A stretch of 64,000 bases of DNA from Nocardioides daejeonensis (GTDB taxonomy: Bacteria > Actinomycetota > Actinomycetes > Propionibacteriales > Nocardioidaceae). Both the position numbers and the translations under genes were made by a program. Under the pieces are notes generated by a model. That model was not told where the DNA came from. It was given only the letters and a program-made list of their open reading frames with translations, and searched no databases. The stretch is from positions 310,001 through 374,000 of the forward strand of contig NZ_QHKZ01000004.1 in assembly GCF_003194585.1 (NCBI RefSeq). The letters run 5' to 3'. Shown here one piece after another: positions 1 to 64,000 of the stretch (the first letter of the stretch is position 1; each line of letters starts with the position of its first letter).

Positions 1-1161
1 GGCATCCTCACCGCCCTGGTCGGCTTCACCAGCTCCTTCGCGGTGGTGCTTGCCGGACTGACCGCCGTCGGCGCGACTCCGGCGCAGGCGGCCAGCGGAC
101 TGGCTGTGCTCTGCGTGACCCAGGCGCTGGGGATGCTCTGGCTGGTACGCCGCCACCGCATCCCCCTGACGTTGGCCTGGTCGACGCCGGGCGCGGCCCT
201 CTTGGCCGGCACCGGCGTGGTGGACGGCGGTTGGCCCGCCGCAGTGGGAGCGTTCCTCGTCGTCGGCGTGCTGATCCTGCTCACCGCGCTCTGGCCCAGG
301 CTGGGAGACCTGATCGGAGCCATCCCGACACCGATCGCCCAGGCGATGCTGGCCGGCGTACTCGTGCCGCTCTGCCTTGCCCCCGTGCTGGCCCTCGTCG
401 ACGAGCCGCTCCTCGTCACGCCGGTCGTGCTGACCTGGCTGGTGCTTCTCAGGCTGGCTCCGAAGGCAGCAGTCCCGACGGCCTTCGTCGTCGCACTGGC
501 GGTGATCGCCTTCTGGGCCGGCGAGCATGACGGCATTGCGGGCGGCTGGCTGCCGACGGTGGAAGGCACCGTGCCCGGCCTCAGCGTCGGCGCGGTGCTC
601 GGCATCGCCCTGCCCCTGTACGTCGTCACGATGGCCTCGCAGAACGTGCCCGGCGTCGCGGTGATGGCGAGCTACGGCTACCGGGTGCCGTGGCGGGAGA
701 CGATGACCGTCACCGGACTCGGCACCTTGGGCGGCGCCGTCGCGGGCGGTCACGCGATCAACCTTGCGGCGATCACGGCCGCCCTGGCTGCCAACCCCGA
801 GGCCGACCCGGATCCGAAGCGGCGGTGGATCGCCTCCGAGACCGCTGCCTGGGTCTACCTGCTGCTGGCCCTGCTCTCAGTGGCCCTGACCAGCCTGGCC
901 ACCTCGGCGCCTGCCGGCCTGATCGAGACGGTGGCCGGACTCGCCCTGCTGGGGACGCTCGGCGCGAGCCTGGCGGCCGCGACCTCGGCGAGCGAGGGCC
1001 GCGAGGCGGCGGTGGTGACCTTCCTCGTCGCAGCCAGCGGCGTCACCGTCGCGGGGATCGGTGCTGCCTTCTGGGGCTTGGTGGCTGGTCTGATCACCCA
1101 CCTGGTGCTCCAACGCCACGCGGCGGCGTTGCCGCAGGCTCGCGCGCCCGAGGCAGACTGA
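1..1161 (+). CDS. benE: BenE-type benzoate/H+ symporter, 5' end outside window
   Basis: This is an inner-membrane transporter of the BenE family, which takes up benzoate and related aromatic acids with protons. The frame is already open at base 1 and stops at 1159-1161, so the start codon lies before the window. The 386 visible residues are close to the usual family length of about 390, so little is missing. The protein opens with GILTALVGFTSSFAVVLAGL, the typical first helix, and continues as about a dozen hydrophobic segments. The family's conserved stretch around ASQNVPGVAVMASYGYRVPW is near residue 220. A DUF1905 gene follows after 5 bp. Genes for aromatic catabolism may lie upstream, but that is not visible here. 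Confidence 0.9.
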   Translation, partial: GILTALVGFTSSFAVVLAGLTAVGATPAQAASGLAVLCVTQALGMLWLVRRHRIPLTLAWSTPGAALLAGTGVVDGGWPAAVGAFLVVGVLILLTALWPRLGDLIGAIPTPIAQAMLAGVLVPLCLAPVLALVDEPLLVTPVVLTWLVLLRLAPKAAVPTAFVVALAVIAFWAGEHDGIAGGWLPTVEGTVPGLSVGAVLGIALPLYVVTMASQNVPGVAVMASYGYRVPWRETMTVTGLGTLGGAVAGGHAINLAAITAALAANPEADPDPKRRWIASETAAWVYLLLALLSVALTSLATSAPAGLIETVAGLALLGTLGASLAAATSASEGREAAVVTFLVAASGVTVAGIGAAFWGLVAGLITHLVLQRHAAALPQARAPEAD

Positions 1162-1166
1162 GGGCC

Positions 1167-1454
1167 GTGGAGTTCGAGTTCACGGCGGAAGCGTTCGAGT
1201 GGCGTGGGCCGGCGCCGTACCTGTTCGTCGCCCTGCCCGAGGAGGACGCCGCCGATCTGCGCGAGGTGGCGGCCGAACTCACCTACGGATGGGGTGTGAT
1301 CCCGGTCCGGGCGCGGATCGGGGAGACCGAGTTCACCACCTCGCTCTTTCCGAAGGACGGCGGCTACCTGCTCGGCATCAAGGTGGCGGTGCAGCGTGCC
1401 GAAGGCGTCGCTGAGGGCGACCGCGTCGACGTCGCGCTCACTGCCGGGGGCTGA
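1167..1454 (+). CDS. DUF1905 domain protein
   Basis: This 95-residue protein is a complete DUF1905 domain, a small beta-rich family of unknown function. The start is a GTG only 5 bp after the benE stop, giving MEFEFTAEAFEWRGPAPYLF. The conserved YGWGVIPVRARIG and TSLFPKDGGYLL blocks are both present, and the length is normal for single-domain members. It is probably co-transcribed with the transporter. It converges on the monooxygenase gene, which ends 4 bp downstream. No catalytic motif can be assigned. Confidence 0.85.
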   Translation: MEFEFTAEAFEWRGPAPYLFVALPEEDAADLREVAAELTYGWGVIPVRARIGETEFTTSLFPKDGGYLLGIKVAVQRAEGVAEGDRVDVALTAGG

Positions 1455-1458
1455 GCCC

Positions 1459-2940
1459 CTATGCGTAGGCGTAGTCGTCGGTCGGGAAGCGTCCCGCCTC
1501 ACGCAGCGCGTTGAGCGTCGAGGTGGGTCGCAGCAGGGTCGCCTCGCCATGCTGGTTGAAGTAGTAGCTGTTCGCGCCGGCGCAGTCGCCCAGCGCGAAG
1601 ACGGAGTGCCCGACCTTCTCGGTCATCCGCTCCAGGAACGCGGCATTGGCCTCCGGGGTGATCTCGAAGGAGGTCGCGCCGCGCTTGCGCATCGCGATGA
1701 AGAGCCGCTCCATGTGCCGCATCTGGCACTCGATGGTCGTGAAGTAGCTCAGGCCGCTGTAGGACCAGGGGCTGTTGAGCGAGATGAAGTTCGGGAAGCC
1801 CGGCACGGTGACACCCTCGTAGGCCTGGAAGCGCTCCCGGCGCCAGAACTCCCCGAGGTCCTTGCCGTCCCGGCCGATCACCTGGATCGCAGGGAAGTTG
1901 GTGTCCCAGAGATTGAACCCGGTCGCGGTCACGAGCACGTCGATCTCGGTACGACCGCCGTCCGCGGTCACGATCCCGGTCTCGTCGATGCGGTCGATCG
2001 GGGTCGTCTCCAGCGTCACGTGCGGCTGGGTGAAGGTAGGGAAGTAGTCGTTGGAGTAGGTCGGTCGCTTGCAGCCGAAGGAGTAGCTGGGCGTGAGCTT
2101 GCGCCGCAGCTCGGGATCCTTGACCTGCCGGTGCAGGTGGGCGAGGCAGAAGCGCTCTGCGATCCGGTTGACGGCGGGCGCCTCCTTGTAGTGCAGCACG
2201 CCGCTCACCATCATCACCTCGAGGATCGAGGTGCCGACCATGCGCGCCGCCCGCTGGGTCAGCGGTACGCCGGCGAAGAGCGAGCGCACCGGCGTCGGCA
2301 CGCCGAAGTCCATCTTGGGGCTCACCCAGATCGGCGTGCGCTGGTAGACGGTGAGGTGCCCGACCTCCTTCGCCAGCTCGGGGATGAGCTGCACGGCGGT
2401 CGCTCCGGTGCCGATGACCGCGACCCGCTTGCGCCGCAGCGGCACGGTGTCGTCCCAGTCGGCAGTGTGGATGATCGTTCCGCCGAAGGAGTCGATGCCG
2501 GCGATCTCCGGCATCTTCGGCTGGGAGAGGAAGCCGGTCGCAGTGAGCAGGTAGCGGGTCCGTACGGTCTCGCCGCCGGCCAGCGTTACCTCCCACATCT
2601 GTGCCGACTGGTCCCAGCGGGCGCTCTCCACCGCGGTGTCGAAGCGCATGCTGCGCCGCAGGTCGTACTTGTCGGCGACGTGTGCGGCGTACTTCTTCAG
2701 CTCGGCTCCGGGCGCGAACAGCCGGCTCCAGTGCGGATTGGGCTCGAACGAGTAAGAGTACGTCGCCGAGGGGATGTCGACTGCCAGCCCCGGGTAGTGG
2801 TTGACGTGCCAGGTGCCGCCCAAGTCGGACTCCCGGTCGACGATCAGCAGGTTGTCGAGGCCGAGTCGCTTCAACTGGATCGCTGCGCCCATGCCCCCGA
2901 AGCCGGCGCCGACGATCACGGCGTCATGTGGTCCGCTCAC
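1459..2940 (-). CDS. Flavin monooxygenase of Baeyer-Villiger type
   Basis: This 493-residue enzyme belongs to the FAD/NADPH-dependent class B monooxygenases, which insert oxygen into ketones such as steroids or cyclic ketones. The FAD-binding GAGFGGMG is at residues 11-18. The Baeyer-Villiger fingerprint (F-x-G-x3-H-x3-W-D) runs from F152 to D163, and the NADPH-binding GTGATA is at 177-182. The GTWHVNHYPG block after the first domain is also typical. The C-terminal end with FNQHGEATLLRP resembles steroid and cyclohexanone monooxygenases. It is transcribed away from the neighbouring esterase. Ester products of such an enzyme could be esterase substrates, but the pairing is only suggestive. Confidence 0.85.
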   Translation of the reverse strand: MSGPHDAVIVGAGFGGMGAAIQLKRLGLDNLLIVDRESDLGGTWHVNHYPGLAVDIPSATYSYSFEPNPHWSRLFAPGAELKKYAAHVADKYDLRRSMRFDTAVESARWDQSAQMWEVTLAGGETVRTRYLLTATGFLSQPKMPEIAGIDSFGGTIIHTADWDDTVPLRRKRVAVIGTGATAVQLIPELAKEVGHLTVYQRTPIWVSPKMDFGVPTPVRSLFAGVPLTQRAARMVGTSILEVMMVSGVLHYKEAPAVNRIAERFCLAHLHRQVKDPELRRKLTPSYSFGCKRPTYSNDYFPTFTQPHVTLETTPIDRIDETGIVTADGGRTEIDVLVTATGFNLWDTNFPAIQVIGRDGKDLGEFWRRERFQAYEGVTVPGFPNFISLNSPWSYSGLSYFTTIECQMRHMERLFIAMRKRGATSFEITPEANAAFLERMTEKVGHSVFALGDCAGANSYYFNQHGEATLLRPTSTLNALREAGRFPTDDYAYA

Positions 2941-3006
2941 GCTGGATGAGGCTACTGGGCGGTAGGACGCACGTCTAGGGAGGTGCGGGCCGAGTTGGCG
3001 GCTGCC

Positions 3007-3036
3007 CTGGTGCGGTGTTGTCGGAGGGCGACGTCA
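3007..3036 (+). repeat. Partial copy of dispersed GTGCGGTGTTGTCG repeat
   Basis: The stretch beginning CTGGTGCGGTGTTGTCGGAG and ending in GCGACGTCA matches the core of two longer copies, at 59247-59297 (same orientation) and 23319-23367 (opposite orientation). It lies in the divergent spacer between the monooxygenase and esterase genes, just upstream of the esterase -10 hexamer. Only about 30 bp of the element is recognisable here. Confidence 0.5.
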
Positions 3037-3043
3037 CAGCCCG

Positions 3044-3049
3044 TACCAT
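3044..3049 (+). promoter_or_regulatory. -10 hexamer TACCAT of leaderless esterase gene
   Basis: TACCAT lies 7 bp before the GTG at 3057. Transcription from it would start at or next to the start codon. No ribosome binding site precedes this GTG, which agrees with leaderless translation. Confidence 0.6.
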
Positions 3050-3056
3050 CCGAGTC

Positions 3057-3950
3057 GTGTCTGCCACCCTCGCCACGCGCGCCCTCTGCGCCGTCCTGCA
3101 ACGCACCAAGAAGCGCCGGTTCGCGACCACGGAGGCCGGAGCCCGGCTCCTCGCCGCGCCGAAGGGGCCGGTCACCCCGGTGGGTGCGGTGCTGCGGGGG
3201 CGGCGGATCACCTCGTCGGTGGTCGCCGGCTTCCCGGTGCATCGGGTCGAGCCGCGCGGCGGCGTACGGCGGACAGGTGCCACGGCGTACTTCCACGGGG
3301 GCGGCTATGTCAGCACCATCGCTCGCCAGCACTGGGACCTGGTCGCCGATCTCGCCGATGTGAGCGGTCGGCCGGTGCATGTGCCGCACTACGGCCTGGC
3401 TCCGCAGCACACCGCGCTGGAGGCGATCGCGCTCGGCCTGGCCGTCGTCGACAGCCTGGCGGCCTCCGATGCTGCCGAAGGTCCGTTGCGGTTGGCCGGC
3501 GACTCCGCCGGCGGTGGGCTCGTCGTGCTGCTGGGTCAGCATCTACGAGACGCGGGCGGTCCGATCCCGGACCTGCTCACCGTGATCGCCCCCTGGCTCG
3601 ACCTGGCGATGAGCCATCCGGAGCTCGACGCCGTCGAGCCGACCGACCCCTGGCTCTCCCGCGCCGGGCTGCGCCCGGTCGCGGACGTGTGGGCTGCGGA
3701 GCTCGAGCTGACCGACCCGCGGATCAGCCCGATCCACGGAAGCTTCGCCGACCTGCCGCCGATCGAGGCCCATGTCGGCTCCCGGGACCTGACCGCGCCC
3801 GACACCCGGCTGTTGGTCGAGCGTGTGCTGGCCGCGGGTGGGCAGGCGGTCCTGCACGAGGAGGTCGGCTCTCCGCACGTGCACCCGCTGCTGCCGACGC
3901 CCGAGGGCCGCCGTGCCCGGGCGACGCTGCTGGCGACCCTCGGCGCCTGA
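3057..3950 (+). CDS. Alpha/beta hydrolase (hormone-sensitive lipase family esterase)
   Basis: This 297-residue cytosolic carboxylesterase belongs to the alpha/beta hydrolase-3 (HSL/bacterial type IV) family. The oxyanion-hole motif HGGG occurs in AYFHGGGYVSTI near residue 82, and the nucleophile elbow GDSAGG near residue 147. The catalytic Asp and His are probably in the GSRDLTAPD and SPHVHPL blocks near the C-terminus. I chose GTG 3057 over the GTG at 3015, because a -10 hexamer TACCAT sits 7 bp before it. The substrate is unknown. The neighbouring Baeyer-Villiger monooxygenase, transcribed the other way, would make esters, so hydrolysis of its products is possible. Confidence 0.85.
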   Translation: MSATLATRALCAVLQRTKKRRFATTEAGARLLAAPKGPVTPVGAVLRGRRITSSVVAGFPVHRVEPRGGVRRTGATAYFHGGGYVSTIARQHWDLVADLADVSGRPVHVPHYGLAPQHTALEAIALGLAVVDSLAASDAAEGPLRLAGDSAGGGLVVLLGQHLRDAGGPIPDLLTVIAPWLDLAMSHPELDAVEPTDPWLSRAGLRPVADVWAAELELTDPRISPIHGSFADLPPIEAHVGSRDLTAPDTRLLVERVLAAGGQAVLHEEVGSPHVHPLLPTPEGRRARATLLATLGA

Positions 3951-4037
3951 CCGAGCTGCTCGCGGGATAGATCACATCGGTGGGGGCAACCGCGGTGCCT
4001 CCCCGAACGTCAACCCCACATGAGGGATTCTCGCTTC

Positions 4038-5522
4038 ATGCCCACCGCCGTACCGTCCCGTGGCCGCGTCCTCAGCGTGCTGCTGTGCGCTGTCCTGGTG
4101 CTCAGCGGCTGCAACTTCGGGGGCGCGGACGACTCCGGCGCACCAGACGCGTCGCCGTCGGCCCAGCAGAGCAAGGGGGCCGGCGAGTCGTCGGCCGGCC
4201 AGGAGATCCGGACCCGGACGCTCACCTCCTTTGCGCCGCGCTACCACGCGACCTGGCCGGTCGTGCCCGGCGCGGACGCCCTCAACCAGGAGCTGGCCGA
4301 CGAGGTCACCCGCCAGGTCGACGCCTTCACCGCCGAGGTCGAGCCCGGCGGTACGGCGGCGCCTGAGCTCAACATCGGCTGGCGCCTGGTCGCGCAGTCC
4401 GACCAGGTGGTGGCGGTCCGTCTCGACACCTACGAGTTCGCGGGCGCCAGCGGGGCGGAGAGCAGCCGCACCTGGTGGTTCGATCCCGCGACCGGGCGTG
4501 TGCTCGACAACCGTGAGCTGATCGCGGACCCCGAGGCGCTCGGCATCGCGCTGGCCGCCTCGGTGGAGGACCCGGACGCCGACCGTTCCCGGATCCGGCG
4601 CGCGGCCGAGGAAGGGCTCGACGACCTGGAGTTCACCTCCACCGGGGCGCTTCGGGTCCGCTTCGACGAGTACGCCGTCGCCCCAGGCTCCAGCGGCGAG
4701 GTCGTGGTCACGCTCGACACCGCGCGCACCGAGCTGGTGCTCTCCGACTTCGGCCGACTCGCCAGCGCCGCCGCCAGCAGTCTCGCCACCGACGACGAGT
4801 CGCAGGGACTGGTGACTCCTGCGCCACCGGAGGAGACACCGGAGCCGGTGGAGACCGAGACCCCGCTCAAGCCCGAGGCCTCAGGGTCGACGCCCCCGGA
4901 GCCGCGCGAGGTCAACTGCCGCAAGGCGAAGTGTGTGGCGCTGACCTTCGACGACGGCCCCGTCTCCGACACCACTCGGCTGCTCCGCACGCTGCGCCGG
5001 CTGGATGTCCCGGCCACCTTCTTCGTGCTCGGCCAGCAGGCAGCGACGTACCCGGAGCTGGTGGCCAAGACCGCCCGTGCCGGGCACGAGATCGGCATCC
5101 ACACCTGGGACCACAAGCAGCTCACCTCCCTCAAGCCGCCGGCGATCCGTCAGGAGATGCGCAGCGCCGCTCGGGAGGTCCGGCGCATCACCGGCCGGGC
5201 GCCGACCTTGGTGCGTCCGCCCTACGGGGCGACGGATGCGCGGGTGCAGCGGATCGCCCGGGAGCTGGGCCTGGCCCAGGTGCTCTGGAGCGTCGACACC
5301 CTCGACTGGAAGCGGAAGGCCGCCAAGCCCGTCATCGCCGAGGTCAAGAAGTCGACGCGGCGGGGCAGCATCATCTTGATGCACGACATCCACCGCACGT
5401 CGGTCGACGCCGTGCCGGGCGTCGTCAAGGCGCTGCAGGCGAAGGGCTACACCCTGGTCACGGTCTCCCAACTCCTCGGCAAGACCAAGCCCGGGCAGAA
5501 GTACTACTCCGGCGCGCGCTGA
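4038..5522 (+). CDS. Polysaccharide deacetylase lipoprotein with RsiV-like domain
   Basis: This predicted cell-surface lipoprotein has 494 residues. An N-terminal signal ends in the lipobox LSGC. A first domain (about residues 55-250) resembles the DUF3298/RsiV or PdaC-type extracytoplasmic domain. A Pro/Glu/Thr-rich linker follows, then a NodB deacetylase domain (about 300-485). The NodB motifs are all visible: TFDDGP with the catalytic Asp pair, the HTWDH zinc histidines, RPPYGA and the final LMHDIH. The likely substrate is N-acetylated peptidoglycan or another surface glycan. I start at ATG 4038, because GATTCT sits 6 bp before it. An in-frame ATG at 4020 would add six residues. A strong terminator follows the stop. 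Confidence 0.85.
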   Translation: MPTAVPSRGRVLSVLLCAVLVLSGCNFGGADDSGAPDASPSAQQSKGAGESSAGQEIRTRTLTSFAPRYHATWPVVPGADALNQELADEVTRQVDAFTAEVEPGGTAAPELNIGWRLVAQSDQVVAVRLDTYEFAGASGAESSRTWWFDPATGRVLDNRELIADPEALGIALAASVEDPDADRSRIRRAAEEGLDDLEFTSTGALRVRFDEYAVAPGSSGEVVVTLDTARTELVLSDFGRLASAAASSLATDDESQGLVTPAPPEETPEPVETETPLKPEASGSTPPEPREVNCRKAKCVALTFDDGPVSDTTRLLRTLRRLDVPATFFVLGQQAATYPELVAKTARAGHEIGIHTWDHKQLTSLKPPAIRQEMRSAAREVRRITGRAPTLVRPPYGATDARVQRIARELGLAQVLWSVDTLDWKRKAAKPVIAEVKKSTRRGSIILMHDIHRTSVDAVPGVVKALQAKGYTLVTVSQLLGKTKPGQKYYSGAR

Positions 5523-5559
5523 CGACCACCGGAGCAGGCCCGCGTTGGCGGGAAATGCG

Positions 5560-5595
5560 GCAGTGGCCGCCTCCCTTGCGGGAGGCGGCCACTGC
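5560..5595. terminator. Bidirectional terminator hairpin, 16-bp perfect stem
   Basis: A perfect 16-bp inverted repeat with arms GCAGTGGCCGCCTCCC and its complement encloses a TTGC loop. It lies between the convergent deacetylase and PEP carboxykinase genes. No T-tract follows, as is common in GC-rich actinobacteria. Confidence 0.85.
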
Positions 5596-5607
5596 GGTCA
5601 GACCAGA

Positions 5608-7452
5608 TCAGCCCTCGTAGGCGTCCAGGTCGGCGGACACCCGACGGTGTGCCTCCCAGATCTCCTCCGGCATGTTCGGGAACTGCTCGAGGTGCTCGGC
5701 GCGGTAGCCCATCTCCTGCTGCCAGCGCGCCTTGTCGATGGTGAGGATCTTCTCCAGGTCGCCCTCGGAGATGTCGACGCCGTCGAGGTTCAGCTCCTCC
5801 TTGGTCGGCAGGATGCCGACGGGGGTCTGGTTGCCCTTGACCTCGCCGTTCTTGAGCTGCAGCAGCCAGAGCAGCGGGCGCAGGTTGTCCCGGTATCCGG
5901 GCCACAGGAAGTGGCCGTCCTCCGGGTCGCGCTGGAACCAGTTGACGTGGGCGAAGATCGGCTGCTCCTTGGCGGCCCCGACGATGTCGAGGTAGTGCCG
6001 CGCGTAGTCGCCCTCGCCGTACGCCATGAACGGGCGGTTGGACATCGGGTCGTAGCGGAGCACGCCCTCCTTGCCCTCGGCGGCGAAGGTCGCCTCGGCG
6101 CCCAGCGTCAGGCCGTCGTAGACACCCTCGGCGAGGTCGTTGATCGCGCGGATCAGCGGCTCGCGGTCACGGGTACGACCGCCGAAGATGATCGCGTCGA
6201 TCGGCACGCCGGCCGGAGCGTCGTAGTCCTTCGCGACGTTCGGGACGTTGTCGAGGGTCGTGGTGAAGCGGCTGTTGGGGTGCGCCCACGGGTCGTTCGC
6301 CTGCTCCGGCGTCCGGTCCGCGATCGCGTTGCCCTTCCAGTCCAGCCAGCCGGTGACGTCGGCAGGTGCCTCGGGGGTGCGGCCCTCCCACCAGACCTCC
6401 TCGGTCTGCGGGTTGTAGGCGACGTTGGTGAAGATCACCTTGGTGCCCTCGCCGACCGAGGAGAGAGCGGTCGGGTTGGTGGCCTCGTTGGTGTCCTTCG
6501 CAACGCCGAAGACGCCGTACTCCGGGTTCATGCCGTAGAGCTTGCCGGTGGCCCCGTCGACCCACAGCCACGCGATGTCGTCGCCGTAGAACGACACGTG
6601 GTAGCGGTCACCCAGCACGTCCGGGGCGAGCATCATCGCGAGGTTGGTCTTGCCGGAGGCGGACGGGAAGCCACCACAGATGTGGTAGTCCTTGCCGGTC
6701 TCCTTGTCGTGGATGCCGATGAGCATGTACTGCTCGGCGAGGAACTTCTTCGACGCCCAGCCGTCGTAGGCGCCCTGGCGCAGACCATGGGCGATCTTGC
6801 CGAGCAGCGCGTTGCCGCCGTACGACGAGCCGTAGTGCAGGATCGTCCGCTCGTCGGCGACGGTGACGAACCAGCGCTGGTCGTTGTCGGTGCCCTGGCC
6901 GAGATTCTCCAGGTCGCCGGTGACGTGCACGGCGCGGACGAAGCTGTCCGGGTCCTGAAGGTCGTTGACGTACTGCGCGCCGACCCGCGACATGCGGATC
7001 ATGTGGAGTACGACGGGCCGCGAGTCCGTGAGCTCGACACCGGCCGCCCAGGGGGCGAGCGCGTTGCCGGCGGGAGACATCAGGTAGGGGATGACATACA
7101 TCGTCTTGCCGGCGGAGGCACCACGCATGCGCTCCTCCAGCAACGGCTTCATCTCCGAGGCGGGCTTCCAGTTGTTGTAGACGCCCTTGTCCTTCTCGTC
7201 GTTGGTGGCAACGACGGTCCGCTCCTCGGAGCGAGCGGTGTCCTTGTGGTAGCTGCGGGAGTAGTAACGCCCCTCGCCTGCCGGAAGGAGCTCGCCAGCC
7301 TCAAGGGCCTCGGCGATGAGTCGGTCGTCGTCAGCAGCGCTGACCACCTCGACGCGTGCGGCACCGGTCACCTCGGCCCAGTGCTTCACGTACTCGCGCA
7401 CCTTCGGGTTGGACAATCCTGCCTCGTCCAGCACCGAGTCCACATCGACCAT
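5608..7452 (-). CDS. pckG: GTP-type phosphoenolpyruvate carboxykinase
   Basis: This cytosolic enzyme interconverts oxaloacetate plus GTP with phosphoenolpyruvate, CO2 and GDP, the entry to gluconeogenesis. It has 614 residues, the usual length. The start ATG 7452 is preceded by AGGAGAGG. Family blocks are clear: TMYVIPYLMSP, ELTDSRPV, YGSSYGGNALLGK, the P-loop at 260-270, YGDDIAW, HPNSRF, IIFGGR and VNWF...FLWPGY. Three positions look odd. The P-loop reads FPSASGKTN, with Ser266 where most GTP enzymes have a reactive Cys. LLGK is followed by Ile, where a metal-binding Lys is expected. The His of the usual AEHMLI block is missing, because this protein has AEQYMLI. The enzyme is therefore a divergent member. 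Confidence 0.9.
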   Translation of the reverse strand: MVDVDSVLDEAGLSNPKVREYVKHWAEVTGAARVEVVSAADDDRLIAEALEAGELLPAGEGRYYSRSYHKDTARSEERTVVATNDEKDKGVYNNWKPASEMKPLLEERMRGASAGKTMYVIPYLMSPAGNALAPWAAGVELTDSRPVVLHMIRMSRVGAQYVNDLQDPDSFVRAVHVTGDLENLGQGTDNDQRWFVTVADERTILHYGSSYGGNALLGKIAHGLRQGAYDGWASKKFLAEQYMLIGIHDKETGKDYHICGGFPSASGKTNLAMMLAPDVLGDRYHVSFYGDDIAWLWVDGATGKLYGMNPEYGVFGVAKDTNEATNPTALSSVGEGTKVIFTNVAYNPQTEEVWWEGRTPEAPADVTGWLDWKGNAIADRTPEQANDPWAHPNSRFTTTLDNVPNVAKDYDAPAGVPIDAIIFGGRTRDREPLIRAINDLAEGVYDGLTLGAEATFAAEGKEGVLRYDPMSNRPFMAYGEGDYARHYLDIVGAAKEQPIFAHVNWFQRDPEDGHFLWPGYRDNLRPLLWLLQLKNGEVKGNQTPVGILPTKEELNLDGVDISEGDLEKILTIDKARWQQEMGYRAEHLEQFPNMPEEIWEAHRRVSADLDAYEG

Positions 7453-7613
7453 TGAATCTGTCCTCTCCTGATGATTCTTCACGGTCAGTTTGACCAGCAT
7501 GCTGCCATGCCTCCGTGAGGGCCCGGGCATCGGACCAGTCCTCGGGCATCGGAGAGGGTGGCGGCGGACACCCGCGGGCAGCCGGAATTCGGTGCCTGGG
7601 CTCCGGCGCCGGA

Positions 7614-7619
7614 TAGCCT
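7614..7619 (+). promoter_or_regulatory. -10 hexamer TAGCCT of leaderless brkB-type gene
   Basis: TAGCCT ends 6 bp before GTG 7626, and no Shine-Dalgarno sequence lies between them. This fits a leaderless transcript beginning at the start codon. Confidence 0.6.
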
Positions 7620-7625
7620 GCGCGT

Positions 7626-8759
7626 GTGTTCCGCGGCACGGTGTCGAAGGTCGATCGAGCCCAGCGCCGCCATCCGGTGCTGGGATTGCCGCTTGCCGTC
7701 TTCTACAAGTTCTTCGACGACCAGGGCAACTATCTCGCCGCGATCATCACCTACTACGCCTTCATCGCGATCTTCCCGCTGATGCTCCTGGCCTCCTCCA
7801 TCTTGGGCTTCGTCCTCGAAGGACGACCGCATCTCCAGGAGCAGCTCCTCGACACGGCGTTGAGCCAGTTCCCGATCGTCGGTGACGAGCTCGGTCGCCC
7901 CGGCGGCCTCAAGGGCTCGACCGGCGGCGTGATCACCGGCTCCCTGGCTTCCCTGTACGGCGCGATGGGGCTCGGGCAGGCGCTGCAGAACGCGCAGAAC
8001 GTGGCCTGGTACGTGCCGCGCAACTCCCGGCCCAACCCGATCCTGCTCCGGCTCCGGAGCATCGCGCTCCTCTTCGGCGTCGGCCTCTCCCTCGCCACGA
8101 TCAGCATCGTCACGACGATCGCCAGCTCCACCGACCTGCTCGGCCAGTGGACCGGGGACGTGCGGATCGCCTGGTTGCTCCGCGGCCTCAACGTGCTGCT
8201 CATCGGCACCGCGCTGACGCTGCTCTTCCGGGTGGCGACCGCCAAGGGGCACCGGGTCCGCCAGGCCGCACCGGGGGCCTTCTTCGTCGCGGTGCTCTGG
8301 CAGGTGCTGCAGCACTTCGGTGCCGTCTTCGTGACCCGGGTGCTCGTCCACACCTCGGAGATGACCAAGACCTTCGGCCTCGTCCTCGGGCTCGTCGGTC
8401 TCCTCTATATCGGCTCGGTCATCGCGGTGCTCGGCATCGCGATGAACGTGGTGCTGGCGCTGCGGCTCTACCCGCGTGCACTGCTCACGCCGTTCACCGA
8501 CTGGGTGCAGCTGACCGAGGCCGACCAGCGCGCCTACCGGGGCATGGCCCGGGCACAGCGCACCAAGGACTTCGCAACGGTGGGGGTCGACTTCGGTCAA
8601 TCACCCTTGGATCGCAAGATCGCCGCCGAGATCGAGGAGCAGCGCAAGGAGCGGCGCCGCGAGGCCCAGCGGATGCGTGAAGCAGAGCGACGCCGTCGGG
8701 CCGAGGGGATCGACTGGGTGCCTCCGGAGCAGGAGGGACCGGAGCACCCGCCCGTCTGA
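7626..8759 (+). CDS. YihY/BrkB family inner-membrane protein
   Basis: This 377-residue integral membrane protein belongs to the YihY/BrkB family. Members were once called ribonuclease BN, but no enzymatic role is established. The N-terminal block FFDDQGNYLAAIITYYAFIAIFPL is the family hallmark and is the first membrane segment. About five further hydrophobic segments follow up to residue 290. The last 75 residues are a charged cytoplasmic tail rich in Arg, Glu and Lys (EEQRKERRREAQRMREAERR), which may be helical. The GTG start is fixed by the TAGCCT hexamer 6 bp upstream. The gene converges on the GH25 gene. Confidence 0.85.
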   Translation: MFRGTVSKVDRAQRRHPVLGLPLAVFYKFFDDQGNYLAAIITYYAFIAIFPLMLLASSILGFVLEGRPHLQEQLLDTALSQFPIVGDELGRPGGLKGSTGGVITGSLASLYGAMGLGQALQNAQNVAWYVPRNSRPNPILLRLRSIALLFGVGLSLATISIVTTIASSTDLLGQWTGDVRIAWLLRGLNVLLIGTALTLLFRVATAKGHRVRQAAPGAFFVAVLWQVLQHFGAVFVTRVLVHTSEMTKTFGLVLGLVGLLYIGSVIAVLGIAMNVVLALRLYPRALLTPFTDWVQLTEADQRAYRGMARAQRTKDFATVGVDFGQSPLDRKIAAEIEEQRKERRREAQRMREAERRRRAEGIDWVPPEQEGPEHPPV

Positions 8760-8769
8760 CCGTTGCCGG

Positions 8770-9564
8770 TCAGCGGCGCATGAGGTTGAGGTCCACCGGG
8801 CGCTGGATGCCGTCCACGCGGGCGGTCTGCGACTTCTGCCAGACCAGCCAGTTGCCGTGCGGCTCCCGGCTGCCGAGGCGGCGTACCCACTGGGGGCGGT
8901 CGAGCGCGGTCGCGATCCGGTAGCGGCGCTCAAGGTCGGGGAAGGCGTAGACGACGAGCTTGCGTCCCGTGCCTGCCTCGGCGACCCGGAGGAAGTCGCG
9001 CAAGCGCGCAAGGAGCTCGGCGCGGGTCGGCTCGCACGCCGGATCGAGCTCGACGTCCAGCGCCGGGGCCAGCCAGGTGGTGGCGTCGGACTGGTCGCCC
9101 ACGACCTGCACGAAGCGCTCGGCCTGAGCCGCGCCGTCACCGCAGATCGAGAAGTAGTGGTAGCCGCCCACCTGGAGCCCGGCCTCGGCGGCGCGGCGGC
9201 GATGGTCGGCGTACGTCGGGTCGGTGTAGGTCGCGCCCTCCGTCGCCTTGAGCCAGACGAACTCGATGCCGTCCGCGGCGACCCGCTCCCAGTCGACCGG
9301 CCCCTGGTGGTGGGAGAGATCGATGCCGCGGGCCTGGCGCACCTCAGCCCGGAGCGTCACCGTGTCCTTGGAGAGGTCGGCGAGTGAGGACTCGGCCTGC
9401 GGCGCAGCCGCATGCAACTCGTTCTCCGGCACGGCGGCCGCCAGCTTGCGCGCGTCCGGGACCATCGTGGCGCGCTCGACCGGCTCCTTGCTTCGGGGCT
9501 CGTCGTCGGTCGACGTGCACCCGGCGAGCAGGATGGCGGCGAGGAGGAGGACGAAGAGACGCAC
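8770..9564 (-). CDS. GH25 muramidase lipoprotein
   Basis: This exported lipoprotein is 264 residues long. The signal peptide ends in the lipobox LLAGC near residue 16. The catalytic domain runs from about residue 78 to the end and belongs to glycoside hydrolase family 25, which cleaves the N-acetylmuramic acid linkage in peptidoglycan. Diagnostic blocks are GIDLSHHQGPVDW, FVWLKATEG, YHYFS, ALDVELD (catalytic acidic residues) and the final VDLNLM. The GTG start has TAGGTT on the minus strand (9571-9576) 6 bp upstream, so the gene is probably leaderless. A role in cell wall turnover is likely. Confidence 0.85.
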   Translation of the reverse strand: MRLFVLLLAAILLAGCTSTDDEPRSKEPVERATMVPDARKLAAAVPENELHAAAPQAESSLADLSKDTVTLRAEVRQARGIDLSHHQGPVDWERVAADGIEFVWLKATEGATYTDPTYADHRRRAAEAGLQVGGYHYFSICGDGAAQAERFVQVVGDQSDATTWLAPALDVELDPACEPTRAELLARLRDFLRVAEAGTGRKLVVYAFPDLERRYRIATALDRPQWVRRLGSREPHGNWLVWQKSQTARVDGIQRPVDLNLMRR

Positions 9565-9630
9565 CGGACAAACCTACCCACTCCGAGAATTCGGTTGGAC
9601 CCAGGTCGAGGAGCCGCGGAGAATGCGGAG

Positions 9631-10938
9631 GTGAGTTCGAGCCCCGCCACCCTGCGCAACTTCTGGGACCAGCTTCCCACCCCCGGGCGGTGGCTCCTCG
9701 GCAGCACCGTCTTCCAGGTGCTCGGGCGCGGACTGACGCTCCCGTTCACGATCATCTATCTGCACGAGGTCCGTGACTTCAGCCTCGACGTGGCCGGTGC
9801 CCTGATGGCCCTGATCGGTGCGGTCGCCCTGGTGCTCACACCGCTGGCGGGCTACCTGACCGACCACTGGGGTGCGCGGCGGATGGTGATCATCGGCAGC
9901 CTCGCGCAGAGCATCGGAGTGAGTGTGCTCGCCTTCGCCGAGACGTTGCCGATCGTGATCGTAGGCATCACCTTCATCGGCATCTGCCAGGCCGGCGGCT
10001 GGTCGGCGTTCAACGTGCTGATCTCCTCGATCGTCGAGGGGCCGACACGGCAGCAGTACTTCGGCATCAACTTCGCGCTGATCAACCTGGGCATCGGTCT
10101 GGGCGGCGTGGTCGGTGGCATCTGGGCCGACGTCGACCGCCCGGAGACCTTCACCGCGATCTTCCTCGTCGACGCTGCCTGCATGCTCATCCCGGTGGCG
10201 CTGATGATGGGTCCGCTGCGTGAGGTGCACGGCCGCTCGGAGGCGCCGACGGACGAGACGGCGGCTGCGCCGACGCACTACTGGGCCCTGCTGCGGCGGC
10301 CCGGTGTGGCGCATCTGGTGCTGATCTCCCTGGTCTTCGCGTTCGTCGGGTACGGGCAGATGGAGGGCGGGTTCCCCGCCTACGCCCGCGGTGTCTCGGA
10401 GGTCTCGACCCGGGTCATCGGGTGGGCCTTCGCGCTCAACACCCTGGTGATCGTCTGTTTCCAGTTCTTCGTGCTGCGGCGGATGGAGGGCCATCGGCGC
10501 ACTCGGGTGATGGTGGTGATGGCCGGCCTCTGGGCGCTGGCCTGGCTCGCGCTCGGGTTCACCGCTCCGGTCGCGGGGACGGCGGCCGCGGTCGTGCTGG
10601 TGATGGGCTACCACGCGGTCTTCGCGATGGGCGAGACGATGCTGCAGCCGACCCTCCCGGCGATCACCAACGACCTGGCGCCGGCGCACCTGCGCGGCCG
10701 CTACAACGCGCTCACCGCCGGTGCGTTCCAGGTCGGCGCGGTGGTGGCGCCGCTCTCCGCAGGCTTCCTGCTCCGCCACGACCTCGGCATGGTCTTCATC
10801 GGCACGCTCCTGGTCGGCTGTGGCCTGCTCGGCCTCTCCGCGCTACGACTGGAGCGGAAGATCAGTCCCGCTGTCAACGGCCTCTCCGGCGGCCCGGTGT
10901 CGCTGCCGCCGGAGCCTCCCGTCCCCGCCGCACCCTGA
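9631..10938 (+). CDS. MFS drug/metabolite exporter
   Basis: This 435-residue membrane protein has the twelve-helix layout of the major facilitator superfamily. The loop between helices 2 and 3 reads GYLTDHWGARRMVI, a variant of the family motif G-x-L-a-D-r-x-G-r-k. A second conserved loop, LRGRYNALTAGAFQVG, lies in the C-terminal half. It is closest in style to MdtH-like multidrug exporters, but the substrate cannot be read from sequence. I start at GTG 9631, because GAGAAT lies 6 bp before it. The GH25 gene is divergent, and the shared spacer is only 66 bp. Confidence 0.8.
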   Translation: MSSSPATLRNFWDQLPTPGRWLLGSTVFQVLGRGLTLPFTIIYLHEVRDFSLDVAGALMALIGAVALVLTPLAGYLTDHWGARRMVIIGSLAQSIGVSVLAFAETLPIVIVGITFIGICQAGGWSAFNVLISSIVEGPTRQQYFGINFALINLGIGLGGVVGGIWADVDRPETFTAIFLVDAACMLIPVALMMGPLREVHGRSEAPTDETAAAPTHYWALLRRPGVAHLVLISLVFAFVGYGQMEGGFPAYARGVSEVSTRVIGWAFALNTLVIVCFQFFVLRRMEGHRRTRVMVVMAGLWALAWLALGFTAPVAGTAAAVVLVMGYHAVFAMGETMLQPTLPAITNDLAPAHLRGRYNALTAGAFQVGAVVAPLSAGFLLRHDLGMVFIGTLLVGCGLLGLSALRLERKISPAVNGLSGGPVSLPPEPPVPAAP

Positions 10939-10982
10939 CGACGGGATGCGGTCACCGCGCTGCTCGGCGTACGGCGGGTCGC

Positions 10983-11483
10983 TCAGGGGGCGCCGTCGTA
11001 CGCCGCCTGCAGCGCCGGGCCGTCCAGCGGCACCAGCTTGGTGTCGAGCATCGCCTGCATGGCGCGAGCGGCTCCCTCGGTGTCGGGACCGGTCATCAGC
11101 CCCATCAGGTTCGCGGGGACCAGCTGCCAGGAGAAGCCCCACTTGTCCTTGAGCCAGCCGCAGTAGCTGGGCTCGCCGCCGTCGGCGATCAGCGCGTGCC
11201 AGACGCGCTCCAGCTCGTCCTGCTCCTCGAAGTCGATCTCGAGGGAGACCGCCTCGTTGGGCACGAAGACCGGCTTGCCGTCGGCGCCCGGCCCGCCGTT
11301 GATCCCGACGAACCGCATGCCGAGGATCTCGAACTCCACCGTGAGCGGCTGGCGGACGCCTGTCGGGTCGGCCGGACCCTCGCCGAAGGTGGTGAGCACG
11401 GTGCCGCCGAAGATCTCGGTGTAGTAGGCGGCTGCTTGCGCCGCCTCATGGGTGAACCACAGGTTGGGGACGATGCGCTGCAT
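10983..11483 (-). CDS. VOC family protein (PhnB-like)
   Basis: This 166-residue cytosolic protein is a PhnB-type member of the vicinal oxygen chelate superfamily. It has the repeated beta-alpha-beta-beta-beta fold typical of glyoxalase-like proteins. NLWFTHEAAQAAAYYTEIF at the start and GWLKDKWGFSWQLVP in the second half are characteristic. These proteins are often misnamed 3-demethylubiquinone methyltransferase, and there is no methyltransferase motif here. The ATG start has GAGGAGG 5 bp upstream. The XRE regulator gene lies upstream on the same strand, across a 110-bp gap, so the two may be co-transcribed. Confidence 0.8.
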   Translation of the reverse strand: MQRIVPNLWFTHEAAQAAAYYTEIFGGTVLTTFGEGPADPTGVRQPLTVEFEILGMRFVGINGGPGADGKPVFVPNEAVSLEIDFEEQDELERVWHALIADGGEPSYCGWLKDKWGFSWQLVPANLMGLMTGPDTEGAARAMQAMLDTKLVPLDGPALQAAYDGAP

Positions 11484-11593
11484 GGGTGCCTCCTCGATAG
11501 CGGGTGTCGAAGTGTCGACCTCCGGGGAGCGCCGGATTCATCGCTCCTGCCGCCGGATCGCCGCCTCCGGGCGGCGCGCCACTTCGAGGCGGG

Positions 11594-12373
11594 TCAGCCG
11601 CCGAGCACGCGCCGGGTGTGGTCGTCGGCCGGAAGGAATGTCTCCAGATGCAGGGCGTCGAGGGTGATGTCTGCCGGACCCTCGATCCGGCTCGCCACGC
11701 TGAACATCCGCAACGGAGCGTCGTCGGTGGCCAGCTCCAGCAACACCACCGGGTCCACCGGACGGCCGGCGGCGCGCTCGTCGCCCCCGGGGTAGGCGTC
11801 GACCTCCGCGCGCAGCGCGACCAGCCGCGGGTCGCCACCGGAGTGGCCGATGCGCTGCTCGAGCTGGTGCAGCAGGTGTGCCCGCCACGTGGCCAGGTTG
11901 CGGATCCGCGGCGCCAGGCCGCCCGGGTGCAGCGCCAGCCGGATCACGTTGACCGGCGGCTCCAGCAGCGCTGGGTCGCAGCCGGCGAGCAACGCCTGAA
12001 TGGGTTCGTTGGCATCGACGATCTCCCAATGGTCGTCCATCAGCAGCGCCGGAAAGGGCGCATGCGCGTCGAGCAGGGCGCGCAGCCCGGCCAGCACCGA
12101 CGAGAGGTCGGCATCGTCGAGGCCGCGCTGGGGGTGCCGCGGCGCGAAGCCGGCGGCCAGCAGGAGACGGTTCTGCTCCCGCATCGGCACCTCCAACACG
12201 TCCGCGAGTCGCAGGATCATCTCCGGTGTGGGTCGGGAGCGACCGTTCTCCACATAGCTGAGGTGCCTGGTGCTCACGTCGGCTCGGGTCGAGAGCGCGA
12301 GCTGGCTCAGGGAGCGCAGCTCCCGCCAGCGGCGCAGCTCGCTGCCCACGAGGGCCGGGGGCGTCAGGGTCAC
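11594..12373 (-). CDS. XRE-family regulator with MmyB-like ligand domain
   Basis: This transcription factor has 259 residues. An N-terminal helix-turn-helix (about residues 10-65, containing LSQLALSTRADVSTRHLSYVENGRSRP) is followed by an MmyB-like ligand-binding domain containing the block LLMDDHWEIVDANEPIQALL. Such proteins usually control an adjacent redox or detoxification gene. The start is GTG 12373, because TACGCT on the minus strand (12380-12385) ends 6 bp before it. The divergent NTF2-like gene begins 120 bp away. A perfect palindrome at 12409-12425 in the spacer is the likely binding site for both promoters. Confidence 0.85.
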   Translation of the reverse strand: MTLTPPALVGSELRRWRELRSLSQLALSTRADVSTRHLSYVENGRSRPTPEMILRLADVLEVPMREQNRLLLAAGFAPRHPQRGLDDADLSSVLAGLRALLDAHAPFPALLMDDHWEIVDANEPIQALLAGCDPALLEPPVNVIRLALHPGGLAPRIRNLATWRAHLLHQLEQRIGHSGGDPRLVALRAEVDAYPGGDERAAGRPVDPVVLLELATDDAPLRMFSVASRIEGPADITLDALHLETFLPADDHTRRVLGG

Positions 12374-12408
12374 GCATCGAGCGTAGGGCGCCAAGCGCGC
12401 ACCGGGCC

Positions 12409-12425
12409 ATGACCTCGGAGGTCAT
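12409..12425. promoter_or_regulatory. Perfect palindrome ATGACCTCGGAGGTCAT, candidate XRE operator
   Basis: The two arms are 7 bp with a 3-bp centre and full symmetry. It lies 36 bp upstream of the XRE start codon, near the -35 region of that gene, and 68 bp before the NTF2-like start. This position suits autoregulation and control of the divergent gene. Binding by this regulator is inferred from position only. Confidence 0.55.
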
Positions 12426-12492
12426 CGACGCAGGTCCCGGCCTCCGGCGAAGGTCGTCTCGACCCATCCCGTCCGATCCGAAGGAGAGCACC

Positions 12493-12846
12493 ATGAACGA
12501 GATCGTCACCCGCTACCTGGCCACCTGGAACGCCTCCGACGCGGCGACGCGCGACGAGCTCCTCGAGCAGTACTGGGCGCCGGAGTGCGTCTATGTGGAT
12601 CCCCTCGCCGAGGTGGCGGGCCGCGCCGCCGTCGGTGCCACCATCGCCGCCGTGCAGGGCCAGTTCCCCGACTTCGTCTTCAGCCAGGTCGGCGCCGTCG
12701 ACGCCCACCACGGCCAGCTCCGCTTCCAGTGGGGCCTCGGCCCTGCCGACGCCGAGCCCGTCGTCATCGGCTTCGACGTCGTCGTGCTCGACGCGGAGCA
12801 ACGCATCCAGGACGTGCGCGGCTTCCTCGACAAGGTGCCGGCCTGA
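12493..12846 (+). CDS. NTF2-like (SnoaL-type) protein
   Basis: This 117-residue protein has the NTF2-like cone fold of the SnoaL family. Members include small isomerases, cyclases and ligand-binding proteins. The opening MNEIVTRYLATWNASD and the block EQYWAPECVYVDPLAEVAG are typical of the polyketide-cyclase-like branch. The ATG is preceded by AAGGAG with 6 bp spacing, so this gene has a normal ribosome site, unlike many neighbours. It is divergent from the XRE regulator and probably its target. The substrate is unknown. Confidence 0.75.
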   Translation: MNEIVTRYLATWNASDAATRDELLEQYWAPECVYVDPLAEVAGRAAVGATIAAVQGQFPDFVFSQVGAVDAHHGQLRFQWGLGPADAEPVVIGFDVVVLDAEQRIQDVRGFLDKVPA

Positions 12847-12871
12847 GCGGCCGGATGCGGAAGGAGTGGAG

Positions 12872-13054
12872 ATGAGGATCGGACGCACCCAGGCGGTGAT
12901 CCGGGCGGAGCCGCTGCGGGCCCGCGCGACGAGTGACGGCGTACGACGGGGGGCGGGGGCCGCGGGATCGTCACCGACCGCACCCATCACCGGACCGGCT
13001 CCCGCGCCTGAGGCGGGGCCGGTGGAGATCCGACCCGATCGGGTGCCGGCGTGA
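12872..13054 (+). CDS. Small basic protein of unknown function
   Basis: This is a 60-residue reading frame. It has a good ribosome site (AAGGAG, 5 bp before ATG 12872), and its TGA overlaps the GTG of the next gene (GTGA at 13051-13054). It begins MRIGRTQAVIRAEPLRARAT. The rest is rich in Pro, Ala and Gly with no membrane segment. Support comes from the ribosome site and the coupling, not from homology. It may act as a coupling leader or as a small partner of the membrane protein that follows. It may also be a random open frame in GC-rich DNA. Confidence 0.4.
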   Translation: MRIGRTQAVIRAEPLRARATSDGVRRGAGAAGSSPTAPITGPAPAPEAGPVEIRPDRVPA

Positions 13055-13722
13055 GCGCGGTCGAGCCGCTGATCGCGGGCACCGTGGTGGGGTTCCGGCA
13101 GTTCCGTCTCGACAGCGCCGGCCGGTTGCTGCCGTTGCACGCGGGCTCCCGGGCGTGGGATCCGGCCGGCACTGAGGCAGCGTGTGCCCGCCACCCCGGG
13201 CACCGACCGCCGGTGGCCGAGTGCAGCTGTGGGCTCTATGCCTGGCACCACGCGGCGGACGCGCTCTCGCGCTGCGACGACGACACCACGGTCGTGGCGG
13301 CGGTGCGAGCACACGGCCGGGTGCTGCTCGGTGAGCACGGGTTGCGGGCGGAGCGTGCCGAGGTGGTCGCGCTCTGCTTGCCGGCCCGCTGGACCGCCCG
13401 ACGCCGCGCGCGAGTGGCGGCGCAACTCCGGGCCGCCCACCCCGAGGTCGCCCTCCACACCTCGCCACGCACCTTCCGCCGCGCGTACGCCGCCGAGCCG
13501 CTCGACGCCCTCGGCGTGCGCACCCGCCCCACCGCGCACGCCCGGCTGGCCGCTGCCGTCCACGTGCCGTGGGTGCTCGGCGTGGTGGCGCTCTATTCGG
13601 TGGTCGTGTGGCCGCCGGCGCTGGACCGCGTGATGGCGTCCGGCGGCTGGGCGGTGCTGCTGGCTGTGTTCGTGCTGTGGCAGGCGTGGCTGGTCAGTCA
13701 CGCCCTGGACGACGACGCGTGA
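13051..13722 (+). CDS. Unknown protein with Cys/His-rich N-terminus and two membrane segments
   Basis: I do not recognise this 223-residue protein as a named family. The first 70 residues hold GTVVGFRQFRLDSAGRLLPL and a Cys/His cluster (CARHPGH...ECSCGLYAWH), which could bind a metal. A charged middle region follows. Two hydrophobic helices (about 170-190 and 198-217) near the C-terminus suggest membrane anchoring with the N-terminal domain in the cytoplasm. The GTG start overlaps the stop of the small upstream gene. It converges on the SDR gene with 8 bp between stops. Confidence 0.65.
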   Translation: MSAVEPLIAGTVVGFRQFRLDSAGRLLPLHAGSRAWDPAGTEAACARHPGHRPPVAECSCGLYAWHHAADALSRCDDDTTVVAAVRAHGRVLLGEHGLRAERAEVVALCLPARWTARRRARVAAQLRAAHPEVALHTSPRTFRRAYAAEPLDALGVRTRPTAHARLAAAVHVPWVLGVVALYSVVVWPPALDRVMASGGWAVLLAVFVLWQAWLVSHALDDDA

Positions 13723-13730
13723 GGGTTTCG

Positions 13731-14600
13731 TCAGCGGGTCACCCGGTTGAGGTACTCCTTGCGCGCCTTCTCGTCGGTGCGGGTCAGGATCTGGTCGTTG
13801 ATGCCGCCCATCTTCGCGAAACGGCGCTTCAGCGGGAGCGGCATCAGGTCCTGGGAGCGCAAGGCCCGGCCGAGCGACTTCGGCACGACCAGGCGCGGGT
13901 GCGAGCGCCCGGACTCCAGCGCCATGACCACGGCCGAGGCCACGTCTTCGGGCTCGATCATCGACTCGATGCCGACCTTCTTGCCCAGCACCGTGAACTC
14001 CGCCCGGGTGTCCAGGCCGGCGGTGAGCTCGGTGTTGACTGCGCTCGGGAGCACGGTGGTGATCCGCACGCCGGTTGCCTCGAACTCCGCGGCGATCGCC
14101 TCGCCGTACATCACCATCGCGGCCTTGCTCGCGTTGTAGGTGGAGAGGCCGGGCACGGCGACGATCCCCATCGTGGAGGCGAGGTTCACCAGATGCCCCC
14201 GGCCGCGCGGGACCATCCGGCCCAGGGCGCGCTTGGAACCCCACATCATGCCGAGCACGTTGACTTCGAAGACCGCCCGCGTGGTGGCGTCGCTCTCTTC
14301 GAGCAGGGGTCCGGTCGGCATGATCCCGGCGTTGTTGACGAAGGCGTCGAGCGGGCCGAGGTCGCCCTCGACCTGGTCGAGGAAGCTGTCGAACGCCGCT
14401 GGATCGGTGACGTCGAGGACATGCGTGAGCACCGACCCGAGCTCTGCTGCCGCGGCATCGAGGGCGGCGGCGTCGACATCGCTGATCGCCACCTTCGCGC
14501 CCTTGGAGACCAGTTGGCGGGCGATCTGGAACCCGATGCCCCGTGCGGCGCCGGTGACGGCGACGACGTGTCCGGTGAGGGCGACGGCGGGGGACTTCAT
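13731..14600 (-). CDS. Short-chain dehydrogenase/reductase
   Basis: This 289-residue NAD(P)-dependent oxidoreductase has the classical SDR layout. The nucleotide motif TGAARGIG is near residues 16-23, followed by NNAG and the catalytic Ser and YNASK (Tyr-x3-Lys). The C-terminal extension beyond residue 245 (ALRSQDLMPLPLKRRFAKMG) is seen in actinobacterial SDRs that act on lipids or alcohols. The ATG has GAGGAG 4 bp upstream. The P450 gene lies 91 bp upstream on the same strand, so the SDR may oxidise an alcohol made by that P450. This pairing is inferred from the operon. Confidence 0.85.
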   Translation of the reverse strand: MKSPAVALTGHVVAVTGAARGIGFQIARQLVSKGAKVAISDVDAAALDAAAAELGSVLTHVLDVTDPAAFDSFLDQVEGDLGPLDAFVNNAGIMPTGPLLEESDATTRAVFEVNVLGMMWGSKRALGRMVPRGRGHLVNLASTMGIVAVPGLSTYNASKAAMVMYGEAIAAEFEATGVRITTVLPSAVNTELTAGLDTRAEFTVLGKKVGIESMIEPEDVASAVVMALESGRSHPRLVVPKSLGRALRSQDLMPLPLKRRFAKMGGINDQILTRTDEKARKEYLNRVTR

Positions 14601-14691
14601 GGGGACTCCTCGATAGGTCGGCTGGGGACAATCTGCCAGTTCGTGTGCGACTTCGCGCGGGTTCGCGGGGTGTCTGGGCGCAGTGCGTCCG

Positions 14692-16029
14692 TCAGAGCGG
14701 GGCCAGGTGGACCGGCAGACCGTCCTTGGGCTTCGGCAGGGAGAGGCGGTCGACGGGCATCACGTAGCCGTCGGGGACCGACCAGCGGAACTCGCGCAGC
14801 ATCCGGTGCACGACCGACTTCACCTCCATGCCGGCGAAGAACATGCCGATGCACTTGTGCACGCCGCCCCCGAAGGGGAGATACGCGTGGCGGTGCACCT
14901 GATCCTCGCGACGATCGGCGGCGAACCGCTCGGGGTCGAAGCGCTCCGGCTCCGGCCAGAGCTCCTCGCGCATGTGCAGGTGCTGGATCGGCACGGTGAC
15001 CAGCGACCCGCGGGGCACGAACCGGCCGAGCAGCTCGGTGTCGCGGATCGCCCGCCGCGCCAGCGCCGGCACCGGCGAGATCATGCGCATCGACTCCTTC
15101 ATCACCAGATCGAGTGAGGTGAGGCTGTCGAGGTCGGCCAGCGTCGGTGCGTCGCCGAGTGCCAGGGACTCCTCCCGGCAGCGCTCCTGCCACTCGCTGT
15201 GCTTGGCCAGGTGGTAGGCCATCGTCGTGATGGTCGTCGTCGAGGTGTCGTGGGCGGCCATCAGCAGGAAGATCATGTGGTTCAGCACGTCCCGCTCGGC
15301 GAACCGCTCGCCGTCCTCGCCGCGCGCCTGGCACAGGCCGTGCAGGAGGGTGTCGCCTTCGGCGTCGCGCGCCGCCCGGATCACCGGGAGCAGGTACTCC
15401 TCCAGCCGGGCTCGCGCAGCCAGCCCCCGCGACCAGCGCAACCCCGGCACCGGCCGCCGTACGACGGAGGTCCCGGCGCGCACGCACGCCTCGAAGTCCT
15501 GCATCACCTCCCGGGCCTCCAGGCCCGCAGGCAGTCCCATGAACGTGCGGGTGGCGATCTCCAACCCCAGGTTCCGTACGGCGGGGCTCAGCTTGATCTC
15601 TCCCCGCGGCCAGGCGGCGATCGCCTCGGCGCTGGTGGTCTGGAGTCCGGCGAGATAGCTCTCCAAACGGGGCCGCACGAACGCCTGCTGCATGATGTGC
15701 CGGTGCCGGTGGTGCTCTTCGCCGTCGAGCAGCATCAGGCCGCGTTCGAAGAACGGGCCGATGAAGAAGGACCAGCCGGGGCCGCTGGCGAAGCTCTTCT
15801 CCTTGTTGGCGAGCACGACCGCGACCGCATCGGGATCGGCGGCGACGACGAAGGTCTGTCCGACGGCCCGGCTGAAGTAGACCGATCCGTAGGTGCGATA
15901 GAAGCTGTCGTCGGTCATCCATCGACCGTTGAGCATGTCGAGCGTGCGACCGAGGATCGGCAGTCCGGGCGACCCGGGGATCGGGTCGAGACCGGCCGCC
16001 GTCGCGGCGCGGGTGGCGAGCAGGGCCAT
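14692..16029 (-). CDS. Cytochrome P450
   Basis: This 445-residue haem monooxygenase carries the I-helix block MAAHDTSTTTITT, the K-helix ExxR in MKESMRM, and the haem-binding FGGGVHKCIG with the ligand Cys393. ATG 16029 is fixed by AGGAGGTG 6 bp upstream. A longer frame upstream would run through the TetR operator and is unlikely. It is transcribed together with the SDR and divergently from the TetR gene. The operator TTGATAACGT...CAA in the 105-bp spacer probably controls it. The substrate is unknown. No ferredoxin gene is adjacent. Confidence 0.88.
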   Translation of the reverse strand: MALLATRAATAAGLDPIPGSPGLPILGRTLDMLNGRWMTDDSFYRTYGSVYFSRAVGQTFVVAADPDAVAVVLANKEKSFASGPGWSFFIGPFFERGLMLLDGEEHHRHRHIMQQAFVRPRLESYLAGLQTTSAEAIAAWPRGEIKLSPAVRNLGLEIATRTFMGLPAGLEAREVMQDFEACVRAGTSVVRRPVPGLRWSRGLAARARLEEYLLPVIRAARDAEGDTLLHGLCQARGEDGERFAERDVLNHMIFLLMAAHDTSTTTITTMAYHLAKHSEWQERCREESLALGDAPTLADLDSLTSLDLVMKESMRMISPVPALARRAIRDTELLGRFVPRGSLVTVPIQHLHMREELWPEPERFDPERFAADRREDQVHRHAYLPFGGGVHKCIGMFFAGMEVKSVVHRMLREFRWSVPDGYVMPVDRLSLPKPKDGLPVHLAPL

Positions 16030-16069
16030 CGGGGCACCTCCTGAACACGACGTGCCGCCGAACCTAGAT

Positions 16070-16089
16070 TTGATAACGTTCGTTGTCAA
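16070..16089. promoter_or_regulatory. Candidate TetR operator between P450 and tetR
   Basis: The 20-bp imperfect palindrome TTGATAACGTTCGTTGTCAA has arms that match at 8 of 10 positions. It is AT-rich against a GC-rich background. It lies 40 bp upstream of the P450 start and 45 bp before the TetR start, where it could block both promoters. Confidence 0.6.
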
Positions 16090-16134
16090 TCATGGTCCCG
16101 CGATAGTCGGGCCCGCATCGGACGGAGGTGGCGG

Positions 16135-16794
16135 ATGAGCGAGAGTGCGCACGCCGACGGGCGCTCCTATGGTGGACGCACCGCTGCCGAACGCCGCGCA
16201 GAGCGACGCGCCGCCTTGATCGAGGCGGGTCTCGACGTCCTGGCCGAGCAGGGGCTCACCGGGATCGGTGTCCGCGCGGTCTGCCACCGCTCGGAGCTGA
16301 CCGCCCGCTACTTCTACGAGTCCTTCCCCGGCATCGACGATCTCCTCGAGGCGATCAGCGCGCAGGTCGGCGCCGAGGTCGCTGCCGCGGGCCTGGCCGG
16401 CCTCCGCTCGGTGCCCGACACCCCCGACCGCCCGGAGCGGGAGGTGCTGGCGGATCGGGTGCGCGCCTGCAACGCGGCCGCCTTCGACCTGGTGCTGGAC
16501 GACCCGCGCAAGGCGACGGTGGTCGCTCTGGGTGCGGGCCACGCCCGGATGGCCGCCGCGCGGCAGCGGTTGCTGCTCGACTATGCGGACCTCGTGGTCA
16601 GTCAGGCCGCCGTCGTCGCACCGGCCACCGCCGGCCGTCTCGGCCGAGCCACCGCGATCCTTCTGGTGGGGGGTGCGGTCGAGCTCGTCACAGCGGTGCT
16701 CACCGGAGCCGTGGAGCTCTCTCGCGACGACCTCGTCGATCACACCACCGAGATCTTCCTGACCGTCCTGGGAGGCGCTGATCATGACCGTTGA
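16135..16794 (+). CDS. TetR-family regulator
   Basis: This 219-residue repressor has an N-terminal helix-turn-helix (about residues 20-65) containing AGLDVLAEQGLTGIGVRAVC and TARYFYESFPGIDDL. The C-terminal domain is helical and varied, as usual for ligand sensing in this family. The ATG follows GGAGG by 7 bp. Its 3' end overlaps the MpaB oxygenase gene by 11 bp, so the two are translationally coupled. It is divergent from the P450-SDR pair, with a 20-bp palindrome in the spacer. It probably controls both transcription units. Confidence 0.85.
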   Translation: MSESAHADGRSYGGRTAAERRAERRAALIEAGLDVLAEQGLTGIGVRAVCHRSELTARYFYESFPGIDDLLEAISAQVGAEVAAAGLAGLRSVPDTPDRPEREVLADRVRACNAAAFDLVLDDPRKATVVALGAGHARMAAARQRLLLDYADLVVSQAAVVAPATAGRLGRATAILLVGGAVELVTAVLTGAVELSRDDLVDHTTEIFLTVLGGADHDR

Positions 16795-17623
16795 ACACTC
16801 CGGCGTCGAGCTGGGCCCCGACTCCGTGCTCGGCAGGCTTGCTGCCGATCCCCGTATCGGCTTCACCGGCTTCTCCGCCGGAGTGCTGCAGCTGATGCAC
16901 CCCGCGGTGAGTGCGGGGGTGCTGGACCACTCGGAGTTCTTCAGCGATCCGTTCGACCGGATCTACCGCTCGATCCCCCGGATCGTGAACTCGATCGTTG
17001 CGCCAGACAGTCGAGAGCGGGCGGTCCGGGTGCGCGACTACCACCGTGACATCAAGGGCCTCGACGCGCACGGACGGCGCTACCACGCGCTGGATCCCGA
17101 CGTGTACTGGTGGACTCACGCCACCTTCGTCTGGGCGTTCCTCGCCGCTGCAGACCGTTTCCATCCGCGTCCGCCGACCGGCGCCGAGCGCGAGCGGTAC
17201 TACGCCGAGTCGTTGGAGTGGTGGCGCCGCTATGGCCTCTCCGACCGGCCCGCGCAGCCGGATCTGGCGTCCTTCGAAGCCGACTTCGAACGCATCTGCC
17301 GCGACGAGCTGGAGTGGACCAAGGCGGCCCGCATCTCGATGAAGGTGAAGCGGATCGAGGTGGCCGGCTTCTCGCGGCGTCTCAACCGCGCCGCCTCCGT
17401 GCCCGGCGCCCCCTTGGTCCGCCTGTTGATCACCGGTGGCCTGCCGGCCGTCGTGCGCGACCGGTTCGACATCGCCTGGTCAGGATCGGAGCAACGGACG
17501 TACGACGCCGTAGCGCTCGCGGTGCGCACCGGCGGCCGACTCGTGCCCGACCAGGCCGCCGTCGACTACGGTCTGCGGCTGATGGCCCGGCTCGAACGCA
17601 CCACCAGCCTCGTCAAGGAGTGA
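16784..17623 (+). CDS. MpaB/rubber oxygenase-like haem oxygenase (DUF2236)
   Basis: This 279-residue protein belongs to the family of latex-clearing protein and fungal MpaB, which use a b-type haem to cleave C=C bonds. Typical blocks are RIGFTGFSAGVLQLMHP near the start, KGLDAHGRRYHALDPDVYWWTHATF in the middle and the helical C-terminal region. No signal peptide is visible, so it is presumably cytosolic. It overlaps the tetR gene by 11 bp and converges on the second P450 gene, which ends 9 bp downstream. With two P450s and an SDR next to it, the cluster looks built to oxidise a hydrophobic compound. Its substrate is unknown. Confidence 0.8.
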   Translation: MTVEHSGVELGPDSVLGRLAADPRIGFTGFSAGVLQLMHPAVSAGVLDHSEFFSDPFDRIYRSIPRIVNSIVAPDSRERAVRVRDYHRDIKGLDAHGRRYHALDPDVYWWTHATFVWAFLAAADRFHPRPPTGAERERYYAESLEWWRRYGLSDRPAQPDLASFEADFERICRDELEWTKAARISMKVKRIEVAGFSRRLNRAASVPGAPLVRLLITGGLPAVVRDRFDIAWSGSEQRTYDAVALAVRTGGRLVPDQAAVDYGLRLMARLERTTSLVKE

Positions 17624-17632
17624 GGCGCCTGC

Positions 17633-19027
17633 TCAGCGCATGACCGGCCCGCGCATCACCACCTGGGACGAGCGCGACCGGAGTGCGACGGGCAGGTGCT
17701 CGTGACCGCGCAGGATCCGGGTGCTGCGGCGTACGGGACGTCCGGCCAGGCTCAGGTCGGGGAAGCGCTCATAGAGGCTGCGGAGCGCGACCCCGGTCTC
17801 CAGCCGTGCTAGTCCGGCACCCAGGCAGAAGTGCACCCCGGCCGAGAGCGAGAGGTGCTGGTCGGCGTTCTCCCGGGTGACGTCGAAGCGATGCGGCTCG
17901 GTGAAGACCGCGGGATCCCGGTTGGCGCCGGCCAGGATGACCACGACGCCCTGGCCGGTCGCGACAGGCTCGCCGCCTACCTCGGTGTCGACATAGGCCT
18001 GGCGGAGCGTGCTCTGCACAGGCGGGTCGTAGCGCAGCACCTCTTCGACCGCATTGGCCCAGCGCGCCGGATCGGCGAGGACGATGTCGCGCTGGTCGGG
18101 GTGGGCGTCGAGCTGCACCACGGCGTTGCCGATCAGGTTGACCGTGGTCTCGAAGCCGGCCCCGAGCAGGAGCAGGGCCAGCGAGCGCAGCTCTACGCGA
18201 CTCAACAGCTCGGCGTCGTCGCTGGTGACGAGCGTCGAGAGCAGGTCGTCACCTGGATCCGCGGCCAGGCGATCGAGATGCACCTCGAACCAGGAGTGGA
18301 GGTCGCGCACCGCGCGCTGGGCGCTGCGGTAGGCGGGCCACGGCAGCCCTGGGTCGAGCAGGACGGCGGCGCGGTTGCCGAGCTCGAGCAGGCGGGCGTG
18401 CTCCCGCTCGGGGATCCCGAGCAGGTCGGCGATCACCGCGACCGGGAGCCACGAGGCGTAGGCGTCGACCAGGTCGATGGTCGCCTCGTCCCGGCGCTCG
18501 AGGTCGTCGAGGAGCCGATCGGCCACCTCGACGACCCGCTCCTCCATGCGCGCCACCGCGCGGGCGGTGAACGCCCGGGAGACAAGGCGTCGGATGCGGT
18601 GGTGATCGGGAGGGTCCAGCGCGAGCAGCGAGGGCGGGTCGATCGGCCCGGGGGATTCGTCGTCGATCAGGCGCAGCACCAGCCGTTGCGCGGCCGGTGG
18701 CAAGTGGCCCAGGCCGCCGGCCACCCCGAAGTCGTCGGAGCGCAACACCGCGTTGCCGACCGCGTGATCGACCGTTCCGGTGATGAGGCGGCCACGGTGG
18801 AGGGGACCGCGAGTCCGGATCTCCTCCAGGCGCGGGAACGGATCAGCAGCGACCGCATCGTCGACGAGGAGGCCGGCGATCAGGTCGCCCTCGCGGGCCG
18901 CCCGGCGGAGGAGAGCGCGTGAGGCTCCGTGGTCGACGGCCCAGACACCCCAGTCGCGGGTCACGAGCGCAGGCGCGGAACGGGTCCAGGCCGCTCGGCT
19001 GCGGGAGCTCCCGTCAGGCCGACGCAC
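17633..19027 (-). CDS. Cytochrome P450 (second copy)
   Basis: This P450 has up to 464 residues and is clearly distinct from the one at 14692. It shows the I-helix LLLGAGFETTVNL, the K-helix EEVLRYDPP, and the haem loop SLSAGVHFCLGAG with the ligand Cys401. The first GTG (19027) has GGAG 9 bp upstream and overlaps the preceding small gene by 14 bp, which suggests coupling. A later GTG at 18964 would remove 21 unconserved residues and may be the true start. The class resembles soluble bacterial P450s that use a ferredoxin. No redox partner is nearby. Confidence 0.82.
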   Translation of the reverse strand: MRRPDGSSRSRAAWTRSAPALVTRDWGVWAVDHGASRALLRRAAREGDLIAGLLVDDAVAADPFPRLEEIRTRGPLHRGRLITGTVDHAVGNAVLRSDDFGVAGGLGHLPPAAQRLVLRLIDDESPGPIDPPSLLALDPPDHHRIRRLVSRAFTARAVARMEERVVEVADRLLDDLERRDEATIDLVDAYASWLPVAVIADLLGIPEREHARLLELGNRAAVLLDPGLPWPAYRSAQRAVRDLHSWFEVHLDRLAADPGDDLLSTLVTSDDAELLSRVELRSLALLLLGAGFETTVNLIGNAVVQLDAHPDQRDIVLADPARWANAVEEVLRYDPPVQSTLRQAYVDTEVGGEPVATGQGVVVILAGANRDPAVFTEPHRFDVTRENADQHLSLSAGVHFCLGAGLARLETGVALRSLYERFPDLSLAGRPVRRSTRILRGHEHLPVALRSRSSQVVMRGPVMR

Positions 19028-19331
19028 GGAGCGACTCCGTCGACCCGAGGCTCGGCTGCGCGGACGAGCGCAGCACCCGCAGGACCGCGCGGTGCCGCTG
19101 GGCGAGCTCGCGATGGGTCTCCACCAGCTCCTCCTCGCTCAGGTCGGGATCGAGCTGGGCCTGCCGGGCGACGCGGATCCGGTGCACCAGGGCCGTCCGG
19201 AGGCCGTCTGGGTCGCCGAAAACCGAGGCGTACTCCTCGCGCCAGGGCAGCTGGCCGTCGTCGTGGCGGGCGATGGTCTCCTCGACCTCGCGCAGCAGCT
19301 GCCAGCGACGGTGCGTCTCGTGCCAGGACAT
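19014..19331 (-). CDS. Small conserved hypothetical protein
   Basis: This 105-residue soluble protein opens MSWHETHRRWQLLREVEETI. It is mostly charged helices, with a run of Arg, Glu and His in the second half (EEELVETHRELAQRHRAVLR). I know no function for it. The ATG has AAGGAG 7 bp upstream, a strong ribosome site. It is the first gene of a two-gene unit with the P450, whose start it overlaps. Confidence 0.65.
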   Translation of the reverse strand: MSWHETHRRWQLLREVEETIARHDDGQLPWREEYASVFGDPDGLRTALVHRIRVARQAQLDPDLSEEELVETHRELAQRHRAVLRVLRSSAQPSLGSTESLRASA

Positions 19332-19461
19332 CTGCGTCTCCTTCGCTCGGCCTGGATCCCAGGCTCGGGTCCCGCGGTCTCCCGGTGGTGGCCGCGTCGT
19401 TGTCGATGACGCTAGGCCCCGACGTCGACACCGGGCATCGCCCCACGGAAGGCACTTCGAC

Positions 19462-19477
19462 TCCTACCACGGTAGGA
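19462..19477. promoter_or_regulatory. Inverted repeat TCCTACCACGGTAGGA upstream of sensor kinase
   Basis: Two 7-bp arms flank a 2-bp centre. The site ends 23 bp before the -10 hexamer of the kinase gene, so it sits at and just above the -35 position. It is a good place for the neighbouring response regulator or another factor to bind. Which protein binds is unknown. Confidence 0.45.
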
Positions 19478-19500
19478 AGCAAGAGCGGTGGTCCGCGTCC

Positions 19501-19506
19501 TACGCT
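19501..19506 (+). promoter_or_regulatory. -10 hexamer TACGCT of leaderless kinase gene
   Basis: TACGCT lies 7 bp before ATG 19514 and no ribosome site is present. The same hexamer precedes the genes starting at 12373 and 27943 on the other strand. Confidence 0.6.
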
Positions 19507-19513
19507 GGTCGGC

Positions 19514-20731
19514 ATGGCTGTCCGCGCCCCTCGCGTCGCGCTGCTGCTGCGCGATCGCATCGAGTCGGGTGGAGTGCAGCGCGGCCTCATCTATCCGTGG
19601 TGGATCGCGCTCTCGTGCGCGGTCCTGAGCACCGGAGCGGCGGCGCTCGGTGTGCTGCAGCGCGACCTGCTCGCCGATCCGCGACCGATGCTGCTGGCGC
19701 CGGTGCTGGTGCTCCTGCCCTACCTGCTGCAGTTCAGCCAGGACCGCTGGGTGCCCTGGTGGGTCACTCTAGGACTCACCGGGGCCGGAGCCGCCTGGCT
19801 GCTCACCGACGGCCTCGCCGGCGCCTACGACCTGGTCCCGGCCGTGCTGGCCGTCGTCGTCGCGGGGGTCACCGCCACCGACGGTCTCCGGATAGGGGCT
19901 GTCTCCGGCGGCATCGCGCTCGTGCTCCTGGTCGCCATGCTGTCGCTGGAGATGGCGACGGCCTTCTACGGTCTCGAGGTGGTGCTCGGGTTCTTCGTGG
20001 GCGCGATGCTGCGCTGGCAGATGCGTGCGCTCGTCGCCGAGCACGCGGCCCGGGAGGAGGACCGAGAGCGTGCGGTGCTCGCCGAGCGCCAACGGATCGC
20101 CCGCGAGGTGCACGACCTCGTCGCCCACTCACTCAGCGTCACGATGCTGCACGTCACGGGTGCGCGCCGCGCCCTCGCCGACGACGAGCCCGACGTCGCC
20201 GACGCGATCGAGGCGCTGGGTGACGCCGAACGCATCGGCCGGCAGGCGATGGCCGAGATCCGGCGTACCGTCGGCCTCCTTGCGGAGGGAGAGGAGCAGC
20301 GCCACCCACTGCCTGGCGCTGCCGACATCCCGTCGCTGATCGACGACGCCCGGACGGCGGGGGTCGACATCGCCCTGACCTGCGAGGGCGACCTGGCGTC
20401 GCTGCCACCTACGGTCGGACTGGGCGTCTATCGCATCGTGCAGGAGTCGGTGGCCAATGCCGTCAAGCACGCCGCAGGCCGGCCGGTGACGGTGGAGCTG
20501 GTCGCGCGGAGCGCATCGACGCGGCTCTCCGTGCGCAATCCCCTCGACGAGCGGCGGCGCTCCGACGGCCGGGGCTCGGGGCTGGGCGGGATGCGTACCC
20601 GCGCCGAGCAGCTCGGCGGAGTGCTGACGGCAGGGCCGAGCAACGGGAGCTGGCTGGTCGACCTCACGGTGCCGCACCGGGGCGGAGGCACACCCCACCG
20701 GGGCTGCGTCGTACGCAGGGGGTGGAGGTGA
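19514..20731 (+). CDS. Two-component sensor histidine kinase (HisKA_3 type)
   Basis: This 405-residue membrane kinase has about five N-terminal membrane segments (residues 25-175) with little outside them. A HisKA_3 dimerisation domain follows, with the phosphoacceptor His200 in REVHDLVAHSLSV. The C-terminal HATPase domain has QESVANAVKHA (N box) and GSGLGGMRTR (G box). It will phosphorylate the response regulator whose GTG overlaps its TGA (GTGA). Start ATG 19514 was chosen from the TACGCT hexamer 7 bp upstream. With so little extracytoplasmic sequence, it may sense an intramembrane or cell envelope signal. Confidence 0.88.
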   Translation: MAVRAPRVALLLRDRIESGGVQRGLIYPWWIALSCAVLSTGAAALGVLQRDLLADPRPMLLAPVLVLLPYLLQFSQDRWVPWWVTLGLTGAGAAWLLTDGLAGAYDLVPAVLAVVVAGVTATDGLRIGAVSGGIALVLLVAMLSLEMATAFYGLEVVLGFFVGAMLRWQMRALVAEHAAREEDRERAVLAERQRIAREVHDLVAHSLSVTMLHVTGARRALADDEPDVADAIEALGDAERIGRQAMAEIRRTVGLLAEGEEQRHPLPGAADIPSLIDDARTAGVDIALTCEGDLASLPPTVGLGVYRIVQESVANAVKHAAGRPVTVELVARSASTRLSVRNPLDERRRSDGRGSGLGGMRTRAEQLGGVLTAGPSNGSWLVDLTVPHRGGGTPHRGCVVRRGWR

Positions 20732-21384
20732 GCACGGCGGTGCGGGTGCTCCTCGTCGACGACCAGGAGCTGGTCCGGTCGGGGCTGCGCCGGATCCTGC
20801 GGCTCCGCGACGGGTTCGAGATCGTCGGCGAGTGTGGTGATGGCGACGAGGTCCCCGAGGCGCTTGCTGCGGGCGGCGTGGACGTCGTGGTGATGGACCT
20901 CCGCATGAAGCGGGTCGACGGCATCGAGGCGACGCGCCGGGTGCGGGCGCTGCCTGCCGGTCCGCCGGTCCTCGTGCTCACCACCTTCGACGACGACGCG
21001 CTCCTCTCTGGGGCGCTCCGCGCCGGGGCAGCGGGCTTCGTGCTCAAGGACTCTCCCGCGGAGGACCTGATCCGGGCGGTGCGCACCGTCGGCGAGGGTG
21101 AGTCCTGGCTGGACCCGGCGGTCACCGGGCGGGTCCTGGCCGGCTATCGCGGTACGCCGCAACCGGCGCCGGCTGCCGGCGTCGACCTGACCGGGCGCGA
21201 GGCCGAGGTGCTGATCGCGATGGCCCGGGGACGCACCAACGCCGAGATAGCCGAGTCGCTCTTCATCAGCGAGCTGACCGTCAAGAGTCATGTCGGCCGC
21301 ATCTTCACCAAGCTGGACGTGCGCGACCGGGCCGCGGCGATCGTCTGGGCCTTCGACCACGGGTTGGTACGGCCGGGCGGCTGA
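20728..21384 (+). CDS. NarL/LuxR-type response regulator
   Basis: This 218-residue regulator is the partner of the kinase just upstream and overlaps it by 4 bp. The receiver domain (residues 1-115) has the acidic pair DD near residue 11, the phosphoacceptor Asp57 in VVVMDLRM, and the conserved Thr and Lys (LTTFDD, LKDSP). The C-terminal LuxR helix-turn-helix (about 150-212) reads LTGREAEVLIAMARGRTNAE and onward. I start at GTG 20728; a GTG two codons earlier is also possible. The target genes are unknown. An inverted repeat at 19462-19477 near the kinase promoter is one candidate site. Confidence 0.88.
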   Translation: MSTAVRVLLVDDQELVRSGLRRILRLRDGFEIVGECGDGDEVPEALAAGGVDVVVMDLRMKRVDGIEATRRVRALPAGPPVLVLTTFDDDALLSGALRAGAAGFVLKDSPAEDLIRAVRTVGEGESWLDPAVTGRVLAGYRGTPQPAPAAGVDLTGREAEVLIAMARGRTNAEIAESLFISELTVKSHVGRIFTKLDVRDRAAAIVWAFDHGLVRPGG

Positions 21385-21439
21385 CCGGCGCTCGTCGTGC
21401 CGCCGGTCGGGTGCCGGGGGTGGCTGCCATGATCGGGAC

Positions 21440-23281
21440 ATGTTCGCTCGGGCCTCAGCTCTGCTCCTTCTCGTCTGCGTCGCGGTGACCGCCTGCAGCG
21501 ACTCCAGCGACCCCGGTCCGGTCGCCGACCGGCTGGCCGAAGGGCTCACCGCAGGCAACCTCGCGGAGGTCCCCTTCGAGGGCGACGCCGGTGCCTACGC
21601 CGAGATCGTGGGCGACCTCGACGTGCCCGTGCGAGTGCGGGTCGCCGGCGTCGAGCAGGAGGACGACGTGGCGACCGCGGAGCTCAGCTGGGAGTGGGAG
21701 CTCGGGCGCGACTCCTGGCACTACACGACCAAGGCCGAGCTGGTGGAGAGTGGCGACGACTGGCGGGTCCGCTGGGATCCGGCGCTGGTGGAGCCGTCCC
21801 TGCGGGAGGGCGAGACGCTCACGCTGCGCACCACACAGCCGCGGCGCGCGGACGTCATCGGGCGCAGCGGCCAGCGCATCGTCACCGAACGCGACGTCGT
21901 GCGGCTCGGTCTCGACAAGTCGAAGATCGACAAGGGAGAGACCCGCACGAGTGCGCGCCGGATCGCCGAGCTGGCCGGCGTCACACCCGGCCCCTACGTG
22001 AAGCGTGCGGTCGCCTCTGGCGACAAGGCGTTCGTCGAGGCGATCGTGCTGCGGGCCGAAGACGCCAAGGAGCGGATCCCGGCCGCCTTTGCGAAGGTCC
22101 CGGGTGCGGTGAGCCTCGGCACGACGCGTCCTCTGGCGCCGACCAAGGAGTTCGCGGCTCCGCTGCTGGGCTCGGTAGGCGAGGCGACGGCCGAGCTGAT
22201 CGAGAAGTCCGACGGAGCCCTGAGCGCCGGCGACGTGGTCGGACTCAGCGGCCTGCAGGCGCGGTACGACGCCCAGCTCCGTGGCACTCCGGGTGTGCGG
22301 GTCACCGCAGGCGAGGGCGAGCGGGAACGGGTTCTCCACGAGTCCGATCCCGCCCAGGGAGAGCCGCTGGAGCTGACCCTCGACGTCGATCTCCAGGAGC
22401 GTGCCGAGCGGGTGCTGGCCGACGTCGGCCCCGCCAGTGCGATCGTCGCCGTCGATCCGAGCACCGGCGATCTGCTGGCGGCTGCCAGCGGGCCGGGCGG
22501 CGACGGCAACAACACCGCGACCTACGGCCGCTACGCGCCGGGCTCGACGATGAAGGTCGTCACCGCGCTTGCCCTGCTCCGCGCCGGCCTCACGCCGGAG
22601 TCGGTGGTGGACTGCCCGGCCACGACCGTCGTCGACGGCAAGACCTTCAAGAACTACGACGACTATCCGGCCTCCTCGCTCGGCCGGATCACCCTGCGCG
22701 AGGCGGTGGCACAGTCGTGCAACACCGCCTTCATCTCCCTGGTCGACAAGCTCGACGACAAGGCGCTCACGCAGGCGGCTGCTGCGCTCGGCCTCGGGGT
22801 CGACCACGATCTCGGCTTTCCTGCCTACTTCGGCCAAGTGCCCGCTCCGGAGGGCGAGACCGAGAAGGCGGCCGACCTGATCGGTCAGGGCAAGGTGCTG
22901 GCCTCGCCGATGGCGATGGCCACGGTGGCGGCCTCGGTGCGAGCCGGCCACACGGTGCTGCCTCGCCTCGTCGTCGGTCACCGCGTCGAGCCGGTCGCCC
23001 CGGAGGTGCCGCTGACCAAGGCCGAGGCAGCCGCCCTGCGTGGCCTGATGCGAGCGGTCGTCACCGAGGGATCCGGCCGGTTCCTCGGCGGGCTGGGCGA
23101 CCTGGGTGCCAAGACGGGCACTGCCGAGTACGGCACCCCCGACGCCTCCGGCGCGCTGCCCACCCACGTGTGGATGGTCGCCCAGCAGCCGCGCCTCGCG
23201 GTCGCCGTCTTCGTGGAGACGGGCGCCTCCGGCTCCAGCACCGCCGGCCCCCTGCTGCGCGAGTTCCTCACCTCTCCGTAG
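21440..23281 (+). CDS. Penicillin-binding protein (MecA_N plus transpeptidase)
   Basis: This 613-residue lipoprotein transpeptidase cross-links peptidoglycan outside the membrane. A short signal ends in the lipobox VTAC (Cys19). An NTF2-like MecA_N domain (about 30-140) is followed by a dimerisation region and the transpeptidase domain. The active-site motifs are S369-x-x-K372 in GSTMK, S426-C-N and K558-T-G. The layout matches PBP2a-like class B enzymes of actinobacteria, many of which bind beta-lactams weakly. Start ATG 21440 has CATGAT 6 bp upstream. It follows the two-component genes, but a 55-bp gap and its own -10 suggest separate transcription. Confidence 0.88.
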   Translation: MFARASALLLLVCVAVTACSDSSDPGPVADRLAEGLTAGNLAEVPFEGDAGAYAEIVGDLDVPVRVRVAGVEQEDDVATAELSWEWELGRDSWHYTTKAELVESGDDWRVRWDPALVEPSLREGETLTLRTTQPRRADVIGRSGQRIVTERDVVRLGLDKSKIDKGETRTSARRIAELAGVTPGPYVKRAVASGDKAFVEAIVLRAEDAKERIPAAFAKVPGAVSLGTTRPLAPTKEFAAPLLGSVGEATAELIEKSDGALSAGDVVGLSGLQARYDAQLRGTPGVRVTAGEGERERVLHESDPAQGEPLELTLDVDLQERAERVLADVGPASAIVAVDPSTGDLLAAASGPGGDGNNTATYGRYAPGSTMKVVTALALLRAGLTPESVVDCPATTVVDGKTFKNYDDYPASSLGRITLREAVAQSCNTAFISLVDKLDDKALTQAAAALGLGVDHDLGFPAYFGQVPAPEGETEKAADLIGQGKVLASPMAMATVAASVRAGHTVLPRLVVGHRVEPVAPEVPLTKAEAAALRGLMRAVVTEGSGRFLGGLGDLGAKTGTAEYGTPDASGALPTHVWMVAQQPRLAVAVFVETGASGSSTAGPLLREFLTSP

Positions 23282-23318
23282 CGCTCCGCCTCGCCCGCGG
23301 CAACGCGGAGTGGTGGTC

Positions 23319-23367
23319 GCTCACCAGGCCAAGAACGTCGATTTTCGACAACAGCACCGCACAAGTC
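23319..23367 (-). repeat. Dispersed ~50-bp repeat, minus orientation
   Basis: Read on the minus strand, the stretch starts ACTTGTGCGGTGCTGTTGTC, continues through GAAAATCGACGTT and ends near CTGGTGAGCG. It aligns with 59247-59297 over about 48 bp with a few substitutions and one gap, and in part with 3007-3036. It contains the small inverted repeat GTCGATTTTCGAC. It lies in the spacer after the penicillin-binding protein gene. Confidence 0.6.
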
Positions 23368-23402
23368 GGGCACCGACTATGACCCATGCCACACTGACGC
23401 GG

Positions 23403-24185
23403 ATGGACGACGTGGTGGCTGCCCTGCGCTCAGCGGGTTGCGTGTGGGCCGAGGAGGAGGCCGAGCAGCTCCGCAGAGCCGCGCTCGACCAGGCCGTCCG
23501 CACCGGTGAGGTCGCTGCCTCCCTGCTGCGTCGGCTCGTCGCCCGACGTGTCGCCGGGGAGCCGTTGGAGCACGTGGTCGGACGGGTGCGCTTCGCGGGC
23601 ATGACCCTCCTCGTGACGCCGGGTGTCTTCGTCCCCAGGCGGCGGACCGAGCATCTCGCGGAGCTGGCCGTCGAGCGGGCCCGGCCCGGTTCGGTGATCG
23701 TGGAGCTCTGCAGCGGGGCCGCGCCCGTGGCTGCCGCCGTACTCGCAGCCGAGCAGGAGGCGGTCGTGCACGCCGTCGACAGCCATCCCGCGGCAGTGGC
23801 CTGCGCGGAGCGGAATCTGCGTGACGGCCATGCCCATCGCGGGGATCTGTACGGCGGACTGCCGCGGCTGCTCCGCCGTCGGGTCGACGTGGTGGTGGCC
23901 AGCCCGCCGTACGTGCCGAGCGACGAGGTGTCCCTGATGCCCCGTGAGGCGCGGATCTACGAGGAGCGTGCCGCCCTGGACGGGGGCTCCGACGGTCTCG
24001 ACCTCCACCGACGGATCCTCGCCGAGGCCCCGCGATGGCTCGCACCGGGCGGTCAGGTCCTGCTGGAGTGCGCGGCACGACAGGCCGGCGCGCTGACCGA
24101 TCTCTTCCGGGAGCATGGCTTCAGCCCGGAGATCGCCCGCGACGAGGAACGGGAGGCGACCGCGGTCGTCGCCCCGCTGCTCTGA
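23403..24185 (+). CDS. HemK/PrmC-like N5-glutamine methyltransferase
   Basis: This 260-residue SAM-dependent methyltransferase resembles PrmC, which methylates the glutamine of the GGQ motif in release factors. It has an N-terminal helical region, the SAM loop VIVELCSGAAPVAAAV, and the catalytic signature VVVASPPYVPSDE, where PrmC has NPPY. Ser replaces the Asn of that motif. It is therefore probably the paralogous 'putative N5-glutamine methyltransferase' of actinobacteria, which acts on another protein. I start at ATG 23403, because CACACT sits 7 bp before it. An in-frame ATG at 23379 adds eight residues. Confidence 0.78.
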   Translation: MDDVVAALRSAGCVWAEEEAEQLRRAALDQAVRTGEVAASLLRRLVARRVAGEPLEHVVGRVRFAGMTLLVTPGVFVPRRRTEHLAELAVERARPGSVIVELCSGAAPVAAAVLAAEQEAVVHAVDSHPAAVACAERNLRDGHAHRGDLYGGLPRLLRRRVDVVVASPPYVPSDEVSLMPREARIYEERAALDGGSDGLDLHRRILAEAPRWLAPGGQVLLECAARQAGALTDLFREHGFSPEIARDEEREATAVVAPLL

Positions 24186-24212
24186 GCACGACCGTTCTGA
24201 CAAGGTAGGAGC

Positions 24213-25241
24213 ATGCAGCGCACGCCACCCCTGACCGAGGCCGTGCAGAAGTACGCCGCCCGCCAGGACGAGTTGAAGGTCGCGACCGGCCACTGGATCG
24301 AGCACGTGCGCTCGCTGCTCGACGAGGCGGGCATCAACTACCTCTCGGTCACCGGGCGCACCAAGACGGTCTCCTCCTTCGCCGCCAAATCCTCACAGGA
24401 GGTCGACGGCGTACGTGTCTATGACGATCCGCTCACCCAGATCACCGACCAGATCGGCGTTCGCGTGATCACGTACGTGCACAGCGACGTCGCCGCGGTC
24501 GCCGATCTGCTGGCCGCGACGTTCACGGTGCTCGACGACCGCGACCTCGGCCAGGTGACGGCCAGTCAGGGGCGTTTCGGCTATTCGAGCAGGCATCTGC
24601 TGCTCAGCCCGGACCCGGAGCACGCCACGATGGTCATGCTCGAGCAGCTCGGGGGACAGCCGGCCTCCGTGCAGCTGCGGACCGTGCTCCAGCACGCATG
24701 GGCCGAGTTCGAGCACGACATCCGCTACAAGGGCCAGGTCCCCGAGGAGCACGCCACCGACCTCGACCGCCGCTTCACTCTGGCCGCTGGGCTGCTCGAG
24801 CTCGCCGACCGCGAGTTCTCGATGATCCGCGACCGGCTGCGTGGTGACCTGACGCAGCCCGCGATCGGTGCGGAGCCCGGGGCCGCCGCAGAGCCTGCGG
24901 AACGCATGGATGCCATGGCGTTGGCCACCTTCCTCGGCTCCCGCTACCTCGAGGCGGGCTGGTCGCGCACCGACCACTACGACTGGATGGCCGGGCTGTT
25001 GGCGGAGCTGGGCATCACCTCGCTCGACCAGCTCCGCGGCCTGATCACCACCATCGACGACGCCGCCATCGCCGCCCGGATGGGCTACAAGTACCCGCCA
25101 GGCGCCGTACGCCGACTCGATGACGCGCTCCTCGCCGTCCACGGCACGCGGTACGCCGACCTGCCCGGCAACGCGCACCGCCGCGACGCCCTTCTCGCGC
25201 GGCTCGAGAAGCTGGTCGCCGACGACCCGACCGGCGCCTGA
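24213..25241 (+). CDS. RelA/SpoT-domain nucleotide pyrophosphokinase-like protein
   Basis: This 342-residue protein contains a single RelA/SpoT synthetase domain (about residues 30-200) without the hydrolase or TGS domains of long RSH enzymes. Recognisable blocks are TGRTKTVSSFAAKS, DQIGVRVITYVHSD (catalytic Asp), GYSSRHLLL and VQLRTVLQHAWAEFEHDIRYK. In (p)ppGpp synthetases the last block begins Glu-x-Gln-x-Arg-Thr. Here the Glu is Ser (SVQLRT), so normal activity is doubtful. The C-terminal 100 residues form a second, helical region. ATG 24213 has CAAGGT 6 bp upstream. The next gene follows after 8 bp. Confidence 0.75.
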   Translation: MQRTPPLTEAVQKYAARQDELKVATGHWIEHVRSLLDEAGINYLSVTGRTKTVSSFAAKSSQEVDGVRVYDDPLTQITDQIGVRVITYVHSDVAAVADLLAATFTVLDDRDLGQVTASQGRFGYSSRHLLLSPDPEHATMVMLEQLGGQPASVQLRTVLQHAWAEFEHDIRYKGQVPEEHATDLDRRFTLAAGLLELADREFSMIRDRLRGDLTQPAIGAEPGAAAEPAERMDAMALATFLGSRYLEAGWSRTDHYDWMAGLLAELGITSLDQLRGLITTIDDAAIAARMGYKYPPGAVRRLDDALLAVHGTRYADLPGNAHRRDALLARLEKLVADDPTGA

Positions 25242-25249
25242 AGGGAGCC

Positions 25250-25765
25250 ATGATTCTGCGCGGTGGCTTGGCCGGTTTGGTGGCGCTGGTGCTGTTGGTG
25301 CTCTTCCAGGCAGGGGATGGGGACGGCTCGGATGGCGTGAGCTGGTTCGGCTCCGGCTCGCTGACGGGACAGAGCAGACCGGGCCACGACTTCGGGTTCG
25401 GCGGCGTGCTGCGCAACGACGGCGATCGATCGATCACGCTGCGCTCCGCAAGCTTCGTTGGCGACGTACCGCCCCAGCAGGGACTGCTGCGGGAGACACT
25501 CGTCTTCGACCTCGGGAACGCGGGCTTCGGTCCGGGCGGAGCCTGGTGGCCCGATGAGGAGCTCCGTCCCTACACCCGTCCGATCGACGGGTACGTGGTG
25601 CGGCCCAGCGAAGAGGTCGGTCTGGTCTTCGTCGTCGAGATCCGCGGGGCCGGGCCGATGACCTGGACCGAGGGAACGGTGACTTATGAGCGCGACGGCG
25701 AGCGGCGCTCGGTGCAGGGAAGGCTTGGGCTCACGCTCTGCCCCATGACCCGAGGCTGCGGCTGA
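25250..25765 (+). CDS. Secreted or membrane-anchored protein of unknown function
   Basis: This 171-residue protein starts with a hydrophobic segment (GGLAGLVALVLLVLFQ) that could be a signal peptide or an anchor. The rest looks like one beta-rich extracytoplasmic domain with two Cys near the C-terminus (LCPMTRGCG) that may pair. It begins 8 bp after the RelA/SpoT-domain gene and has AGGGAG before its ATG, so the two are probably one transcript. I see no family signature. Confidence 0.6.
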   Translation: MILRGGLAGLVALVLLVLFQAGDGDGSDGVSWFGSGSLTGQSRPGHDFGFGGVLRNDGDRSITLRSASFVGDVPPQQGLLRETLVFDLGNAGFGPGGAWWPDEELRPYTRPIDGYVVRPSEEVGLVFVVEIRGAGPMTWTEGTVTYERDGERRSVQGRLGLTLCPMTRGCG

Positions 25766-25785
25766 GGCGTGGTGGTGTCGCGCTT

Positions 25786-25839
25786 CGATGGAGTGAACAG
25801 GCTGAGATTCGGGACGAGAGCAGCCCTCACGCTCCATCG
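25786..25839. repeat. 54-bp hairpin repeat, copy A
   Basis: The element begins CGATGGAGTGAACAGGCT and ends AGCCCTCACGCTCCATCG. Its ends form an 8-bp stem (CGATGGAG with CTCCATCG), and GGCT/AGCC form an inner stem. A second copy of the same length is at 26999-27052: the outer 18-19 bp on each side are nearly identical and the middle 17 bp differ. Copy A overlaps the last codons and stop of the DUF559 gene. Confidence 0.8.
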
Positions 25840-26924
25840 TGGCGAGCTACCACGGTGGGTGCGTCCGCCAGGACCCTCGTCCGCCGAGCACTGCTCAGCA
25901 GCCCGAGGCGGATACGGAAGCGTTCGGCGAGGTCGGGCGCGGGCCCGTTGGGTCCATGCAGCTCCCATCTCTGCTCGACCTGTGCGTTGGCAGCACGCCC
26001 CACCGCATCGCGGAAGCGCTGCGCCACGAGCTCGCGTCGAGCGAGCTCTCCGCCGACGACCGAGACCACCTCGAGCCCGTGATTGCGCAGACCGCCCTCG
26101 CGGGTGAGGTCGCGACTGCGGGCGCGTGCACCGAAGTGGTGTGCGCCCTCGTACTCGGCAGCAACCCCCACCTCCGGACAGATCAGATCGGGCCGCCCCA
26201 GAAAGCGCCCGCTGAGGTCGTGGACGGGTACGTTGCACATCGGCGTCGGTAGCTCCGCGTCCAGCAGCCAAGCCAGACGCATCGCCGTCTCTGGAGGGGA
26301 CTCTGCGCCAGCCATGCTCAGAGCGAAGGCCTGCCGGACGAGAGGAAGGCCCGGCGTGCGTGGCACGGAGGCCAGCCAGGCCTCGAACCGTTCCGACGTG
26401 GTCAGCTCCGCGAACAACACCATGTCGATTGCTGCGGCGCCGTCGCGGACGTTGCCACGACGCAGGACCTCGTCGAAGAGTGACCGATGGATGTTCAGGC
26501 AACGTACGCCGTGTCGTACGACGATCTCGTCGGGAAAGGTGTGACAGCGATCGAGGAGGACACCCGGCCGAGGAGACAGGCGTCGTGCTGGACCGATTCG
26601 TATCTGCACCGGCAACGCTCCGCCGTCGGCGGTTGCGCCCTCGAACCAGCGCGCCCCGGCCAGGTGCAGGCTCGCCCAACCCGTCACGCCGGCGTCCCCG
26701 CCGACCCGGGTCGCGGCCTCCAGGATCCGCTGGCCCGGCTGATCGGCACACGCGTTCGTCGGCACGAAAAGACCGTGGCCGATGGCTCGCCAGTGCGGTC
26801 CGCGCGCAGCGCCCCTGGTGGGCCCGGTGCGTCCTGCCGGGTCGATGTGCCGAGGCAGGGTGAGCCGAGGCCGTCCGATTCTCGGTGGCGGATGGATGCG
26901 GTGCCAACCCGGCCCCGGGACCAT
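25827..26924 (-). CDS. DUF559/AbiEi-like endonuclease-fold protein
   Basis: This 365-residue protein has the layout of a large actinobacterial orphan family. The N-terminal part (about residues 25-180) recalls AbiEi-type antitoxin proteins, with HWRAIGHGLFVPTNA and LNIHRSLFDEVLR. The C-terminal part (about 245-320) recalls DUF559/Vsr-like PD-(D/E)XK nucleases, with LGRPDLICPEVGVAAEYEG and VVSVVGGELARRELV. D, E and K-type catalytic residues are only partly recognisable. No AbiEii toxin gene is adjacent. The start ATG 26924 is the most likely of several. Its stop codon lies inside hairpin repeat A, and copy B lies 75 bp upstream of its start. Confidence 0.65.
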   Translation of the reverse strand: MVPGPGWHRIHPPPRIGRPRLTLPRHIDPAGRTGPTRGAARGPHWRAIGHGLFVPTNACADQPGQRILEAATRVGGDAGVTGWASLHLAGARWFEGATADGGALPVQIRIGPARRLSPRPGVLLDRCHTFPDEIVVRHGVRCLNIHRSLFDEVLRRGNVRDGAAAIDMVLFAELTTSERFEAWLASVPRTPGLPLVRQAFALSMAGAESPPETAMRLAWLLDAELPTPMCNVPVHDLSGRFLGRPDLICPEVGVAAEYEGAHHFGARARSRDLTREGGLRNHGLEVVSVVGGELARRELVAQRFRDAVGRAANAQVEQRWELHGPNGPAPDLAERFRIRLGLLSSARRTRVLADAPTVVARHDGA

Positions 26925-26998
26925 TGACGAGGACATAGGACGAGACTGGCGCAACCGCCGCCCCGCCGCCTCCGCTCATCCACAGGGCTCGGGTGGCT

Positions 26999-27052
26999 CG
27001 ATGGAGTGAACGGGCTCTGTTCTTGCGCCGCGACAGCCCTGACGCTCCATCG
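26999..27052. repeat. 54-bp hairpin repeat, copy B
   Basis: It begins CGATGGAGTGAACGGGCT and ends AGCCCTGACGCTCCATCG. It matches copy A at 39 of 54 positions, with all but one of the differences outside the two conserved ends falling in the middle. Here the stem extends to 11 bp (GCTCGATGGAG with CTCCATCGAGC). It lies 12 bp beyond the stop of the M15 peptidase gene. Confidence 0.8.
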
Positions 27053-27064
27053 AGCGCCGGTCCG

Positions 27065-27943
27065 TCAGCGGTTGTTGGCGGAGAAGTGCTGGTAGTCCTT
27101 CAGCGTGCGCCAGCTCCCGCCCCAGCCCCAGCCGATCCGGGCGAAGGCCCGCACGACGGGGCCGTCCGCGGTGATCATGCCCGGGCGGACGTCGTTGCGG
27201 TCGAGGTAGGAGCGGGCCAACTCGGGGAGCACGACCTGGCCCTTCTCATACGGATTCTGGAACGGGTTGAGGTCGATCGCCAACCCGTAGGCGTGCTCGC
27301 TGTAGGAGGAGCCGCCGGTCACGGGCCGGCAGTTGAAGGCCCCGGTGTCGTTGCCGTCGCCGGTCGGTGCGGCGTCCCGCTCGGCCACCGTGGTGATCGC
27401 CATCTGCTCCATCGGGAAGTGCGCCTTCCACAGGTCGCCGAAGACCTGCACCACCTCGTCGGCGACGCTCGAGTTGACCAGCAGCTCCCCGGTATGACGG
27501 ACGTCGTCGAAGCCCCAGAACGTCACCCGCACCCAGGCGAGCTGTTCGGCGCGCACCGGGCAGGCTCGGTTCCACGTGGAACGGGCGATCACCTCCGCCG
27601 GTGCGGGGTCGACGACCTTGGAGCGGAACCCGGTGCCGGGCAGCATCGGCAGGCTGTCGGGCAGAGTGAAGCGCCGCTGTCGGAGGGCCGGCGGCGTGGT
27701 CAAGACGGTCGCCCCCTCCGGCAGCACCCGGGTGCCCAGCCAGGCCGGAGGCACGGTCCCCGGAGCAGGTACGTCGTCACTCTGCTCGTCGCTGCCGGAC
27801 GACGGTGAGGTGGGGGCCGTCGTTCCTTGCGTGCTCGGTGGAGTGGTGGGGGAGGCGGGTGACGGCGTACCGCCGGGGGTGCTGCCGGTCGAGCAGGCGG
27901 CCAGCAGGCACAGGAGCACCAGGGCGGTGACGAGGGAACGCAC
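27065..27943 (-). CDS. M15-type D-Ala-D-Ala carboxypeptidase-like lipoprotein
   Basis: This exported lipoprotein has 292 residues. The signal peptide ends in the lipobox LLAAC (Cys16), followed by a long Ser/Thr/Pro linker to about residue 65. The C-terminal half carries the M15C/VanY signature SSYSEHAYGLAIDLNP, where His and Asp bind zinc, and the final DYQHFSANNR, which supplies the last His. It probably trims peptidoglycan stem peptides. The start is GTG 27943. TACGCT on the minus strand (27950-27955) lies 6 bp upstream, so the mRNA is probably leaderless. It is divergent from the cyclase gene. Confidence 0.85.
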   Translation of the reverse strand: MRSLVTALVLLCLLAACSTGSTPGGTPSPASPTTPPSTQGTTAPTSPSSGSDEQSDDVPAPGTVPPAWLGTRVLPEGATVLTTPPALRQRRFTLPDSLPMLPGTGFRSKVVDPAPAEVIARSTWNRACPVRAEQLAWVRVTFWGFDDVRHTGELLVNSSVADEVVQVFGDLWKAHFPMEQMAITTVAERDAAPTGDGNDTGAFNCRPVTGGSSYSEHAYGLAIDLNPFQNPYEKGQVVLPELARSYLDRNDVRPGMITADGPVVRAFARIGWGWGGSWRTLKDYQHFSANNR

Positions 27944-27949
27944 ATCACG

Positions 27950-27987
27950 AGCGTAGGACGCCGTGCCAGGAGTGCTGCCACTACTGT
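27950..27987. promoter_or_regulatory. Back-to-back leaderless promoters in a 50-bp spacer
   Basis: On the minus strand TACGCT (27950-27955) serves the M15 peptidase. On the plus strand TACTGT (27982-27987) serves the cyclase. Each is exactly 6 bp from its GTG. The two -35 regions must overlap within the 26 bp between the hexamers, so RNA polymerase could probably not use both at once. Confidence 0.55.
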
Positions 27988-27993
27988 TGCGCC

Positions 27994-29499
27994 GTGGCAG
28001 GACGACCGACGCGCTTCCGTTCGTGGCGCGCCCGACTCGCGATGAGCGTCGGCATCGTGGTGATCAACCTGCTCGGCACGGTGCTGGTCTACTGCCTGGC
28101 CGCGTGGGTGGTGCCGATCCCCGACGTGGACGACGAGTTCCGGCTCCGCATCGCCAACCTGATCGGGGCGGCGATCTATGTAGGCACCGCCGTGACGGCC
28201 GGCATCGTCTTGCTCAACGTGTCGCTCACGCCGATGGTGCAGTGGATCCGGGCGGGGGCAGACCCCGAGCATCGGGGCCGGCGAACGGTCTTGCGTGCGC
28301 CGCGTCGGATGGCGATCTGGCACGGGTCCGCCTGGACGCTCGCCGCGATCGCTTTCGGTGCGCTGAACGCGACGGTGAGCATCCGGCTCGGCGTCGACGT
28401 GCTGTTGATCGTGGCGCTGGCCGGGTGGTCGACCTCGGCCTTCGCCTACCTGGCCGCGGAGCGGGTGCTGCGCAGCTTCGCCCGGCAAGCGCTGGAGGGG
28501 AACGCCGCCCTGCCCCGGCCGCGGAGCTCGGTCTGGCGGGCGATGTCGAGCTGGGGCCTGGGGTCCGGCGTGGTCCTGCTCGGCTCCGTGCTGGTCGGGC
28601 TCTTCGCCCTCGTCGACGACCAGGACGCCTCGGTCCGGAGCCTGGCGGTCACGATGCTGGTGCTCGGCTGCATCGGCCTCGGGGTCGGGGGGCTGGCCGC
28701 GTTCCTCGGTGCCAAGGCGAGCGCCGACCCGCTGCGCGGTCTGCGTCAGGGAGTGCAGCGGATCGAGAAGGGTGACTACGACGTCACCATCCCGATCTAC
28801 GACGCAACCGAGATCGGGCACCTGCAGGCCGGCTTCAACCGGATGGCTGCCGGTCTGGCCGAGCGCGAGGAGATCCGTGAGCTCTTCGGCCGCCACGTCG
28901 GTGAGGATGTCGCCCGCAACGCACTCGCGCGCGGGGTGTCGCTCGGCGGCGAGAGCAGGCACGTGGCGGTGCTGTTCGTCGACATCATCGGTTCCACCAC
29001 GATCGCGGAGCGGCGCGACCCGACCCAGGTCGTCGACCTGCTCAACCGGTTCTTCGCCGTCGTGATCGATGTGGTCGAGTCACACCACGGCTGGATCAAC
29101 AAGTTCGAGGGCGACGCAGCGCTCGCCGTCTGGGGCGCCCCCGACGAGGTGCCCGGCATGGAGACCCACGCGCTCCGCGCGACCCGCGTGCTTGCCGAAC
29201 GGCTTCGAGCCGAGGTGCCTGAGCTGCGCGCCGGCGTCGGTGTCTCTGCCGGCCGGGCGGTCGCTGGCAACATCGGCGCCGCTCGCCGCTCCGAGTACAC
29301 CGTGATCGGCGATCCGGTGAACGAGGCGGCTCGCCTCACCGACCTGGCCAAGGAGTACCCGGGTCTGGCGCTGGCGCGCTACGACCTGGTCGAGGCCGCC
29401 GACGCCGAGGAGGCCGAGCACTGGCAGGCGGAGCAGCCGGTGCTGCTGCGCGGCCGCAGCGAGCCGACCCCCGTCGCCACTCCCCACCGCGCCGAGTGA
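27994..29499 (+). CDS. Membrane adenylate/guanylate cyclase with HAMP domain
   Basis: This 501-residue class III nucleotide cyclase resembles the mycobacterial Rv1318c-Rv1320c group. Six membrane segments (residues 15-250) lead into a HAMP domain (about 250-305) and the catalytic domain (about 320-480). The metal-binding Asp330 and Asp374 lie in LFVDIIGST and KFEGDAALAVWG. Lys370 is a likely purine-binding residue, and VNEAARL holds the Asn and Arg of the transition state. It is predicted to make cAMP in response to a membrane signal. The GTG start has TACTGT 6 bp upstream. A 22-bp tandem array overlaps its stop codon. Confidence 0.88.
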   Translation: MAGRPTRFRSWRARLAMSVGIVVINLLGTVLVYCLAAWVVPIPDVDDEFRLRIANLIGAAIYVGTAVTAGIVLLNVSLTPMVQWIRAGADPEHRGRRTVLRAPRRMAIWHGSAWTLAAIAFGALNATVSIRLGVDVLLIVALAGWSTSAFAYLAAERVLRSFARQALEGNAALPRPRSSVWRAMSSWGLGSGVVLLGSVLVGLFALVDDQDASVRSLAVTMLVLGCIGLGVGGLAAFLGAKASADPLRGLRQGVQRIEKGDYDVTIPIYDATEIGHLQAGFNRMAAGLAEREEIRELFGRHVGEDVARNALARGVSLGGESRHVAVLFVDIIGSTTIAERRDPTQVVDLLNRFFAVVIDVVESHHGWINKFEGDAALAVWGAPDEVPGMETHALRATRVLAERLRAEVPELRAGVGVSAGRAVAGNIGAARRSEYTVIGDPVNEAARLTDLAKEYPGLALARYDLVEAADAEEAEHWQAEQPVLLRGRSEPTPVATPHRAE

Positions 29500-29537
29500 G
29501 CGCGAATCACGTGTTGAGTGAGCGCGAATGACGCGTC
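29494..29537 (+). repeat. 22-bp-period tandem array, two units, at cyclase 3' end
   Basis: Two units begin at 29494 and 29516, each starting GAGTGAGCGCGAAT and followed by 8 variable bases. The TGA stop of the cyclase gene is inside the first unit. Period and design match arrays at 32855, 53097, 62125 and 62211. Confidence 0.75.
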
Positions 29538-29549
29538 GTAGGTGGGCGA

Positions 29550-29843
29550 TCAGGAGCTTTCGGACTCCGCGATCCGCTCGTGGTGGTGGATCACCTCGGC
29601 GATGACGAAGTTGAGGAACTTCTCCGCGAAGACCGGGTCGAGCCCGGCGTTCTCCGCCAGCGTCCGCAGGCGTGCGACCTGACGCTCCTCGCGAGCCTTG
29701 TCGGCCGGGGGAAGCCCCAGCTCCGCCTTCAGTACGCCGACCTGCTGCGTGCAGCGGAACCGCTCGGCAAGCAGGTGGATCAGGGCAGCGTCGATGTTGT
29801 CGATGCTCTGGCGCAGGCGGAGCAACTCGGGCGGGGTCGTCAC
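29550..29843 (-). CDS. Chorismate mutase (AroQ type)
   Basis: This 97-residue all-helical protein converts chorismate to prephenate, the first step toward phenylalanine and tyrosine. The opening LLRLRQSIDNIDAALIHLLAERF is the typical first helix, with the Arg and Asp used in the active site. EERQVARLRTLAENAGLDPVFAEKFLNFVIAEVIHHH matches the later helices. GTG 29843 is preceded by TAGACT at 8 bp, slightly further than in other leaderless genes here. An upstream GTG at 29876 would add 11 unconserved residues. Prephenate dehydratase, the next enzyme toward phenylalanine, is encoded at 60482-61327. Confidence 0.85.
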   Translation of the reverse strand: MTTPPELLRLRQSIDNIDAALIHLLAERFRCTQQVGVLKAELGLPPADKAREERQVARLRTLAENAGLDPVFAEKFLNFVIAEVIHHHERIAESESS

Positions 29844-29957
29844 GGTGGAGGAGTCTACGGCGGCGCTCCGGCGCACCCGCCGACTTGGTGGTGAGTCGTC
29901 GATTCCCGGAGCCCGTTCGACTGGTTCGTCACACCCGGAGCAGCCGGGAGCGGGCCC

Positions 29958-31481
29958 TCACCAGGGTGAGGGCGCGTAGTCCTTCACGAAGCAGCCGTAG
30001 AGATCCTCGCCCGCCTCACCGCGGACGATCGGGTCGTAGACGCGTGCCGCGCCGTCGACCAGGTCGAGCGGTGCGTGCCAGCCCTCGGCGGCGATGCGCA
30101 GCTTCTCCTGGTGCGGCCGCTCATCGGTGATCCACCCGGTGTCGACGGCTGTCATCAGAATGTTGTCGGTCTCGAACATCTCGCCCGAGGAGGTCCGCGT
30201 CATCATGTTGAGCGCAGCTTTGGCCATGTTGGTGTGCGGGTGGCCCGGCCCCTTGTAGCGACGTGAGAACTGCCCCTCCATCGCAGAGACGTTCACGACG
30301 TAGGCGCGCCGGGCCCCGCGGCGTACGGCCTCGCGCATTGCCGGACGCAGCCGGGAGACGAGCAGGAACGGCGCGATGGAGTTGCAGAACTGCACCTCGA
30401 GCAGCTCCAACGGGTCGACCTCGTCGACGACCTGGGTCCAGGAGTTGTTGGTCTGGGTGTCGGGCAGCAGTCCGCCCGCGTCGACGGCGGTGCCGGCCAA
30501 GTGCGCCTCCAACGAGGCGTGCCCTGCCGTGAGTGCGAGCGCGGTGAGCGAGGCGGCGCTCTGGGCGGCCAGGGCTGCCTCCACCGACTCTCCGTCGTGG
30601 TGGGCGACCGCGTGCTGCTCCAACGCACCGGCGATCGCCGCCGGGTGGGCCTCGCTGATCCGGTCGAAGGTGATCATCTCCGGCAGCTCCAGCCCGGACT
30701 CCAATGGCAGCAGGGGAGCCGACTCCATCTCGACGAGCTGGGAGTAGGCGCCGGGGGAGCGGCGTACGGTCTGGCAGGCGTTGTTGATCAGGATGTCGAG
30801 CGGTCCCTCGGCGGCGACGTCGTCGGCCAGCGAGATCACCTGCGTCGGGTCGCGCAGGTCGATGCCGACGACCTTGAGCCGGTGGAGCCAGTCTCCCGAG
30901 TCCTCGAGGCTGGAGAAGCGGCGTACGGCGTCCTTGGGGAAGCGGGTGGTGATGGTGGTGTGCGCGCCGTCACGGAGCAGGCGGAGGGCGATGTACATGC
31001 CGATCTTGGCGCGGCCGCCGGTGAGCAGCGCGCGTTTGCCGGCGAGGTCGGTGCGCTGGTTGCGCTTCTGGTGCGACATCGCTGCGCACGAGGGGCAGAG
31101 CCAGTGGTAGAACGCGTCGACGAGCGTGAAGTCCTGCTTGCAGATGTAGCAGCCGCGCGCGGTGATCAGCTCGCCGGCGAACGCGCCCTCGGCGGTCGAG
31201 ACCAGCGGGATGCCAGCAGTCTCGTCGTCGATGCGCATCGCCGATCCGGTCGCGGTCTTCTCGATGATCTCCTGATCGTGGCGCTGGCGCTCCAGGCGGA
31301 TCTCGGCGCGGCGCGACTTCTTGATCAGCTTGTACATGTACGACGCCGCGCGCTTCATGGTGCGCACGTCGTCGTGGTCGGGATGCAGCTGCGGGATCTG
31401 CTGGAGCACCTTGATCGCGATCGCCAGCTCGTCGGGGTCGATCCGGTCGAGCTGGGCGTCGGTGGGCTGCGAGTCGGGCAC
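29958..31481 (-). CDS. SDR-fold protein with N-terminal zinc ribbon
   Basis: This 507-residue protein joins a helical N-terminal region (1-85), a Cys4 zinc ribbon (C111-x2-C114 and C129-x2-C132) and a Rossmann domain of the short-chain dehydrogenase type (about 148-500). The nucleotide loop is TGGRAKIG (154-161). NNAC replaces the usual NNAG, and Ser399 is in the usual catalytic place. The expected Tyr-x3-Lys reads Thr417-N-M-A-Lys421, so the catalytic Tyr is absent unless Tyr409 substitutes. An inserted stretch of about 100 residues (250-350) is unusual. Start GTG 31481 has GAGAAT 6 bp upstream. Function unknown. Confidence 0.75.
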   Translation of the reverse strand: MPDSQPTDAQLDRIDPDELAIAIKVLQQIPQLHPDHDDVRTMKRAASYMYKLIKKSRRAEIRLERQRHDQEIIEKTATGSAMRIDDETAGIPLVSTAEGAFAGELITARGCYICKQDFTLVDAFYHWLCPSCAAMSHQKRNQRTDLAGKRALLTGGRAKIGMYIALRLLRDGAHTTITTRFPKDAVRRFSSLEDSGDWLHRLKVVGIDLRDPTQVISLADDVAAEGPLDILINNACQTVRRSPGAYSQLVEMESAPLLPLESGLELPEMITFDRISEAHPAAIAGALEQHAVAHHDGESVEAALAAQSAASLTALALTAGHASLEAHLAGTAVDAGGLLPDTQTNNSWTQVVDEVDPLELLEVQFCNSIAPFLLVSRLRPAMREAVRRGARRAYVVNVSAMEGQFSRRYKGPGHPHTNMAKAALNMMTRTSSGEMFETDNILMTAVDTGWITDERPHQEKLRIAAEGWHAPLDLVDGAARVYDPIVRGEAGEDLYGCFVKDYAPSPW

Positions 31482-31587
31482 CGGGCGATTCTCTCAACCG
31501 AGGCGCCGAGTGCGGAATCGAGGCCGATGCCGACTAGGGCGTCTGCCGGATTGGGGTGCGCTGAGTCGAGCGTGACACCATCCCCGC

Positions 31588-32853
31588 GTGGGTCTGAGGG
31601 ACGCGCTGGCCGACACCACGCCGCTGCGCAACGAGCACTTCGCTCGGCTCTGGCGCGCCAACATCCTCACCGTGATCGGTGCGCAGCTGACGGTGGTTGC
31701 CGTGCCGGCCCAGATCTACGCGATCACCGACTCCTCGGCGTACGTCGGGTTGACCGGCATCTTCGGCCTGGTGCCACTGGTCGTGTTCGGGCTCTGGGGT
31801 GGGGCGCTGGCGGACGCCGTGGATCGCCGCTCCCTCCTGTTGATCACCACGGCCGGGCTGATCGGGACGAGTGCGCTCTTCTGGCTGCAGGCGGCGCTCG
31901 GCAACTCCGACGTATGGCTGCTGCTTGCCCTCTTCGCGGTGCAGCAGGCCTTCTTCGCGGTGAACCAGCCGACCCGCAGCGCGGTGCTGCCCAAGATCCT
32001 GCCGACCGCCCAGCTGCCCGCGGCGAACTCGCTCAACATGACCGTCTTCATGGCGGGAGCGATCGCGGGTCCGATGGTCGGCGGGGCGCTGATCCCGGTG
32101 CTCGGCTTCTCCTGGCTCTACCTGGCCGACACGATCACGCTCTTCGCGACCCTCGGCGCCGTGCTACGCCTGCCGGCGCTTCCGGTCGAGGGGGTCACCC
32201 GTACGCCGGGACTCGCCTCCGTGGTGGACGGCTTCCGCTATCTGCGGATGCACCCGGTGCTGATGGTCTCGTTCGTGGTCGACATCATCGCGATGGTCTT
32301 CGGCATGCCGCGCGCCCTCTTCCCGGAGATGGCGCACGAGTCCTTCGGCGGCGCGACCGAGGGCGGCCTCGCGTTCGCGTTGCTCTTCGCGGCGATCCCT
32401 GCGGGGGCCGTCCTCGGCGGGGTCTTCTCCGGTTGGGTCTCGCGGATCGACCGGCAGGGGCTCGCTGTCGTCGCGGCGATCGTGGCGTGGGGAGTGGCGA
32501 TCGCGGGCTTCGGGCTCGCGGTAGGTCTGGCCGGTGGCACCGTCGGCGTCGCGCTGGCGGCAGCCGTGGTCATGTTGATGGCCGCCGGTGCCGCCGACAT
32601 GGTCTCGGCGGCCTTCCGGCAGAGCATGCTGCAAGGCGCGGCCAGCGACGAGGTGCGCGGGCGGCTGCAAGGCATCTTCATCGTGGTGGTGGCCGGGGGG
32701 CCCCGCATCGCCGACGTGCTGCATGGCGGGGTCGCGTCGCTCACCGGAGCACCCGCCGCTGCCGGCTACGGCGGGGTGCTCGTGGTGGTGCTCGTCCTGG
32801 CGGTCGCGGCGCTGGTGCCCGCGTTCGTCAGGTTCCGGCTCTCCCAACTCTGA
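31588..32853 (+). CDS. MFS exporter (EntS-like)
   Basis: This 421-residue twelve-helix transporter belongs to the EntS/MefA-like branch of the major facilitator superfamily. NEHFARLWRANILTVIGAQLT at the start and GGALADAVDRRSLLL after helix 2 are typical. Members export siderophores or drugs. No siderophore genes are nearby, so the substrate is open. The GTG start has CACCAT 6 bp upstream. A tandem array with 22-bp period begins 1 bp after its stop. It is divergent from the zinc-ribbon SDR gene and convergent with the dienoyl-CoA reductase gene. Confidence 0.82.
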   Translation: MGLRDALADTTPLRNEHFARLWRANILTVIGAQLTVVAVPAQIYAITDSSAYVGLTGIFGLVPLVVFGLWGGALADAVDRRSLLLITTAGLIGTSALFWLQAALGNSDVWLLLALFAVQQAFFAVNQPTRSAVLPKILPTAQLPAANSLNMTVFMAGAIAGPMVGGALIPVLGFSWLYLADTITLFATLGAVLRLPALPVEGVTRTPGLASVVDGFRYLRMHPVLMVSFVVDIIAMVFGMPRALFPEMAHESFGGATEGGLAFALLFAAIPAGAVLGGVFSGWVSRIDRQGLAVVAAIVAWGVAIAGFGLAVGLAGGTVGVALAAAVVMLMAAGAADMVSAAFRQSMLQGAASDEVRGRLQGIFIVVVAGGPRIADVLHGGVASLTGAPAAAGYGGVLVVVLVLAVAALVPAFVRFRLSQL

Positions 32854-32854
32854 C

Positions 32855-32920
32855 GAGACGCCAGCTTCAGCCCGTTGAGACGCCAGCTTCAGTGCGTTGA
32901 GACGCCAGTTTCAGCCGGAT
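32855..32920 (+). repeat. 22-bp-period tandem array, three units, at MFS 3' end
   Basis: Units start at 32855, 32877 and 32899 with GAGACGCCAGCTTCAG (third unit GAGACGCCAGTTTCAG). They are joined by 6-bp linkers ending in GTT in the first two. The array begins 1 bp after the TGA of the exporter gene. The core differs completely from the CGCG-type arrays, but the period is the same. Confidence 0.8.
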
Positions 32921-32944
32921 CGCCGGTGCTGGCCTTCGGGTTCG

Positions 32945-34969
32945 TCAGAGCGCGGCGGCGAGCTTCGTGCCCTGGGCGATGGCGCGCTTGGCGTCCAGCT
33001 CCGCCGCCACGTCGGCACCCCCGATGAGGTGGACCCCGTGGCCGGAGCCCATCCGGGTGTCGGTGGAGGCGAGCAGCTCGTCGTAGACCTCGCGCACCGG
33101 CTCCTGTCCGGCGCAGACCACGATCGTGTCGACGGCCAGCACGCGCGAGACGCCGTCGACGGTGAGGTGCAGGCCGGCGTCGTCGATCCGGTCGTAGCGG
33201 ACGCCGGAGATCTGCTGCACGCCGCTGTCCTTGAGCACCGCGCGATGTGCCCAGCCGGAGGTCTTGCCGAGTCCGATGCCGATCGGGGTGGTCTTGCGCT
33301 GCAGCAGGTAGACCTCGCGGACCGTCGGGCGCGGCGTCTTCGCGACCAGGCCGCCGACCTCGTCGCCGGTGCCCACGCCCCAGTGGGCGTACCAGTCGCC
33401 GATCTTCTCGCCGGCGTCATGCGTCAGGTAGTGCGCCACGTCGACCCCGACGCCACCGGCACCGATCACCGCGACGCGCTCGCCGGCGGTGACGCGCCCG
33501 CTCAGCAGGTCGGCGTACGAGACGACGCTGGGGTGGTCGGCGCCGGGGATGGTGAGGTCGCGGCCCTGCACGCCCGTCGCCACGACGACCTCGTCGTACG
33601 ACGAGAGGTCGGTGGCGACCACCCGGGTGTTCAGCCGTACGTCGACGCCTACGACCTCGAGTCGCCGTGTCCAGTAGCGCACCGACTCCCGGAAGTCCTC
33701 CTTGCCGGGGATCTCCATCGCGTGGCGGAACTGGCCGCCGATGGCGTCGCCCGCTTCGAAGAGGGTCACCGCGAGACCCCGTTCGGCAGCCGAGATGGCG
33801 GCCGAGAGCCCGGCGGGCCCAGCTCCGACGACGGCGACCGTTGCCTTGCGCCGGGTCGGGGTGAGCACCAGCTGGGTCTCGTGACAGGCGCGCGGGTTGA
33901 GCAGGCAGCTGGCAGTGCGGTTGCGGAAGGTGTGGTCGAGGCAGGCCTGGTTGCAGGCGATGCAGGTGTTGATCTCGTCAGCCCGCCCCTCAGCCGCCTT
34001 GTTGACGAACTCCGCGTCGGCCAGGAACGGGCGGGCCATCGAGACCAGGTCGGCCTTGCCGGTGGCGATGATCTCCTCCGCCTGACCGGGGGAGTTGATC
34101 CGGTTCGACGCTGCCACAGGGACAGAGACGACCCCCTTGAGTCGCTCCGTCCAGGGCAGCCACGCGCCCTGGGGGACCTGGGTGATGATCGTGGGCACGC
34201 GCGCCTCGTGCCACCCGATGCCGGTGTTGAACATCGTCACGCCGGCGGCCTCCAGGCGCCGGGCGAGCTCGGCGATCTCCTCCCAGGTCTGGCCGTCCTC
34301 GACCAGGTCGAGCAAGGAGATGCGGTAGATGATCGGGAAGTCCGGCCCCACCTGGGCCCGGGCACGCTTGACCACCTCGACCGGGAAACGCATCCGCTTC
34401 TCCGCGCTGCCGCCCCATTCGTCGGTGCGGTCGTTCGTACGCCGCGCCAGCATCTGGTTGATGAAGTAGCCCTCCGAGCCCATCACCTCCACGGCGTCGT
34501 ACCCGGCCTTGCGGGCGAGCTCGATGCTGCGGGCGAAGTCGTCGGCGGTGGCGTCGATCTCCTTGGCGCTCAGCCGCTTGGGCTTGAACGGCGTGATGGG
34601 GGACTTGATGTCGGAGGCGCCGGCGTTGAACGGGCTGTAGCCGTAGCGGCCGGCGTGGATCACCTGCAGGGCGATCGCGCCGCCCGCGTCGTGCACGGCG
34701 TCGGTGATGACCCGGTGGCGCATCGCGTCGAGGCGGGTGCGCATCTCGCCGGCGAAGGGCTTGAGCCAGCCGCGTCGGTTGACCGCGTAGCCGCCGGTGA
34801 TGATCAGGCCGACACCTCCGCGCGCCCGCTCGGCGAAGAAGGCCGCGAGCCGCGGGAAATGCCAGGTGTGGTCCTCCAGCCCGGTGTGCATCGATCCCAT
34901 GACGACCCGGTTGCGCAGGGTCAGGTCGCCGAGCTGGATCGGCTCCAGGAGGTGCGGGTAGTCGGTCAT
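32945..34969 (-). CDS. 2,4-dienoyl-CoA reductase-like OYE/FAD iron-sulfur enzyme
   Basis: This 674-residue enzyme resembles NADPH-dependent 2,4-dienoyl-CoA reductase (FadH) and related reductases. The N-terminal Old Yellow Enzyme barrel (1-330) binds FMN. A [4Fe-4S] cluster follows at CIACNQACLDH...TASC, spaced C-x2-C-x3-C-x11-C. Then comes an FAD/NAD(P) domain with VAVVGAGPAGLSAA and AVIGAGGVGVDVA. The reaction removes double bonds from unsaturated acyl-CoA or other enones. It is transcribed after the PadR gene with 61 bp between, so PadR probably controls it. The substrate could also be an aromatic or steroid enone. Confidence 0.85.
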   Translation of the reverse strand: MTDYPHLLEPIQLGDLTLRNRVVMGSMHTGLEDHTWHFPRLAAFFAERARGGVGLIITGGYAVNRRGWLKPFAGEMRTRLDAMRHRVITDAVHDAGGAIALQVIHAGRYGYSPFNAGASDIKSPITPFKPKRLSAKEIDATADDFARSIELARKAGYDAVEVMGSEGYFINQMLARRTNDRTDEWGGSAEKRMRFPVEVVKRARAQVGPDFPIIYRISLLDLVEDGQTWEEIAELARRLEAAGVTMFNTGIGWHEARVPTIITQVPQGAWLPWTERLKGVVSVPVAASNRINSPGQAEEIIATGKADLVSMARPFLADAEFVNKAAEGRADEINTCIACNQACLDHTFRNRTASCLLNPRACHETQLVLTPTRRKATVAVVGAGPAGLSAAISAAERGLAVTLFEAGDAIGGQFRHAMEIPGKEDFRESVRYWTRRLEVVGVDVRLNTRVVATDLSSYDEVVVATGVQGRDLTIPGADHPSVVSYADLLSGRVTAGERVAVIGAGGVGVDVAHYLTHDAGEKIGDWYAHWGVGTGDEVGGLVAKTPRPTVREVYLLQRKTTPIGIGLGKTSGWAHRAVLKDSGVQQISGVRYDRIDDAGLHLTVDGVSRVLAVDTIVVCAGQEPVREVYDELLASTDTRMGSGHGVHLIGGADVAAELDAKRAIAQGTKLAAAL

Positions 34970-35030
34970 CGGGTGGTCTCCGATCGGCGGGGAGTGGGGG
35001 AGGTCGTGACGTCGGGAAGGCGAGGGATCG

Positions 35031-35591
35031 TCATCTCGTCGGGAGGCCCTTGCCGGTTCGCCCGAAGGCGGCGAGGTACTCCGAGAGCCAGCTGACCCAG
35101 TACTCCTCCAGCAGGATCCCGCCGCGGAGCACCAGGTAGTGGTCGAGGTCGGCGCCGGCCAGGGCCGACGGTTCGGGGTAGTCGCGCTCGCACATCCGGA
35201 GGTAGTGGTCGCGCCGGGTCACGTGGTCGGCCAGGTGCGCAGCCACGTCATCGAGCCGGGCCTCGCGGTCGTCGCCCAGCCAAGCGCCGCGCAGCTTCAC
35301 GGCGAGATCGCTGCGCTGCGGGGCCGGTGGGGTGGGCTCGGCGAGCCAGCGCCGCAGCTCCTCGTGGCCGACCGGGGTGACGTCGTACACGAGCTTCGCG
35401 GGGCGCTTGGGTTGGGCGATCTCCTCGCTGGAGAGCCAGCCGTCGGCCTCCATGCGCTTGAGCGTGCGATAGATCTGTTGGTGGCTCGCCTGCCAGAAGA
35501 AGCCGATCGAGGCATCGAACCGGCGGGTGAGCTCGAGCCCGGAGGCGGCACGCTCGGCGAGCGAGACGAGGAGTGCGTGTTCCAGGGCCAT
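35031..35591 (-). CDS. PadR-family regulator
   Basis: This 186-residue repressor has an N-terminal winged helix (about 1-85) opening MALEHALLVSLAERAASGLE, with the recognition region FWQASHQQIYRTLKRMEADGW. The C-terminal helical domain ends with LEEYWVSWLSEYLAAF and is typical of Vir/PadR_C proteins that respond to aromatic or lipid ligands. CAGGCT on the minus strand (35598-35603) lies 6 bp before the ATG, so it is probably leaderless. A 14-bp palindrome at 35613-35626 covers its -35 region. It is followed by the dienoyl-CoA reductase-like gene. Confidence 0.85.
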   Translation of the reverse strand: MALEHALLVSLAERAASGLELTRRFDASIGFFWQASHQQIYRTLKRMEADGWLSSEEIAQPKRPAKLVYDVTPVGHEELRRWLAEPTPPAPQRSDLAVKLRGAWLGDDREARLDDVAAHLADHVTRRDHYLRMCERDYPEPSALAGADLDHYLVLRGGILLEEYWVSWLSEYLAAFGRTGKGLPTR

Positions 35592-35612
35592 GGGGCCAGC
35601 CTGACCTACCTA

Positions 35613-35626
35613 TGCAACTAGTTGCA
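35613..35626. promoter_or_regulatory. Perfect palindrome TGCAACTAGTTGCA, PadR operator candidate
   Basis: This AT-rich 14-bp perfect palindrome lies 10-23 bp upstream of the PadR -10 hexamer, over the -35 region. The position suits autorepression of PadR and repression of the reductase gene behind it. It is 78 bp from the -10 of the divergent CoA-transferase gene, so control of that gene is less certain. Confidence 0.65.
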
Positions 35627-35716
35627 ATGGGTGGTGAGCGGCATCACGTCTCGCCGGTCGAGCGAAATCGGGAGCGTGCTGTCGACGCTGACAGCGGCTC
35701 TGTCATGATGCGCAGC

Positions 35717-36874
35717 ATGACGTTCGAACTTGGTCAGGGAACCGGCCCGCTGCGGGGCGTGAAGGTCGTGGAGATCGCCGGCATCGGCCCGAGCCCGCAC
35801 GCCTGCATGATGCTGGCCGACCTGGGCGCCGACGTGATCCGGATCGAGCGGCCGGGCGGACAGATGCTCACGGGCGGCAGCCACGACCTGCTCAACCGGG
35901 GTCGTCCGAGCGTCGCGCTCAACCTCAAGGACCCGGCCGCCGTGGAGACGGTGCTCACCCTGATCGAGGACGCGGACGTGCTCGTCGAGGGCATGCGCCC
36001 CGGCGTCACCGAGCGGATGGGGCTGGGGCCTGACGTCTGCGCCGAGCGGAACCCGCGCCTCGTCTACGCGCGGATGACCGGCTGGGGCCAGACGGGCCCC
36101 TTCGCCCAGGTGGCAGGCCACGACATGAACTACATCGCCATCACCGGCACCCTGCACGGACTCGGGCAGGTCAAGGAGAAGCCGCAGTTTCCCGGCAACC
36201 TGGTCGGCGACTTCGGCGGCGGCTCCACCTATCTCGTCATCGGCATCCTCGCCGCGCTGCTCGAGGCCAAGGTCTCCGGGCAGGGGCAGGTGGTCGACGC
36301 CGCCATCGTCGATGGCACCGCCTCGCTCAACGCGATGACCGCCGCCTTCCTCGCCGGCGGCGGTTTCAACGAGCAGCGCGCCAGCAACCTGCTCGACGGA
36401 GGGACGCCGTACTACGACATCTACGAGACCTCCGACGGCGAGCACATGTCGGTCGGTGCCCTCGAGCCGCAGTTCTACGAGGTCTTCGTCGAGCTGCTCG
36501 GCATCAAGGAGAGCGCCCCGGACCGTTACGACCCGGCCAGCTACGCCGCGCTCGCCGATCTCATCGCGTCGACGTTCAAGACCAAGACGCAGGCGGAGTG
36601 GGTCGAGATCTTCGAGGGCACCGACGCCTGCGTGGCCGGGATCATCCCGATCAGCAAGGCCGTCGATCACCCGCACATGAAGGCGCGCGAGGTCTTCATC
36701 GAGCACCACGGCGTCGTCCAGCCGCAGCCGGCCCCGCGCTTCTCGCGCACCGGTGCGACGCTCTCCCACCCGCCTGCGCCCGGTGCCGGCGCCCATACCC
36801 GGGAGGCGCTCGCCGCCTGGGGCATCGCCGACGTCGACGTGCTGATCGACTCCGGCGCCGCCGTACAGATCTGA
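35717..36874 (+). CDS. CaiB/BaiF family racemase or CoA transferase
   Basis: This 385-residue enzyme belongs to the class III CoA transferase fold and is closest in pattern to alpha-methylacyl-CoA racemase. The catalytic Asp lies in VAGHDMNYIAITG. The N-terminal GPLRGVKVVEIAGIGPSPHA and the block GADVIRIERPGGQ fit Mcr-type enzymes, which invert the alpha-methyl group of branched fatty acids or steroid side chains before beta-oxidation. ATG 35717 has CATGAT 7 bp upstream. It is divergent from the PadR-reductase unit. A long inverted repeat starts right after its stop. Confidence 0.85.
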   Translation: MTFELGQGTGPLRGVKVVEIAGIGPSPHACMMLADLGADVIRIERPGGQMLTGGSHDLLNRGRPSVALNLKDPAAVETVLTLIEDADVLVEGMRPGVTERMGLGPDVCAERNPRLVYARMTGWGQTGPFAQVAGHDMNYIAITGTLHGLGQVKEKPQFPGNLVGDFGGGSTYLVIGILAALLEAKVSGQGQVVDAAIVDGTASLNAMTAAFLAGGGFNEQRASNLLDGGTPYYDIYETSDGEHMSVGALEPQFYEVFVELLGIKESAPDRYDPASYAALADLIASTFKTKTQAEWVEIFEGTDACVAGIIPISKAVDHPHMKAREVFIEHHGVVQPQPAPRFSRTGATLSHPPAPGAGAHTREALAAWGIADVDVLIDSGAAVQI

Positions 36875-36875
36875 T

Positions 36876-36951
36876 CTCCTCGCAGCGTCCTGCCGTCCGG
36901 TGGTCGGAACGACCAGGAGGTAGGACGCTGCGCGGGAGGTCCTGCGAGGAG
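36876..36951. terminator. Compound inverted repeat after CoA-transferase gene
   Basis: Two alternative stems share sequence here. CGCAGCGTCCT (36881-36891) pairs with AGGACGCTGCG (36922-36932), 11 bp perfect. CTCCTCGCAG (36876-36885) pairs with CTGCGAGGAG (36942-36951), 10 bp perfect. An inner GGTCG/CGACC hairpin is also present. It lies in the 220-bp gap before psd, where I see no gene. It may be a terminator, and the mutually exclusive stems also allow a switch. Confidence 0.55.
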
Positions 36952-37094
36952 GTCGCTGGAGTAGCCGCCAGGCAGGACGTCCCACGGGGTACGGCGCCGA
37001 GCCAGCTCGCGGACGTTTCCCGGCGAGGCGCCGGCGGACGGTAGGTTGTCGCTGGATTCGGGGCACCTGGCCCTGTCTGTCGTGAGGAGCCGGA

Positions 37095-37769
37095 GTGCCG
37101 GGCAAGACCACCATCGACCGCGAGGCAGTGCTGCCTGCCGTGATCGGGGCCGTCCCCAGCGCGATCGCCCTGCTCGCCGGACGGCGGCGTACGGCGGCAC
37201 TGCTGGCGGCACTCCCGGTCGGCCTGGTCGCCTTCTTCCGGGACCCCCACCGGAGCGTCGACGAGAGGCCGGTCGACGAGGACACCGTGCTCTCGCCCGC
37301 CGACGGCAAGGTGATGCACGCCGGCCCAGGGCAGCCGGAGGTCGCTCCCGAGGGCGACTGGCAGCAGATCAGCATTTTTCTCTCGGTCTTCGACGTGCAC
37401 ATCAACCGGGCTCCGTACGGGGGCACCGTGGAGTCGGTGGAATACCGACCGGGCCGTTGGCTGGCGGCCTACAAGTTCGAGAGCGCCTTCGAGAACGAGC
37501 GCAGCGAGATCACGATGACCCGGACCGTGCGCGGCGAGCAGCGGCGCTACATCTTCCGGCAGATCGTCGGCCTGGTGGCCCGGCGGGTGGTCACCCGGAT
37601 CAAGGCCGGCGACGAGCTCGCCAGCGGCGAGCGGATCGGCCTGATGAAGTTCGGCTCCCGGATGGACATCTTCCTTCCGCCCGAGGTCGAGCTGTCCGTG
37701 CGCGAAGGTGATCGGGTGGTGGCCGGCGAGACCGTGCTCGGTCGCTGGCCCGGGGCCGGACAGAGCTGA
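37095..37769 (+). CDS. psd: Phosphatidylserine decarboxylase (short form)
   Basis: This 224-residue enzyme decarboxylates phosphatidylserine to phosphatidylethanolamine at the membrane. It is the short PSD-A type. The maturation site is the Gly-Ser of MKFGSRMDIFLP near residue 196, where self-cleavage makes the pyruvoyl cofactor. Earlier blocks VLSPADGKV and ISIFLSVFDVHINRAP are diagnostic. Two short hydrophobic stretches near the N-terminus (AVIGAVPSAIALLAG, ALLAALPVGLVAF) would hold it at the membrane. GTG 37095 has GAGGAG 6 bp upstream. pssA starts 2 bp after its stop, so both steps are co-expressed. Confidence 0.9.
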   Translation: MPGKTTIDREAVLPAVIGAVPSAIALLAGRRRTAALLAALPVGLVAFFRDPHRSVDERPVDEDTVLSPADGKVMHAGPGQPEVAPEGDWQQISIFLSVFDVHINRAPYGGTVESVEYRPGRWLAAYKFESAFENERSEITMTRTVRGEQRRYIFRQIVGLVARRVVTRIKAGDELASGERIGLMKFGSRMDIFLPPEVELSVREGDRVVAGETVLGRWPGAGQS

Positions 37770-37771
37770 GC

Positions 37772-38698
37772 GTGAGCGCCCCGACCCGTCGGCGCCGCTT
37801 CGCCAGGTGGCGCCTGGAGTCCCACTCCGGCGCCGAGGTCGTCTCGCTGCGCCAGCTGAGCGCCCGTGAGCAGCTGCGGGTGACCGCGCCGAGCCTCTTC
37901 ACCACCGCCAACATGGCGTGCGGCTTCTCCTCGGTCCTGCTGGCCACGAACGGGCACTTCCAGTTCGCCGCCGTGCTCATCGCCGTGGCGATCATCATGG
38001 ACATCGCCGACGGCGCCGTAGCTCGGCTGGTGGGCGCGACCTCCCCGTTCGGAGTCCAGCTCGACTCCCTGGCCGACCTGGTCTCCTTCGGCCTGGCGCC
38101 CGCTTTCCTGGTCTATACCTGGGTGTTGCCGGAGTGGCCGGTCGTGGCGTGGGTCGCGGCGTTCCTCTGGCTCGCCTGCGCGGGCTTCCGGCTCGCGCGC
38201 TTCAACTTCACCATCGATCCGACCGACGACAAGCGCTACTTCATCGGGCTGCCCTCTCCGGCCGCCGCCGCGGTCGTGATGGCGACCGTCTTCGCGCTCG
38301 ACAGCCCCGACGTCGCCGGGCCGGACGTGCGGGTCGGGCCCGCGATCCTGATCCCGGTGCTGATCAGCCTGGTCCCGGCGTGGCTCATGGTCAGCACCAT
38401 CCGGTTCCGCTCCTTCCGCGACCTGATCACGCCACGGACCCGGGAGGCCCGGGTGATCACCGCGCTCACCGGGCTGGCGGTGCTGCTCGGGCTGGTGCTC
38501 GTCCCAGCGGGTACGGCGCTCGTCGTCGCCTATGTCTATGTGCTGACCGCGCCGCTGGGGGTCCTGACCGCTCCGGTCCGGGCCCGCCTGCTCGGGCCGG
38601 AGTCGGTCGCGCCGCCGCGGCAGCGCCAGCAGTCCGTCTTCCTGCCGCTTGCGGGGGACGACGACTCGACCGACACGGACGCCGCCGAACTCCACTGA
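37772..38698 (+). CDS. pssA: CDP-diacylglycerol-serine O-phosphatidyltransferase
   Basis: This 308-residue membrane enzyme joins CDP-diacylglycerol and serine to make phosphatidylserine, the substrate of the decarboxylase encoded just upstream. The CDP-alcohol phosphatidyltransferase motif (D-G-x2-A-R-x8-G-x3-D-x3-D) is complete in IADGAVARLVGATSPFGVQL and the following DSLAD. About seven membrane helices follow the soluble N-terminal 40 residues. The C-terminal 50 residues are hydrophilic. GTG 37772 lies 2 bp after the psd stop. The order psd-pssA is standard in actinobacteria. Confidence 0.9.
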   Translation: MSAPTRRRRFARWRLESHSGAEVVSLRQLSAREQLRVTAPSLFTTANMACGFSSVLLATNGHFQFAAVLIAVAIIMDIADGAVARLVGATSPFGVQLDSLADLVSFGLAPAFLVYTWVLPEWPVVAWVAAFLWLACAGFRLARFNFTIDPTDDKRYFIGLPSPAAAAVVMATVFALDSPDVAGPDVRVGPAILIPVLISLVPAWLMVSTIRFRSFRDLITPRTREARVITALTGLAVLLGLVLVPAGTALVVAYVYVLTAPLGVLTAPVRARLLGPESVAPPRQRQQSVFLPLAGDDDSTDTDAAELH

Positions 38699-38708
38699 GC
38701 CGAGCCGG

Positions 38709-39566
38709 TCACGACGGCGTGGCCGTAGTGTCCAGGTGTTCTTGGTTGGCCGGTACGCCGTCGATCGACTCAGCCCGATCGCCCACGCGGATCGCGGCAA
38801 AGGAGATGGGCAGACCCTGCCCGGTCCACGGGGAGGCGCGATCCATGAGCTGGGCATGCACGTGCGGCTCGCTGCTGTTGCCGGAGTTGCCGCAACGACC
38901 GATCATCTCGCCGGCTCGGACCCGGTCGCCGACGCGGACCGTCACGGATTGGCGCTGCAGGTGAGCAGTGGCCGCGAAGGCGCCGTCCTCCGTCTCCATC
39001 ACCACGTGGTTGCCGAGGATGAAGCGGGGGCCGCCGATCTCGCGGACCACACCCTCAAGCATCATCAGCGCGATGCCGAGCAGGTTGGAGCGCGCCCGGT
39101 GGTCGCGCAGACCGGCGACGACCCGCACGACGACCCCGTCGACCATCGCATACACCGGCTCCCCGAAGCCCGGGTAGGCGTCGGATCGGCGCAGAGCCGT
39201 CCCGCCGAACTGGGGTCGCTCCCGGTCGACCGGGTCGTGGCAGAGATCGATCGCATAGGCCTGCCCATAGGCGCGCACGCCGTGGCTCGGCACCTTCGTG
39301 GCCGGACTGTTGAGCGCTAGCCATCTGCCCCGCACCGGTGGTAGGACGAGGCGGGGTTGGTGCTTCGGGAGCAGCCGAGGGCCGATCAGCGTGAGAGCGA
39401 CGCAGGCCACGGCGACGCCGAGGGCGACGGCCACGGCGACCCTGGCGATTGCCGCGATGTCGCCGCCCAGGTGGTGACCGACGACGGCGTATCCGATCAG
39501 GACGGTCGCGGCGACGTAGTAGAGCGGTCCCCGGCAGCGGTAGGCCGAGAGCAGGGCGTGCTTCAT
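38709..39566 (-). CDS. Membrane-anchored M23 peptidase
   Basis: This 285-residue protein has two membrane segments near the N-terminus (about 12-70). An extracytoplasmic M23/LytM domain follows, with zinc ligands in YAIDLCHD and the final HxH motif in SSEPHVHAQLM. The block VTVRVGDRVRAGEMIGRCGNSG is characteristic. It probably cleaves or binds peptidoglycan cross-bridges. Its ATG overlaps the stop of the ArsR-type gene (4-bp overlap), so synthesis is coupled to that regulator. A wall peptidase coupled to a repressor is uncommon. Confidence 0.8.
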   Translation of the reverse strand: MKHALLSAYRCRGPLYYVAATVLIGYAVVGHHLGGDIAAIARVAVAVALGVAVACVALTLIGPRLLPKHQPRLVLPPVRGRWLALNSPATKVPSHGVRAYGQAYAIDLCHDPVDRERPQFGGTALRRSDAYPGFGEPVYAMVDGVVVRVVAGLRDHRARSNLLGIALMMLEGVVREIGGPRFILGNHVVMETEDGAFAATAHLQRQSVTVRVGDRVRAGEMIGRCGNSGNSSEPHVHAQLMDRASPWTGQGLPISFAAIRVGDRAESIDGVPANQEHLDTTATPS

Positions 39567-40108
39567 CGAGCGGCTCCGCTGAGGCACGCCAGCAGCGGTA
39601 CGACGCGGGCCGGCGGCACGTCGTAGCTCCCGCGGCCGGTCTGGTGCAGCCATCCGGCGGCGAGGAGCTGTCGGAGGTGGTGATGCAGTTGCCCGGTGGT
39701 GCCCAGCGAATCCATCTCGGAGAGCCGCGCAGTGGCGCGGGTGCCGGAGAGGACGTGGCGCAGGAGTTCGAGGCGAACCGGGTGGCCCAGAGCGGCGAAT
39801 GCGGCTGCGCGATCCCCCCAGTCCGAGTCGAGGAGGCCAGCGGTCCCGGTTGCCTGCTGCCACGACACCGGCTCGCCGGTCGGGAGCGTCAATTGGCCGA
39901 CCAGCAGCACCGCGCCGTCGACGGTCGCCGGGTGATCTGGAAGCCGGACCGTCAGCCCGTTGAGGGCCCAGAACGCATCGTCGTCCCGGTGTACGGCGGG
40001 CCCGGCGGGTGCCGCGGGACGGGAGGTGGTCGCGGCTGCTTCCAGGGCGTCGACCCGGTCGCCGAGCAGCCGGAGTCCGTCGCGGAGCTCGTCCAGTTCA
40101 CTAGCCAC
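39563..40108 (-). CDS. ArsR-type winged-helix regulator
   Basis: This 181-residue protein has a Pro/Ala-rich N-terminal region and a C-terminal winged helix (about 95-175) with AAAFAALGHPVRLELLRHVL and SLGTTGQLHHHLRQLLAAGW. The family's metal-binding CxC is absent, so it is not a classic metal sensor. The GTG start has TAACGT 6 bp upstream on the minus strand, and that hexamer lies inside a perfect palindrome at 40113-40128. It therefore probably represses itself and the coupled M23 peptidase gene. Confidence 0.78.
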   Translation of the reverse strand: MASELDELRDGLRLLGDRVDALEAAATTSRPAAPAGPAVHRDDDAFWALNGLTVRLPDHPATVDGAVLLVGQLTLPTGEPVSWQQATGTAGLLDSDWGDRAAAFAALGHPVRLELLRHVLSGTRATARLSEMDSLGTTGQLHHHLRQLLAAGWLHQTGRGSYDVPPARVVPLLACLSGAAR

Positions 40109-40112
40109 GCAT

Positions 40113-40128
40113 CTACGTTAAAACGTAG
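40113..40128. promoter_or_regulatory. Palindrome CTACGTTAAAACGTAG over -10 of arsR-type gene
   Basis: Two 7-bp arms flank a 2-bp centre. The minus-strand -10 hexamer TAACGT (40115-40120) is part of the palindrome and ends 6 bp before GTG 40108. A protein bound here would directly block RNA polymerase. The ArsR-type protein itself is the obvious candidate. Confidence 0.65.
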
Positions 40129-40144
40129 TTACGCACTTTCCAAG

Positions 40145-41332
40145 TCAGTGGGGCTCGGTGCCGAGTGCCAGGGCGATGGTCGCCTCCGCGACGAACTGCG
40201 GGTCGGCGAGACGCTCGCCGTACAGCTCGCGCAGGCGGCCGACGCGGTAGCGGATCGTCTGCGGGTGCACGAAGAGGGCGGCGGCGATGTCGTCGCGGCG
40301 TCCTTGGTGCAACAGCCAGGCGCGCAGCGTCTCGACCAGCTTCTCCACCGTCGAGGGGCGCAGCCCGGCCATGGGGGCGAGTACTCGGTGACGCAGGTCG
40401 GCCAGAGCGTCCGCGTCCGCAGTGACGACGAGGGGGACCAGCAGATCGGCCGAGTCGACCGGTCCGCCTGGCGTGCGCAGTTGCAGGGCCCGTAGTGCCC
40501 GGCGGTACGACGACACCGCACCCGCCCAGCTCCGGCTCGGCCCGACGACGGCCTCGCGGTCGGCCAGCGCCTGCACCAGGCTGCGTCGTGCGCGCTCGGA
40601 CAGGTCGGGCACCAGCAGCACGGCGAGGTCGGACCGGTCCTCCAAGCCGGGCGCCTCGGAGGAGGCGCGCAGGGTGCGGGCGTCGACGAGCGTCCGCACG
40701 GTGCCGCTGACCGACTCCGGGGTGAGTACGGCGGTGAGGGTGGCAGGAGGGATCCAGTCCGCCCGTTCGGCCAGGCCGAGGAGGAGCTCCGGGTCGAGAC
40801 CGGCCAGGATCCCGTCCGCGAGCCGCTCGAGGTGCCGCTCCCGTACGCGACCCGAGGTGGAGAGCTCGTCGGCGTGGCCGGAGACGCTGGCTGCTGAGAG
40901 CTGGTCGATGTAGTCGAAGACGAACTCCGCGAACTGGGCCAGCTCCGCGGCGCCCAGCCCCGCCTCGACGGCGGTGACACTCAGCTCGTGCCAGGCAGTG
41001 CGGGCGCCCACCCGGTAGGCGGCCGCCAGCGCATCCATCGAACGGCCGCTGCGGGCCTCCCCGCGGCCCAACGCGTAGGCCGCCTCGAAGACCGACTCGA
41101 CCCGGCTGCCCGGGCCGACGCCGGCACGGGTGGAGGCCATGTCGAGGAACCCGCCCAGCGCCAGCGCCACGGCGGTCTCGATGTTGCGGCCCATCCGGCC
41201 GCGGAAAGGCTCGGAGTAGGAGGGCACCTCGCGAATGACCGTGTCGACGACCCGCTCCGCGGCGGTGGCCAGCTCGGCGCGCATCGCGGCGACCACCGGA
41301 TCCGGCAGCCGCAGGGCCGTCTGCTTCGCCAT
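40145..41332 (-). CDS. PucR/CdaR-type transcriptional regulator
   Basis: This 395-residue protein has an N-terminal helical sensor region (about 1-160), a GGDEF-like middle region (about 165-310) and the C-terminal PucR helix-turn-helix. The latter reads LHQGRRDDIAAALFVHPQTI and RYRVGRLRELYG. Regulators of this type control a nearby metabolic gene, often as activators. ATG 41332 has AAGGAGG 6 bp upstream; a longer start is less likely. It is divergent from the reductase-desaturase operon, which it probably regulates. The signal may be a fatty acid state or membrane fluidity, but this is inference. Confidence 0.82.
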   Translation of the reverse strand: MAKQTALRLPDPVVAAMRAELATAAERVVDTVIREVPSYSEPFRGRMGRNIETAVALALGGFLDMASTRAGVGPGSRVESVFEAAYALGRGEARSGRSMDALAAAYRVGARTAWHELSVTAVEAGLGAAELAQFAEFVFDYIDQLSAASVSGHADELSTSGRVRERHLERLADGILAGLDPELLLGLAERADWIPPATLTAVLTPESVSGTVRTLVDARTLRASSEAPGLEDRSDLAVLLVPDLSERARRSLVQALADREAVVGPSRSWAGAVSSYRRALRALQLRTPGGPVDSADLLVPLVVTADADALADLRHRVLAPMAGLRPSTVEKLVETLRAWLLHQGRRDDIAAALFVHPQTIRYRVGRLRELYGERLADPQFVAEATIALALGTEPH

Positions 41333-41438
41333 GCTGTCCTCCTTGTGCCCGATCTTCACTCGTGGCGAACAAAAGAGTACCGGGGATTCACGCGATCAAG
41401 GTCATGAGTTCACACCGGCGAACGAGCACCATGGAGAC

Positions 41439-42587
41439 ATGAGCACGATCGCACCGTCCGGCGCCCGGTCCCGCGCGGCCGCCCATCGCGGCACCCGCGT
41501 CCGCGACGCCCTGGTCCGAGCCGTCGAAGCAGCCACCACTCCGCTGCTGCCCGCGGACTATCTCGACCTCTTCGCCCCGCTCCGCTCCGGTGCGGACCTG
41601 CGTGGCCGCATTGTCGCCGTACGCCCGGAGACCGCGGACGCCGCCACGATCGAGATCAAGCCCGGCGCCGACTGGGCCGGCCACGTACCCGGCCAGTACC
41701 TGCGGATCGGTGTCGACGTCGACGGTGTTCGCCAGTGGCGCGCGTACTCGCTCACGCACGGCCCCCGCGTCGACGGCCTCATCTCGATCACTGTCAAGGC
41801 GGTGCCGGACGGGGTGGTGAGCAACCACCTCGTGCACCAGGCGCGCCCGGGCACGCTGGTCCACCTGGAGCAGGCGACCGGTGACTTCGTGCTGCCGCCG
41901 CTCACCGCGGACCGGAAGTTCCTCTTCGTGACCGCCGGCTCCGGCGTCACTCCGGTCATCGGCATGCTGCGCAACCTCTTCCCGGTCACCGACTCCGGCG
42001 TGGTCGGCCTCGGCCGCCCGCTCGACATCACCGTCGTGCATGTGGCGCCGAGCGAACCGGACTCGATCTTCATCAGCAACCTCCGCGAGCTGCATGCCGC
42101 GGGTGCGATCCACCTCGTTGCCCGCTACGACGACGTGCACGGTGTGCTCGACGTGCAGCGGCTCGAGGAGGTCGTCCCCGACCTCGCCGAGCGGACGACC
42201 TACGCCTGTGGCCCGGCTGGCCTGCTCGATGCGTTGGCCGCCCACCACGAAGCCCGCGACCTGGAGCTCTTCACCGAGCAGTTCCGGCCCGCCACGCTGG
42301 TCACCGGCGAGGGCGGCACGCTGCACCTGGAGGCGTCCGAGGTGGAGCTCGACCTCGACGGCTCGTCCACGATCCTCGACGCGGCCGAGGCCGCCGGCGT
42401 GCTGATGCCCAGCGGCTGCCGGATGGGGATCTGCATGGGCTGCGTCCTGCCGATGCGCGAAGGCGCCGTGCGCGACCTGCGCAACGGCGAGATCACCCGC
42501 GCCGTGCCCGGCGAGACCGACCCGGGCGGCGTACCCATCCAGACCTGCATCAGCGCACCTGCCGGTGCCTGCCACCTCTCCCACTGA
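41439..42587 (+). CDS. Ferredoxin-type oxidoreductase for desaturase
   Basis: This 382-residue electron-transfer protein has an FAD domain with RAYSLT, an NAD(P)H domain with TAGSGVTPVIGML, and a C-terminal plant-type [2Fe-2S] domain. The cluster ligands are spaced C-x4-C-x2-C (CRMGICMGC), with a final Cys in QTCISAP. It resembles mycobacterial Rv3230c, which feeds electrons to the stearoyl-CoA desaturase DesA3. The desaturase gene follows after 29 bp, so the partnership is strongly suggested. CACCAT lies 6 bp before ATG 41439, so the operon mRNA is probably leaderless. Confidence 0.88.
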   Translation: MSTIAPSGARSRAAAHRGTRVRDALVRAVEAATTPLLPADYLDLFAPLRSGADLRGRIVAVRPETADAATIEIKPGADWAGHVPGQYLRIGVDVDGVRQWRAYSLTHGPRVDGLISITVKAVPDGVVSNHLVHQARPGTLVHLEQATGDFVLPPLTADRKFLFVTAGSGVTPVIGMLRNLFPVTDSGVVGLGRPLDITVVHVAPSEPDSIFISNLRELHAAGAIHLVARYDDVHGVLDVQRLEEVVPDLAERTTYACGPAGLLDALAAHHEARDLELFTEQFRPATLVTGEGGTLHLEASEVELDLDGSSTILDAAEAAGVLMPSGCRMGICMGCVLPMREGAVRDLRNGEITRAVPGETDPGGVPIQTCISAPAGACHLSH

Positions 42588-42616
42588 CCGCGCGACCCGC
42601 GAGAGAAGGAAGCCTC

Positions 42617-43864
42617 ATGACCACCATCACCAACCAACTGGTCAACCCGACGGCCCACCTGACGCCCGAGGACATCGAGCAGATCGGGATCGAGCTCGAC
42701 GCCATCCGTCAGGAGGTGCTCGACAGCCGCGGTGAGAGCGACGCCGCCTACATCCGCAAGGTGGTCGACACGCAGCGCAAGCTCGAGCTGGCCAGCCGCG
42801 CGGTGCTGCTCTTCAGTGTGCTGCCGCCGGCCTGGATCGTCGGCACCGCCGGCCTGAGCGTCGCCAAGATCCTGGAGAACATGGAGATCGGCCACAACGT
42901 CATGCACGGCCAGTGGGACTGGATGCGTGACCCCAAGATCCACTCGACCACGTGGGAGTGGGACAACGCCTCGACCGCCGAGGGCTGGAAGCACTCGCAC
43001 AACCAGGTGCACCACACCTACACGAACATCGTCGGTAAGGACAACGACCTCGGCTACGGCATCATGCGCGTCGACGAGGACCAGCGCTGGCTGCCGATGC
43101 ACCTCGGCCAGCCGGTGTGGGCCTTCATCAACGCCTGCTTCTTCGAGTACGGCATCGCGGCCTACGACCTCGAGCTCGGCAAGAACCTGCGGGTCCCCAA
43201 GGAGAAGCGCAGCGAGGAGTTCAAGCGCAAGGCCAAGGACACGCTCGCCAAGATCCGCAAGCAGGCCACCAAGGACTACGTCGTACACCCGGCCCTGTCG
43301 ATCCCGACCGGCTCCTTCGTGCCGACGCTGGCCGCCAACTTCGTGGCCAACCTGGTGCGCAACCTGTGGTCGAACTCGGTGATCATGTGCGGTCACTTCC
43401 CCGAGGGGGTGGAGACCTTCGAGAAGAAGTCGATCCCGGAGCAGGAGACCCGCGGAGAGTGGTACCTGCGTCAGATGCTCGGTTCGGCCAACATCTCGGG
43501 CTCGCCGGCGATGCACTTGATGACCGGCAACCTGTCGCACCAGATCGAGCACCACCTCTTCCCCGATCTGCCCAGCAACCGCTACGCCGAGGTCGCCCCG
43601 AAGGTTCGCGCCCTCTTCGAGAAGTACGACCTCAACTACCACTCCGCGCCGCTGCCGCAGCAGGTCGCGAGTGCCTGGCACAAGGTCTTCCGTCTCTCGC
43701 TGCCCAACGGCTGGCTGGCCGAGACCAACGTGAAGAACCTGCCCCAGCAGCTGGGCCTGCTGAAGAAGCTCACCACCGGCGGCCCCAAGGTCCGTCGCGC
43801 GTACGACGCCGCCCAGCGCCGCGCCGCCCGTCAGCGCCGCGAGGCGGAGGCTGTCGCCGCCTGA
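42617..43864 (+). CDS. Acyl-CoA fatty acid desaturase (DesA3-like)
   Basis: This 415-residue membrane-associated di-iron enzyme introduces a double bond into fatty acyl chains. The three histidine boxes are complete: H93NVMH97, H128NQVHH133 and H308QIEHH313. Hydrophobic stretches around the boxes anchor it. It resembles mycobacterial DesA3 (Rv3229c) and takes electrons from the reductase encoded just upstream. A ribosome site (GAGAGAAGGAAG) precedes ATG 42617. A perfect 25-bp inverted repeat lies 29 bp after its stop. Confidence 0.9.
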   Translation: MTTITNQLVNPTAHLTPEDIEQIGIELDAIRQEVLDSRGESDAAYIRKVVDTQRKLELASRAVLLFSVLPPAWIVGTAGLSVAKILENMEIGHNVMHGQWDWMRDPKIHSTTWEWDNASTAEGWKHSHNQVHHTYTNIVGKDNDLGYGIMRVDEDQRWLPMHLGQPVWAFINACFFEYGIAAYDLELGKNLRVPKEKRSEEFKRKAKDTLAKIRKQATKDYVVHPALSIPTGSFVPTLAANFVANLVRNLWSNSVIMCGHFPEGVETFEKKSIPEQETRGEWYLRQMLGSANISGSPAMHLMTGNLSHQIEHHLFPDLPSNRYAEVAPKVRALFEKYDLNYHSAPLPQQVASAWHKVFRLSLPNGWLAETNVKNLPQQLGLLKKLTTGGPKVRRAYDAAQRRAARQRREAEAVAA

Positions 43865-43893
43865 CCCACGGGCCCCGCCCCCCTCTCCGGGGG

Positions 43894-43955
43894 GATCGTC
43901 CCTAACAGATTCGTGGTCTCCATCGGGTTTGACCACGAATCTGTTAGGGACGATC
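43894..43955. terminator. Perfect 25-bp inverted repeat (large hairpin)
   Basis: The arms at 43894-43918 and 43931-43955 are exact reverse complements over 25 bp, enclosing a 12-bp loop. The 5' arm starts GATCGTCCCTAACAGATTCG. A further 9-bp GC stem (CCCCGCCCC at 43873-43881 with GGGGCGGGG at 43974-43982) could close around it. It separates the desaturase operon from the Nur-box promoter and is probably a terminator. The perfect arms could also mark a small mobile repeat. Confidence 0.7.
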
Positions 43956-44010
43956 GAGATTTCACCGGGGGGAGGGGCGGGGTTCAACCGGCATCGCCTA
44001 GGGTTTGTTG

Positions 44011-44027
44011 TTGCAAGAGGATTGCAA
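44011..44027. promoter_or_regulatory. Nur-box match TTGCAA-N5-TTGCAA before ABC operon
   Basis: TTGCAAGAGGATTGCAA matches exactly the inverted repeat reported for the nickel-responsive repressor Nur of Streptomyces (tTGCaa-N5-ttGCAA). Symmetry extends to TTGTTGCAA / TTGCAATAA (44008-44030), with one mismatch. It lies 17 bp before the permease ATG. A possible -10 hexamer TAGGGT is at 43999-44004, so the box would cover the transcription start. Binding by Nur itself is inferred. Confidence 0.7.
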
Positions 44028-44043
44028 TAACGAAGGGTGAGGC

Positions 44044-45141
44044 ATGGCGGTCGAGGCACTCGATGTCGCGACTGCGGCGACCCCGGCCGACCTGGCGCGG
44101 CGTACGGCGTGGCGCAGCCGTGCTTGGCTGCTCGGCCTGAGCGGGGCGCTGGCTCTCTCGGTCGTCGCCGGGGTGAGCCTGGGAGCGGTGCGGATCCCGT
44201 TCGACGACGTCCTCCGGGTGATCGGTCATCACCTCTTCCTGGTGCCTGAGCAGCGCAGCTGGTCGGCTCCGCGCGACTCCATCATCTGGGAGGTCCGGCT
44301 GCCGCGCGTGCTGCTCGCGCTGCTGGTCGGTGCGGGCCTCGCCACCTGCGGCATGGCGTTGCAGGGGATGGTGCGCAACATGCTCGCCGACCCGTTCCTG
44401 CTGGGGGTCAACTCGGGTGCCTCGACCGGCGCGGCCGCCGCGATCCTCTTCGGCATCAGCCTGGGCCTCGGGGAGCACGTACTGCCGACCAGCGCCTTCC
44501 TCGGAGCGTTGGCGGCGTCGCTGCTCGTGTACGCGATCGCCCGCACGGGCGGCCGGGTCACCTCCGTGCGCCTCCTGCTGGCAGGGGTCACCGTGGGCTA
44601 TGCCCTGCAGGCGACCACCAGCTTCCTGATCTTCGCCAGCGACTCCGCCGAGGGCGCGCGATCGGTCATGTTCTGGCTCCTGGGCTCGTTGGCGCTCGCG
44701 CAGTGGGGCGGACCGCTCGCCGTGGTGGCGGTCGTTGTGCTGGTCACCGTGCTCGTGATCACCGCGACCGGACGGCAGCTCGACGCGCTCGCGATCGGCG
44801 ACGAGACCGCGCTGACCCTCGGCGTCTCACCGGAGAGGTTCCGCACCGCCCTGCTGGTGTTGGTCGCGCTCTGCATCGGCGTGCTCGTGGCGGCCTCCGG
44901 GAGCATCGGCTTCGTCGGTCTGGTGGTGCCGCACCTCGCCCGCCGCGCGGTCGGCAGTGCCCATGTCCGTGCGTTGCCCGTCGCTGCGCTCATGGGCGGC
45001 ATCCTGCTCATCTGGGCCGACATCGCAGCCCGCACGCTGCTTGCCCCTCAGGAGATCCCGATCGGGATCATCACCTCCCTGCTGGGTGCCCCCTTCCTGC
45101 TCGTCCTCGTCCGTCGGCTGCACGCAAGCAGCTCTGTCTGA
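44044..45141 (+). CDS. FecCD-type ABC transporter permease
   Basis: This 365-residue inner-membrane permease belongs to the FecCD/BtuC family, which imports metal chelates, haem or cobalamin. About ten membrane helices are visible. Family blocks include RLPRVLLALLVGAGLATCGMALQ, GMVRNMLADPFLLGVNSGAS and the ATPase-contacting region near GFVGLVVPHLARRAVG. It is the first gene of a four-gene operon, with the binding protein, ATPase and methyltransferase behind it. A Nur-box-like operator lies 17 bp before its ATG, which suggests repression when nickel is plentiful. GAAGGG supplies the ribosome site. Confidence 0.88.
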   Translation: MAVEALDVATAATPADLARRTAWRSRAWLLGLSGALALSVVAGVSLGAVRIPFDDVLRVIGHHLFLVPEQRSWSAPRDSIIWEVRLPRVLLALLVGAGLATCGMALQGMVRNMLADPFLLGVNSGASTGAAAAILFGISLGLGEHVLPTSAFLGALAASLLVYAIARTGGRVTSVRLLLAGVTVGYALQATTSFLIFASDSAEGARSVMFWLLGSLALAQWGGPLAVVAVVVLVTVLVITATGRQLDALAIGDETALTLGVSPERFRTALLVLVALCIGVLVAASGSIGFVGLVVPHLARRAVGSAHVRALPVAALMGGILLIWADIAARTLLAPQEIPIGIITSLLGAPFLLVLVRRLHASSSV

Positions 45142-45157
45142 ACCCCGAAGGAATGTC

Positions 45158-46140
45158 GTGACCCTGCGCCGTACTCCCCTGATCGGTCTCGCCGCCGCAA
45201 GCCTGCTCCTCGCGGGGTGCGGCCTTGCGAAGAGTGACGAGGAGAGCTCGGCCCCCGTGGCGGAGAACTTCCCCGTCACGGTCACCAACTGCGGTGCCGA
45301 GGTCGCCTTCGACCGGGCTCCGGAGCGGGTGGTGATGCTCAAGAGCGCCGCCGTCCCCTACCTGGCGTCGCTGGGCGTGCTCGACCGGGTGGTCGCGCGC
45401 GGCGGTGAGTATCCCCGTGCCTACTACGACGACGAGACATGGGCGGCGCTGGAGAGGATCCCCGCGCTGACCGGCAAGACCGACGCCTCGGGCCACCTGC
45501 TGATCTCCAAGGAGGTCGTGATCGACCAGGAGCCCGACCTCGTGCTGGGCGAGGTCGACAACCTCAACCGCGACACCCTCGGTGCGGCGAGGATCCCGCT
45601 GCTCGAGGAGCCGGCGATGTGTGCCGAGGGGCTGGCAGAGCCGGGGTACGACGACGTCGCCGACCAGCTGCGCACCTACGGCGAGGTCTTCGACCGACCG
45701 GAGCAGGCGGCTGCCGCCGTCGCGAAGCTCGAGAAGCAGGTGGCCGACCTCAGCGCCTCCCCGGAGAAGAAGCGCACCGCAGCGGTGCTCTTCCCGACGG
45801 TCGGGGGCGGCGTCACCTATGCCTACGGCACCAAGAGCATGGCCCAGCCGCAGCTCGAGGCCGCCGGCTTCACCAACGTCTTCGAGGACACCGCGGAACG
45901 GGTCTTCGAGGTCACCCTCGAGGAGCTCCTGGAGCGCAACCCGGACGTGCTGATCCTGCTGCACAGCACCGACGACCCGGACGCGGTCGCCCAGACCATC
46001 ACCGACCTTCCAGGGGCAGGGAGCCTGACCGCTGTCCGCAACGACGACGTGATGCCGCTGCTCTTCAACTTCGTCGAGCCGCCCTCGCCGCTCAACGTCC
46101 GTGGCCTGGAGCTGATCCGCGAGCGCTTCGGGGACGACGG

Positions 46141-46144
<4 letters not shown>
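45158..46144 (+). CDS. ABC transporter metal-chelate binding lipoprotein
   Basis: This 328-residue extracytoplasmic lipoprotein captures the ligand for the FecCD permease. The signal ends in the lipobox LLAGC (Cys18). The mature part has the two-lobe fold of the BtuF/FhuD class, with FDRAPERVVMLKSAAVPYLASLG near the start and the long helix between the lobes (VFDRPEQAAAAVAKLEKQVADL). GTG 45158 has AAGGA 8 bp upstream. An ATG at 45153 is out of frame. The stop overlaps the ATPase start (ATGA). The ligand is unknown. Confidence 0.85.
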
Positions 46145-46913
<769 letters not shown>

Positions 46914-46917
<4 letters not shown>

Positions 46918-47633
46918 CCCTCCTTCCCCTGTCACCGGTGCAGGCGAATCTCAACGCCTACTGGAGCGAGCGCGCTCCCGAGTACGACGCCCACCAGCAG
47001 CGGCCGGAGCGGTTGCCACGTGACGTCGCGGCCTGGTCGGCGATCTGGCACGAGGCGCTCCCCGAGGCGCCTGCCGACGTGCTGGACCTCGGCACCGGCA
47101 GTGGGTTCGTCGCCTTCGTGCACGCGGCACTCGGGCATCGGGTCACCGCGACCGACCTCGCGGAGGGGATGGTCCAGATCGCCCAACGTCGCGCGGCGGA
47201 GCTCGGGAACGCGCCGACGTTCCTGATCGGTGACGCGGTCGAACCCGACTTCGCGCCGGCGAGCTTCGACGCGATCACCAACCGCTACGTGATGTGGACG
47301 TTGCGAGAGCCGGAGCGCGCGCTCGCCAACTGGCGACGCCTGCTGCGCCCCGGTGGCGTCCTCGCCCTCGTCGACTCGACCTGGTTCCCCGACGGGCTGC
47401 AGGCGAACCCGACCCCCGGCTTCGCCCAGCGGTACGACGACCGGGCGCGGGAGGTGCTCCCGCTCGCCGAAGCACGGTCGATCGACGACACGCTCGCTGT
47501 GGTCGAGGCCGCTGGCTTCACCGACGTCACCGTCACCCCACTCACCTCGATCCTCGAACTCGACCGTGAGTACGGCGTCGCGCCGGGCCACGACGTGACC
47601 TTGCAGTACCTGGTGCGCGGCGTCAGTCGCTGA
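46914..47633 (+). CDS. Class I SAM-dependent methyltransferase in ABC operon
   Basis: This 239-residue methyltransferase has the SAM-binding loop VLDLGTGSGFVAFVHAALGH near residues 60-79 and the conserved Asp after the second strand (VTATDLAEGMVQIA). It looks like a small-molecule methyltransferase of the UbiE/SmtA-like type. Its ATG overlaps the ATPase stop, so it belongs to the uptake operon. A methyltransferase coupled to a metal-chelate importer suggests it modifies the imported ligand or an intracellular metal complex. The target is unknown. It overlaps the convergent membrane protein gene by 11 bp. Confidence 0.85.
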
Positions 47634-48261
47634 CCGACGTCGACGGCTTGAGCTGCAGGCCGGCGTTGCGGGCCGCCTGCCAGAGCCAGAACATCGCTGC
47701 GGCTGCGGCGACCAGTGCGAGGGGAAGCCAGACGTTGCTGGTGAGGACCACCCGGTCGAGGGCGGTCCAGGGGCGTTCGGTGGGGGTGTGCGCGTCGGTA
47801 GCGAACCAGATCCCCGCGGCGACCGCGCCGAGGAGGGATGCGGCCCCCGGAAGCAGCCAGGGCACCGGATCGTCGCAGCGACGGCGCAGATGGGTGGCCC
47901 AGGGCATCAGGCCCATCCAAGCCATCAAGCCGAGTAGGGAAACGGCCCCCAGGAGGTCGCCGTTGAGGTCATGGGGGAACTGCGGGATGCCTCCGTCGCG
48001 ATAGCCGACGTCCCAGGTCTGCTGGCCGTCGAGAATGGCCAGGCGCAGCATCTCCCAGATCAAGGTGGCCCCGATGCCGATCCCAGCAGCAGTGATCACG
48101 GTCGCGACCCCGACCGCGGCCTGGGTCGCGCGCCACGGGCGGCGTCGCGGCTTGAGGAACTCCTCCCAGCGGAATCGGTTGGCGATGCGCAGGGCGATCC
48201 GCTCAGAGAGCGGGGTCGGTTCCTCGATGCCCGGCGTCTGGTCGTGGGGGCAGCTGGTCAT
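47623..48261 (-). CDS. Membrane protein of unknown function (paralogue pair, second gene)
   Basis: This 212-residue protein has four predicted membrane helices after a 45-residue cytoplasmic start. The block WTALDRVVLTSNVWLPLALV and the following helix resemble QQAVLHSDLWLPAGLALIGL of the gene upstream. The two are probably ancient tandem duplicates. The ATG shares one base with the stop of that gene (TGATG), so they are translationally coupled. No functional motif is visible. A pair of similar four-helix proteins could form a heteromer. Confidence 0.65.
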   Translation of the reverse strand: MTSCPHDQTPGIEEPTPLSERIALRIANRFRWEEFLKPRRRPWRATQAAVGVATVITAAGIGIGATLIWEMLRLAILDGQQTWDVGYRDGGIPQFPHDLNGDLLGAVSLLGLMAWMGLMPWATHLRRRCDDPVPWLLPGAASLLGAVAAGIWFATDAHTPTERPWTALDRVVLTSNVWLPLALVAAAAAMFWLWQAARNAGLQLKPSTSVSD

Positions 48262-49097
48262 CAGGACGCTTCTTCCTCGGCGCGGAAGGCCGCTACCGGG
48301 TCGAGGTCGGGGATGACGCCGGCACGGAGCCACCGCGCGATCAGGGCCAGGCCGATCAGCGCCAAGCCGGCCGGCAGCCACAGGTCGGAATGGAGCACCG
48401 CCTGCTGCGCGAGGTTCCAGTCGTCGGGGTTCGGGCTCACCCAGGCAGTCGAGATCCAGACCGCGCCGGGCACCATCGCGCAGAAGAGGACGCCCCACGT
48501 CAGCGAGTGCGGGCGGCGCTCTCTGAGGGCTTGGCGCTGCACGATCACGAGTGCGTAGGAGACCCCGGTGCCGGCGAACGCCGTCCCCGCGATCCAGCTC
48601 TCTGCGGAGTCGCTGATGCCGCGGAGGTGCACCAGCTTGGCACCTTCGCCGAGGTAGCCGATGCGGTGAGCGAGGCCGGGGTCGAGGATGCTGAGGCGGA
48701 ACGGGTCGGCCATGATCGCGAACGAGACTCCGCCCAGCAGGGAGAAGCCGATCAGCAGCGAGAGGCCGATCGTCTGGGCGAGGCGGCCCGGCGGTCCGTC
48801 GAACAGCTCGATCTCGTCGCTCTCAGCGATAGGCGCCTGGTCCGGCGGTGTGGTCTGGTCCGCGGTGAGAGGCGAGTCGGCCTGATGGGGGTACGCGGCG
48901 TCAACCGGTGCGTGCTCCGAGGTGAGGTGATCCGGGTCCAGCGCCGCGGGAGCCGGGGACGCAGCCGAGTTGCCCGACAGGAGTGGCGACGTCGGGGGCC
49001 GGATGGCCGGGTGGGTGAAGAACCGGCGCAGGCGCGGGCGACCCTCGTCTGCCGCTGTGGTGGGTGCTGCCTGCGATGGGCGCCGAGACTCGTCCAT
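48261..49097 (-). CDS. Membrane protein of unknown function (paralogue pair, first gene)
   Basis: This 278-residue protein has a long disordered N-terminal region (about 1-100) rich in Pro, Ala, Asp and Thr, followed by four membrane helices. LAQTIGLSLLIGFSLLGGVS and the pattern around WISTAWVSPNPDDWNLAQQA are its clearest features. The membrane part resembles the gene downstream. I start at ATG 49097, because CAGGAT on the minus strand lies 6 bp before it. ATG 49115 is an alternative. Function unknown. Confidence 0.65.
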   Translation of the reverse strand: MDESRRPSQAAPTTAADEGRPRLRRFFTHPAIRPPTSPLLSGNSAASPAPAALDPDHLTSEHAPVDAAYPHQADSPLTADQTTPPDQAPIAESDEIELFDGPPGRLAQTIGLSLLIGFSLLGGVSFAIMADPFRLSILDPGLAHRIGYLGEGAKLVHLRGISDSAESWIAGTAFAGTGVSYALVIVQRQALRERRPHSLTWGVLFCAMVPGAVWISTAWVSPNPDDWNLAQQAVLHSDLWLPAGLALIGLALIARWLRAGVIPDLDPVAAFRAEEEAS

Positions 49098-49160
49098 GAA
49101 GGCATCCTGCCGCATCCGTGCATGGACCAACTTGCGATCGCGCCTAGCCGCAGGTCGTCG

Positions 49161-49188
49161 AATTTGCTTAACTTCGGTTAATCAAATT
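49161..49188. promoter_or_regulatory. 28-bp AT-rich inverted repeat before BASS transporter
   Basis: AATTTGCTTAAC (49161-49172) and GTTAATCAAATT (49177-49188) are inverted repeats matching at 11 of 12 positions around a TTCG centre. It stands out as AT-rich sequence in a GC-rich genome and ends 15 bp before the BASS start codon. The MarR protein encoded beyond that gene is a likely binder. Confidence 0.65.
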
Positions 49189-49203
49189 GCTAGGGGAGGT
49201 CGG

Positions 49204-50160
49204 ATGTACGTCGCCGGATCCGACCTCGACGCGCTGCGGCTCACGCTCGGCGAGGGTCCGCAAACCGGTATCAAGATCCTGATCGCGGTCTTCCTCCTCG
49301 GAGTCGCGCTCGACACCAAGCTCTCGGACCTGCGCGCCGTGCTGCGGCGTCCCGTGGTGCTGGTGGTCGGCGTGGTGACCCAGTTCGCGCTGCTTCCCGC
49401 GCTCACGCTGCTGCTCTGTCGCGCGCTCGACGTGGGCGGTTCGGTGGCGTTGGGGATGCTGCTGGTCGCCTGCTCGCCGGCGGGGAACCTCTCCAACCTG
49501 CTCACCCACCGGGCCCACGGTGATGTCGCGCTCTCGATCGCGCTGACCACCTGCTCCAACCTGCTCGCGATCGTGGCCACACCGCTGGCCTTCGGTTTCT
49601 GGTCTGCGCGCTACCCGGCCGCCGAGACGTTGCTACGCGACATCCGACTCGACCCAGTCACGATGGGGATCGAGGTGGCGCTGCTGATCGGCGTCCCCTT
49701 CGCGCTCGGCGTGGGCGTCGCCTCCCGGCGTCCGGACCTTGCCGCGCGCCTGCGCCGACCCGTGGAGATCGCGGTGTTGGTCGTGCTGCTGCTCGTGATC
49801 GCGGGCGGGCTCGCCGCGCGGGGCGGGGTGATCCTCGACCACCTCGACGAGGCGGCGCTACCCGCGATCATCCAGAACGCCGCCGTGCTCATCACCGGGT
49901 ACGCCGTCGGCCGGCTGCTCGGGTTGCGTGCCTCCGGGGTGCGCGCGATGACCTTCGAGATGGGGGTGCGCAACACGGCGTTGGCCCTGGTGTTGGCGCT
50001 GGCCTACTTCGACCAACTCGGCGGAGTCGCCCTGGTCGTCGCCTTCTGGGCGCTGTGGGACGTCTTCACCGGGCTCGCGCTCTCGACCTGGTGGCGGCGC
50101 CGCCCGCTCGGGACCGCGTCGGCCACCTCCACGAGCCGGTCGGACCTGCGCGATGCGTGA
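49204..50160 (+). CDS. BASS-family sodium/organic anion symporter
   Basis: This 318-residue membrane transporter belongs to the bile acid:sodium symporter family, with about nine to ten helices. Sodium-site blocks are visible: VACSPAGNLSNLLTHRAHGD in the first half and MTFEMGVRNTALALVLALAY in the second. Known members carry bile acids, sulfated steroids, pantoate or other organic anions. GGGGAGG lies before ATG 49204. Beyond it lie a MarR regulator and an arylsulfatase gene, which suggests uptake of a sulfated compound. This link is inferred from position. Confidence 0.82.
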   Translation: MYVAGSDLDALRLTLGEGPQTGIKILIAVFLLGVALDTKLSDLRAVLRRPVVLVVGVVTQFALLPALTLLLCRALDVGGSVALGMLLVACSPAGNLSNLLTHRAHGDVALSIALTTCSNLLAIVATPLAFGFWSARYPAAETLLRDIRLDPVTMGIEVALLIGVPFALGVGVASRRPDLAARLRRPVEIAVLVVLLLVIAGGLAARGGVILDHLDEAALPAIIQNAAVLITGYAVGRLLGLRASGVRAMTFEMGVRNTALALVLALAYFDQLGGVALVVAFWALWDVFTGLALSTWWRRRPLGTASATSTSRSDLRDA

Positions 50161-50296
50161 ACTCAGGTGCCCACCTGGCGACCGTAGGGTTCCGGCCGCG
50201 TCACGCATGGTGGCGGCGGCACCGCACCGGTCGCACGGTCGTGCGATGGGCCCCGCGCCGCGAGTGGTGCGTACGCCGGCGCGTCAGTCCCGAGGG

Positions 50297-50785
50297 TCAC
50301 TGCGGGTTCGGCGGTGCCCAGGTCAGCGGCAGGTGAGGTGCACCGCGCTGCACGAGCGCCTCAAGCCCGCGTCGGGTCGCAGCCGTGTCGGCTGCGCCGA
50401 TCTGTGCGCCCAGGCTGGCCTCGAACTCCGCATGGAAGGCGCTCGCGCACGCCAGTGCCTCCCGTCCGCGGGCGGTCACGCGCACCGCGCGCACCCGCCG
50501 GTCGGTCGCCTCCGCACGCTCGAGATAGCCAGCCTTGAGCATCGGGTCGATCGCCTTCAGCGCCCCCGGGCTACTCAGCCCGATCCGCTCCGCCAGGTCG
50601 CGCAGGCTCAACGCCTCGTCGCCCAGGGTGCGCAGCACCCAGCCGTTGCGCACCGAGAAGTCGGCGAAGCCGGCATCGGCGAGCCGCTGGTGCAGGGCGT
50701 CCACGAAGACCACGCCCGCCAGGCTCAACAGCACCCCGAAGTCGGTCGGCGCGCCCTCCGCCTCACCCGTCGTCCCGCCACTCAC
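50297..50785 (-). CDS. MarR-family regulator
   Basis: This 162-residue winged-helix protein has the MarR order of helices. The recognition region is LSLRDLAERIGLSSPGALKA and the wing is RAEATDRRVRAVRVTARGREAL. Proteins like this usually repress adjacent genes until a small aromatic or lipid ligand binds. The GTG start has TACGAT on the minus strand (50792-50797) 6 bp upstream, so it is probably leaderless. The arylsulfatase gene is divergent, with 23 bp between starts. The BASS gene is convergent. Confidence 0.85.
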   Translation of the reverse strand: MSGGTTGEAEGAPTDFGVLLSLAGVVFVDALHQRLADAGFADFSVRNGWVLRTLGDEALSLRDLAERIGLSSPGALKAIDPMLKAGYLERAEATDRRVRAVRVTARGREALACASAFHAEFEASLGAQIGAADTAATRRGLEALVQRGAPHLPLTWAPPNPQ

Positions 50786-50808
50786 CCCAGCATCGTAGGA
50801 GCCCGACC

Positions 50809-53094
50809 GTGAGCGATCACCCCACCACCGGACCTGTCATCGGTCGCACCACGGCCGAGTCGACGCCGTACCACCCGCCGCGGGAGCGGCCCGCAGGCAA
50901 GCCGAACGTGCTGGTGGTGTTGCTCGACGACGTCGGCTTCGGCCAGCTCGGACCGTTCGGCGGCGAGATCGAGACGCCCAACATCGACCGGTTGGCAGGA
51001 GCTGGGCTGCGTTACAACAGGTTCCACGTCACGGCGATGTGTTCGCCCACGCGCGCCGCGCTGCTCACCGGGCGCAACTCGCACTCGGTGGGAGTCGGCT
51101 TCCTGGCGGATATGCCCAGTGGCTATCCCGGTTACAGCGGGCGGATCCCGGCCTCGGCAGCCACGGTGCCGCGCATCCTGCGCGACGCCGGGTGGAACAC
51201 GATGGCGCTCGGCAAGTGGCACCTCACGCCACGTAACGACCGCACCGCCGCTGGCCCCTTCGAGACCTGGCCGCTGGGCCAAGGATTCGAACGTTGGTAT
51301 GGCTTCCTCCACGGCGACGCCAACCAATGGACGCCGACGCTCTATCGCGACAACTCGCCGGTGGAGCCGCCAGCCACCCCCGAGCAGGGCTACCACCTGA
51401 CCGAGGACCTGGTCGACGAGGCGCTGCGCATGATCAAGGACCAGAAGCACGCGGCGCCGGAGAAGCCCTTCTTCTGCTACTTCGCTCCCGGCGTCGGCCA
51501 CGCGCCGCATCAGGCGCCGCGCGAGTGGATCGAGAAATACGCGGGTCGCTTCGACGACGGCTGGGAGGCGTTGCGCGAACGCACCTTCGCGCGTCAGATC
51601 GCACGGGGCGTCGTACCCGAGGGAACTACGTTGCCGCCCCGACCCGACTGGGTGCAGGCGTGGAAGGAGTTGAGCGGGGAGGAGCAGCGCCTCTTCGCGC
51701 GGTACGCCGAAGCCCATGCGGGCTTCATCTCTCACTTCGATCACCACCTCGGCAGGTTGTTGGACGGTCTGGAAGAGCTCGGAATCGACGACAACACGAT
51801 GGTGCTCTTCACCTCCGACAATGGGGCGAGTGCCGAGGGCGGGCGGCTCGGTTCGCTCAACGAGCACCGCTTCGGGTTCGGGGTCGGCGACAACCTCGAC
51901 GACAATCTGGCCGCGATCGACGACATCGGCGGTTGGCGTGGCTACAACCACTACCCGTGGGGCTGGGCGTGGGCCGGCAACACCCCCTTCCACCTGTGGA
52001 AGCGCTACTCCTGGCTCGGCGGGGTGCGGGTGCCGATGATCCTCAAACCGGCCGGCGGGGCCGCGGACCGTGGGGCGGTGCGCGACCAGTGGTGCCACGT
52101 GGTCGACGTGGCCGCGACGGTCCTCGACGCGTGCGGTGTCGCGGCGCCCGACCAGGTGGGCGGAGTCGCTCAGCAGGCGATGGCCGGCGCCTCGCTGCTG
52201 CCTAGCGTCGCTGACCCGGCTGCCCCGGCGCCGCGAACCACGCAGTATTTCGAGATGCTCGGCTCGCGGTCGATCATCCATGACCGCTGGAAGGCGACCA
52301 CCGACCACATCTCGGGCGGTGTCGATGACGAGACGATGCTCCCCGGCAGTCGCGACTTCGCCGAGGACCGTTGGGCGCTCTTCGACATGGAGGCCGACTT
52401 CTCCGAGGCGCATGACCTCGCCGCCGATCATCCCGAGGTCGTCGCCGACCTCGAAGCCCGCTGGGAGGCCGAAGCCCACGCGCACCAGGTCTTCCCGATG
52501 ACCGACAGTCTCTATGGGCATCTGCTCGGTTTCGAGCCGCCGCTGTGGCCGATCCCGGACCGGTTGGTCGTCCGACCGGGCGGCAATCCCGTGGTCGACG
52601 AGGCCGTCCCTTCGCTCGCCATGGGTGCGTTGCTGGAGGCCGAGGTGACCGTCTCCGAGGCGGGCGCCGAGGGCGTACTCGCCGCGATCGGTGATTGGTC
52701 GAACGGGTGGGCGCTCACCGTCATCGACGGCTGCCCGCGTTTTCTGCTCAACGTCACCAGCACGCCGTACGCCGTCACGTCACCGACGCCGCTGTCGCCC
52801 GGCCGGCACGTGGTGGGCTTCCGGTTCGCGGGCGGCGAGGGGATCCTGCTCGTCGATGGCGCGGAGGTGGCGCGGGCGCCGTTGGCCCAAGGCATGGGTG
52901 CCAGCGGCATCCAGATCGGTGGTGGCGGACTGCGGGTCGGCCACGACGCGGGCTTCCCGGTCTCCGACGCCTACGCCCCGCCGTTCGCCTGGAACGGCGA
53001 GCTCCGCAGCGTGACGTTCACCGGAGGGCAGGCGCTCGTCGACCTCGATGCCGCTCGTGCCGAGCAGCTGGCGGCCGCCGTCCGCGCCGAGTAG
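50809..53094 (+). CDS. Cytosolic arylsulfatase
   Basis: This 761-residue enzyme hydrolyses sulfate esters. The sulfatase signature C78-S-P-T-R82 (in TAMCSPTRAALLTGR) supplies the formylglycine residue made from Cys. Metal ligands start at Asp40-Asp41 in VVLLDDVGFG, and later blocks are LGKWHL and FTSDNG. The C-terminal 200 residues form a beta-rich domain. There is no signal peptide, so the enzyme should act in the cytoplasm, unlike many bacterial sulfatases. GTG 50809 has AGGAG 7 bp upstream. The adjacent MarR and BASS genes suggest a sulfated organic anion as substrate. A 22-bp tandem array follows its stop. Confidence 0.9.
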   Translation: MSDHPTTGPVIGRTTAESTPYHPPRERPAGKPNVLVVLLDDVGFGQLGPFGGEIETPNIDRLAGAGLRYNRFHVTAMCSPTRAALLTGRNSHSVGVGFLADMPSGYPGYSGRIPASAATVPRILRDAGWNTMALGKWHLTPRNDRTAAGPFETWPLGQGFERWYGFLHGDANQWTPTLYRDNSPVEPPATPEQGYHLTEDLVDEALRMIKDQKHAAPEKPFFCYFAPGVGHAPHQAPREWIEKYAGRFDDGWEALRERTFARQIARGVVPEGTTLPPRPDWVQAWKELSGEEQRLFARYAEAHAGFISHFDHHLGRLLDGLEELGIDDNTMVLFTSDNGASAEGGRLGSLNEHRFGFGVGDNLDDNLAAIDDIGGWRGYNHYPWGWAWAGNTPFHLWKRYSWLGGVRVPMILKPAGGAADRGAVRDQWCHVVDVAATVLDACGVAAPDQVGGVAQQAMAGASLLPSVADPAAPAPRTTQYFEMLGSRSIIHDRWKATTDHISGGVDDETMLPGSRDFAEDRWALFDMEADFSEAHDLAADHPEVVADLEARWEAEAHAHQVFPMTDSLYGHLLGFEPPLWPIPDRLVVRPGGNPVVDEAVPSLAMGALLEAEVTVSEAGAEGVLAAIGDWSNGWALTVIDGCPRFLLNVTSTPYAVTSPTPLSPGRHVVGFRFAGGEGILLVDGAEVARAPLAQGMGASGIQIGGGGLRVGHDAGFPVSDAYAPPFAWNGELRSVTFTGGQALVDLDAARAEQLAAAVRAE

Positions 53095-53096
53095 CC

Positions 53097-53162
53097 GTCG
53101 AGTTCGCGCATATGGCGTGTCGAGTTCGCGCGAAGGGTCCGTTGAGTTCGCGCGAATGGTCG
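53097..53162 (+). repeat. 22-bp-period tandem array, three units, after sulfatase gene
   Basis: Units start at 53097, 53119 and 53141 with GTCGAGTTCGCGC, GTCGAGTTCGCGCGAA and GTTGAGTTCGCGCGAA. The core TTCGCGCGAA is itself a palindrome. The array begins 2 bp after the sulfatase TAG. An additional TTTGCGCGAA occurs downstream near 53196. Confidence 0.82.
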
Positions 53163-53263
53163 AGGGATCAACATTCAAGCAAAGTGAAGGTGTTGTTTGC
53201 GCGAAGTCGGCAGGAGAGGGGAGAAGGTAGGGAACCGGCTCGGCCCAGCGGACATGACCGGGT

Positions 53264-53851
53264 ATGGAGAGCGTGGAGGTCGAGCATCGCGTGGTGCACA
53301 CGGAAGCTGAACTCGTCGCGGAGTTGCGTGAGGGCGGTTCGTTCGCGCTCGGCGAGCTCTTCGACAGGCACGCGGACCGGGTCTACAACCACTGCTTCCG
53401 CCGTACCGGCTCCTGGGATCTCGCCGAGGACGCCACCTCGGCGGTCTTCCTCGAACTGTGGCGAGCCCGCGAACGGGCGCGACTGCACGACGACTCGGCA
53501 TTGCCCTGGATCCTCGGGATCGCGACCAACGTCTGTCACAACCTGAACCGGAAGCGGCGTAGGCACCTGCGGGCCGTCAGCCGGATCCCCCGTTACGACA
53601 TCGTCCCGGACCATTCCGACGCTGTCGCGGGTCGACTCGACGACGAACGCCGGATGGCCGGCCTCCTCGAGGCCCTGGACGAGCTGCCGAAGCGCGATCG
53701 CGAACTGATCGCCCTGGTCGCCTGGTCCGGCCTCTCCTACGAGCAGGCGGCCGCCTCGCTCGAGATCCCGGTAGGCACGGTGCGGTCGCGGCTCTCGCGC
53801 GCCCGTCGTCGCCTCGCCGCCGCCATGACGCCGCAGATCGGCAAGGAGTGA
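53264..53851 (+). CDS. ECF-type RNA polymerase sigma factor
   Basis: This 195-residue sigma factor has region 2 (about 28-95, with ALGELFDRHADRVYNHCFRR and the -10-binding helix) and region 4 (about 125-185, with LPKRDRELIALVAWSGLSYE and GTVRSRLSRARRRLA). It lacks regions 1 and 3, as ECF factors do. The next gene, 4 bp downstream, encodes a single-pass membrane protein that is probably its anti-sigma partner. The 169-bp gap before it holds the tandem array but no clear autoregulated promoter that I can identify. Confidence 0.85.
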   Translation: MESVEVEHRVVHTEAELVAELREGGSFALGELFDRHADRVYNHCFRRTGSWDLAEDATSAVFLELWRARERARLHDDSALPWILGIATNVCHNLNRKRRRHLRAVSRIPRYDIVPDHSDAVAGRLDDERRMAGLLEALDELPKRDRELIALVAWSGLSYEQAAASLEIPVGTVRSRLSRARRRLAAAMTPQIGKE

Positions 53852-53855
53852 ACAG

Positions 53856-54752
53856 ATGAACGAGCATGACCTGCCCGCCGAGCGCCACCTCGACGACCAC
53901 ACCAGGGCCCGGATGCGGGCCGAACTGATCGCCGCCACGGCTCCCGCGGAGGAACGCCGCGCGTCCTGGTTGACCCCGGTCGCCGCCTCGGTGGCGATCC
54001 TTGCGGTGGTCGGAGCCGGCGGTGCCTTCATGGCGATGAGTGGGAACGACGATCCCTCCGGCGGTTCCGAGCTCAGCCCGGCGGCGCCCGGGGCGAGCGA
54101 CGCGGAGACGCCCGCGGAAGGGTCGACCGCTGAGGCGACGCCGCCCGAGAGCGCATCGACCGATGACGTGATCACGCCAGGGGAGACGATCCGCGCGTCG
54201 GACGCGAAGAAGATGCTCAGGAACCGTCAACCGATGCCGCCCAGCACCTGTGCGGCCGACGTACCCGAGTTCCTCAAGAAGGCGAGCGAACGCTCCGCGA
54301 TCGAGTACGACGGCGGGCGGGCCGGCCTGTGGAGCGACGGCGCCACCTGGGTCGTCTGCGACACCTGGGCGGCCGACGTCGACGGGGGAGCCACCACGTT
54401 GCTCGGCAACACCGCGCTCACCGCGCCGGTGTCGAAGGAGACCTTCAAGCTCAGCCAGAACTACGCGATGCCCGGCTCCGGCTCGACCGGCGCGGCCAAC
54501 GCACAGTTGGTGGCGGGCGGGCCCAAGATCCCCGGTGTGACGGCGATCAGTTACGAGTTCCGTGACGGCCATGTCGCCCAGGCCGAGATCACCGATGACA
54601 TGTGGCTGATGACCTACCTCCCCACGAGCGAGAAGTTCGCCAAGGAGCCGCTCGGCACCGTCACGGTGCGGGTGACCCGCGCGAGTGGCGTGACGTCGTA
54701 CACCTTGACCGGGCCGGGAGACACCTGCGCCCAGATCAACCACGGCTGCTGA
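53856..54752 (+). CDS. Single-pass membrane protein, probable anti-sigma partner
   Basis: This 298-residue protein has a short cytoplasmic part (about 1-40), one membrane helix (about 44-65, VAASVAILAVVGAGGAFMAM) and a Ser/Thr/Glu-rich linker. An extracytoplasmic domain with several Cys completes it. This topology, and its place 4 bp after the ECF sigma gene, fit an anti-sigma factor. However, the zinc-binding ZAS motif (HxxxCxxC) is absent, so it may be another type of regulator or a co-expressed envelope protein. AAGGAG precedes ATG 53856. Confidence 0.65.
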   Translation: MNEHDLPAERHLDDHTRARMRAELIAATAPAEERRASWLTPVAASVAILAVVGAGGAFMAMSGNDDPSGGSELSPAAPGASDAETPAEGSTAEATPPESASTDDVITPGETIRASDAKKMLRNRQPMPPSTCAADVPEFLKKASERSAIEYDGGRAGLWSDGATWVVCDTWAADVDGGATTLLGNTALTAPVSKETFKLSQNYAMPGSGSTGAANAQLVAGGPKIPGVTAISYEFRDGHVAQAEITDDMWLMTYLPTSEKFAKEPLGTVTVRVTRASGVTSYTLTGPGDTCAQINHGC

Positions 54753-54813
54753 GCGCCCGGGGGCGGTCGGCATCGGGTGCATCACACCCGTAGACCAATT
54801 GAATCTTGTTCAG

Positions 54814-54819
54814 TAGTCT
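54814..54819 (+). promoter_or_regulatory. -10 hexamer TAGTCT of leaderless EthA-like gene
   Basis: TAGTCT lies 7 bp before ATG 54827, with no ribosome site between. The AT-rich stretch just upstream (CAATTGAATCTTGTTCAG) holds a weak inverted repeat, TGAA/TTCA, that might bind a repressor. Confidence 0.55.
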
Positions 54820-54826
54820 CGTCGGC

Positions 54827-56284
54827 ATGAGCACAGAGCACGTCGACGTCCTGATCATCGGTGCCGGACTCTCCGGGATCGGTGCCGCTGCGAAGCTTGC
54901 TACCGAGCACCCTGGACGCTCCTACCTGGTGCTGGAGCGGCGTGAGGCCAGCGGGGGCACCTGGGATCTCTTCCGCTATCCGGGGATCCGATCGGACTCC
55001 GACATGTTCACGCTCGGCTACCGCTTCAAGCCGTGGACCGACGACAAGGCGCTCGCCGACGGTGCCTCGATCCTGCGCTACGTGCGGGAGACCGCCGAGG
55101 AGTACGGCGTCGACAAGCAGATCCGCTACGGCCAGCATGTGCTCAAGGCGAACTGGGACTCGGCGGCCAAGCGCTGGACGGTCACCGCCGACACCGACCA
55201 GGGCCAGCTGACCTACACGTGCAGCTTCCTGTGGAGCTGCAGCGGCTACTACGACTACGACGCGGGCTACACCCCCGAGTTCCCCGGGCGCGAACGCTTC
55301 GAGGGTCAGATCGTGCACCCCCAGCACTGGCCCGAGGATCTCGACTACGCCGGCAAGCGCGTCGTCGTGATCGGCTCGGGAGCCACCGCGGTGACCCTCG
55401 TGCCCTCGATGCTGAAGGAGCGCGACCCCAGTGCGGCAGCGCACGTGACGATGCTGCAGCGCTCGCCGACATACATCCTGTCGGTCCCCTCGCGGGACCC
55501 GCTCGCCAACAGCCTGCGCAAGGTGTTCGGTGAGCAGCGTGCGTACGACGTCACTCGGCTCAAGAACATCGCGCAGGCGAGCGCGCTCTACACGGTCAGC
55601 CAGAAGCAGCCGAAGCTGGTGCGGGCCGCGATCCGCAAGATGACCCAGAAGATGCTGCCCGAGGACTATCCGGTCGACGTGCACTTCAAGCCGACCTACG
55701 GTCCGTGGGACCAGCGGATGTGCCTCGTGCCCAACGGCGACCTCTTCAAGGTGCTCCGCAAGGGCACCGCGTCGGTCGTCACCGACACCATCGAGACCTT
55801 CACCGAGAAGGGCATCCAGCTGACATCGGGCGAGGTGCTCGAGGCCGACATCATCATCACCGCGACCGGGCTCAACCTGTTGGCCTTCGGAGGCATGGAG
55901 TTCGCGATCGACGACGAGCTGCTGAGCCTCCCGGAGACGATGGCCTACCGCGCGCTGATGCTCAGCGACGTGCCGAACTTCGCCTACACGATCGGCTACA
56001 CCAACGCCTCGTGGACCTTGAAGGCCGATCTCGTCGCCGAGTTCGTCTGCCGGGTGCTGGCACACATGGACGCCACGGGCACGCAGGTCGTCACGCCTCC
56101 CCGTGACCCGGCGGTGACCGAGGAGCCCTTCATGGACTTCGAGGCCGGCTACGTGCTGCGCTCCATCGACAAGCTGCCCAAGCAGGGGTCGATCGAGCCG
56201 TGGAAGCTCAAGCAGAGCTACTTCCACGACGTTCGAGCGATCCGTAAGAGCGACGTGGCCGACGGCGTGCTCCAGTTCAGCTGA
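54827..56284 (+). CDS. EthA-like Baeyer-Villiger monooxygenase
   Basis: This 485-residue FAD/NADPH monooxygenase resembles mycobacterial EthA (Rv3854c), which oxidises ketones and activates ethionamide. The FAD loop GAGLSG is at residues 12-17. The Baeyer-Villiger signature runs from F158 to P169 (F-E-G-x3-H-x3-W-P), and the NADPH loop GSGATA follows at about 183. The sequence differs clearly from the monooxygenase at 1459, which is of the steroid/cyclohexanone type. ATG 54827 was chosen because of the TAGTCT hexamer. The start 21 bp upstream is less likely. No ethR-like gene is adjacent. Confidence 0.88.
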   Translation: MSTEHVDVLIIGAGLSGIGAAAKLATEHPGRSYLVLERREASGGTWDLFRYPGIRSDSDMFTLGYRFKPWTDDKALADGASILRYVRETAEEYGVDKQIRYGQHVLKANWDSAAKRWTVTADTDQGQLTYTCSFLWSCSGYYDYDAGYTPEFPGRERFEGQIVHPQHWPEDLDYAGKRVVVIGSGATAVTLVPSMLKERDPSAAAHVTMLQRSPTYILSVPSRDPLANSLRKVFGEQRAYDVTRLKNIAQASALYTVSQKQPKLVRAAIRKMTQKMLPEDYPVDVHFKPTYGPWDQRMCLVPNGDLFKVLRKGTASVVTDTIETFTEKGIQLTSGEVLEADIIITATGLNLLAFGGMEFAIDDELLSLPETMAYRALMLSDVPNFAYTIGYTNASWTLKADLVAEFVCRVLAHMDATGTQVVTPPRDPAVTEEPFMDFEAGYVLRSIDKLPKQGSIEPWKLKQSYFHDVRAIRKSDVADGVLQFS

Positions 56285-56325
56285 GTCTGGCTGCGGCCCG
56301 CGTCGGCCAAGCCTTCTTCTGCGGC

Positions 56326-56370
56326 GGTGTTGTCGATCCTCCGTGTCACAGCACGGGGGGCGACAACACC
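56326..56370. terminator. Hairpin GGTGTTGTCG/CGACAACACC after ethA-like gene
   Basis: A perfect 10-bp stem (56326-56335 with 56361-56370) encloses an inner CCGTG/CACGG hairpin. It lies 41 bp after the monooxygenase stop and may be its terminator. The arm sequence GGTGTTGTCG also begins the dispersed repeat found at 3007, 23319 and 59247, so the hairpin may derive from two opposed copies. Confidence 0.55.
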
Positions 56371-56440
56371 CCGCGTCGCAGCTCGCCGGTGGTGGGCGAC
56401 CTCACAGCGGGCCGATGCGTGCTCCGGCGGACGCGTGCCC

Positions 56441-56579
56441 TACCCTTGAAGGGCTCGGTCCGACCAGTCTTGCCGCGGACCGAATGGCGCGCTCCAGGGC
56501 GCGATCCCTCGAATCCGAGGCACTTCCGCACACCACGTGCGATGAGTTGGGTGAGACACCACCAACGAAGAGATTTTTC
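56441..56579 (+). promoter_or_regulatory. Probable promoter and structured leader of DEAD-box gene
   Basis: TACCCT (56441-56446) is a possible -10 hexamer. If so, the mRNA has a leader of about 125 bases. The leader holds a stem TCGGTCC (56455-56461) with GGACCGA (56477-56483) and a small hairpin CCTCG/CGAGG (56507-56520). Structured leaders are common in genes for cold-shock RNA helicases. The rest of the 295-bp gap before the gene shows no other coding signal. Confidence 0.4.
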
Positions 56580-58052
56580 TTGTCTGACCAGACGTTCGCC
56601 GAGTTCGGCGTGCCCACTGTCCTGTCCACGGTGCTCGCCGAGCGCGGCATCACCCACCCCACCCCGATCCAGGCAGCGACCCTGCCCGACTCGCTGGCCG
56701 GCCGCGACGTGCTCGGCCGTGGCCGCACCGGATCGGGCAAGACCTACGGCTTCCTCCTTCCCGTCGTCGCCCGCCTCGTCGCCAGCGGCCGCAAGGCCCG
56801 CTCCGGCGCCCCCCGGGCGCTGATCCTCGCGCCGACCCGCGAGCTGGTCGGCCAGATCGAGGAGTCCCTGGCCCCGCTGGCGGCGGCCAGCGGGTTGAGC
56901 ACGCGCACCGTCTTCGGCGGCGTCGGCCAGAACCCGCAGGTGCAGGCGCTGCGGAAGGGCGTCGACATCGTGATCGCCTGCCCCGGTCGCCTCGAGGACC
57001 TCATCAACCAGGGTCACTGCAGCCTGCGTGACGTCGAGATCACCGTGCTCGACGAGGCCGACCACATGGCCGACCTCGGCTTCCTGCCCGGCGTGCGCCG
57101 CCTGATGGACCAGACCCCGAAGGACGGCCAGCGGCTGCTCTTCTCGGCGACCCTCGACAAGGCGATCGACGTGCTGGTGAAGCGCTTCCTGGTCGACCCC
57201 GTCACCCACGAGGCCGACTCCGCCCAGTCGCCGGTCGCCACCATGACCCACCACGTGCTGCACCTGCAGCGCGACCACCGTCTCCCGGTGCTCGTCGACC
57301 TCACCTCCGCGCCCGGGCGCACCGTGGTCTTCACGCGCACCAAGTACGGCGCCAAGGGGCTGGCCCGCCAGCTCAACCGCAACGGGGTTCCGGCCGTCGA
57401 GCTGCACGGCAACCTCAGCCAGAACGCGCGCACCCGCAACATGGACGCCTTCCACTCCGGTGAGGCCACCACCCTGGTCGCCACCGACATCGCGGCCCGC
57501 GGCATCCACGTGGACGACGTCGCACTCGTCGTGCACGCCGACCCGCCCGCCGAGCACAAGGCCTACCTGCACCGCTCGGGCCGCACCGCCCGCGCCGGTG
57601 CCGAGGGCGCCGTCATCACGTTGATGACCGACGACCAGGTCAAGGACGTCCGGGACCTGACTCGCGCCGCTGGCATCAAGCCGAAGATCACCCGCATCGA
57701 CGGCGCCACCCACCCGGTGTTGAAGGAGCTCGCCCCCGGCGAGCGCAACGCTCCCGGCGCGATCGTCTTCGAGCAGTCTGCCCAGCCGGCCGCCAAAGCG
57801 GGTGGCGGTCAGGCCAAGTCCGGCGGTCGCCGTCGCCGTCGCTCCGGTGGCGGCTCGGGCTCCCAGCCGGCCGGGCGTCAGGGCCAGTCCTCCCGCTCCG
57901 GCGCTCCTGCCCAGGGCTCGCGTGGCGGCGGCCAGTCGACCGGGCAGGCCCGCAAGCAGGGCTCCACTGGCGGTGGCAGCCGCAAGCCTTCGGGCCGTCG
58001 TACGTCGGGTGGGCGCGGGCACAGCGCAGCGTCCTTCAGTTCCGGCCGCTGA
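56580..58052 (+). CDS. DEAD-box RNA helicase
   Basis: This 490-residue ATP-dependent RNA helicase unwinds RNA during ribosome assembly or mRNA turnover. It has the Q motif (GITHPTPIQ), motif I GRTGSGKT, PTREL, motif II DEAD in VLDEADHMADLG, SAT in LLFSATL, and HRSGRTARAG. From about residue 405 the tail is low-complexity, rich in Arg, Gly, Ser and Gln, and probably binds RNA. I start at TTG 56580, because homology begins at SDQTFAEFGVP and the region before it is not protein-like. The ribosome site (GAAGAG) is weak, so expression may depend on the structured leader. Confidence 0.88.
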   Translation: MSDQTFAEFGVPTVLSTVLAERGITHPTPIQAATLPDSLAGRDVLGRGRTGSGKTYGFLLPVVARLVASGRKARSGAPRALILAPTRELVGQIEESLAPLAAASGLSTRTVFGGVGQNPQVQALRKGVDIVIACPGRLEDLINQGHCSLRDVEITVLDEADHMADLGFLPGVRRLMDQTPKDGQRLLFSATLDKAIDVLVKRFLVDPVTHEADSAQSPVATMTHHVLHLQRDHRLPVLVDLTSAPGRTVVFTRTKYGAKGLARQLNRNGVPAVELHGNLSQNARTRNMDAFHSGEATTLVATDIAARGIHVDDVALVVHADPPAEHKAYLHRSGRTARAGAEGAVITLMTDDQVKDVRDLTRAAGIKPKITRIDGATHPVLKELAPGERNAPGAIVFEQSAQPAAKAGGGQAKSGGRRRRRSGGGSGSQPAGRQGQSSRSGAPAQGSRGGGQSTGQARKQGSTGGGSRKPSGRRTSGGRGHSAASFSSGR

Positions 58053-58066
58053 CCTTGTGCAGTGCG

Positions 58067-58105
58067 AAGGCCCCGGGGCAACCTCAGGTTGCCCCGGGGC
58101 CTTCG
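58067..58105. terminator. Terminator hairpin with 18-bp perfect stem
   Basis: GAAGGCCCCGGGGCAACC and its exact complement flank a TCA loop, 14 bp after the helicase stop. It lies between convergent genes and can act in both directions. Confidence 0.88.
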
Positions 58106-58123
58106 TCATGGCCACGCGCGGGT

Positions 58124-58525
58124 CTACGCGACGAGTAGCCCGATGCCCAGGCTGAGCAGGCCGGCCGCCAGCACGACCGCACCGACGCCGACGAGCGCGA
58201 TGAAGCCGTTGGGCTCGGTCCGACCTCGTCCCATCGATGCGAAGAAGAATCCGCCGGGCATGAGCAAGGCGGCGACCGGAACGCCCGCGCGGGCGAGCCA
58301 GTCGAGGACGCCGGTCTGGGTGGTCGCATCGGCGAGCAGCTGACAGACCAGGCCCAGGATGAGAAGCACGCCGGCATGTGCGTGGCCCGCGCGGGCGAAC
58401 CTCTCCTGGAACGGTGTGGACGGGACCTTCGCGCGCGCGATCGCCATCAGGTAGGCGCCGCCGCTCTCGACGGTGACCAGCGACAGCAGCAGGACGCCGG
58501 CAAGGATGCGGGATTCGTCGGACAC
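58124..58525 (-). CDS. Small four-helix membrane protein
   Basis: This 133-residue protein is almost all hydrophobic, with four helices (about 7-28, 42-65, 72-92 and 105-130). ARAGHAHAGVLLILGLVCQLL is the most distinctive stretch. I do not recognise a function. GTG 58525 has GAAGGGGG 4 bp upstream. It is divergent from the MerR gene across 71 bp that hold a MerR-like operator. Control by that regulator is likely. Confidence 0.7.
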   Translation of the reverse strand: MSDESRILAGVLLLSLVTVESGGAYLMAIARAKVPSTPFQERFARAGHAHAGVLLILGLVCQLLADATTQTGVLDWLARAGVPVAALLMPGGFFFASMGRGRTEPNGFIALVGVGAVVLAAGLLSLGIGLLVA

Positions 58526-58550
58526 GAGACCCCCTTCATTAGATATCTGA

Positions 58551-58569
58551 CTATCCAATAGTTGGGTAG
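58551..58569. promoter_or_regulatory. MerR-type operator candidate CTATCCAATAGTTGGGTAG
   Basis: The arms CTATCCAA and TTGGGTAG match at 7 of 8 positions around a 3-bp centre. Another half-site, CTATCCAAT, follows at 58574-58582. The site is AT-rich and centred in the divergent spacer between the membrane protein and the MerR gene. Confidence 0.6.
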
Positions 58570-58596
58570 TGAGCTATCCAATGTCAAGATGTGGTG

Positions 58597-59232
58597 GTGT
58601 GGATCTCTGAGCTCTCCGAACGCAGTGGCGTACCCGTGCCGACCGTGAAGTACTACCTGCGTGAGGGGCTGCTCCCGCCGGGGAGGGCGACCGGTGCGAC
58701 GCGCGCTGTCTACGACGATCGCCATGTGCAGCGGCTCCGACTCATCCGTGCGCTCGTCGAGGTCGCGGGGATGGGAGGTGAGCGCATCCGTGCGGTGATT
58801 GCTGCGGTCGACGACCAGCGGGCCGACCTGCACGACGTACTCGCCAGTGCGCACGAGGAGCTCTCTCCGGTGCCCGAGCGCGAGCCGTCGGCGGAGGCGC
58901 GGGAGGCCGTCGCCCGCCTGATCGACCTACGTGGATGGCAGGTGACGCCGAGGGGGCGGCACGCGGAGGCGCTCGCGGCTGCGCTCGACGCTCTGCATGG
59001 GGCCGGTCAGGCACTGAGCGAGGATGCGCTCGTTGCCTATGCGGACGCGGTCGCCGGCGTCGCCGCCTTGGAGATCGGCTCGATGTCGGAGGCGAGCAGG
59101 GAGGATGCCGCGACGTACGCCGTGATCGGGACCCTGCTCGTCGAGCCGGTGCTGGTCACCTTGCGGCGGTTGGCGCACGAGGACCTGTCGTCGCGCCGCT
59201 TCTCGCGGAGCGAGCAAGCACAGCAGCGTTGA
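58597..59232 (+). CDS. MerR-family regulator
   Basis: This 211-residue regulator has an N-terminal MerR helix-turn-helix (ISELSERSGVPVPTVKYYLREGLLPPG) and wing (VQRLRLIRALVEVAGMGGER). A longer helical C-terminal domain for sensing follows. No metal-binding Cys are seen, so an organic ligand is likely. I start at the third of three consecutive GTG codons (58597), because CAAGAT lies 6 bp before it. It is divergent from the small membrane protein gene. Its stop is followed by the dispersed 50-bp repeat. Confidence 0.83.
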   Translation: MWISELSERSGVPVPTVKYYLREGLLPPGRATGATRAVYDDRHVQRLRLIRALVEVAGMGGERIRAVIAAVDDQRADLHDVLASAHEELSPVPEREPSAEAREAVARLIDLRGWQVTPRGRHAEALAAALDALHGAGQALSEDALVAYADAVAGVAALEIGSMSEASREDAATYAVIGTLLVEPVLVTLRRLAHEDLSSRRFSRSEQAQQR

Positions 59233-59246
59233 CGGGGATCGACGGC

Positions 59247-59297
59247 ACTGGTGCGGTGTTGCTGTCGGAAAGTCGACGTCGTAGCGCTGGTGCAGCG
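59247..59297 (+). repeat. Dispersed ~50-bp repeat, plus orientation
   Basis: The stretch begins ACTGGTGCGGTGTTGCTGTC, continues GGAAAGTCGACGTCGTAGCG and ends CTGGTGCAGCG. It aligns with the minus strand of 23319-23367 and partly with 3007-3036. It lies between two convergent genes. Confidence 0.6.
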
Positions 59298-59311
59298 AGC
59301 GGGACCCCGCG

Positions 59312-60409
59312 TTACAGCTGCGGGCGCGCCGAGATCTTGCGCGTGATCGTGCAGCCGTCGACGGTGAGCTGCACGCGTCCCTTGCGGAGCCGGTCCTTCA
59401 GCAGGCGCACCCGGAGCTTCGTCGTCCGCTTGCCGGTGGCGGTCGAGGCGTCGATCCACCAGCCGGCGTCGGGGTGGAAGCGGCCGAGCGCGAGGGTGCG
59501 GGCCGGGCGACCGCAGCCCCGGGGCAGGGAAACCTCCAGGCGGCGTACGACACCTCGGGCGTTGACCCGGAAGCTCACCTGCTTGCCGCTCCAGCGACCC
59601 TTGCGAGGACGCTGCCCGGCAGCTCGCACGACGACCGGGGTCGACGCCGTCAGGGTCACCGGCACCCCGGTAGGTCCAGCGCCGGTCAGGGTGGAGGTGA
59701 GGCTCCGCCGGCGGTTTCCGGCGCGTGCGGTGACCGGGACCATGACCGTCGCGCTCGCCCCAGCCGTCAGGTCGGGGAGCTCGACCGCCGGAGCCTTGAG
59801 GCCGGGGCCGGAGGGCTGGAGGGTAGCGCCCGTGAGCGGGCCGCCACCGGTGTTGGTGACGGTGAGGGGGAGCCGCGTGGTCTGGCTGCGGTAGAGCGGA
59901 CCCGCAGTGGTGGTGATGCGCGCCACGGGGCCAGGAGCCGAGACCGGTTGGAGGTTCAGCAGCTCAGAGTCCCAGAAGCCGACGTCCTCGTTCGCCTTGA
60001 CGGTGACGACCACGCAGTCATGGCGCTCGACGCTCTGGCCCCTGTAGTCGAAGGTCAGGATCCGTCCGGATCGAGTGGCGATGGCGTTGGGGGTGAAGGT
60101 CCGCGTGCTGCGTTCCTCCCTGTGGATGCACGAGCCTGGGCCGCGCCGACCCCAGATCACGGTGATGATCGCGTCCGTGGCTGCGGTGGGTGCCGCCCCG
60201 AGGGTCACCGTCACCTGGCGGCGTCGCGACATGATGTCGGATCGTGCCGTGAGGCGATGGACGTCCTGGGCTGCCGGGAAGAGGTCGGGCTGCTGCCGGG
60301 TGTCGCCGGACCCCCGGGTCGCCACCACGACGTCGCCTTCGGCGGCGACCGCCGGTGGCAGGACGGCCACCAGGGCAAGGGTGATCACGGCTCCGAGTAC
60401 GACGCGCAT
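59312..60409 (-). CDS. Secreted multi-domain beta protein of unknown function
   Basis: This 365-residue protein has a signal peptide (about 1-24, cleaved after AVAA). It appears to hold an N-terminal domain with two Cys (about 25-165) and an Ig-like domain typical of CARDB/DUF11 repeats (about 170-265; TRLPLTVTNTGGGPLTGATL). The C-terminal basic beta domain has two Cys (about 275-365). It is presumably extracellular or surface-bound and could be adhesive or structural. I know no close named family. ATG 60409 has CAGCCT on the minus strand 7 bp upstream, so it is probably leaderless. Confidence 0.65.
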   Translation of the reverse strand: MRVVLGAVITLALVAVLPPAVAAEGDVVVATRGSGDTRQQPDLFPAAQDVHRLTARSDIMSRRRQVTVTLGAAPTAATDAIITVIWGRRGPGSCIHREERSTRTFTPNAIATRSGRILTFDYRGQSVERHDCVVVTVKANEDVGFWDSELLNLQPVSAPGPVARITTTAGPLYRSQTTRLPLTVTNTGGGPLTGATLQPSGPGLKAPAVELPDLTAGASATVMVPVTARAGNRRRSLTSTLTGAGPTGVPVTLTASTPVVVRAAGQRPRKGRWSGKQVSFRVNARGVVRRLEVSLPRGCGRPARTLALGRFHPDAGWWIDASTATGKRTTKLRVRLLKDRLRKGRVQLTVDGCTITRKISARPQL

Positions 60410-60481
60410 GTGCGCGAGGCTGCCCGCCCGACCTGCCGGCAAAACCTCGGTGCTCGAACCCGCTGGGTGCTTGCGTGCGCG

Positions 60482-61327
60482 TCAGGCAGTCTCGGCGCGG
60501 AACGGGTGGGCCGGGTAGACGCCGAGCACGCGGATCTCGGTGGTGAAGAACTCCAGCTCCTCCAGGGCACGGGCGAGTGCCGGCTCTTCCGGGTGCCCCT
60601 CCACGTCGGCGAGGAAGACGGTTGCGGTGAACTCGCCGTTGACCATGTAGGACTCGAGCTTGGTCATGTTGACGCCGTTGGTCGCGAAGCCGCCCAGCGC
60701 CTTGTAGAGCGCAGCCGGCAGGTTGCGCACCTGGAAGACGAAAGTCGTCACGGTCAGACCGTTGTGGGGCGGAGGAATCTGCGGCTGGCGGGCGAGAAGG
60801 ACGAAACGGGTCGTGTTGTGCTGCTCGTCCTCGACATCGGCCGCCAGCGTCTGAAGGCCGTAGATCTCGCCCGCCAGTGCGGTGGCCAGCGACGCCCGCG
60901 TCGGGTCGGCTGCCTCGGCGATCTCCCGGGCCGAGCCGGCGGTGTCGCCGGCGGTGATCGGCGTCAGGCCGAGCTGGTGGATGATCCGTCGGCATTGGCC
61001 GAGCGCGTGCACGTGGCTGTGCACGGTGCGCAGGGTCTCGGTGGTCGCGCCGGGCACGGCGAGGAGCTGGAAGTGGATCGGCATGAAGTGCTCGCCGATG
61101 ATGTGCAGCCCCGAGGTCGGCAGGAAGTGGTGGATGTCGGCGACTCGGCCGGCGAGCGAGTTGTCGATCGGAATCATCGCCAGATCCGCGGTGCCGTCCT
61201 GGACCGCACCGAGCGCGTCCTCGAAGGAGGCGCACGGCAACGGCTCGAGGTCCGGACGGACCTCACGGCAGGCGATGTCGGAGTTGGCCCCCGGCTCGCC
61301 CTGGTAGGCGATCTTCCCTGTGCTCAC
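60482..61327 (-). CDS. pheA: Prephenate dehydratase
   Basis: This 281-residue enzyme converts prephenate to phenylpyruvate in phenylalanine synthesis. The catalytic domain (1-180) opens KIAYQGEPGANSDIAC and holds the essential TRF in NTTRFVLLA. An ACT domain (about 190-275) binds phenylalanine for feedback control. In that domain the usual ESRP reads ESYM (MTKLESYMVNGEFTATVFLA), a form I associate with alphaproteobacterial enzymes more than with mycobacterial ones. GTG 61327 has GAGCAT on the minus strand 6 bp upstream. Chorismate mutase is encoded about 31 kb away. Confidence 0.9.
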   Translation of the reverse strand: MSTGKIAYQGEPGANSDIACREVRPDLEPLPCASFEDALGAVQDGTADLAMIPIDNSLAGRVADIHHFLPTSGLHIIGEHFMPIHFQLLAVPGATTETLRTVHSHVHALGQCRRIIHQLGLTPITAGDTAGSAREIAEAADPTRASLATALAGEIYGLQTLAADVEDEQHNTTRFVLLARQPQIPPPHNGLTVTTFVFQVRNLPAALYKALGGFATNGVNMTKLESYMVNGEFTATVFLADVEGHPEEPALARALEELEFFTTEIRVLGVYPAHPFRAETA

Positions 61328-61466
61328 CAGCCCATGCTCCCAGCAATGGGAACGGGCGTCTCATCAGGGGAGATCCTGAGTACCCTCGGCGGGGGCGCGC
61401 TGAGTCGCCCGCGAGGCTCGATCGCCCGGCTTGGGCAGGTCTCGTCGTACGACCGTGAGGCCCGAC

Positions 61467-62150
61467 ATGTCCTTCCCTGCGCCCGTCACCGTCCACGCCG
61501 GCTCCGAGGATCCGCAGGCGCCCCTGGTGGTGCTCTTCCACGGCATCGGCGAGGACGAGTCGATGTTCGCTCCCGCCGTACCGCACCTGCCCGCGACAGC
61601 GGGCCTCGTCCTCATGCGCGGCCCGATCGCGACCGGACGCGGCTACAACTGGTTCGAACGCCGTGACGGACGGATCCACCCACCCTCGCTCGTGCGGGTG
61701 ATGGATTGGTTCGAGGCGTGGATCGACGAGACCGCAGCGGGTCGTCCGGTCGTCGTCGTAGGGTTCAGCGCCGGCTCCGCCTTCGCCGGGAGCCTGGTGC
61801 TCCGCAGCCCTGGCCGGTACGCCGGAGCAGCGGTCCTCTCGGGGGCGATCCCGGTGGAGAGCCTGGGCGGTGAGGTCGGTCTTGCTGGCCGACTGAGCGG
61901 CCTGCCGGTCTTCCTGGCCGTCAGCGAGCAGGACGCGATCATCCGCGAGGAGTACACCCGCGAGACCTGGCACTACCTCGTCGAGGAGTCCGGCGCAGAG
62001 GTCACCACCCGCCGTGACCCGGGCATCCACGAGGTCACCGAGGCGACCGCCGTGGAGCTCGGCCGGTGGCTCGAGCGGGTGTGCGCCGGGTTGGGAACCG
62101 GAACGACGACCGCCCGCAGGCAGGGCGAGTGCGCGCAAACAACACGTTGA
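61467..62150 (+). CDS. Phospholipase/carboxylesterase-type alpha/beta hydrolase
   Basis: This 227-residue hydrolase belongs to the phospholipase/carboxylesterase (abhydrolase_2) family. The nucleophile Ser is in VVGFSAGSAFAG, the Asp in VSEQDAII and the His in DPGIHEVTEATA. VVLFHGIGEDESMF is the oxyanion region. It has no signal peptide and should be a cytosolic esterase or thioesterase. The last eleven or so codons, including the stop TGA, are formed by the first units of a 22-bp tandem array, so the C-terminal tail (GECAQTTR) is repeat-derived. ATG 61467 has GTGAGG 6 bp upstream. Confidence 0.8.
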   Translation: MSFPAPVTVHAGSEDPQAPLVVLFHGIGEDESMFAPAVPHLPATAGLVLMRGPIATGRGYNWFERRDGRIHPPSLVRVMDWFEAWIDETAAGRPVVVVGFSAGSAFAGSLVLRSPGRYAGAAVLSGAIPVESLGGEVGLAGRLSGLPVFLAVSEQDAIIREEYTRETWHYLVEESGAEVTTRRDPGIHEVTEATAVELGRWLERVCAGLGTGTTTARRQGECAQTTR

Positions 62151-62190
62151 GTGCGCGCAAGTGAAGCCTTGAGTGCGCGCAAATGGTCGC
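62125..62190 (+). repeat. 22-bp-period tandem array, three units, at esterase 3' end
   Basis: Units start at 62125, 62147 and 62169, with the shared core GAGTGCGCGCAA. The first lies inside the esterase coding sequence. The TTGAG of the second supplies the esterase stop codon. Confidence 0.82.
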
Positions 62191-62210
62191 TTCGTCGTAC
62201 TCGCCTCGTC

Positions 62211-62254
62211 ATCTGCGCGAAGTGAACGCCGTATTTGCGCGAACTCGACGCCGA
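62211..62254 (-). repeat. 22-bp-period tandem array, two units, at merR 3' end
   Basis: Two units at 62211 and 62233 read ATCTGCGCGAA and ATTTGCGCGAA on the plus strand. On the minus strand the second contains GTCGAGTTCGCGCAAAT, like the array at 53097. It starts 7 bp after the stop of the MerR gene and points the same way as that gene. Confidence 0.75.
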
Positions 62255-62261
62255 AGGGGGA

Positions 62262-63011
62262 TCAGCGCTGGGGGGCGGGGGCGTCGCCGGTGAGGCGGGC
62301 GATGCGCCCACCGATGGCGCGGGTGACGGCCGCTTCGTAGTGGCTCACCAGCGCCGCAGTGGTGATCGGTTTGATCGACTCGACGGCGCGCTGCAGATCC
62401 TCGGGCTTGGCGCCGGAGGCACGGAAGGCGGGCCAGACGAGCTCGTGGAAGAGGGCGTTCAGGGACTCGGCGATCACCGTGGCGTGCTCGGTGAAGATGT
62501 CACGCGCGGCGGCCGCGGCCTCCTTCGGATAGCCGAACTGGATCAGCACGAAGCAGGCGTCGAGGAGCGAGGTGGCCACCTCGAAGCGGCCGTCCTCGGT
62601 GAGCGTGATCGCCTCCAGGGCCACCAGCACCTCGAGTTCGTCGTCGGTCAGCACCCGGCCGGCGCGGTCGTCGAGCTCGGCGCGGGTCAGCGTCTCCGAC
62701 TGCTCCGCCGTCCACGGCGCGAGCAGGGTGCGATGCAGCACGATCGACTCGGGGGTGGCGTCGGCGGGCACGCGCGCGACGTACTTCTCGATGGCGGCGA
62801 GCGTGAAGCCGTGGGCCTGGAGCTCGCGCACCAGCTCGAGGCGGGCCACGTGCACGGGTGTGTAGAAGCCCTGTCGCCCGCGCTTCAAGGGCGGCGGCAC
62901 CAGGCCCCGCGTGGTGTAGAAGCGCACGTTGCGCACGCTCATGCCCACCTGCTCGCACACCTCGTCGAGGGTCAGCAGGCCGGCGTCCGGCGCCTCGTCG
63001 GCTGTCGCCAT
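62262..63011 (-). CDS. MerR-family regulator (TipA/fatty-acid type)
   Basis: This 249-residue regulator has an N-terminal MerR domain (LLTLDEVCEQVGMSVRNVRF, YTTRGLVPPPLKRGRQGFY and the following wing). A long helical C-terminal domain (about 120-245) resembles acyl-CoA or small-molecule sensing regions. AAGGGGG precedes its ATG. It is divergent from the thiolase gene, and the spacer holds a long inverted repeat inside a promoter with the 19-bp spacing typical of MerR control. It is therefore the likely regulator of the thiolase gene. Confidence 0.83.
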   Translation of the reverse strand: MATADEAPDAGLLTLDEVCEQVGMSVRNVRFYTTRGLVPPPLKRGRQGFYTPVHVARLELVRELQAHGFTLAAIEKYVARVPADATPESIVLHRTLLAPWTAEQSETLTRAELDDRAGRVLTDDELEVLVALEAITLTEDGRFEVATSLLDACFVLIQFGYPKEAAAAARDIFTEHATVIAESLNALFHELVWPAFRASGAKPEDLQRAVESIKPITTAALVSHYEAAVTRAIGGRIARLTGDAPAPQR

Positions 63012-63038
63012 CGGACCCCCTTCGATTCCATGACTCAG

Positions 63039-63078
63039 GTCACACCATTGCGCTTACTGACAGTCATGGTGTCACAAT
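63039..63078 (+). promoter_or_regulatory. MerR-controlled promoter of thiolase gene
   Basis: TTGCGC (63048-63053) and CACAAT (63073-63078) are separated by 19 bp, the long spacing that MerR proteins correct when activating. GTCACACCAT (63039-63048) and ATGGTGTCAC (63066-63075) are inverted repeats matching at 9 of 10 positions, and ACTGACAGT sits in the middle. Transcription would start about 50 bp before the thiolase ATG. Confidence 0.65.
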
Positions 63079-63135
63079 CTGGGTTGTGCGGTCGTAGCGA
63101 GACGCCGCACGACCGTATCGACTCCAAGGATGGTC

Positions 63136-64000
63136 ATGGCAGAAGCATTCGTGTACGACCACATTCGCACCCCGCGCGGCAAGGGCAAGAGCTCGGGCTC
63201 GTTGCACGAGGTCAAGCCGGTGGACCTCGTGGTCGGGCTCGTCGAGGAGCTCATCAAGCGCAACCCCGACCTCGACACCGAGCGGATCGACGACCTGGTG
63301 CTCGGCGTCGTCTCCCCGATCGGCGACCAGGGTGGCGACATCGCCAAGACGGCTGCGCTCAAGTCCGGGCTTCCCGAGACGACTGCCGGCGTCCAGCTGA
63401 ACCGCTTCTGTGCCTCGGGCCTGGAGGCCGTCAACCAGGCCGCCTCCCGCGTGCGCGGCGGCTTCGAGGACCTGATCCTCGCCGGCGGCGTGGAGTCGAT
63501 GAGCCGGGTGCCGATGGGCTCCGACGGCGGCGCCTGGGCGACCGACCCCGACACGGCCCTCAAGACCGGCTTCGTCCCGCAGGGCATCGGCGCCGACCTG
63601 ATCGCGACCATCGAAGGCTGGAGCCGTGAGGACGTCGACGCCTTCGCCGCGCAGTCCAACGCCCGCGCCGCCGCGGCCTGGGAGGCCGGCTACTTCAAGA
63701 ACTCGGTGGTCCCGGTCAAGGACCTCAACGGCCTGACCGTGCTCGACCACGACGAGCTGATCCGTCCCAGCACCACGGTCGAGAGCCTCAGCGCCCTCAA
63801 GCCCTCCTTCGCCGGCATCGGCAAGGACGCCGGCTTCGACGACGTCGCGCTGGAGAAGTACCACTGGCTCGAGGGCATCAACCACGTGCACCACGCCGGC
63901 AACTCCTCGGGAATCGTCGACGGCTCCGCGCTGGTCCTGCTCGGCTCCGAGCAGGTCGGCAAGGATCTCGGCCTGACGCCGCGGGCGCGAATCGTCTCTG
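63136..64000 (+). CDS. fadA: Acetyl-CoA acetyltransferase/thiolase (FadA2-like), 3' end outside window
   Basis: This thiolase cleaves 3-ketoacyl-CoA in beta-oxidation or condenses acetyl-CoA. The visible 288 residues cover about two thirds of the usual 400-440. The nucleophile Cys92 lies in [12 protein letters not shown]. The sequence closely follows mycobacterial FadA2 (Rv0243), with [32 protein letters not shown] and [12 protein letters not shown]. The later His and second Cys motifs lie beyond the window. AAGGA is 7 bp before ATG 63136. The divergent MerR gene and the 19-bp-spaced promoter suggest control by an acyl-type signal. Confidence 0.9.

What the first reader, a model, noticed from the sequence alone, without database searches (positions are those of the whole stretch)
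29494..62254. Tandem arrays with exactly 22-bp period at five gene 3' ends
Five arrays of 2-3 units (29494-29537, 32855-32920, 53097-53162, 62125-62190, and 62211-62254 on the minus strand) share one period, 22 bp, although their cores differ (GAGTGAGCGCGAAT, GAGACGCCAGCTTCAG, GAGTTCGCGCGAA, GAGTGCGCGCAA). Each touches or follows a stop codon within 7 bp, and the one behind the minus-strand gene is inverted to match it. Conserved period without conserved core argues against simple slippage of one ancestor. 22 bp is about two helical turns, so units could present sites on one DNA face. It is also one more than a multiple of 3, so three TTGAG units put TGA in all three frames, a possible stop cassette. 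I know of no description of this family.
Basis: seen in the sequence. Interest (0 to 1): 0.75.

Follow-up and report, generated by a model that had tools for sequence, protein, structure and literature searches.

The report
Evenly spaced repeats behind gene ends
A Nocardioides-type bacterium marks many of its gene ends with short tandem DNA repeats spaced at exactly 22 bases whose core sequence differs from species to species, a layout that looks like rows of docking sites for an unknown protein and may stand in for ordinary transcription stop signals.

Summary
The five arrays are real and belong to a genome-wide family. GTTGAG pairs occur 63 times at period 22, against 31 over 30 other spacings. 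Two core classes exist, both starting GTYGAG. In 788 kb read, neighbouring units differ at 20.6% of bases, yet 167 of 169 spacings are 22. At array-free gene ends single units are no commoner than chance. Arrays lie behind stop codons, mostly parallel to the gene, at convergent or otherwise spacious gene ends.

Arrays with other cores occur in other Nocardioides, Umezawaea, Amycolatopsis, Gordonia, Sinomonas and more. The nearest relative held has two such classes with a step of 21. Cores, and mostly sites, differ between species.

On average array bodies have no RNA structure. Facing arrays of one class can form strong hairpins, but partners are no more alike than unrelated arrays of the class. 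The stop-cassette idea fails a frame test. No RAYT-type transposase was found.

Best reading: iteron-like tandem sites read by an unknown protein, acting as 3'-end boundary or terminator elements. Protein and termination are inferred. An array between menE and menC speaks against a strong terminator. Nearest known kind: REP/BIME-type repeats.

The parts
29491..29534 (+). class A array, 2 units of 22 bp; stop codon of gene 28042-29499 inside unit 1
32852..32917 (+). class B array, 3 units; overlaps the TGA of gene 31588-32853 by 2 nt
53097..53162 (+). class A array, 3 units, 2 nt behind the TAG of gene 50809-53094
53190..53211 (-). single class A unit in opposite orientation behind the array at 53097
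62124..62189 (+). class A array, 3 units; the stop of gene 61467-62150 is the TGA of unit 2
62206..62249 (-). class A array, 2 units (the second degenerate), 12 nt from the stop of minus-strand gene 62262-63011; inverted partner of 62124-62189

Best explanation
The arrays are rows of protein-binding sites, built like iterons: 2-14 direct copies of a site that starts GTYGAG, one per two turns of the DNA helix (22 bp here, 21 bp in the nearest relative). They sit directly behind stop codons, mostly at ends of transcription units. The most likely action is that a sequence-specific protein binds several neighbouring sites at once and forms a polar boundary at the 3' end, stopping or weakening transcription where a stem-loop terminator would otherwise stand; two facing arrays of one class serve a convergent gene pair. 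Each lineage has its own core, so binder and sites would change together. Shown: the family, its spacing constraint, its position and orientation, its turnover, and the lack of RNA structure in most array bodies. Inferred: the protein, cooperative binding and the termination effect.
For: Spacing: 756 substitutions between neighbours (20.6%) but 167 of 169 spacings of 22 (one 21, one 47). In G248 the step is 21 in 11 of 12 unit pairs, over two different classes. Six other genomes show 22, but their loci were mostly picked by a period-22 pattern. Site-like columns: 95-100% fixed (A: 4, 5, 10, 11, 13; B: 1, 4, 5, 9-12, 15, 17), others near half (units were found with the same model, which favours the consensus). 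Single units at 346 array-free 3' ends: 2 above threshold, 4 in the reversed control. Position. Convergent gaps: 9 of 103 hold arrays on both strands, 4 on one; independence at that rate would give about one. In 21 other actinobacterial genomes 48 of 54 arrays stand parallel behind a gene, 41 of 54 within 30 nt of the stop. Array bodies: mean z -0.39, 4 of 42 below -2. Inverted partners share class in 18 of 19 pairs but are no more alike than unrelated arrays of the class (10.8 against 10.7 of 16; inner and outer units likewise): recognition of a consensus rather than pair-by-pair base pairing. Solo arrays: 3 of 16 regions with z below -2, against 57 of 104 array-free convergent ends (Fisher p 0.014). 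At three own array sites the nearest relative shows a stem-loop by eye.
Against: No binding protein was found, and no co-occurrence search was made. Against array-free codirectional ends (50 of 151 with z below -2) the lack of structure at solo arrays is not clearly different. Five units separate menE from menC, which overlap in G248; a strong terminator there would silence menC unless it has its own promoter. Of 41 arrays of two or more units outside genes, 9 are not parallel behind the nearest upstream gene (some perhaps by missed small genes). 31 of 47 parallel arrays have an inverted unit within 250 nt and could act as RNA hairpins. Shared sites between the two species are few and were not shown to exceed background. 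A genome can hold tandem gene-end arrays with quite different steps: G204 22 and 32, G248 also 18, 19 and 31.
Confidence: 0.42

Rival explanations
1. Dispersed repeats of the REP/BIME or MIRU sort: a mobile or recombination-spread family, tolerated at gene ends, with no role in gene expression. Each lineage has its own burst, and position reflects where insertion does least harm.
For: None of the 19 GTYGAG pairs of G248 has a class B core, though a loose class B unit pattern still hits there (31 per Mb against 94 in the own genome). Its second class (GCGAACCTTCA) does not occur in 713 kb of the own genome. Of 29 own array-bearing ends compared, a clear G248 array was seen at 3. menE carries two arrays that G248 lacks, one in frame inside the gene.
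Against: No Y1 transposase (PF01797) in this genome or 24 relatives. No two-unit block is shared by two arrays (0 of 158), so no sign of recent copying of whole arrays. Column-specific conservation and few indels. Single units not above chance at gene ends. By inspection, convergent arrays start nearer to their own stop than they end to the facing one in nearly all cases.
Confidence: 0.27
2. RNA stem-loop terminators with multiplied arms: facing arrays pair in the transcript and stop transcription both ways; solo arrays are leftovers.
For: 31 of 47 parallel arrays have an inverted unit within 250 nt; 26 of these 31 regions have z below -2, mean -6.1. 18 of 19 pairs share class. In Gordonia asplenii, Metallococcus carri and a Microbacteriaceae bin the last unit runs into a hairpin, by eye.
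Against: 16 of 47 have no partner, and 13 of these 16 no marked structure. Partner units are no more complementary than unrelated ones. A hairpin does not need a fixed step.
Confidence: 0.22
3. Plain replication slippage of chance duplications.
For: Tandem copies, copy number 2-14.
Against: One period and two cores over dozens of loci, unit steps kept at 20% divergence, adjacent units no more alike than non-adjacent ones (17.5 against 18.1 of 22).
Confidence: 0.02
4. Stop cassette: TGA in all three frames behind the gene.
For: 22 is one more than a multiple of 3 and GTTGAG holds TGA; in 5 own arrays the TGA of unit 1 is the stop codon.
Against: First units have C at position 3 in 55 of 62 and so lack TGA there; T does not depend on frame.
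Confidence: 0.02

Closest known systems
REP/BIME elements of enterobacteria and Stenotrophomonas
   Same: Many short intergenic copies, part of them close to stop codons, in facing pairs, sequence differing by species, hybrid clusters of two classes; linked to termination and protein binding (PMC2817692: start of abstract and passages; PMC12306157: start of abstract and passages).
   Different: Here the unit is not a palindrome, copies within an array are direct and 22 (or 21) bp apart, and no RAYT transposase was found.
Iterons of plasmid origins (recalled, no call)
   Same: Direct repeats of about 17-22 bp, one per two helical turns, bound by a protein.
   Different: These lie at many chromosomal gene ends, not at an origin; no binding protein known.
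Mycobacterial interspersed repetitive units (recalled; one search found no text)
   Same: Tandem intergenic units in gene orientation touching stop codons; the menE-menC case resembles their site.
   Different: Units there are longer and lie inside operons; here mostly at convergent or spacious ends.
TAACTGA direct repeats of Beggiatoaceae (PMC4679880: abstract and passages)
   Same: Many sets of short direct repeats at a fixed place next to genes, patchy over taxa.
   Different: Heptamers without spacing, mostly before start codons.

Membership tests
REP/BIME with RAYT | unit is an imperfect palindrome | tested here: not met
   self-complementary pairs A 3.91 against 4.20 shuffled; B 4.58 against 4.28 (sd 0.08), a slight excess; array bodies mean z -0.39, 4 of 42 below -2
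REP/BIME with RAYT | cognate Y1 tyrosine transposase (PF01797) in the genome | tested here: not met
   0 of 25 genomes including the own; 5 of 14 control genomes ring
REP/BIME with RAYT | many intergenic copies at 3' ends, alternating orientation | tested here: met
   direct within an array, facing between arrays
Iteron-type protein-binding array | direct repeats at a constant helical step | tested here: met
   167 of 169 spacings 22; 21 in 11 of 12 in G248
Iteron-type protein-binding array | a cognate binding protein | not testable with these tools
   no binding data; no co-occurrence search was made
Intrinsic terminator | stable hairpin in the transcript | tested here: inconclusive
   26 of 31 paired arrays yes, 3 of 16 solo arrays
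Rfam families | match at gathering score | tested here: not met
   0 matches in the window

The most novel reading that the evidence does not exclude
A hairpin-free, protein-read gene-end signal in Actinomycetota: iteron-like arrays whose helical step is kept by the genome (22 bp for both classes here, 21 bp for both measured classes of the nearest relative) while the code in the core is rewritten from lineage to lineage together with an unknown, fast-evolving DNA-binding protein.
Probability: 0.3. Interest if true: 0.85.

Novelty: new variant of a known kind. Interest (0 to 1): 0.62.

Why it matters
If the arrays are bound and stop transcription, some actinomycetes end genes by DNA-bound proteins instead of, or besides, RNA hairpins and Rho, and terminator prediction misses them. 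Even if they are only repeats, they are an abundant 3'-end family whose spacing is under constraint while its sequence is not, spread by something other than the REP transposase tested here.

Tried and rejected
Stop cassette: frame test negative. Slippage alone: rejected on spacing and period. REP/RAYT membership: rejected. Base pairing of facing arrays as the thing selected: no excess likeness over unrelated arrays. Known RNA family: none in the window. Phage or plasmid source: no match for one array in the phage set and one array pair in the plasmid set. Step of 22 as two turns of A-form RNA: weakened by 21 in G248 and 32 in G204. Conserved sites between species: a clear array in G248 at 3 of 29 own array-bearing ends; not tested against background. 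A first count of codirectional gaps, 10 of 166 ends with 60 bp or more and 0 of 276 with less, favours long gaps because the array itself lengthens the gap; one search takes the array length out. Genome-wide number: 42 arrays lie in C13 plus window, but C13 holds at least 58 of the 163 GTYGAG pairs of the genome in the capped list and is rich in arrays; I put the total at roughly 110 by extrapolation. Phylum sample: 4 of 396 genomes with a three-unit GTYGAG array, the own included, the other three with one match each. Literature: the listings (some capped) showed no title that describes these arrays; the library holds only open-licence papers.

Limits: genes were called by a crude script of my own. 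The 62 arrays include 20 from 12 stretches chosen because they hold arrays. Hits in AT-rich groups were not examined. In some genomes the reversed control also gives many matches (GAGTTG lies inside units that start GTTGAGTTG), so it is no clean control there. G248 is nearest by one locus only and is listed with 7% contamination; its ends were read over about 190 nt, hairpins and arrays judged by eye.
Full report
WHAT IS THERE. The window lies in a 4.40 Mb genome of the genus Nocardioides; the name is inferred: handle G204, of the same genus, has a contig of 5,367,947 bases, the length of the Nocardioides sp. SLBN-35 record. The five arrays are as described. They are part of a family. Over the own genome GTTGAG-N16-GTTGAG has 63 matches and the reversed control 0. 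With a free gap of 2-32 bases there are 94 matches, 63 at period 22 and 31 over the 30 other spacings; its reversed control gives 15. With Y at position 3 there are 163 matches, control 2. A search blind to sequence in C13 (649 kb) and the window finds 36 and 5 intergenic tandem pairs at period 22 and 0-5 at each other period from 19 to 40.

THE UNIT. Two classes have nearly equal numbers in C13 plus window: A, GTYGAGTKCGCGCRAATGRCGC, 89 hits, and B, GTYGAGACGCCASYTTCAGCAC, 85 hits, a few of them single hits inside genes; the reversed C13 gives 11 hits against 160. One array mixes both in register (AABB, C13:417502-417589). Some columns are fixed, others free. The first unit differs: position 3 is C in 55 of 62 arrays, against 32% in middle and 27% in last units. 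Of the 7 first units with T, 5 are those whose TGA is the stop codon itself. At 346 array-free 3' ends 2 score above threshold, 4 in the reversed control. Arrays have 2 to 14 units, median 3.

SPACING IS CONSTRAINED. At the middle threshold 167 of 169 spacings up to 70 bp are 22 (one 21, one 47), although neighbours differ at 756 positions, 20.6%. Neutral change with so many substitutions should leave tens of indels (my estimate from recalled bacterial indel rates). Homogenisation does not explain it: adjacent units are no more alike than non-adjacent ones (17.5 and 18.1 of 22). In six other genomes the unit step is 22 apart from multiples of it and one 43, in loci mostly picked by a period-22 pattern; in G248 it is 21 in 11 of 12 pairs, over two unrelated classes.

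POSITION. In C13 plus the window parallel arrays stand at 21 of 206 convergent 3' ends. Of 103 convergent gaps 9 hold arrays on both strands and 4 on one. Of 103 divergent gaps 1 holds an array. Codirectional gaps with the array length taken out: 11 of 162 of 60 bp or more, 2 of 48 of 30-59 bp, 2 of 232 shorter. Of 41 arrays of two or more units outside genes 32 are parallel behind the upstream gene; one array of two or more lies wholly inside a gene. In the wider set of 62 arrays the neighbours are convergent in 34, both parallel in 15, both opposite in 11 and divergent in 2. Of 47 with an upstream stop in reach 23 start 1-5 nt behind it. In 54 arrays of 21 other actinobacterial genomes, 48 are parallel behind a gene, median 7 nt from the stop, 41 within 30 nt, none inside a gene; 13 of 48 use the TGA of the first GTTGAG as the stop.

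RNA STRUCTURE. Array bodies fold on average no better than dinucleotide shuffles (mean z -0.39, 4 of 42 below -2). Of 47 parallel arrays 31 have an inverted unit within 250 nt, and 26 of these 31 regions have z below -2; of the 16 without a partner 3 do. Array-free ends: 57 of 104 convergent, 50 of 151 codirectional. Facing arrays can thus make strong hairpins, most solo arrays do not. Facing partners share class in 18 of 19 cases without being more alike than unrelated arrays of that class, at inner units (9.7 against 9.8 of 16) or outer ones (10.9 against 10.8). I read this as selection for a class consensus rather than for pairing.

RELATIVES. Of 245 genomes of the family 73 have at least one match to GTTGAG-N16-GTTGAG and 25, the own included, five or more by my count of the table. 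Cores differ by genome. Named holders are several Nocardioides, Mumia, Umezawaea beigongshangensis, Amycolatopsis pithecellobii, Gordonia, Sinomonas, Metallococcus carri and others. In the phylum sample 4 of 396 have a three-unit GTYGAG array. The nearest relative held, G248 (81% at one locus), was compared end by end. At window 29491 it has an array with a related core. At C12:88 kb it has facing arrays of 21-bp GCGAACCTTCA units where the own genome has facing class B arrays, and behind the gene of C13:466131-466174 it has 21-bp units of the same class. At the 62124 pair, at C13:417.5 kb and at one further end it shows a stem-loop by eye. At the other ends I saw no clear array. At window 8759 G248 has an array and the own genome 10 bp. 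Its second class does not occur in 713 kb of the own genome.

MENE. In the own genome five class B units lie at the 3' end of menE, supply its stop and part it from menC, and four more lie in frame inside menE in reverse orientation, in a linker after VAFV. menC passes its NCBIfam cut-off; the menE protein's best family is o-succinylbenzoate--CoA ligase at 325.6 bits, below the cut-off of 345, the match ending near the inserted units. G248, G166 and G228 have neither array in the DNA shown, nor do the menE proteins of G221, G160 and G241 have the insert. In G248 menE and menC overlap, by my reading. So arrays do arise at new sites, and one sits inside an operon.

READING. Fixed spacing with drifting sequence, fixed and free columns, lack of single sites, and class sharing without pair complementarity are what tandem sites for a cooperative DNA-binding protein would show. 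Position at transcription-unit ends and exchange with stem-loops point to a boundary or terminator role. The protein is unknown. The main rivals are a REP-like dispersed repeat without function and hairpins with multiplied arms. REP/RAYT membership fails on palindrome and transposase. No listed title described such arrays.

Noticed in passing
C13:643637-643724 (locus L177): Four class B units inside menE, in frame and in reverse orientation, in a variable linker; absent in G248.
   Followed up: yes
L288:11822-12091 (G204): Facing tandem arrays with a 32-bp step sharing GACCCGGC but with different remainders on the two sides, meeting in a long hairpin (by eye).
   Followed up: partly
L302:18200-18361 (G166): Facing 22-bp arrays without GTYGAG (CGCGAACGGGCA core), one right behind a TGA: the same layout with another start motif.
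   Followed up: partly
L303:5251-5369 (G166): About nine copies of a 13-bp unit in an intergenic gap.
   Followed up: no
L057, L115, L100 (Gordonia asplenii, Metallococcus carri, Microbacteriaceae bin): The last unit of the array runs into a hairpin such as GGTTGAGCGAGC...TCGAAACC.
   Followed up: no
G000:C12, about 281790-282120 (locus L181): Fourteen-unit class A array in which units ending AAATCTCAC and AAGTCCCAC are interspersed.
   Followed up: no
L282:9309-9546 (G248): 31-bp tandem array built of GGTCTCGACAAGCTCGACC-type hairpins.
   Followed up: no
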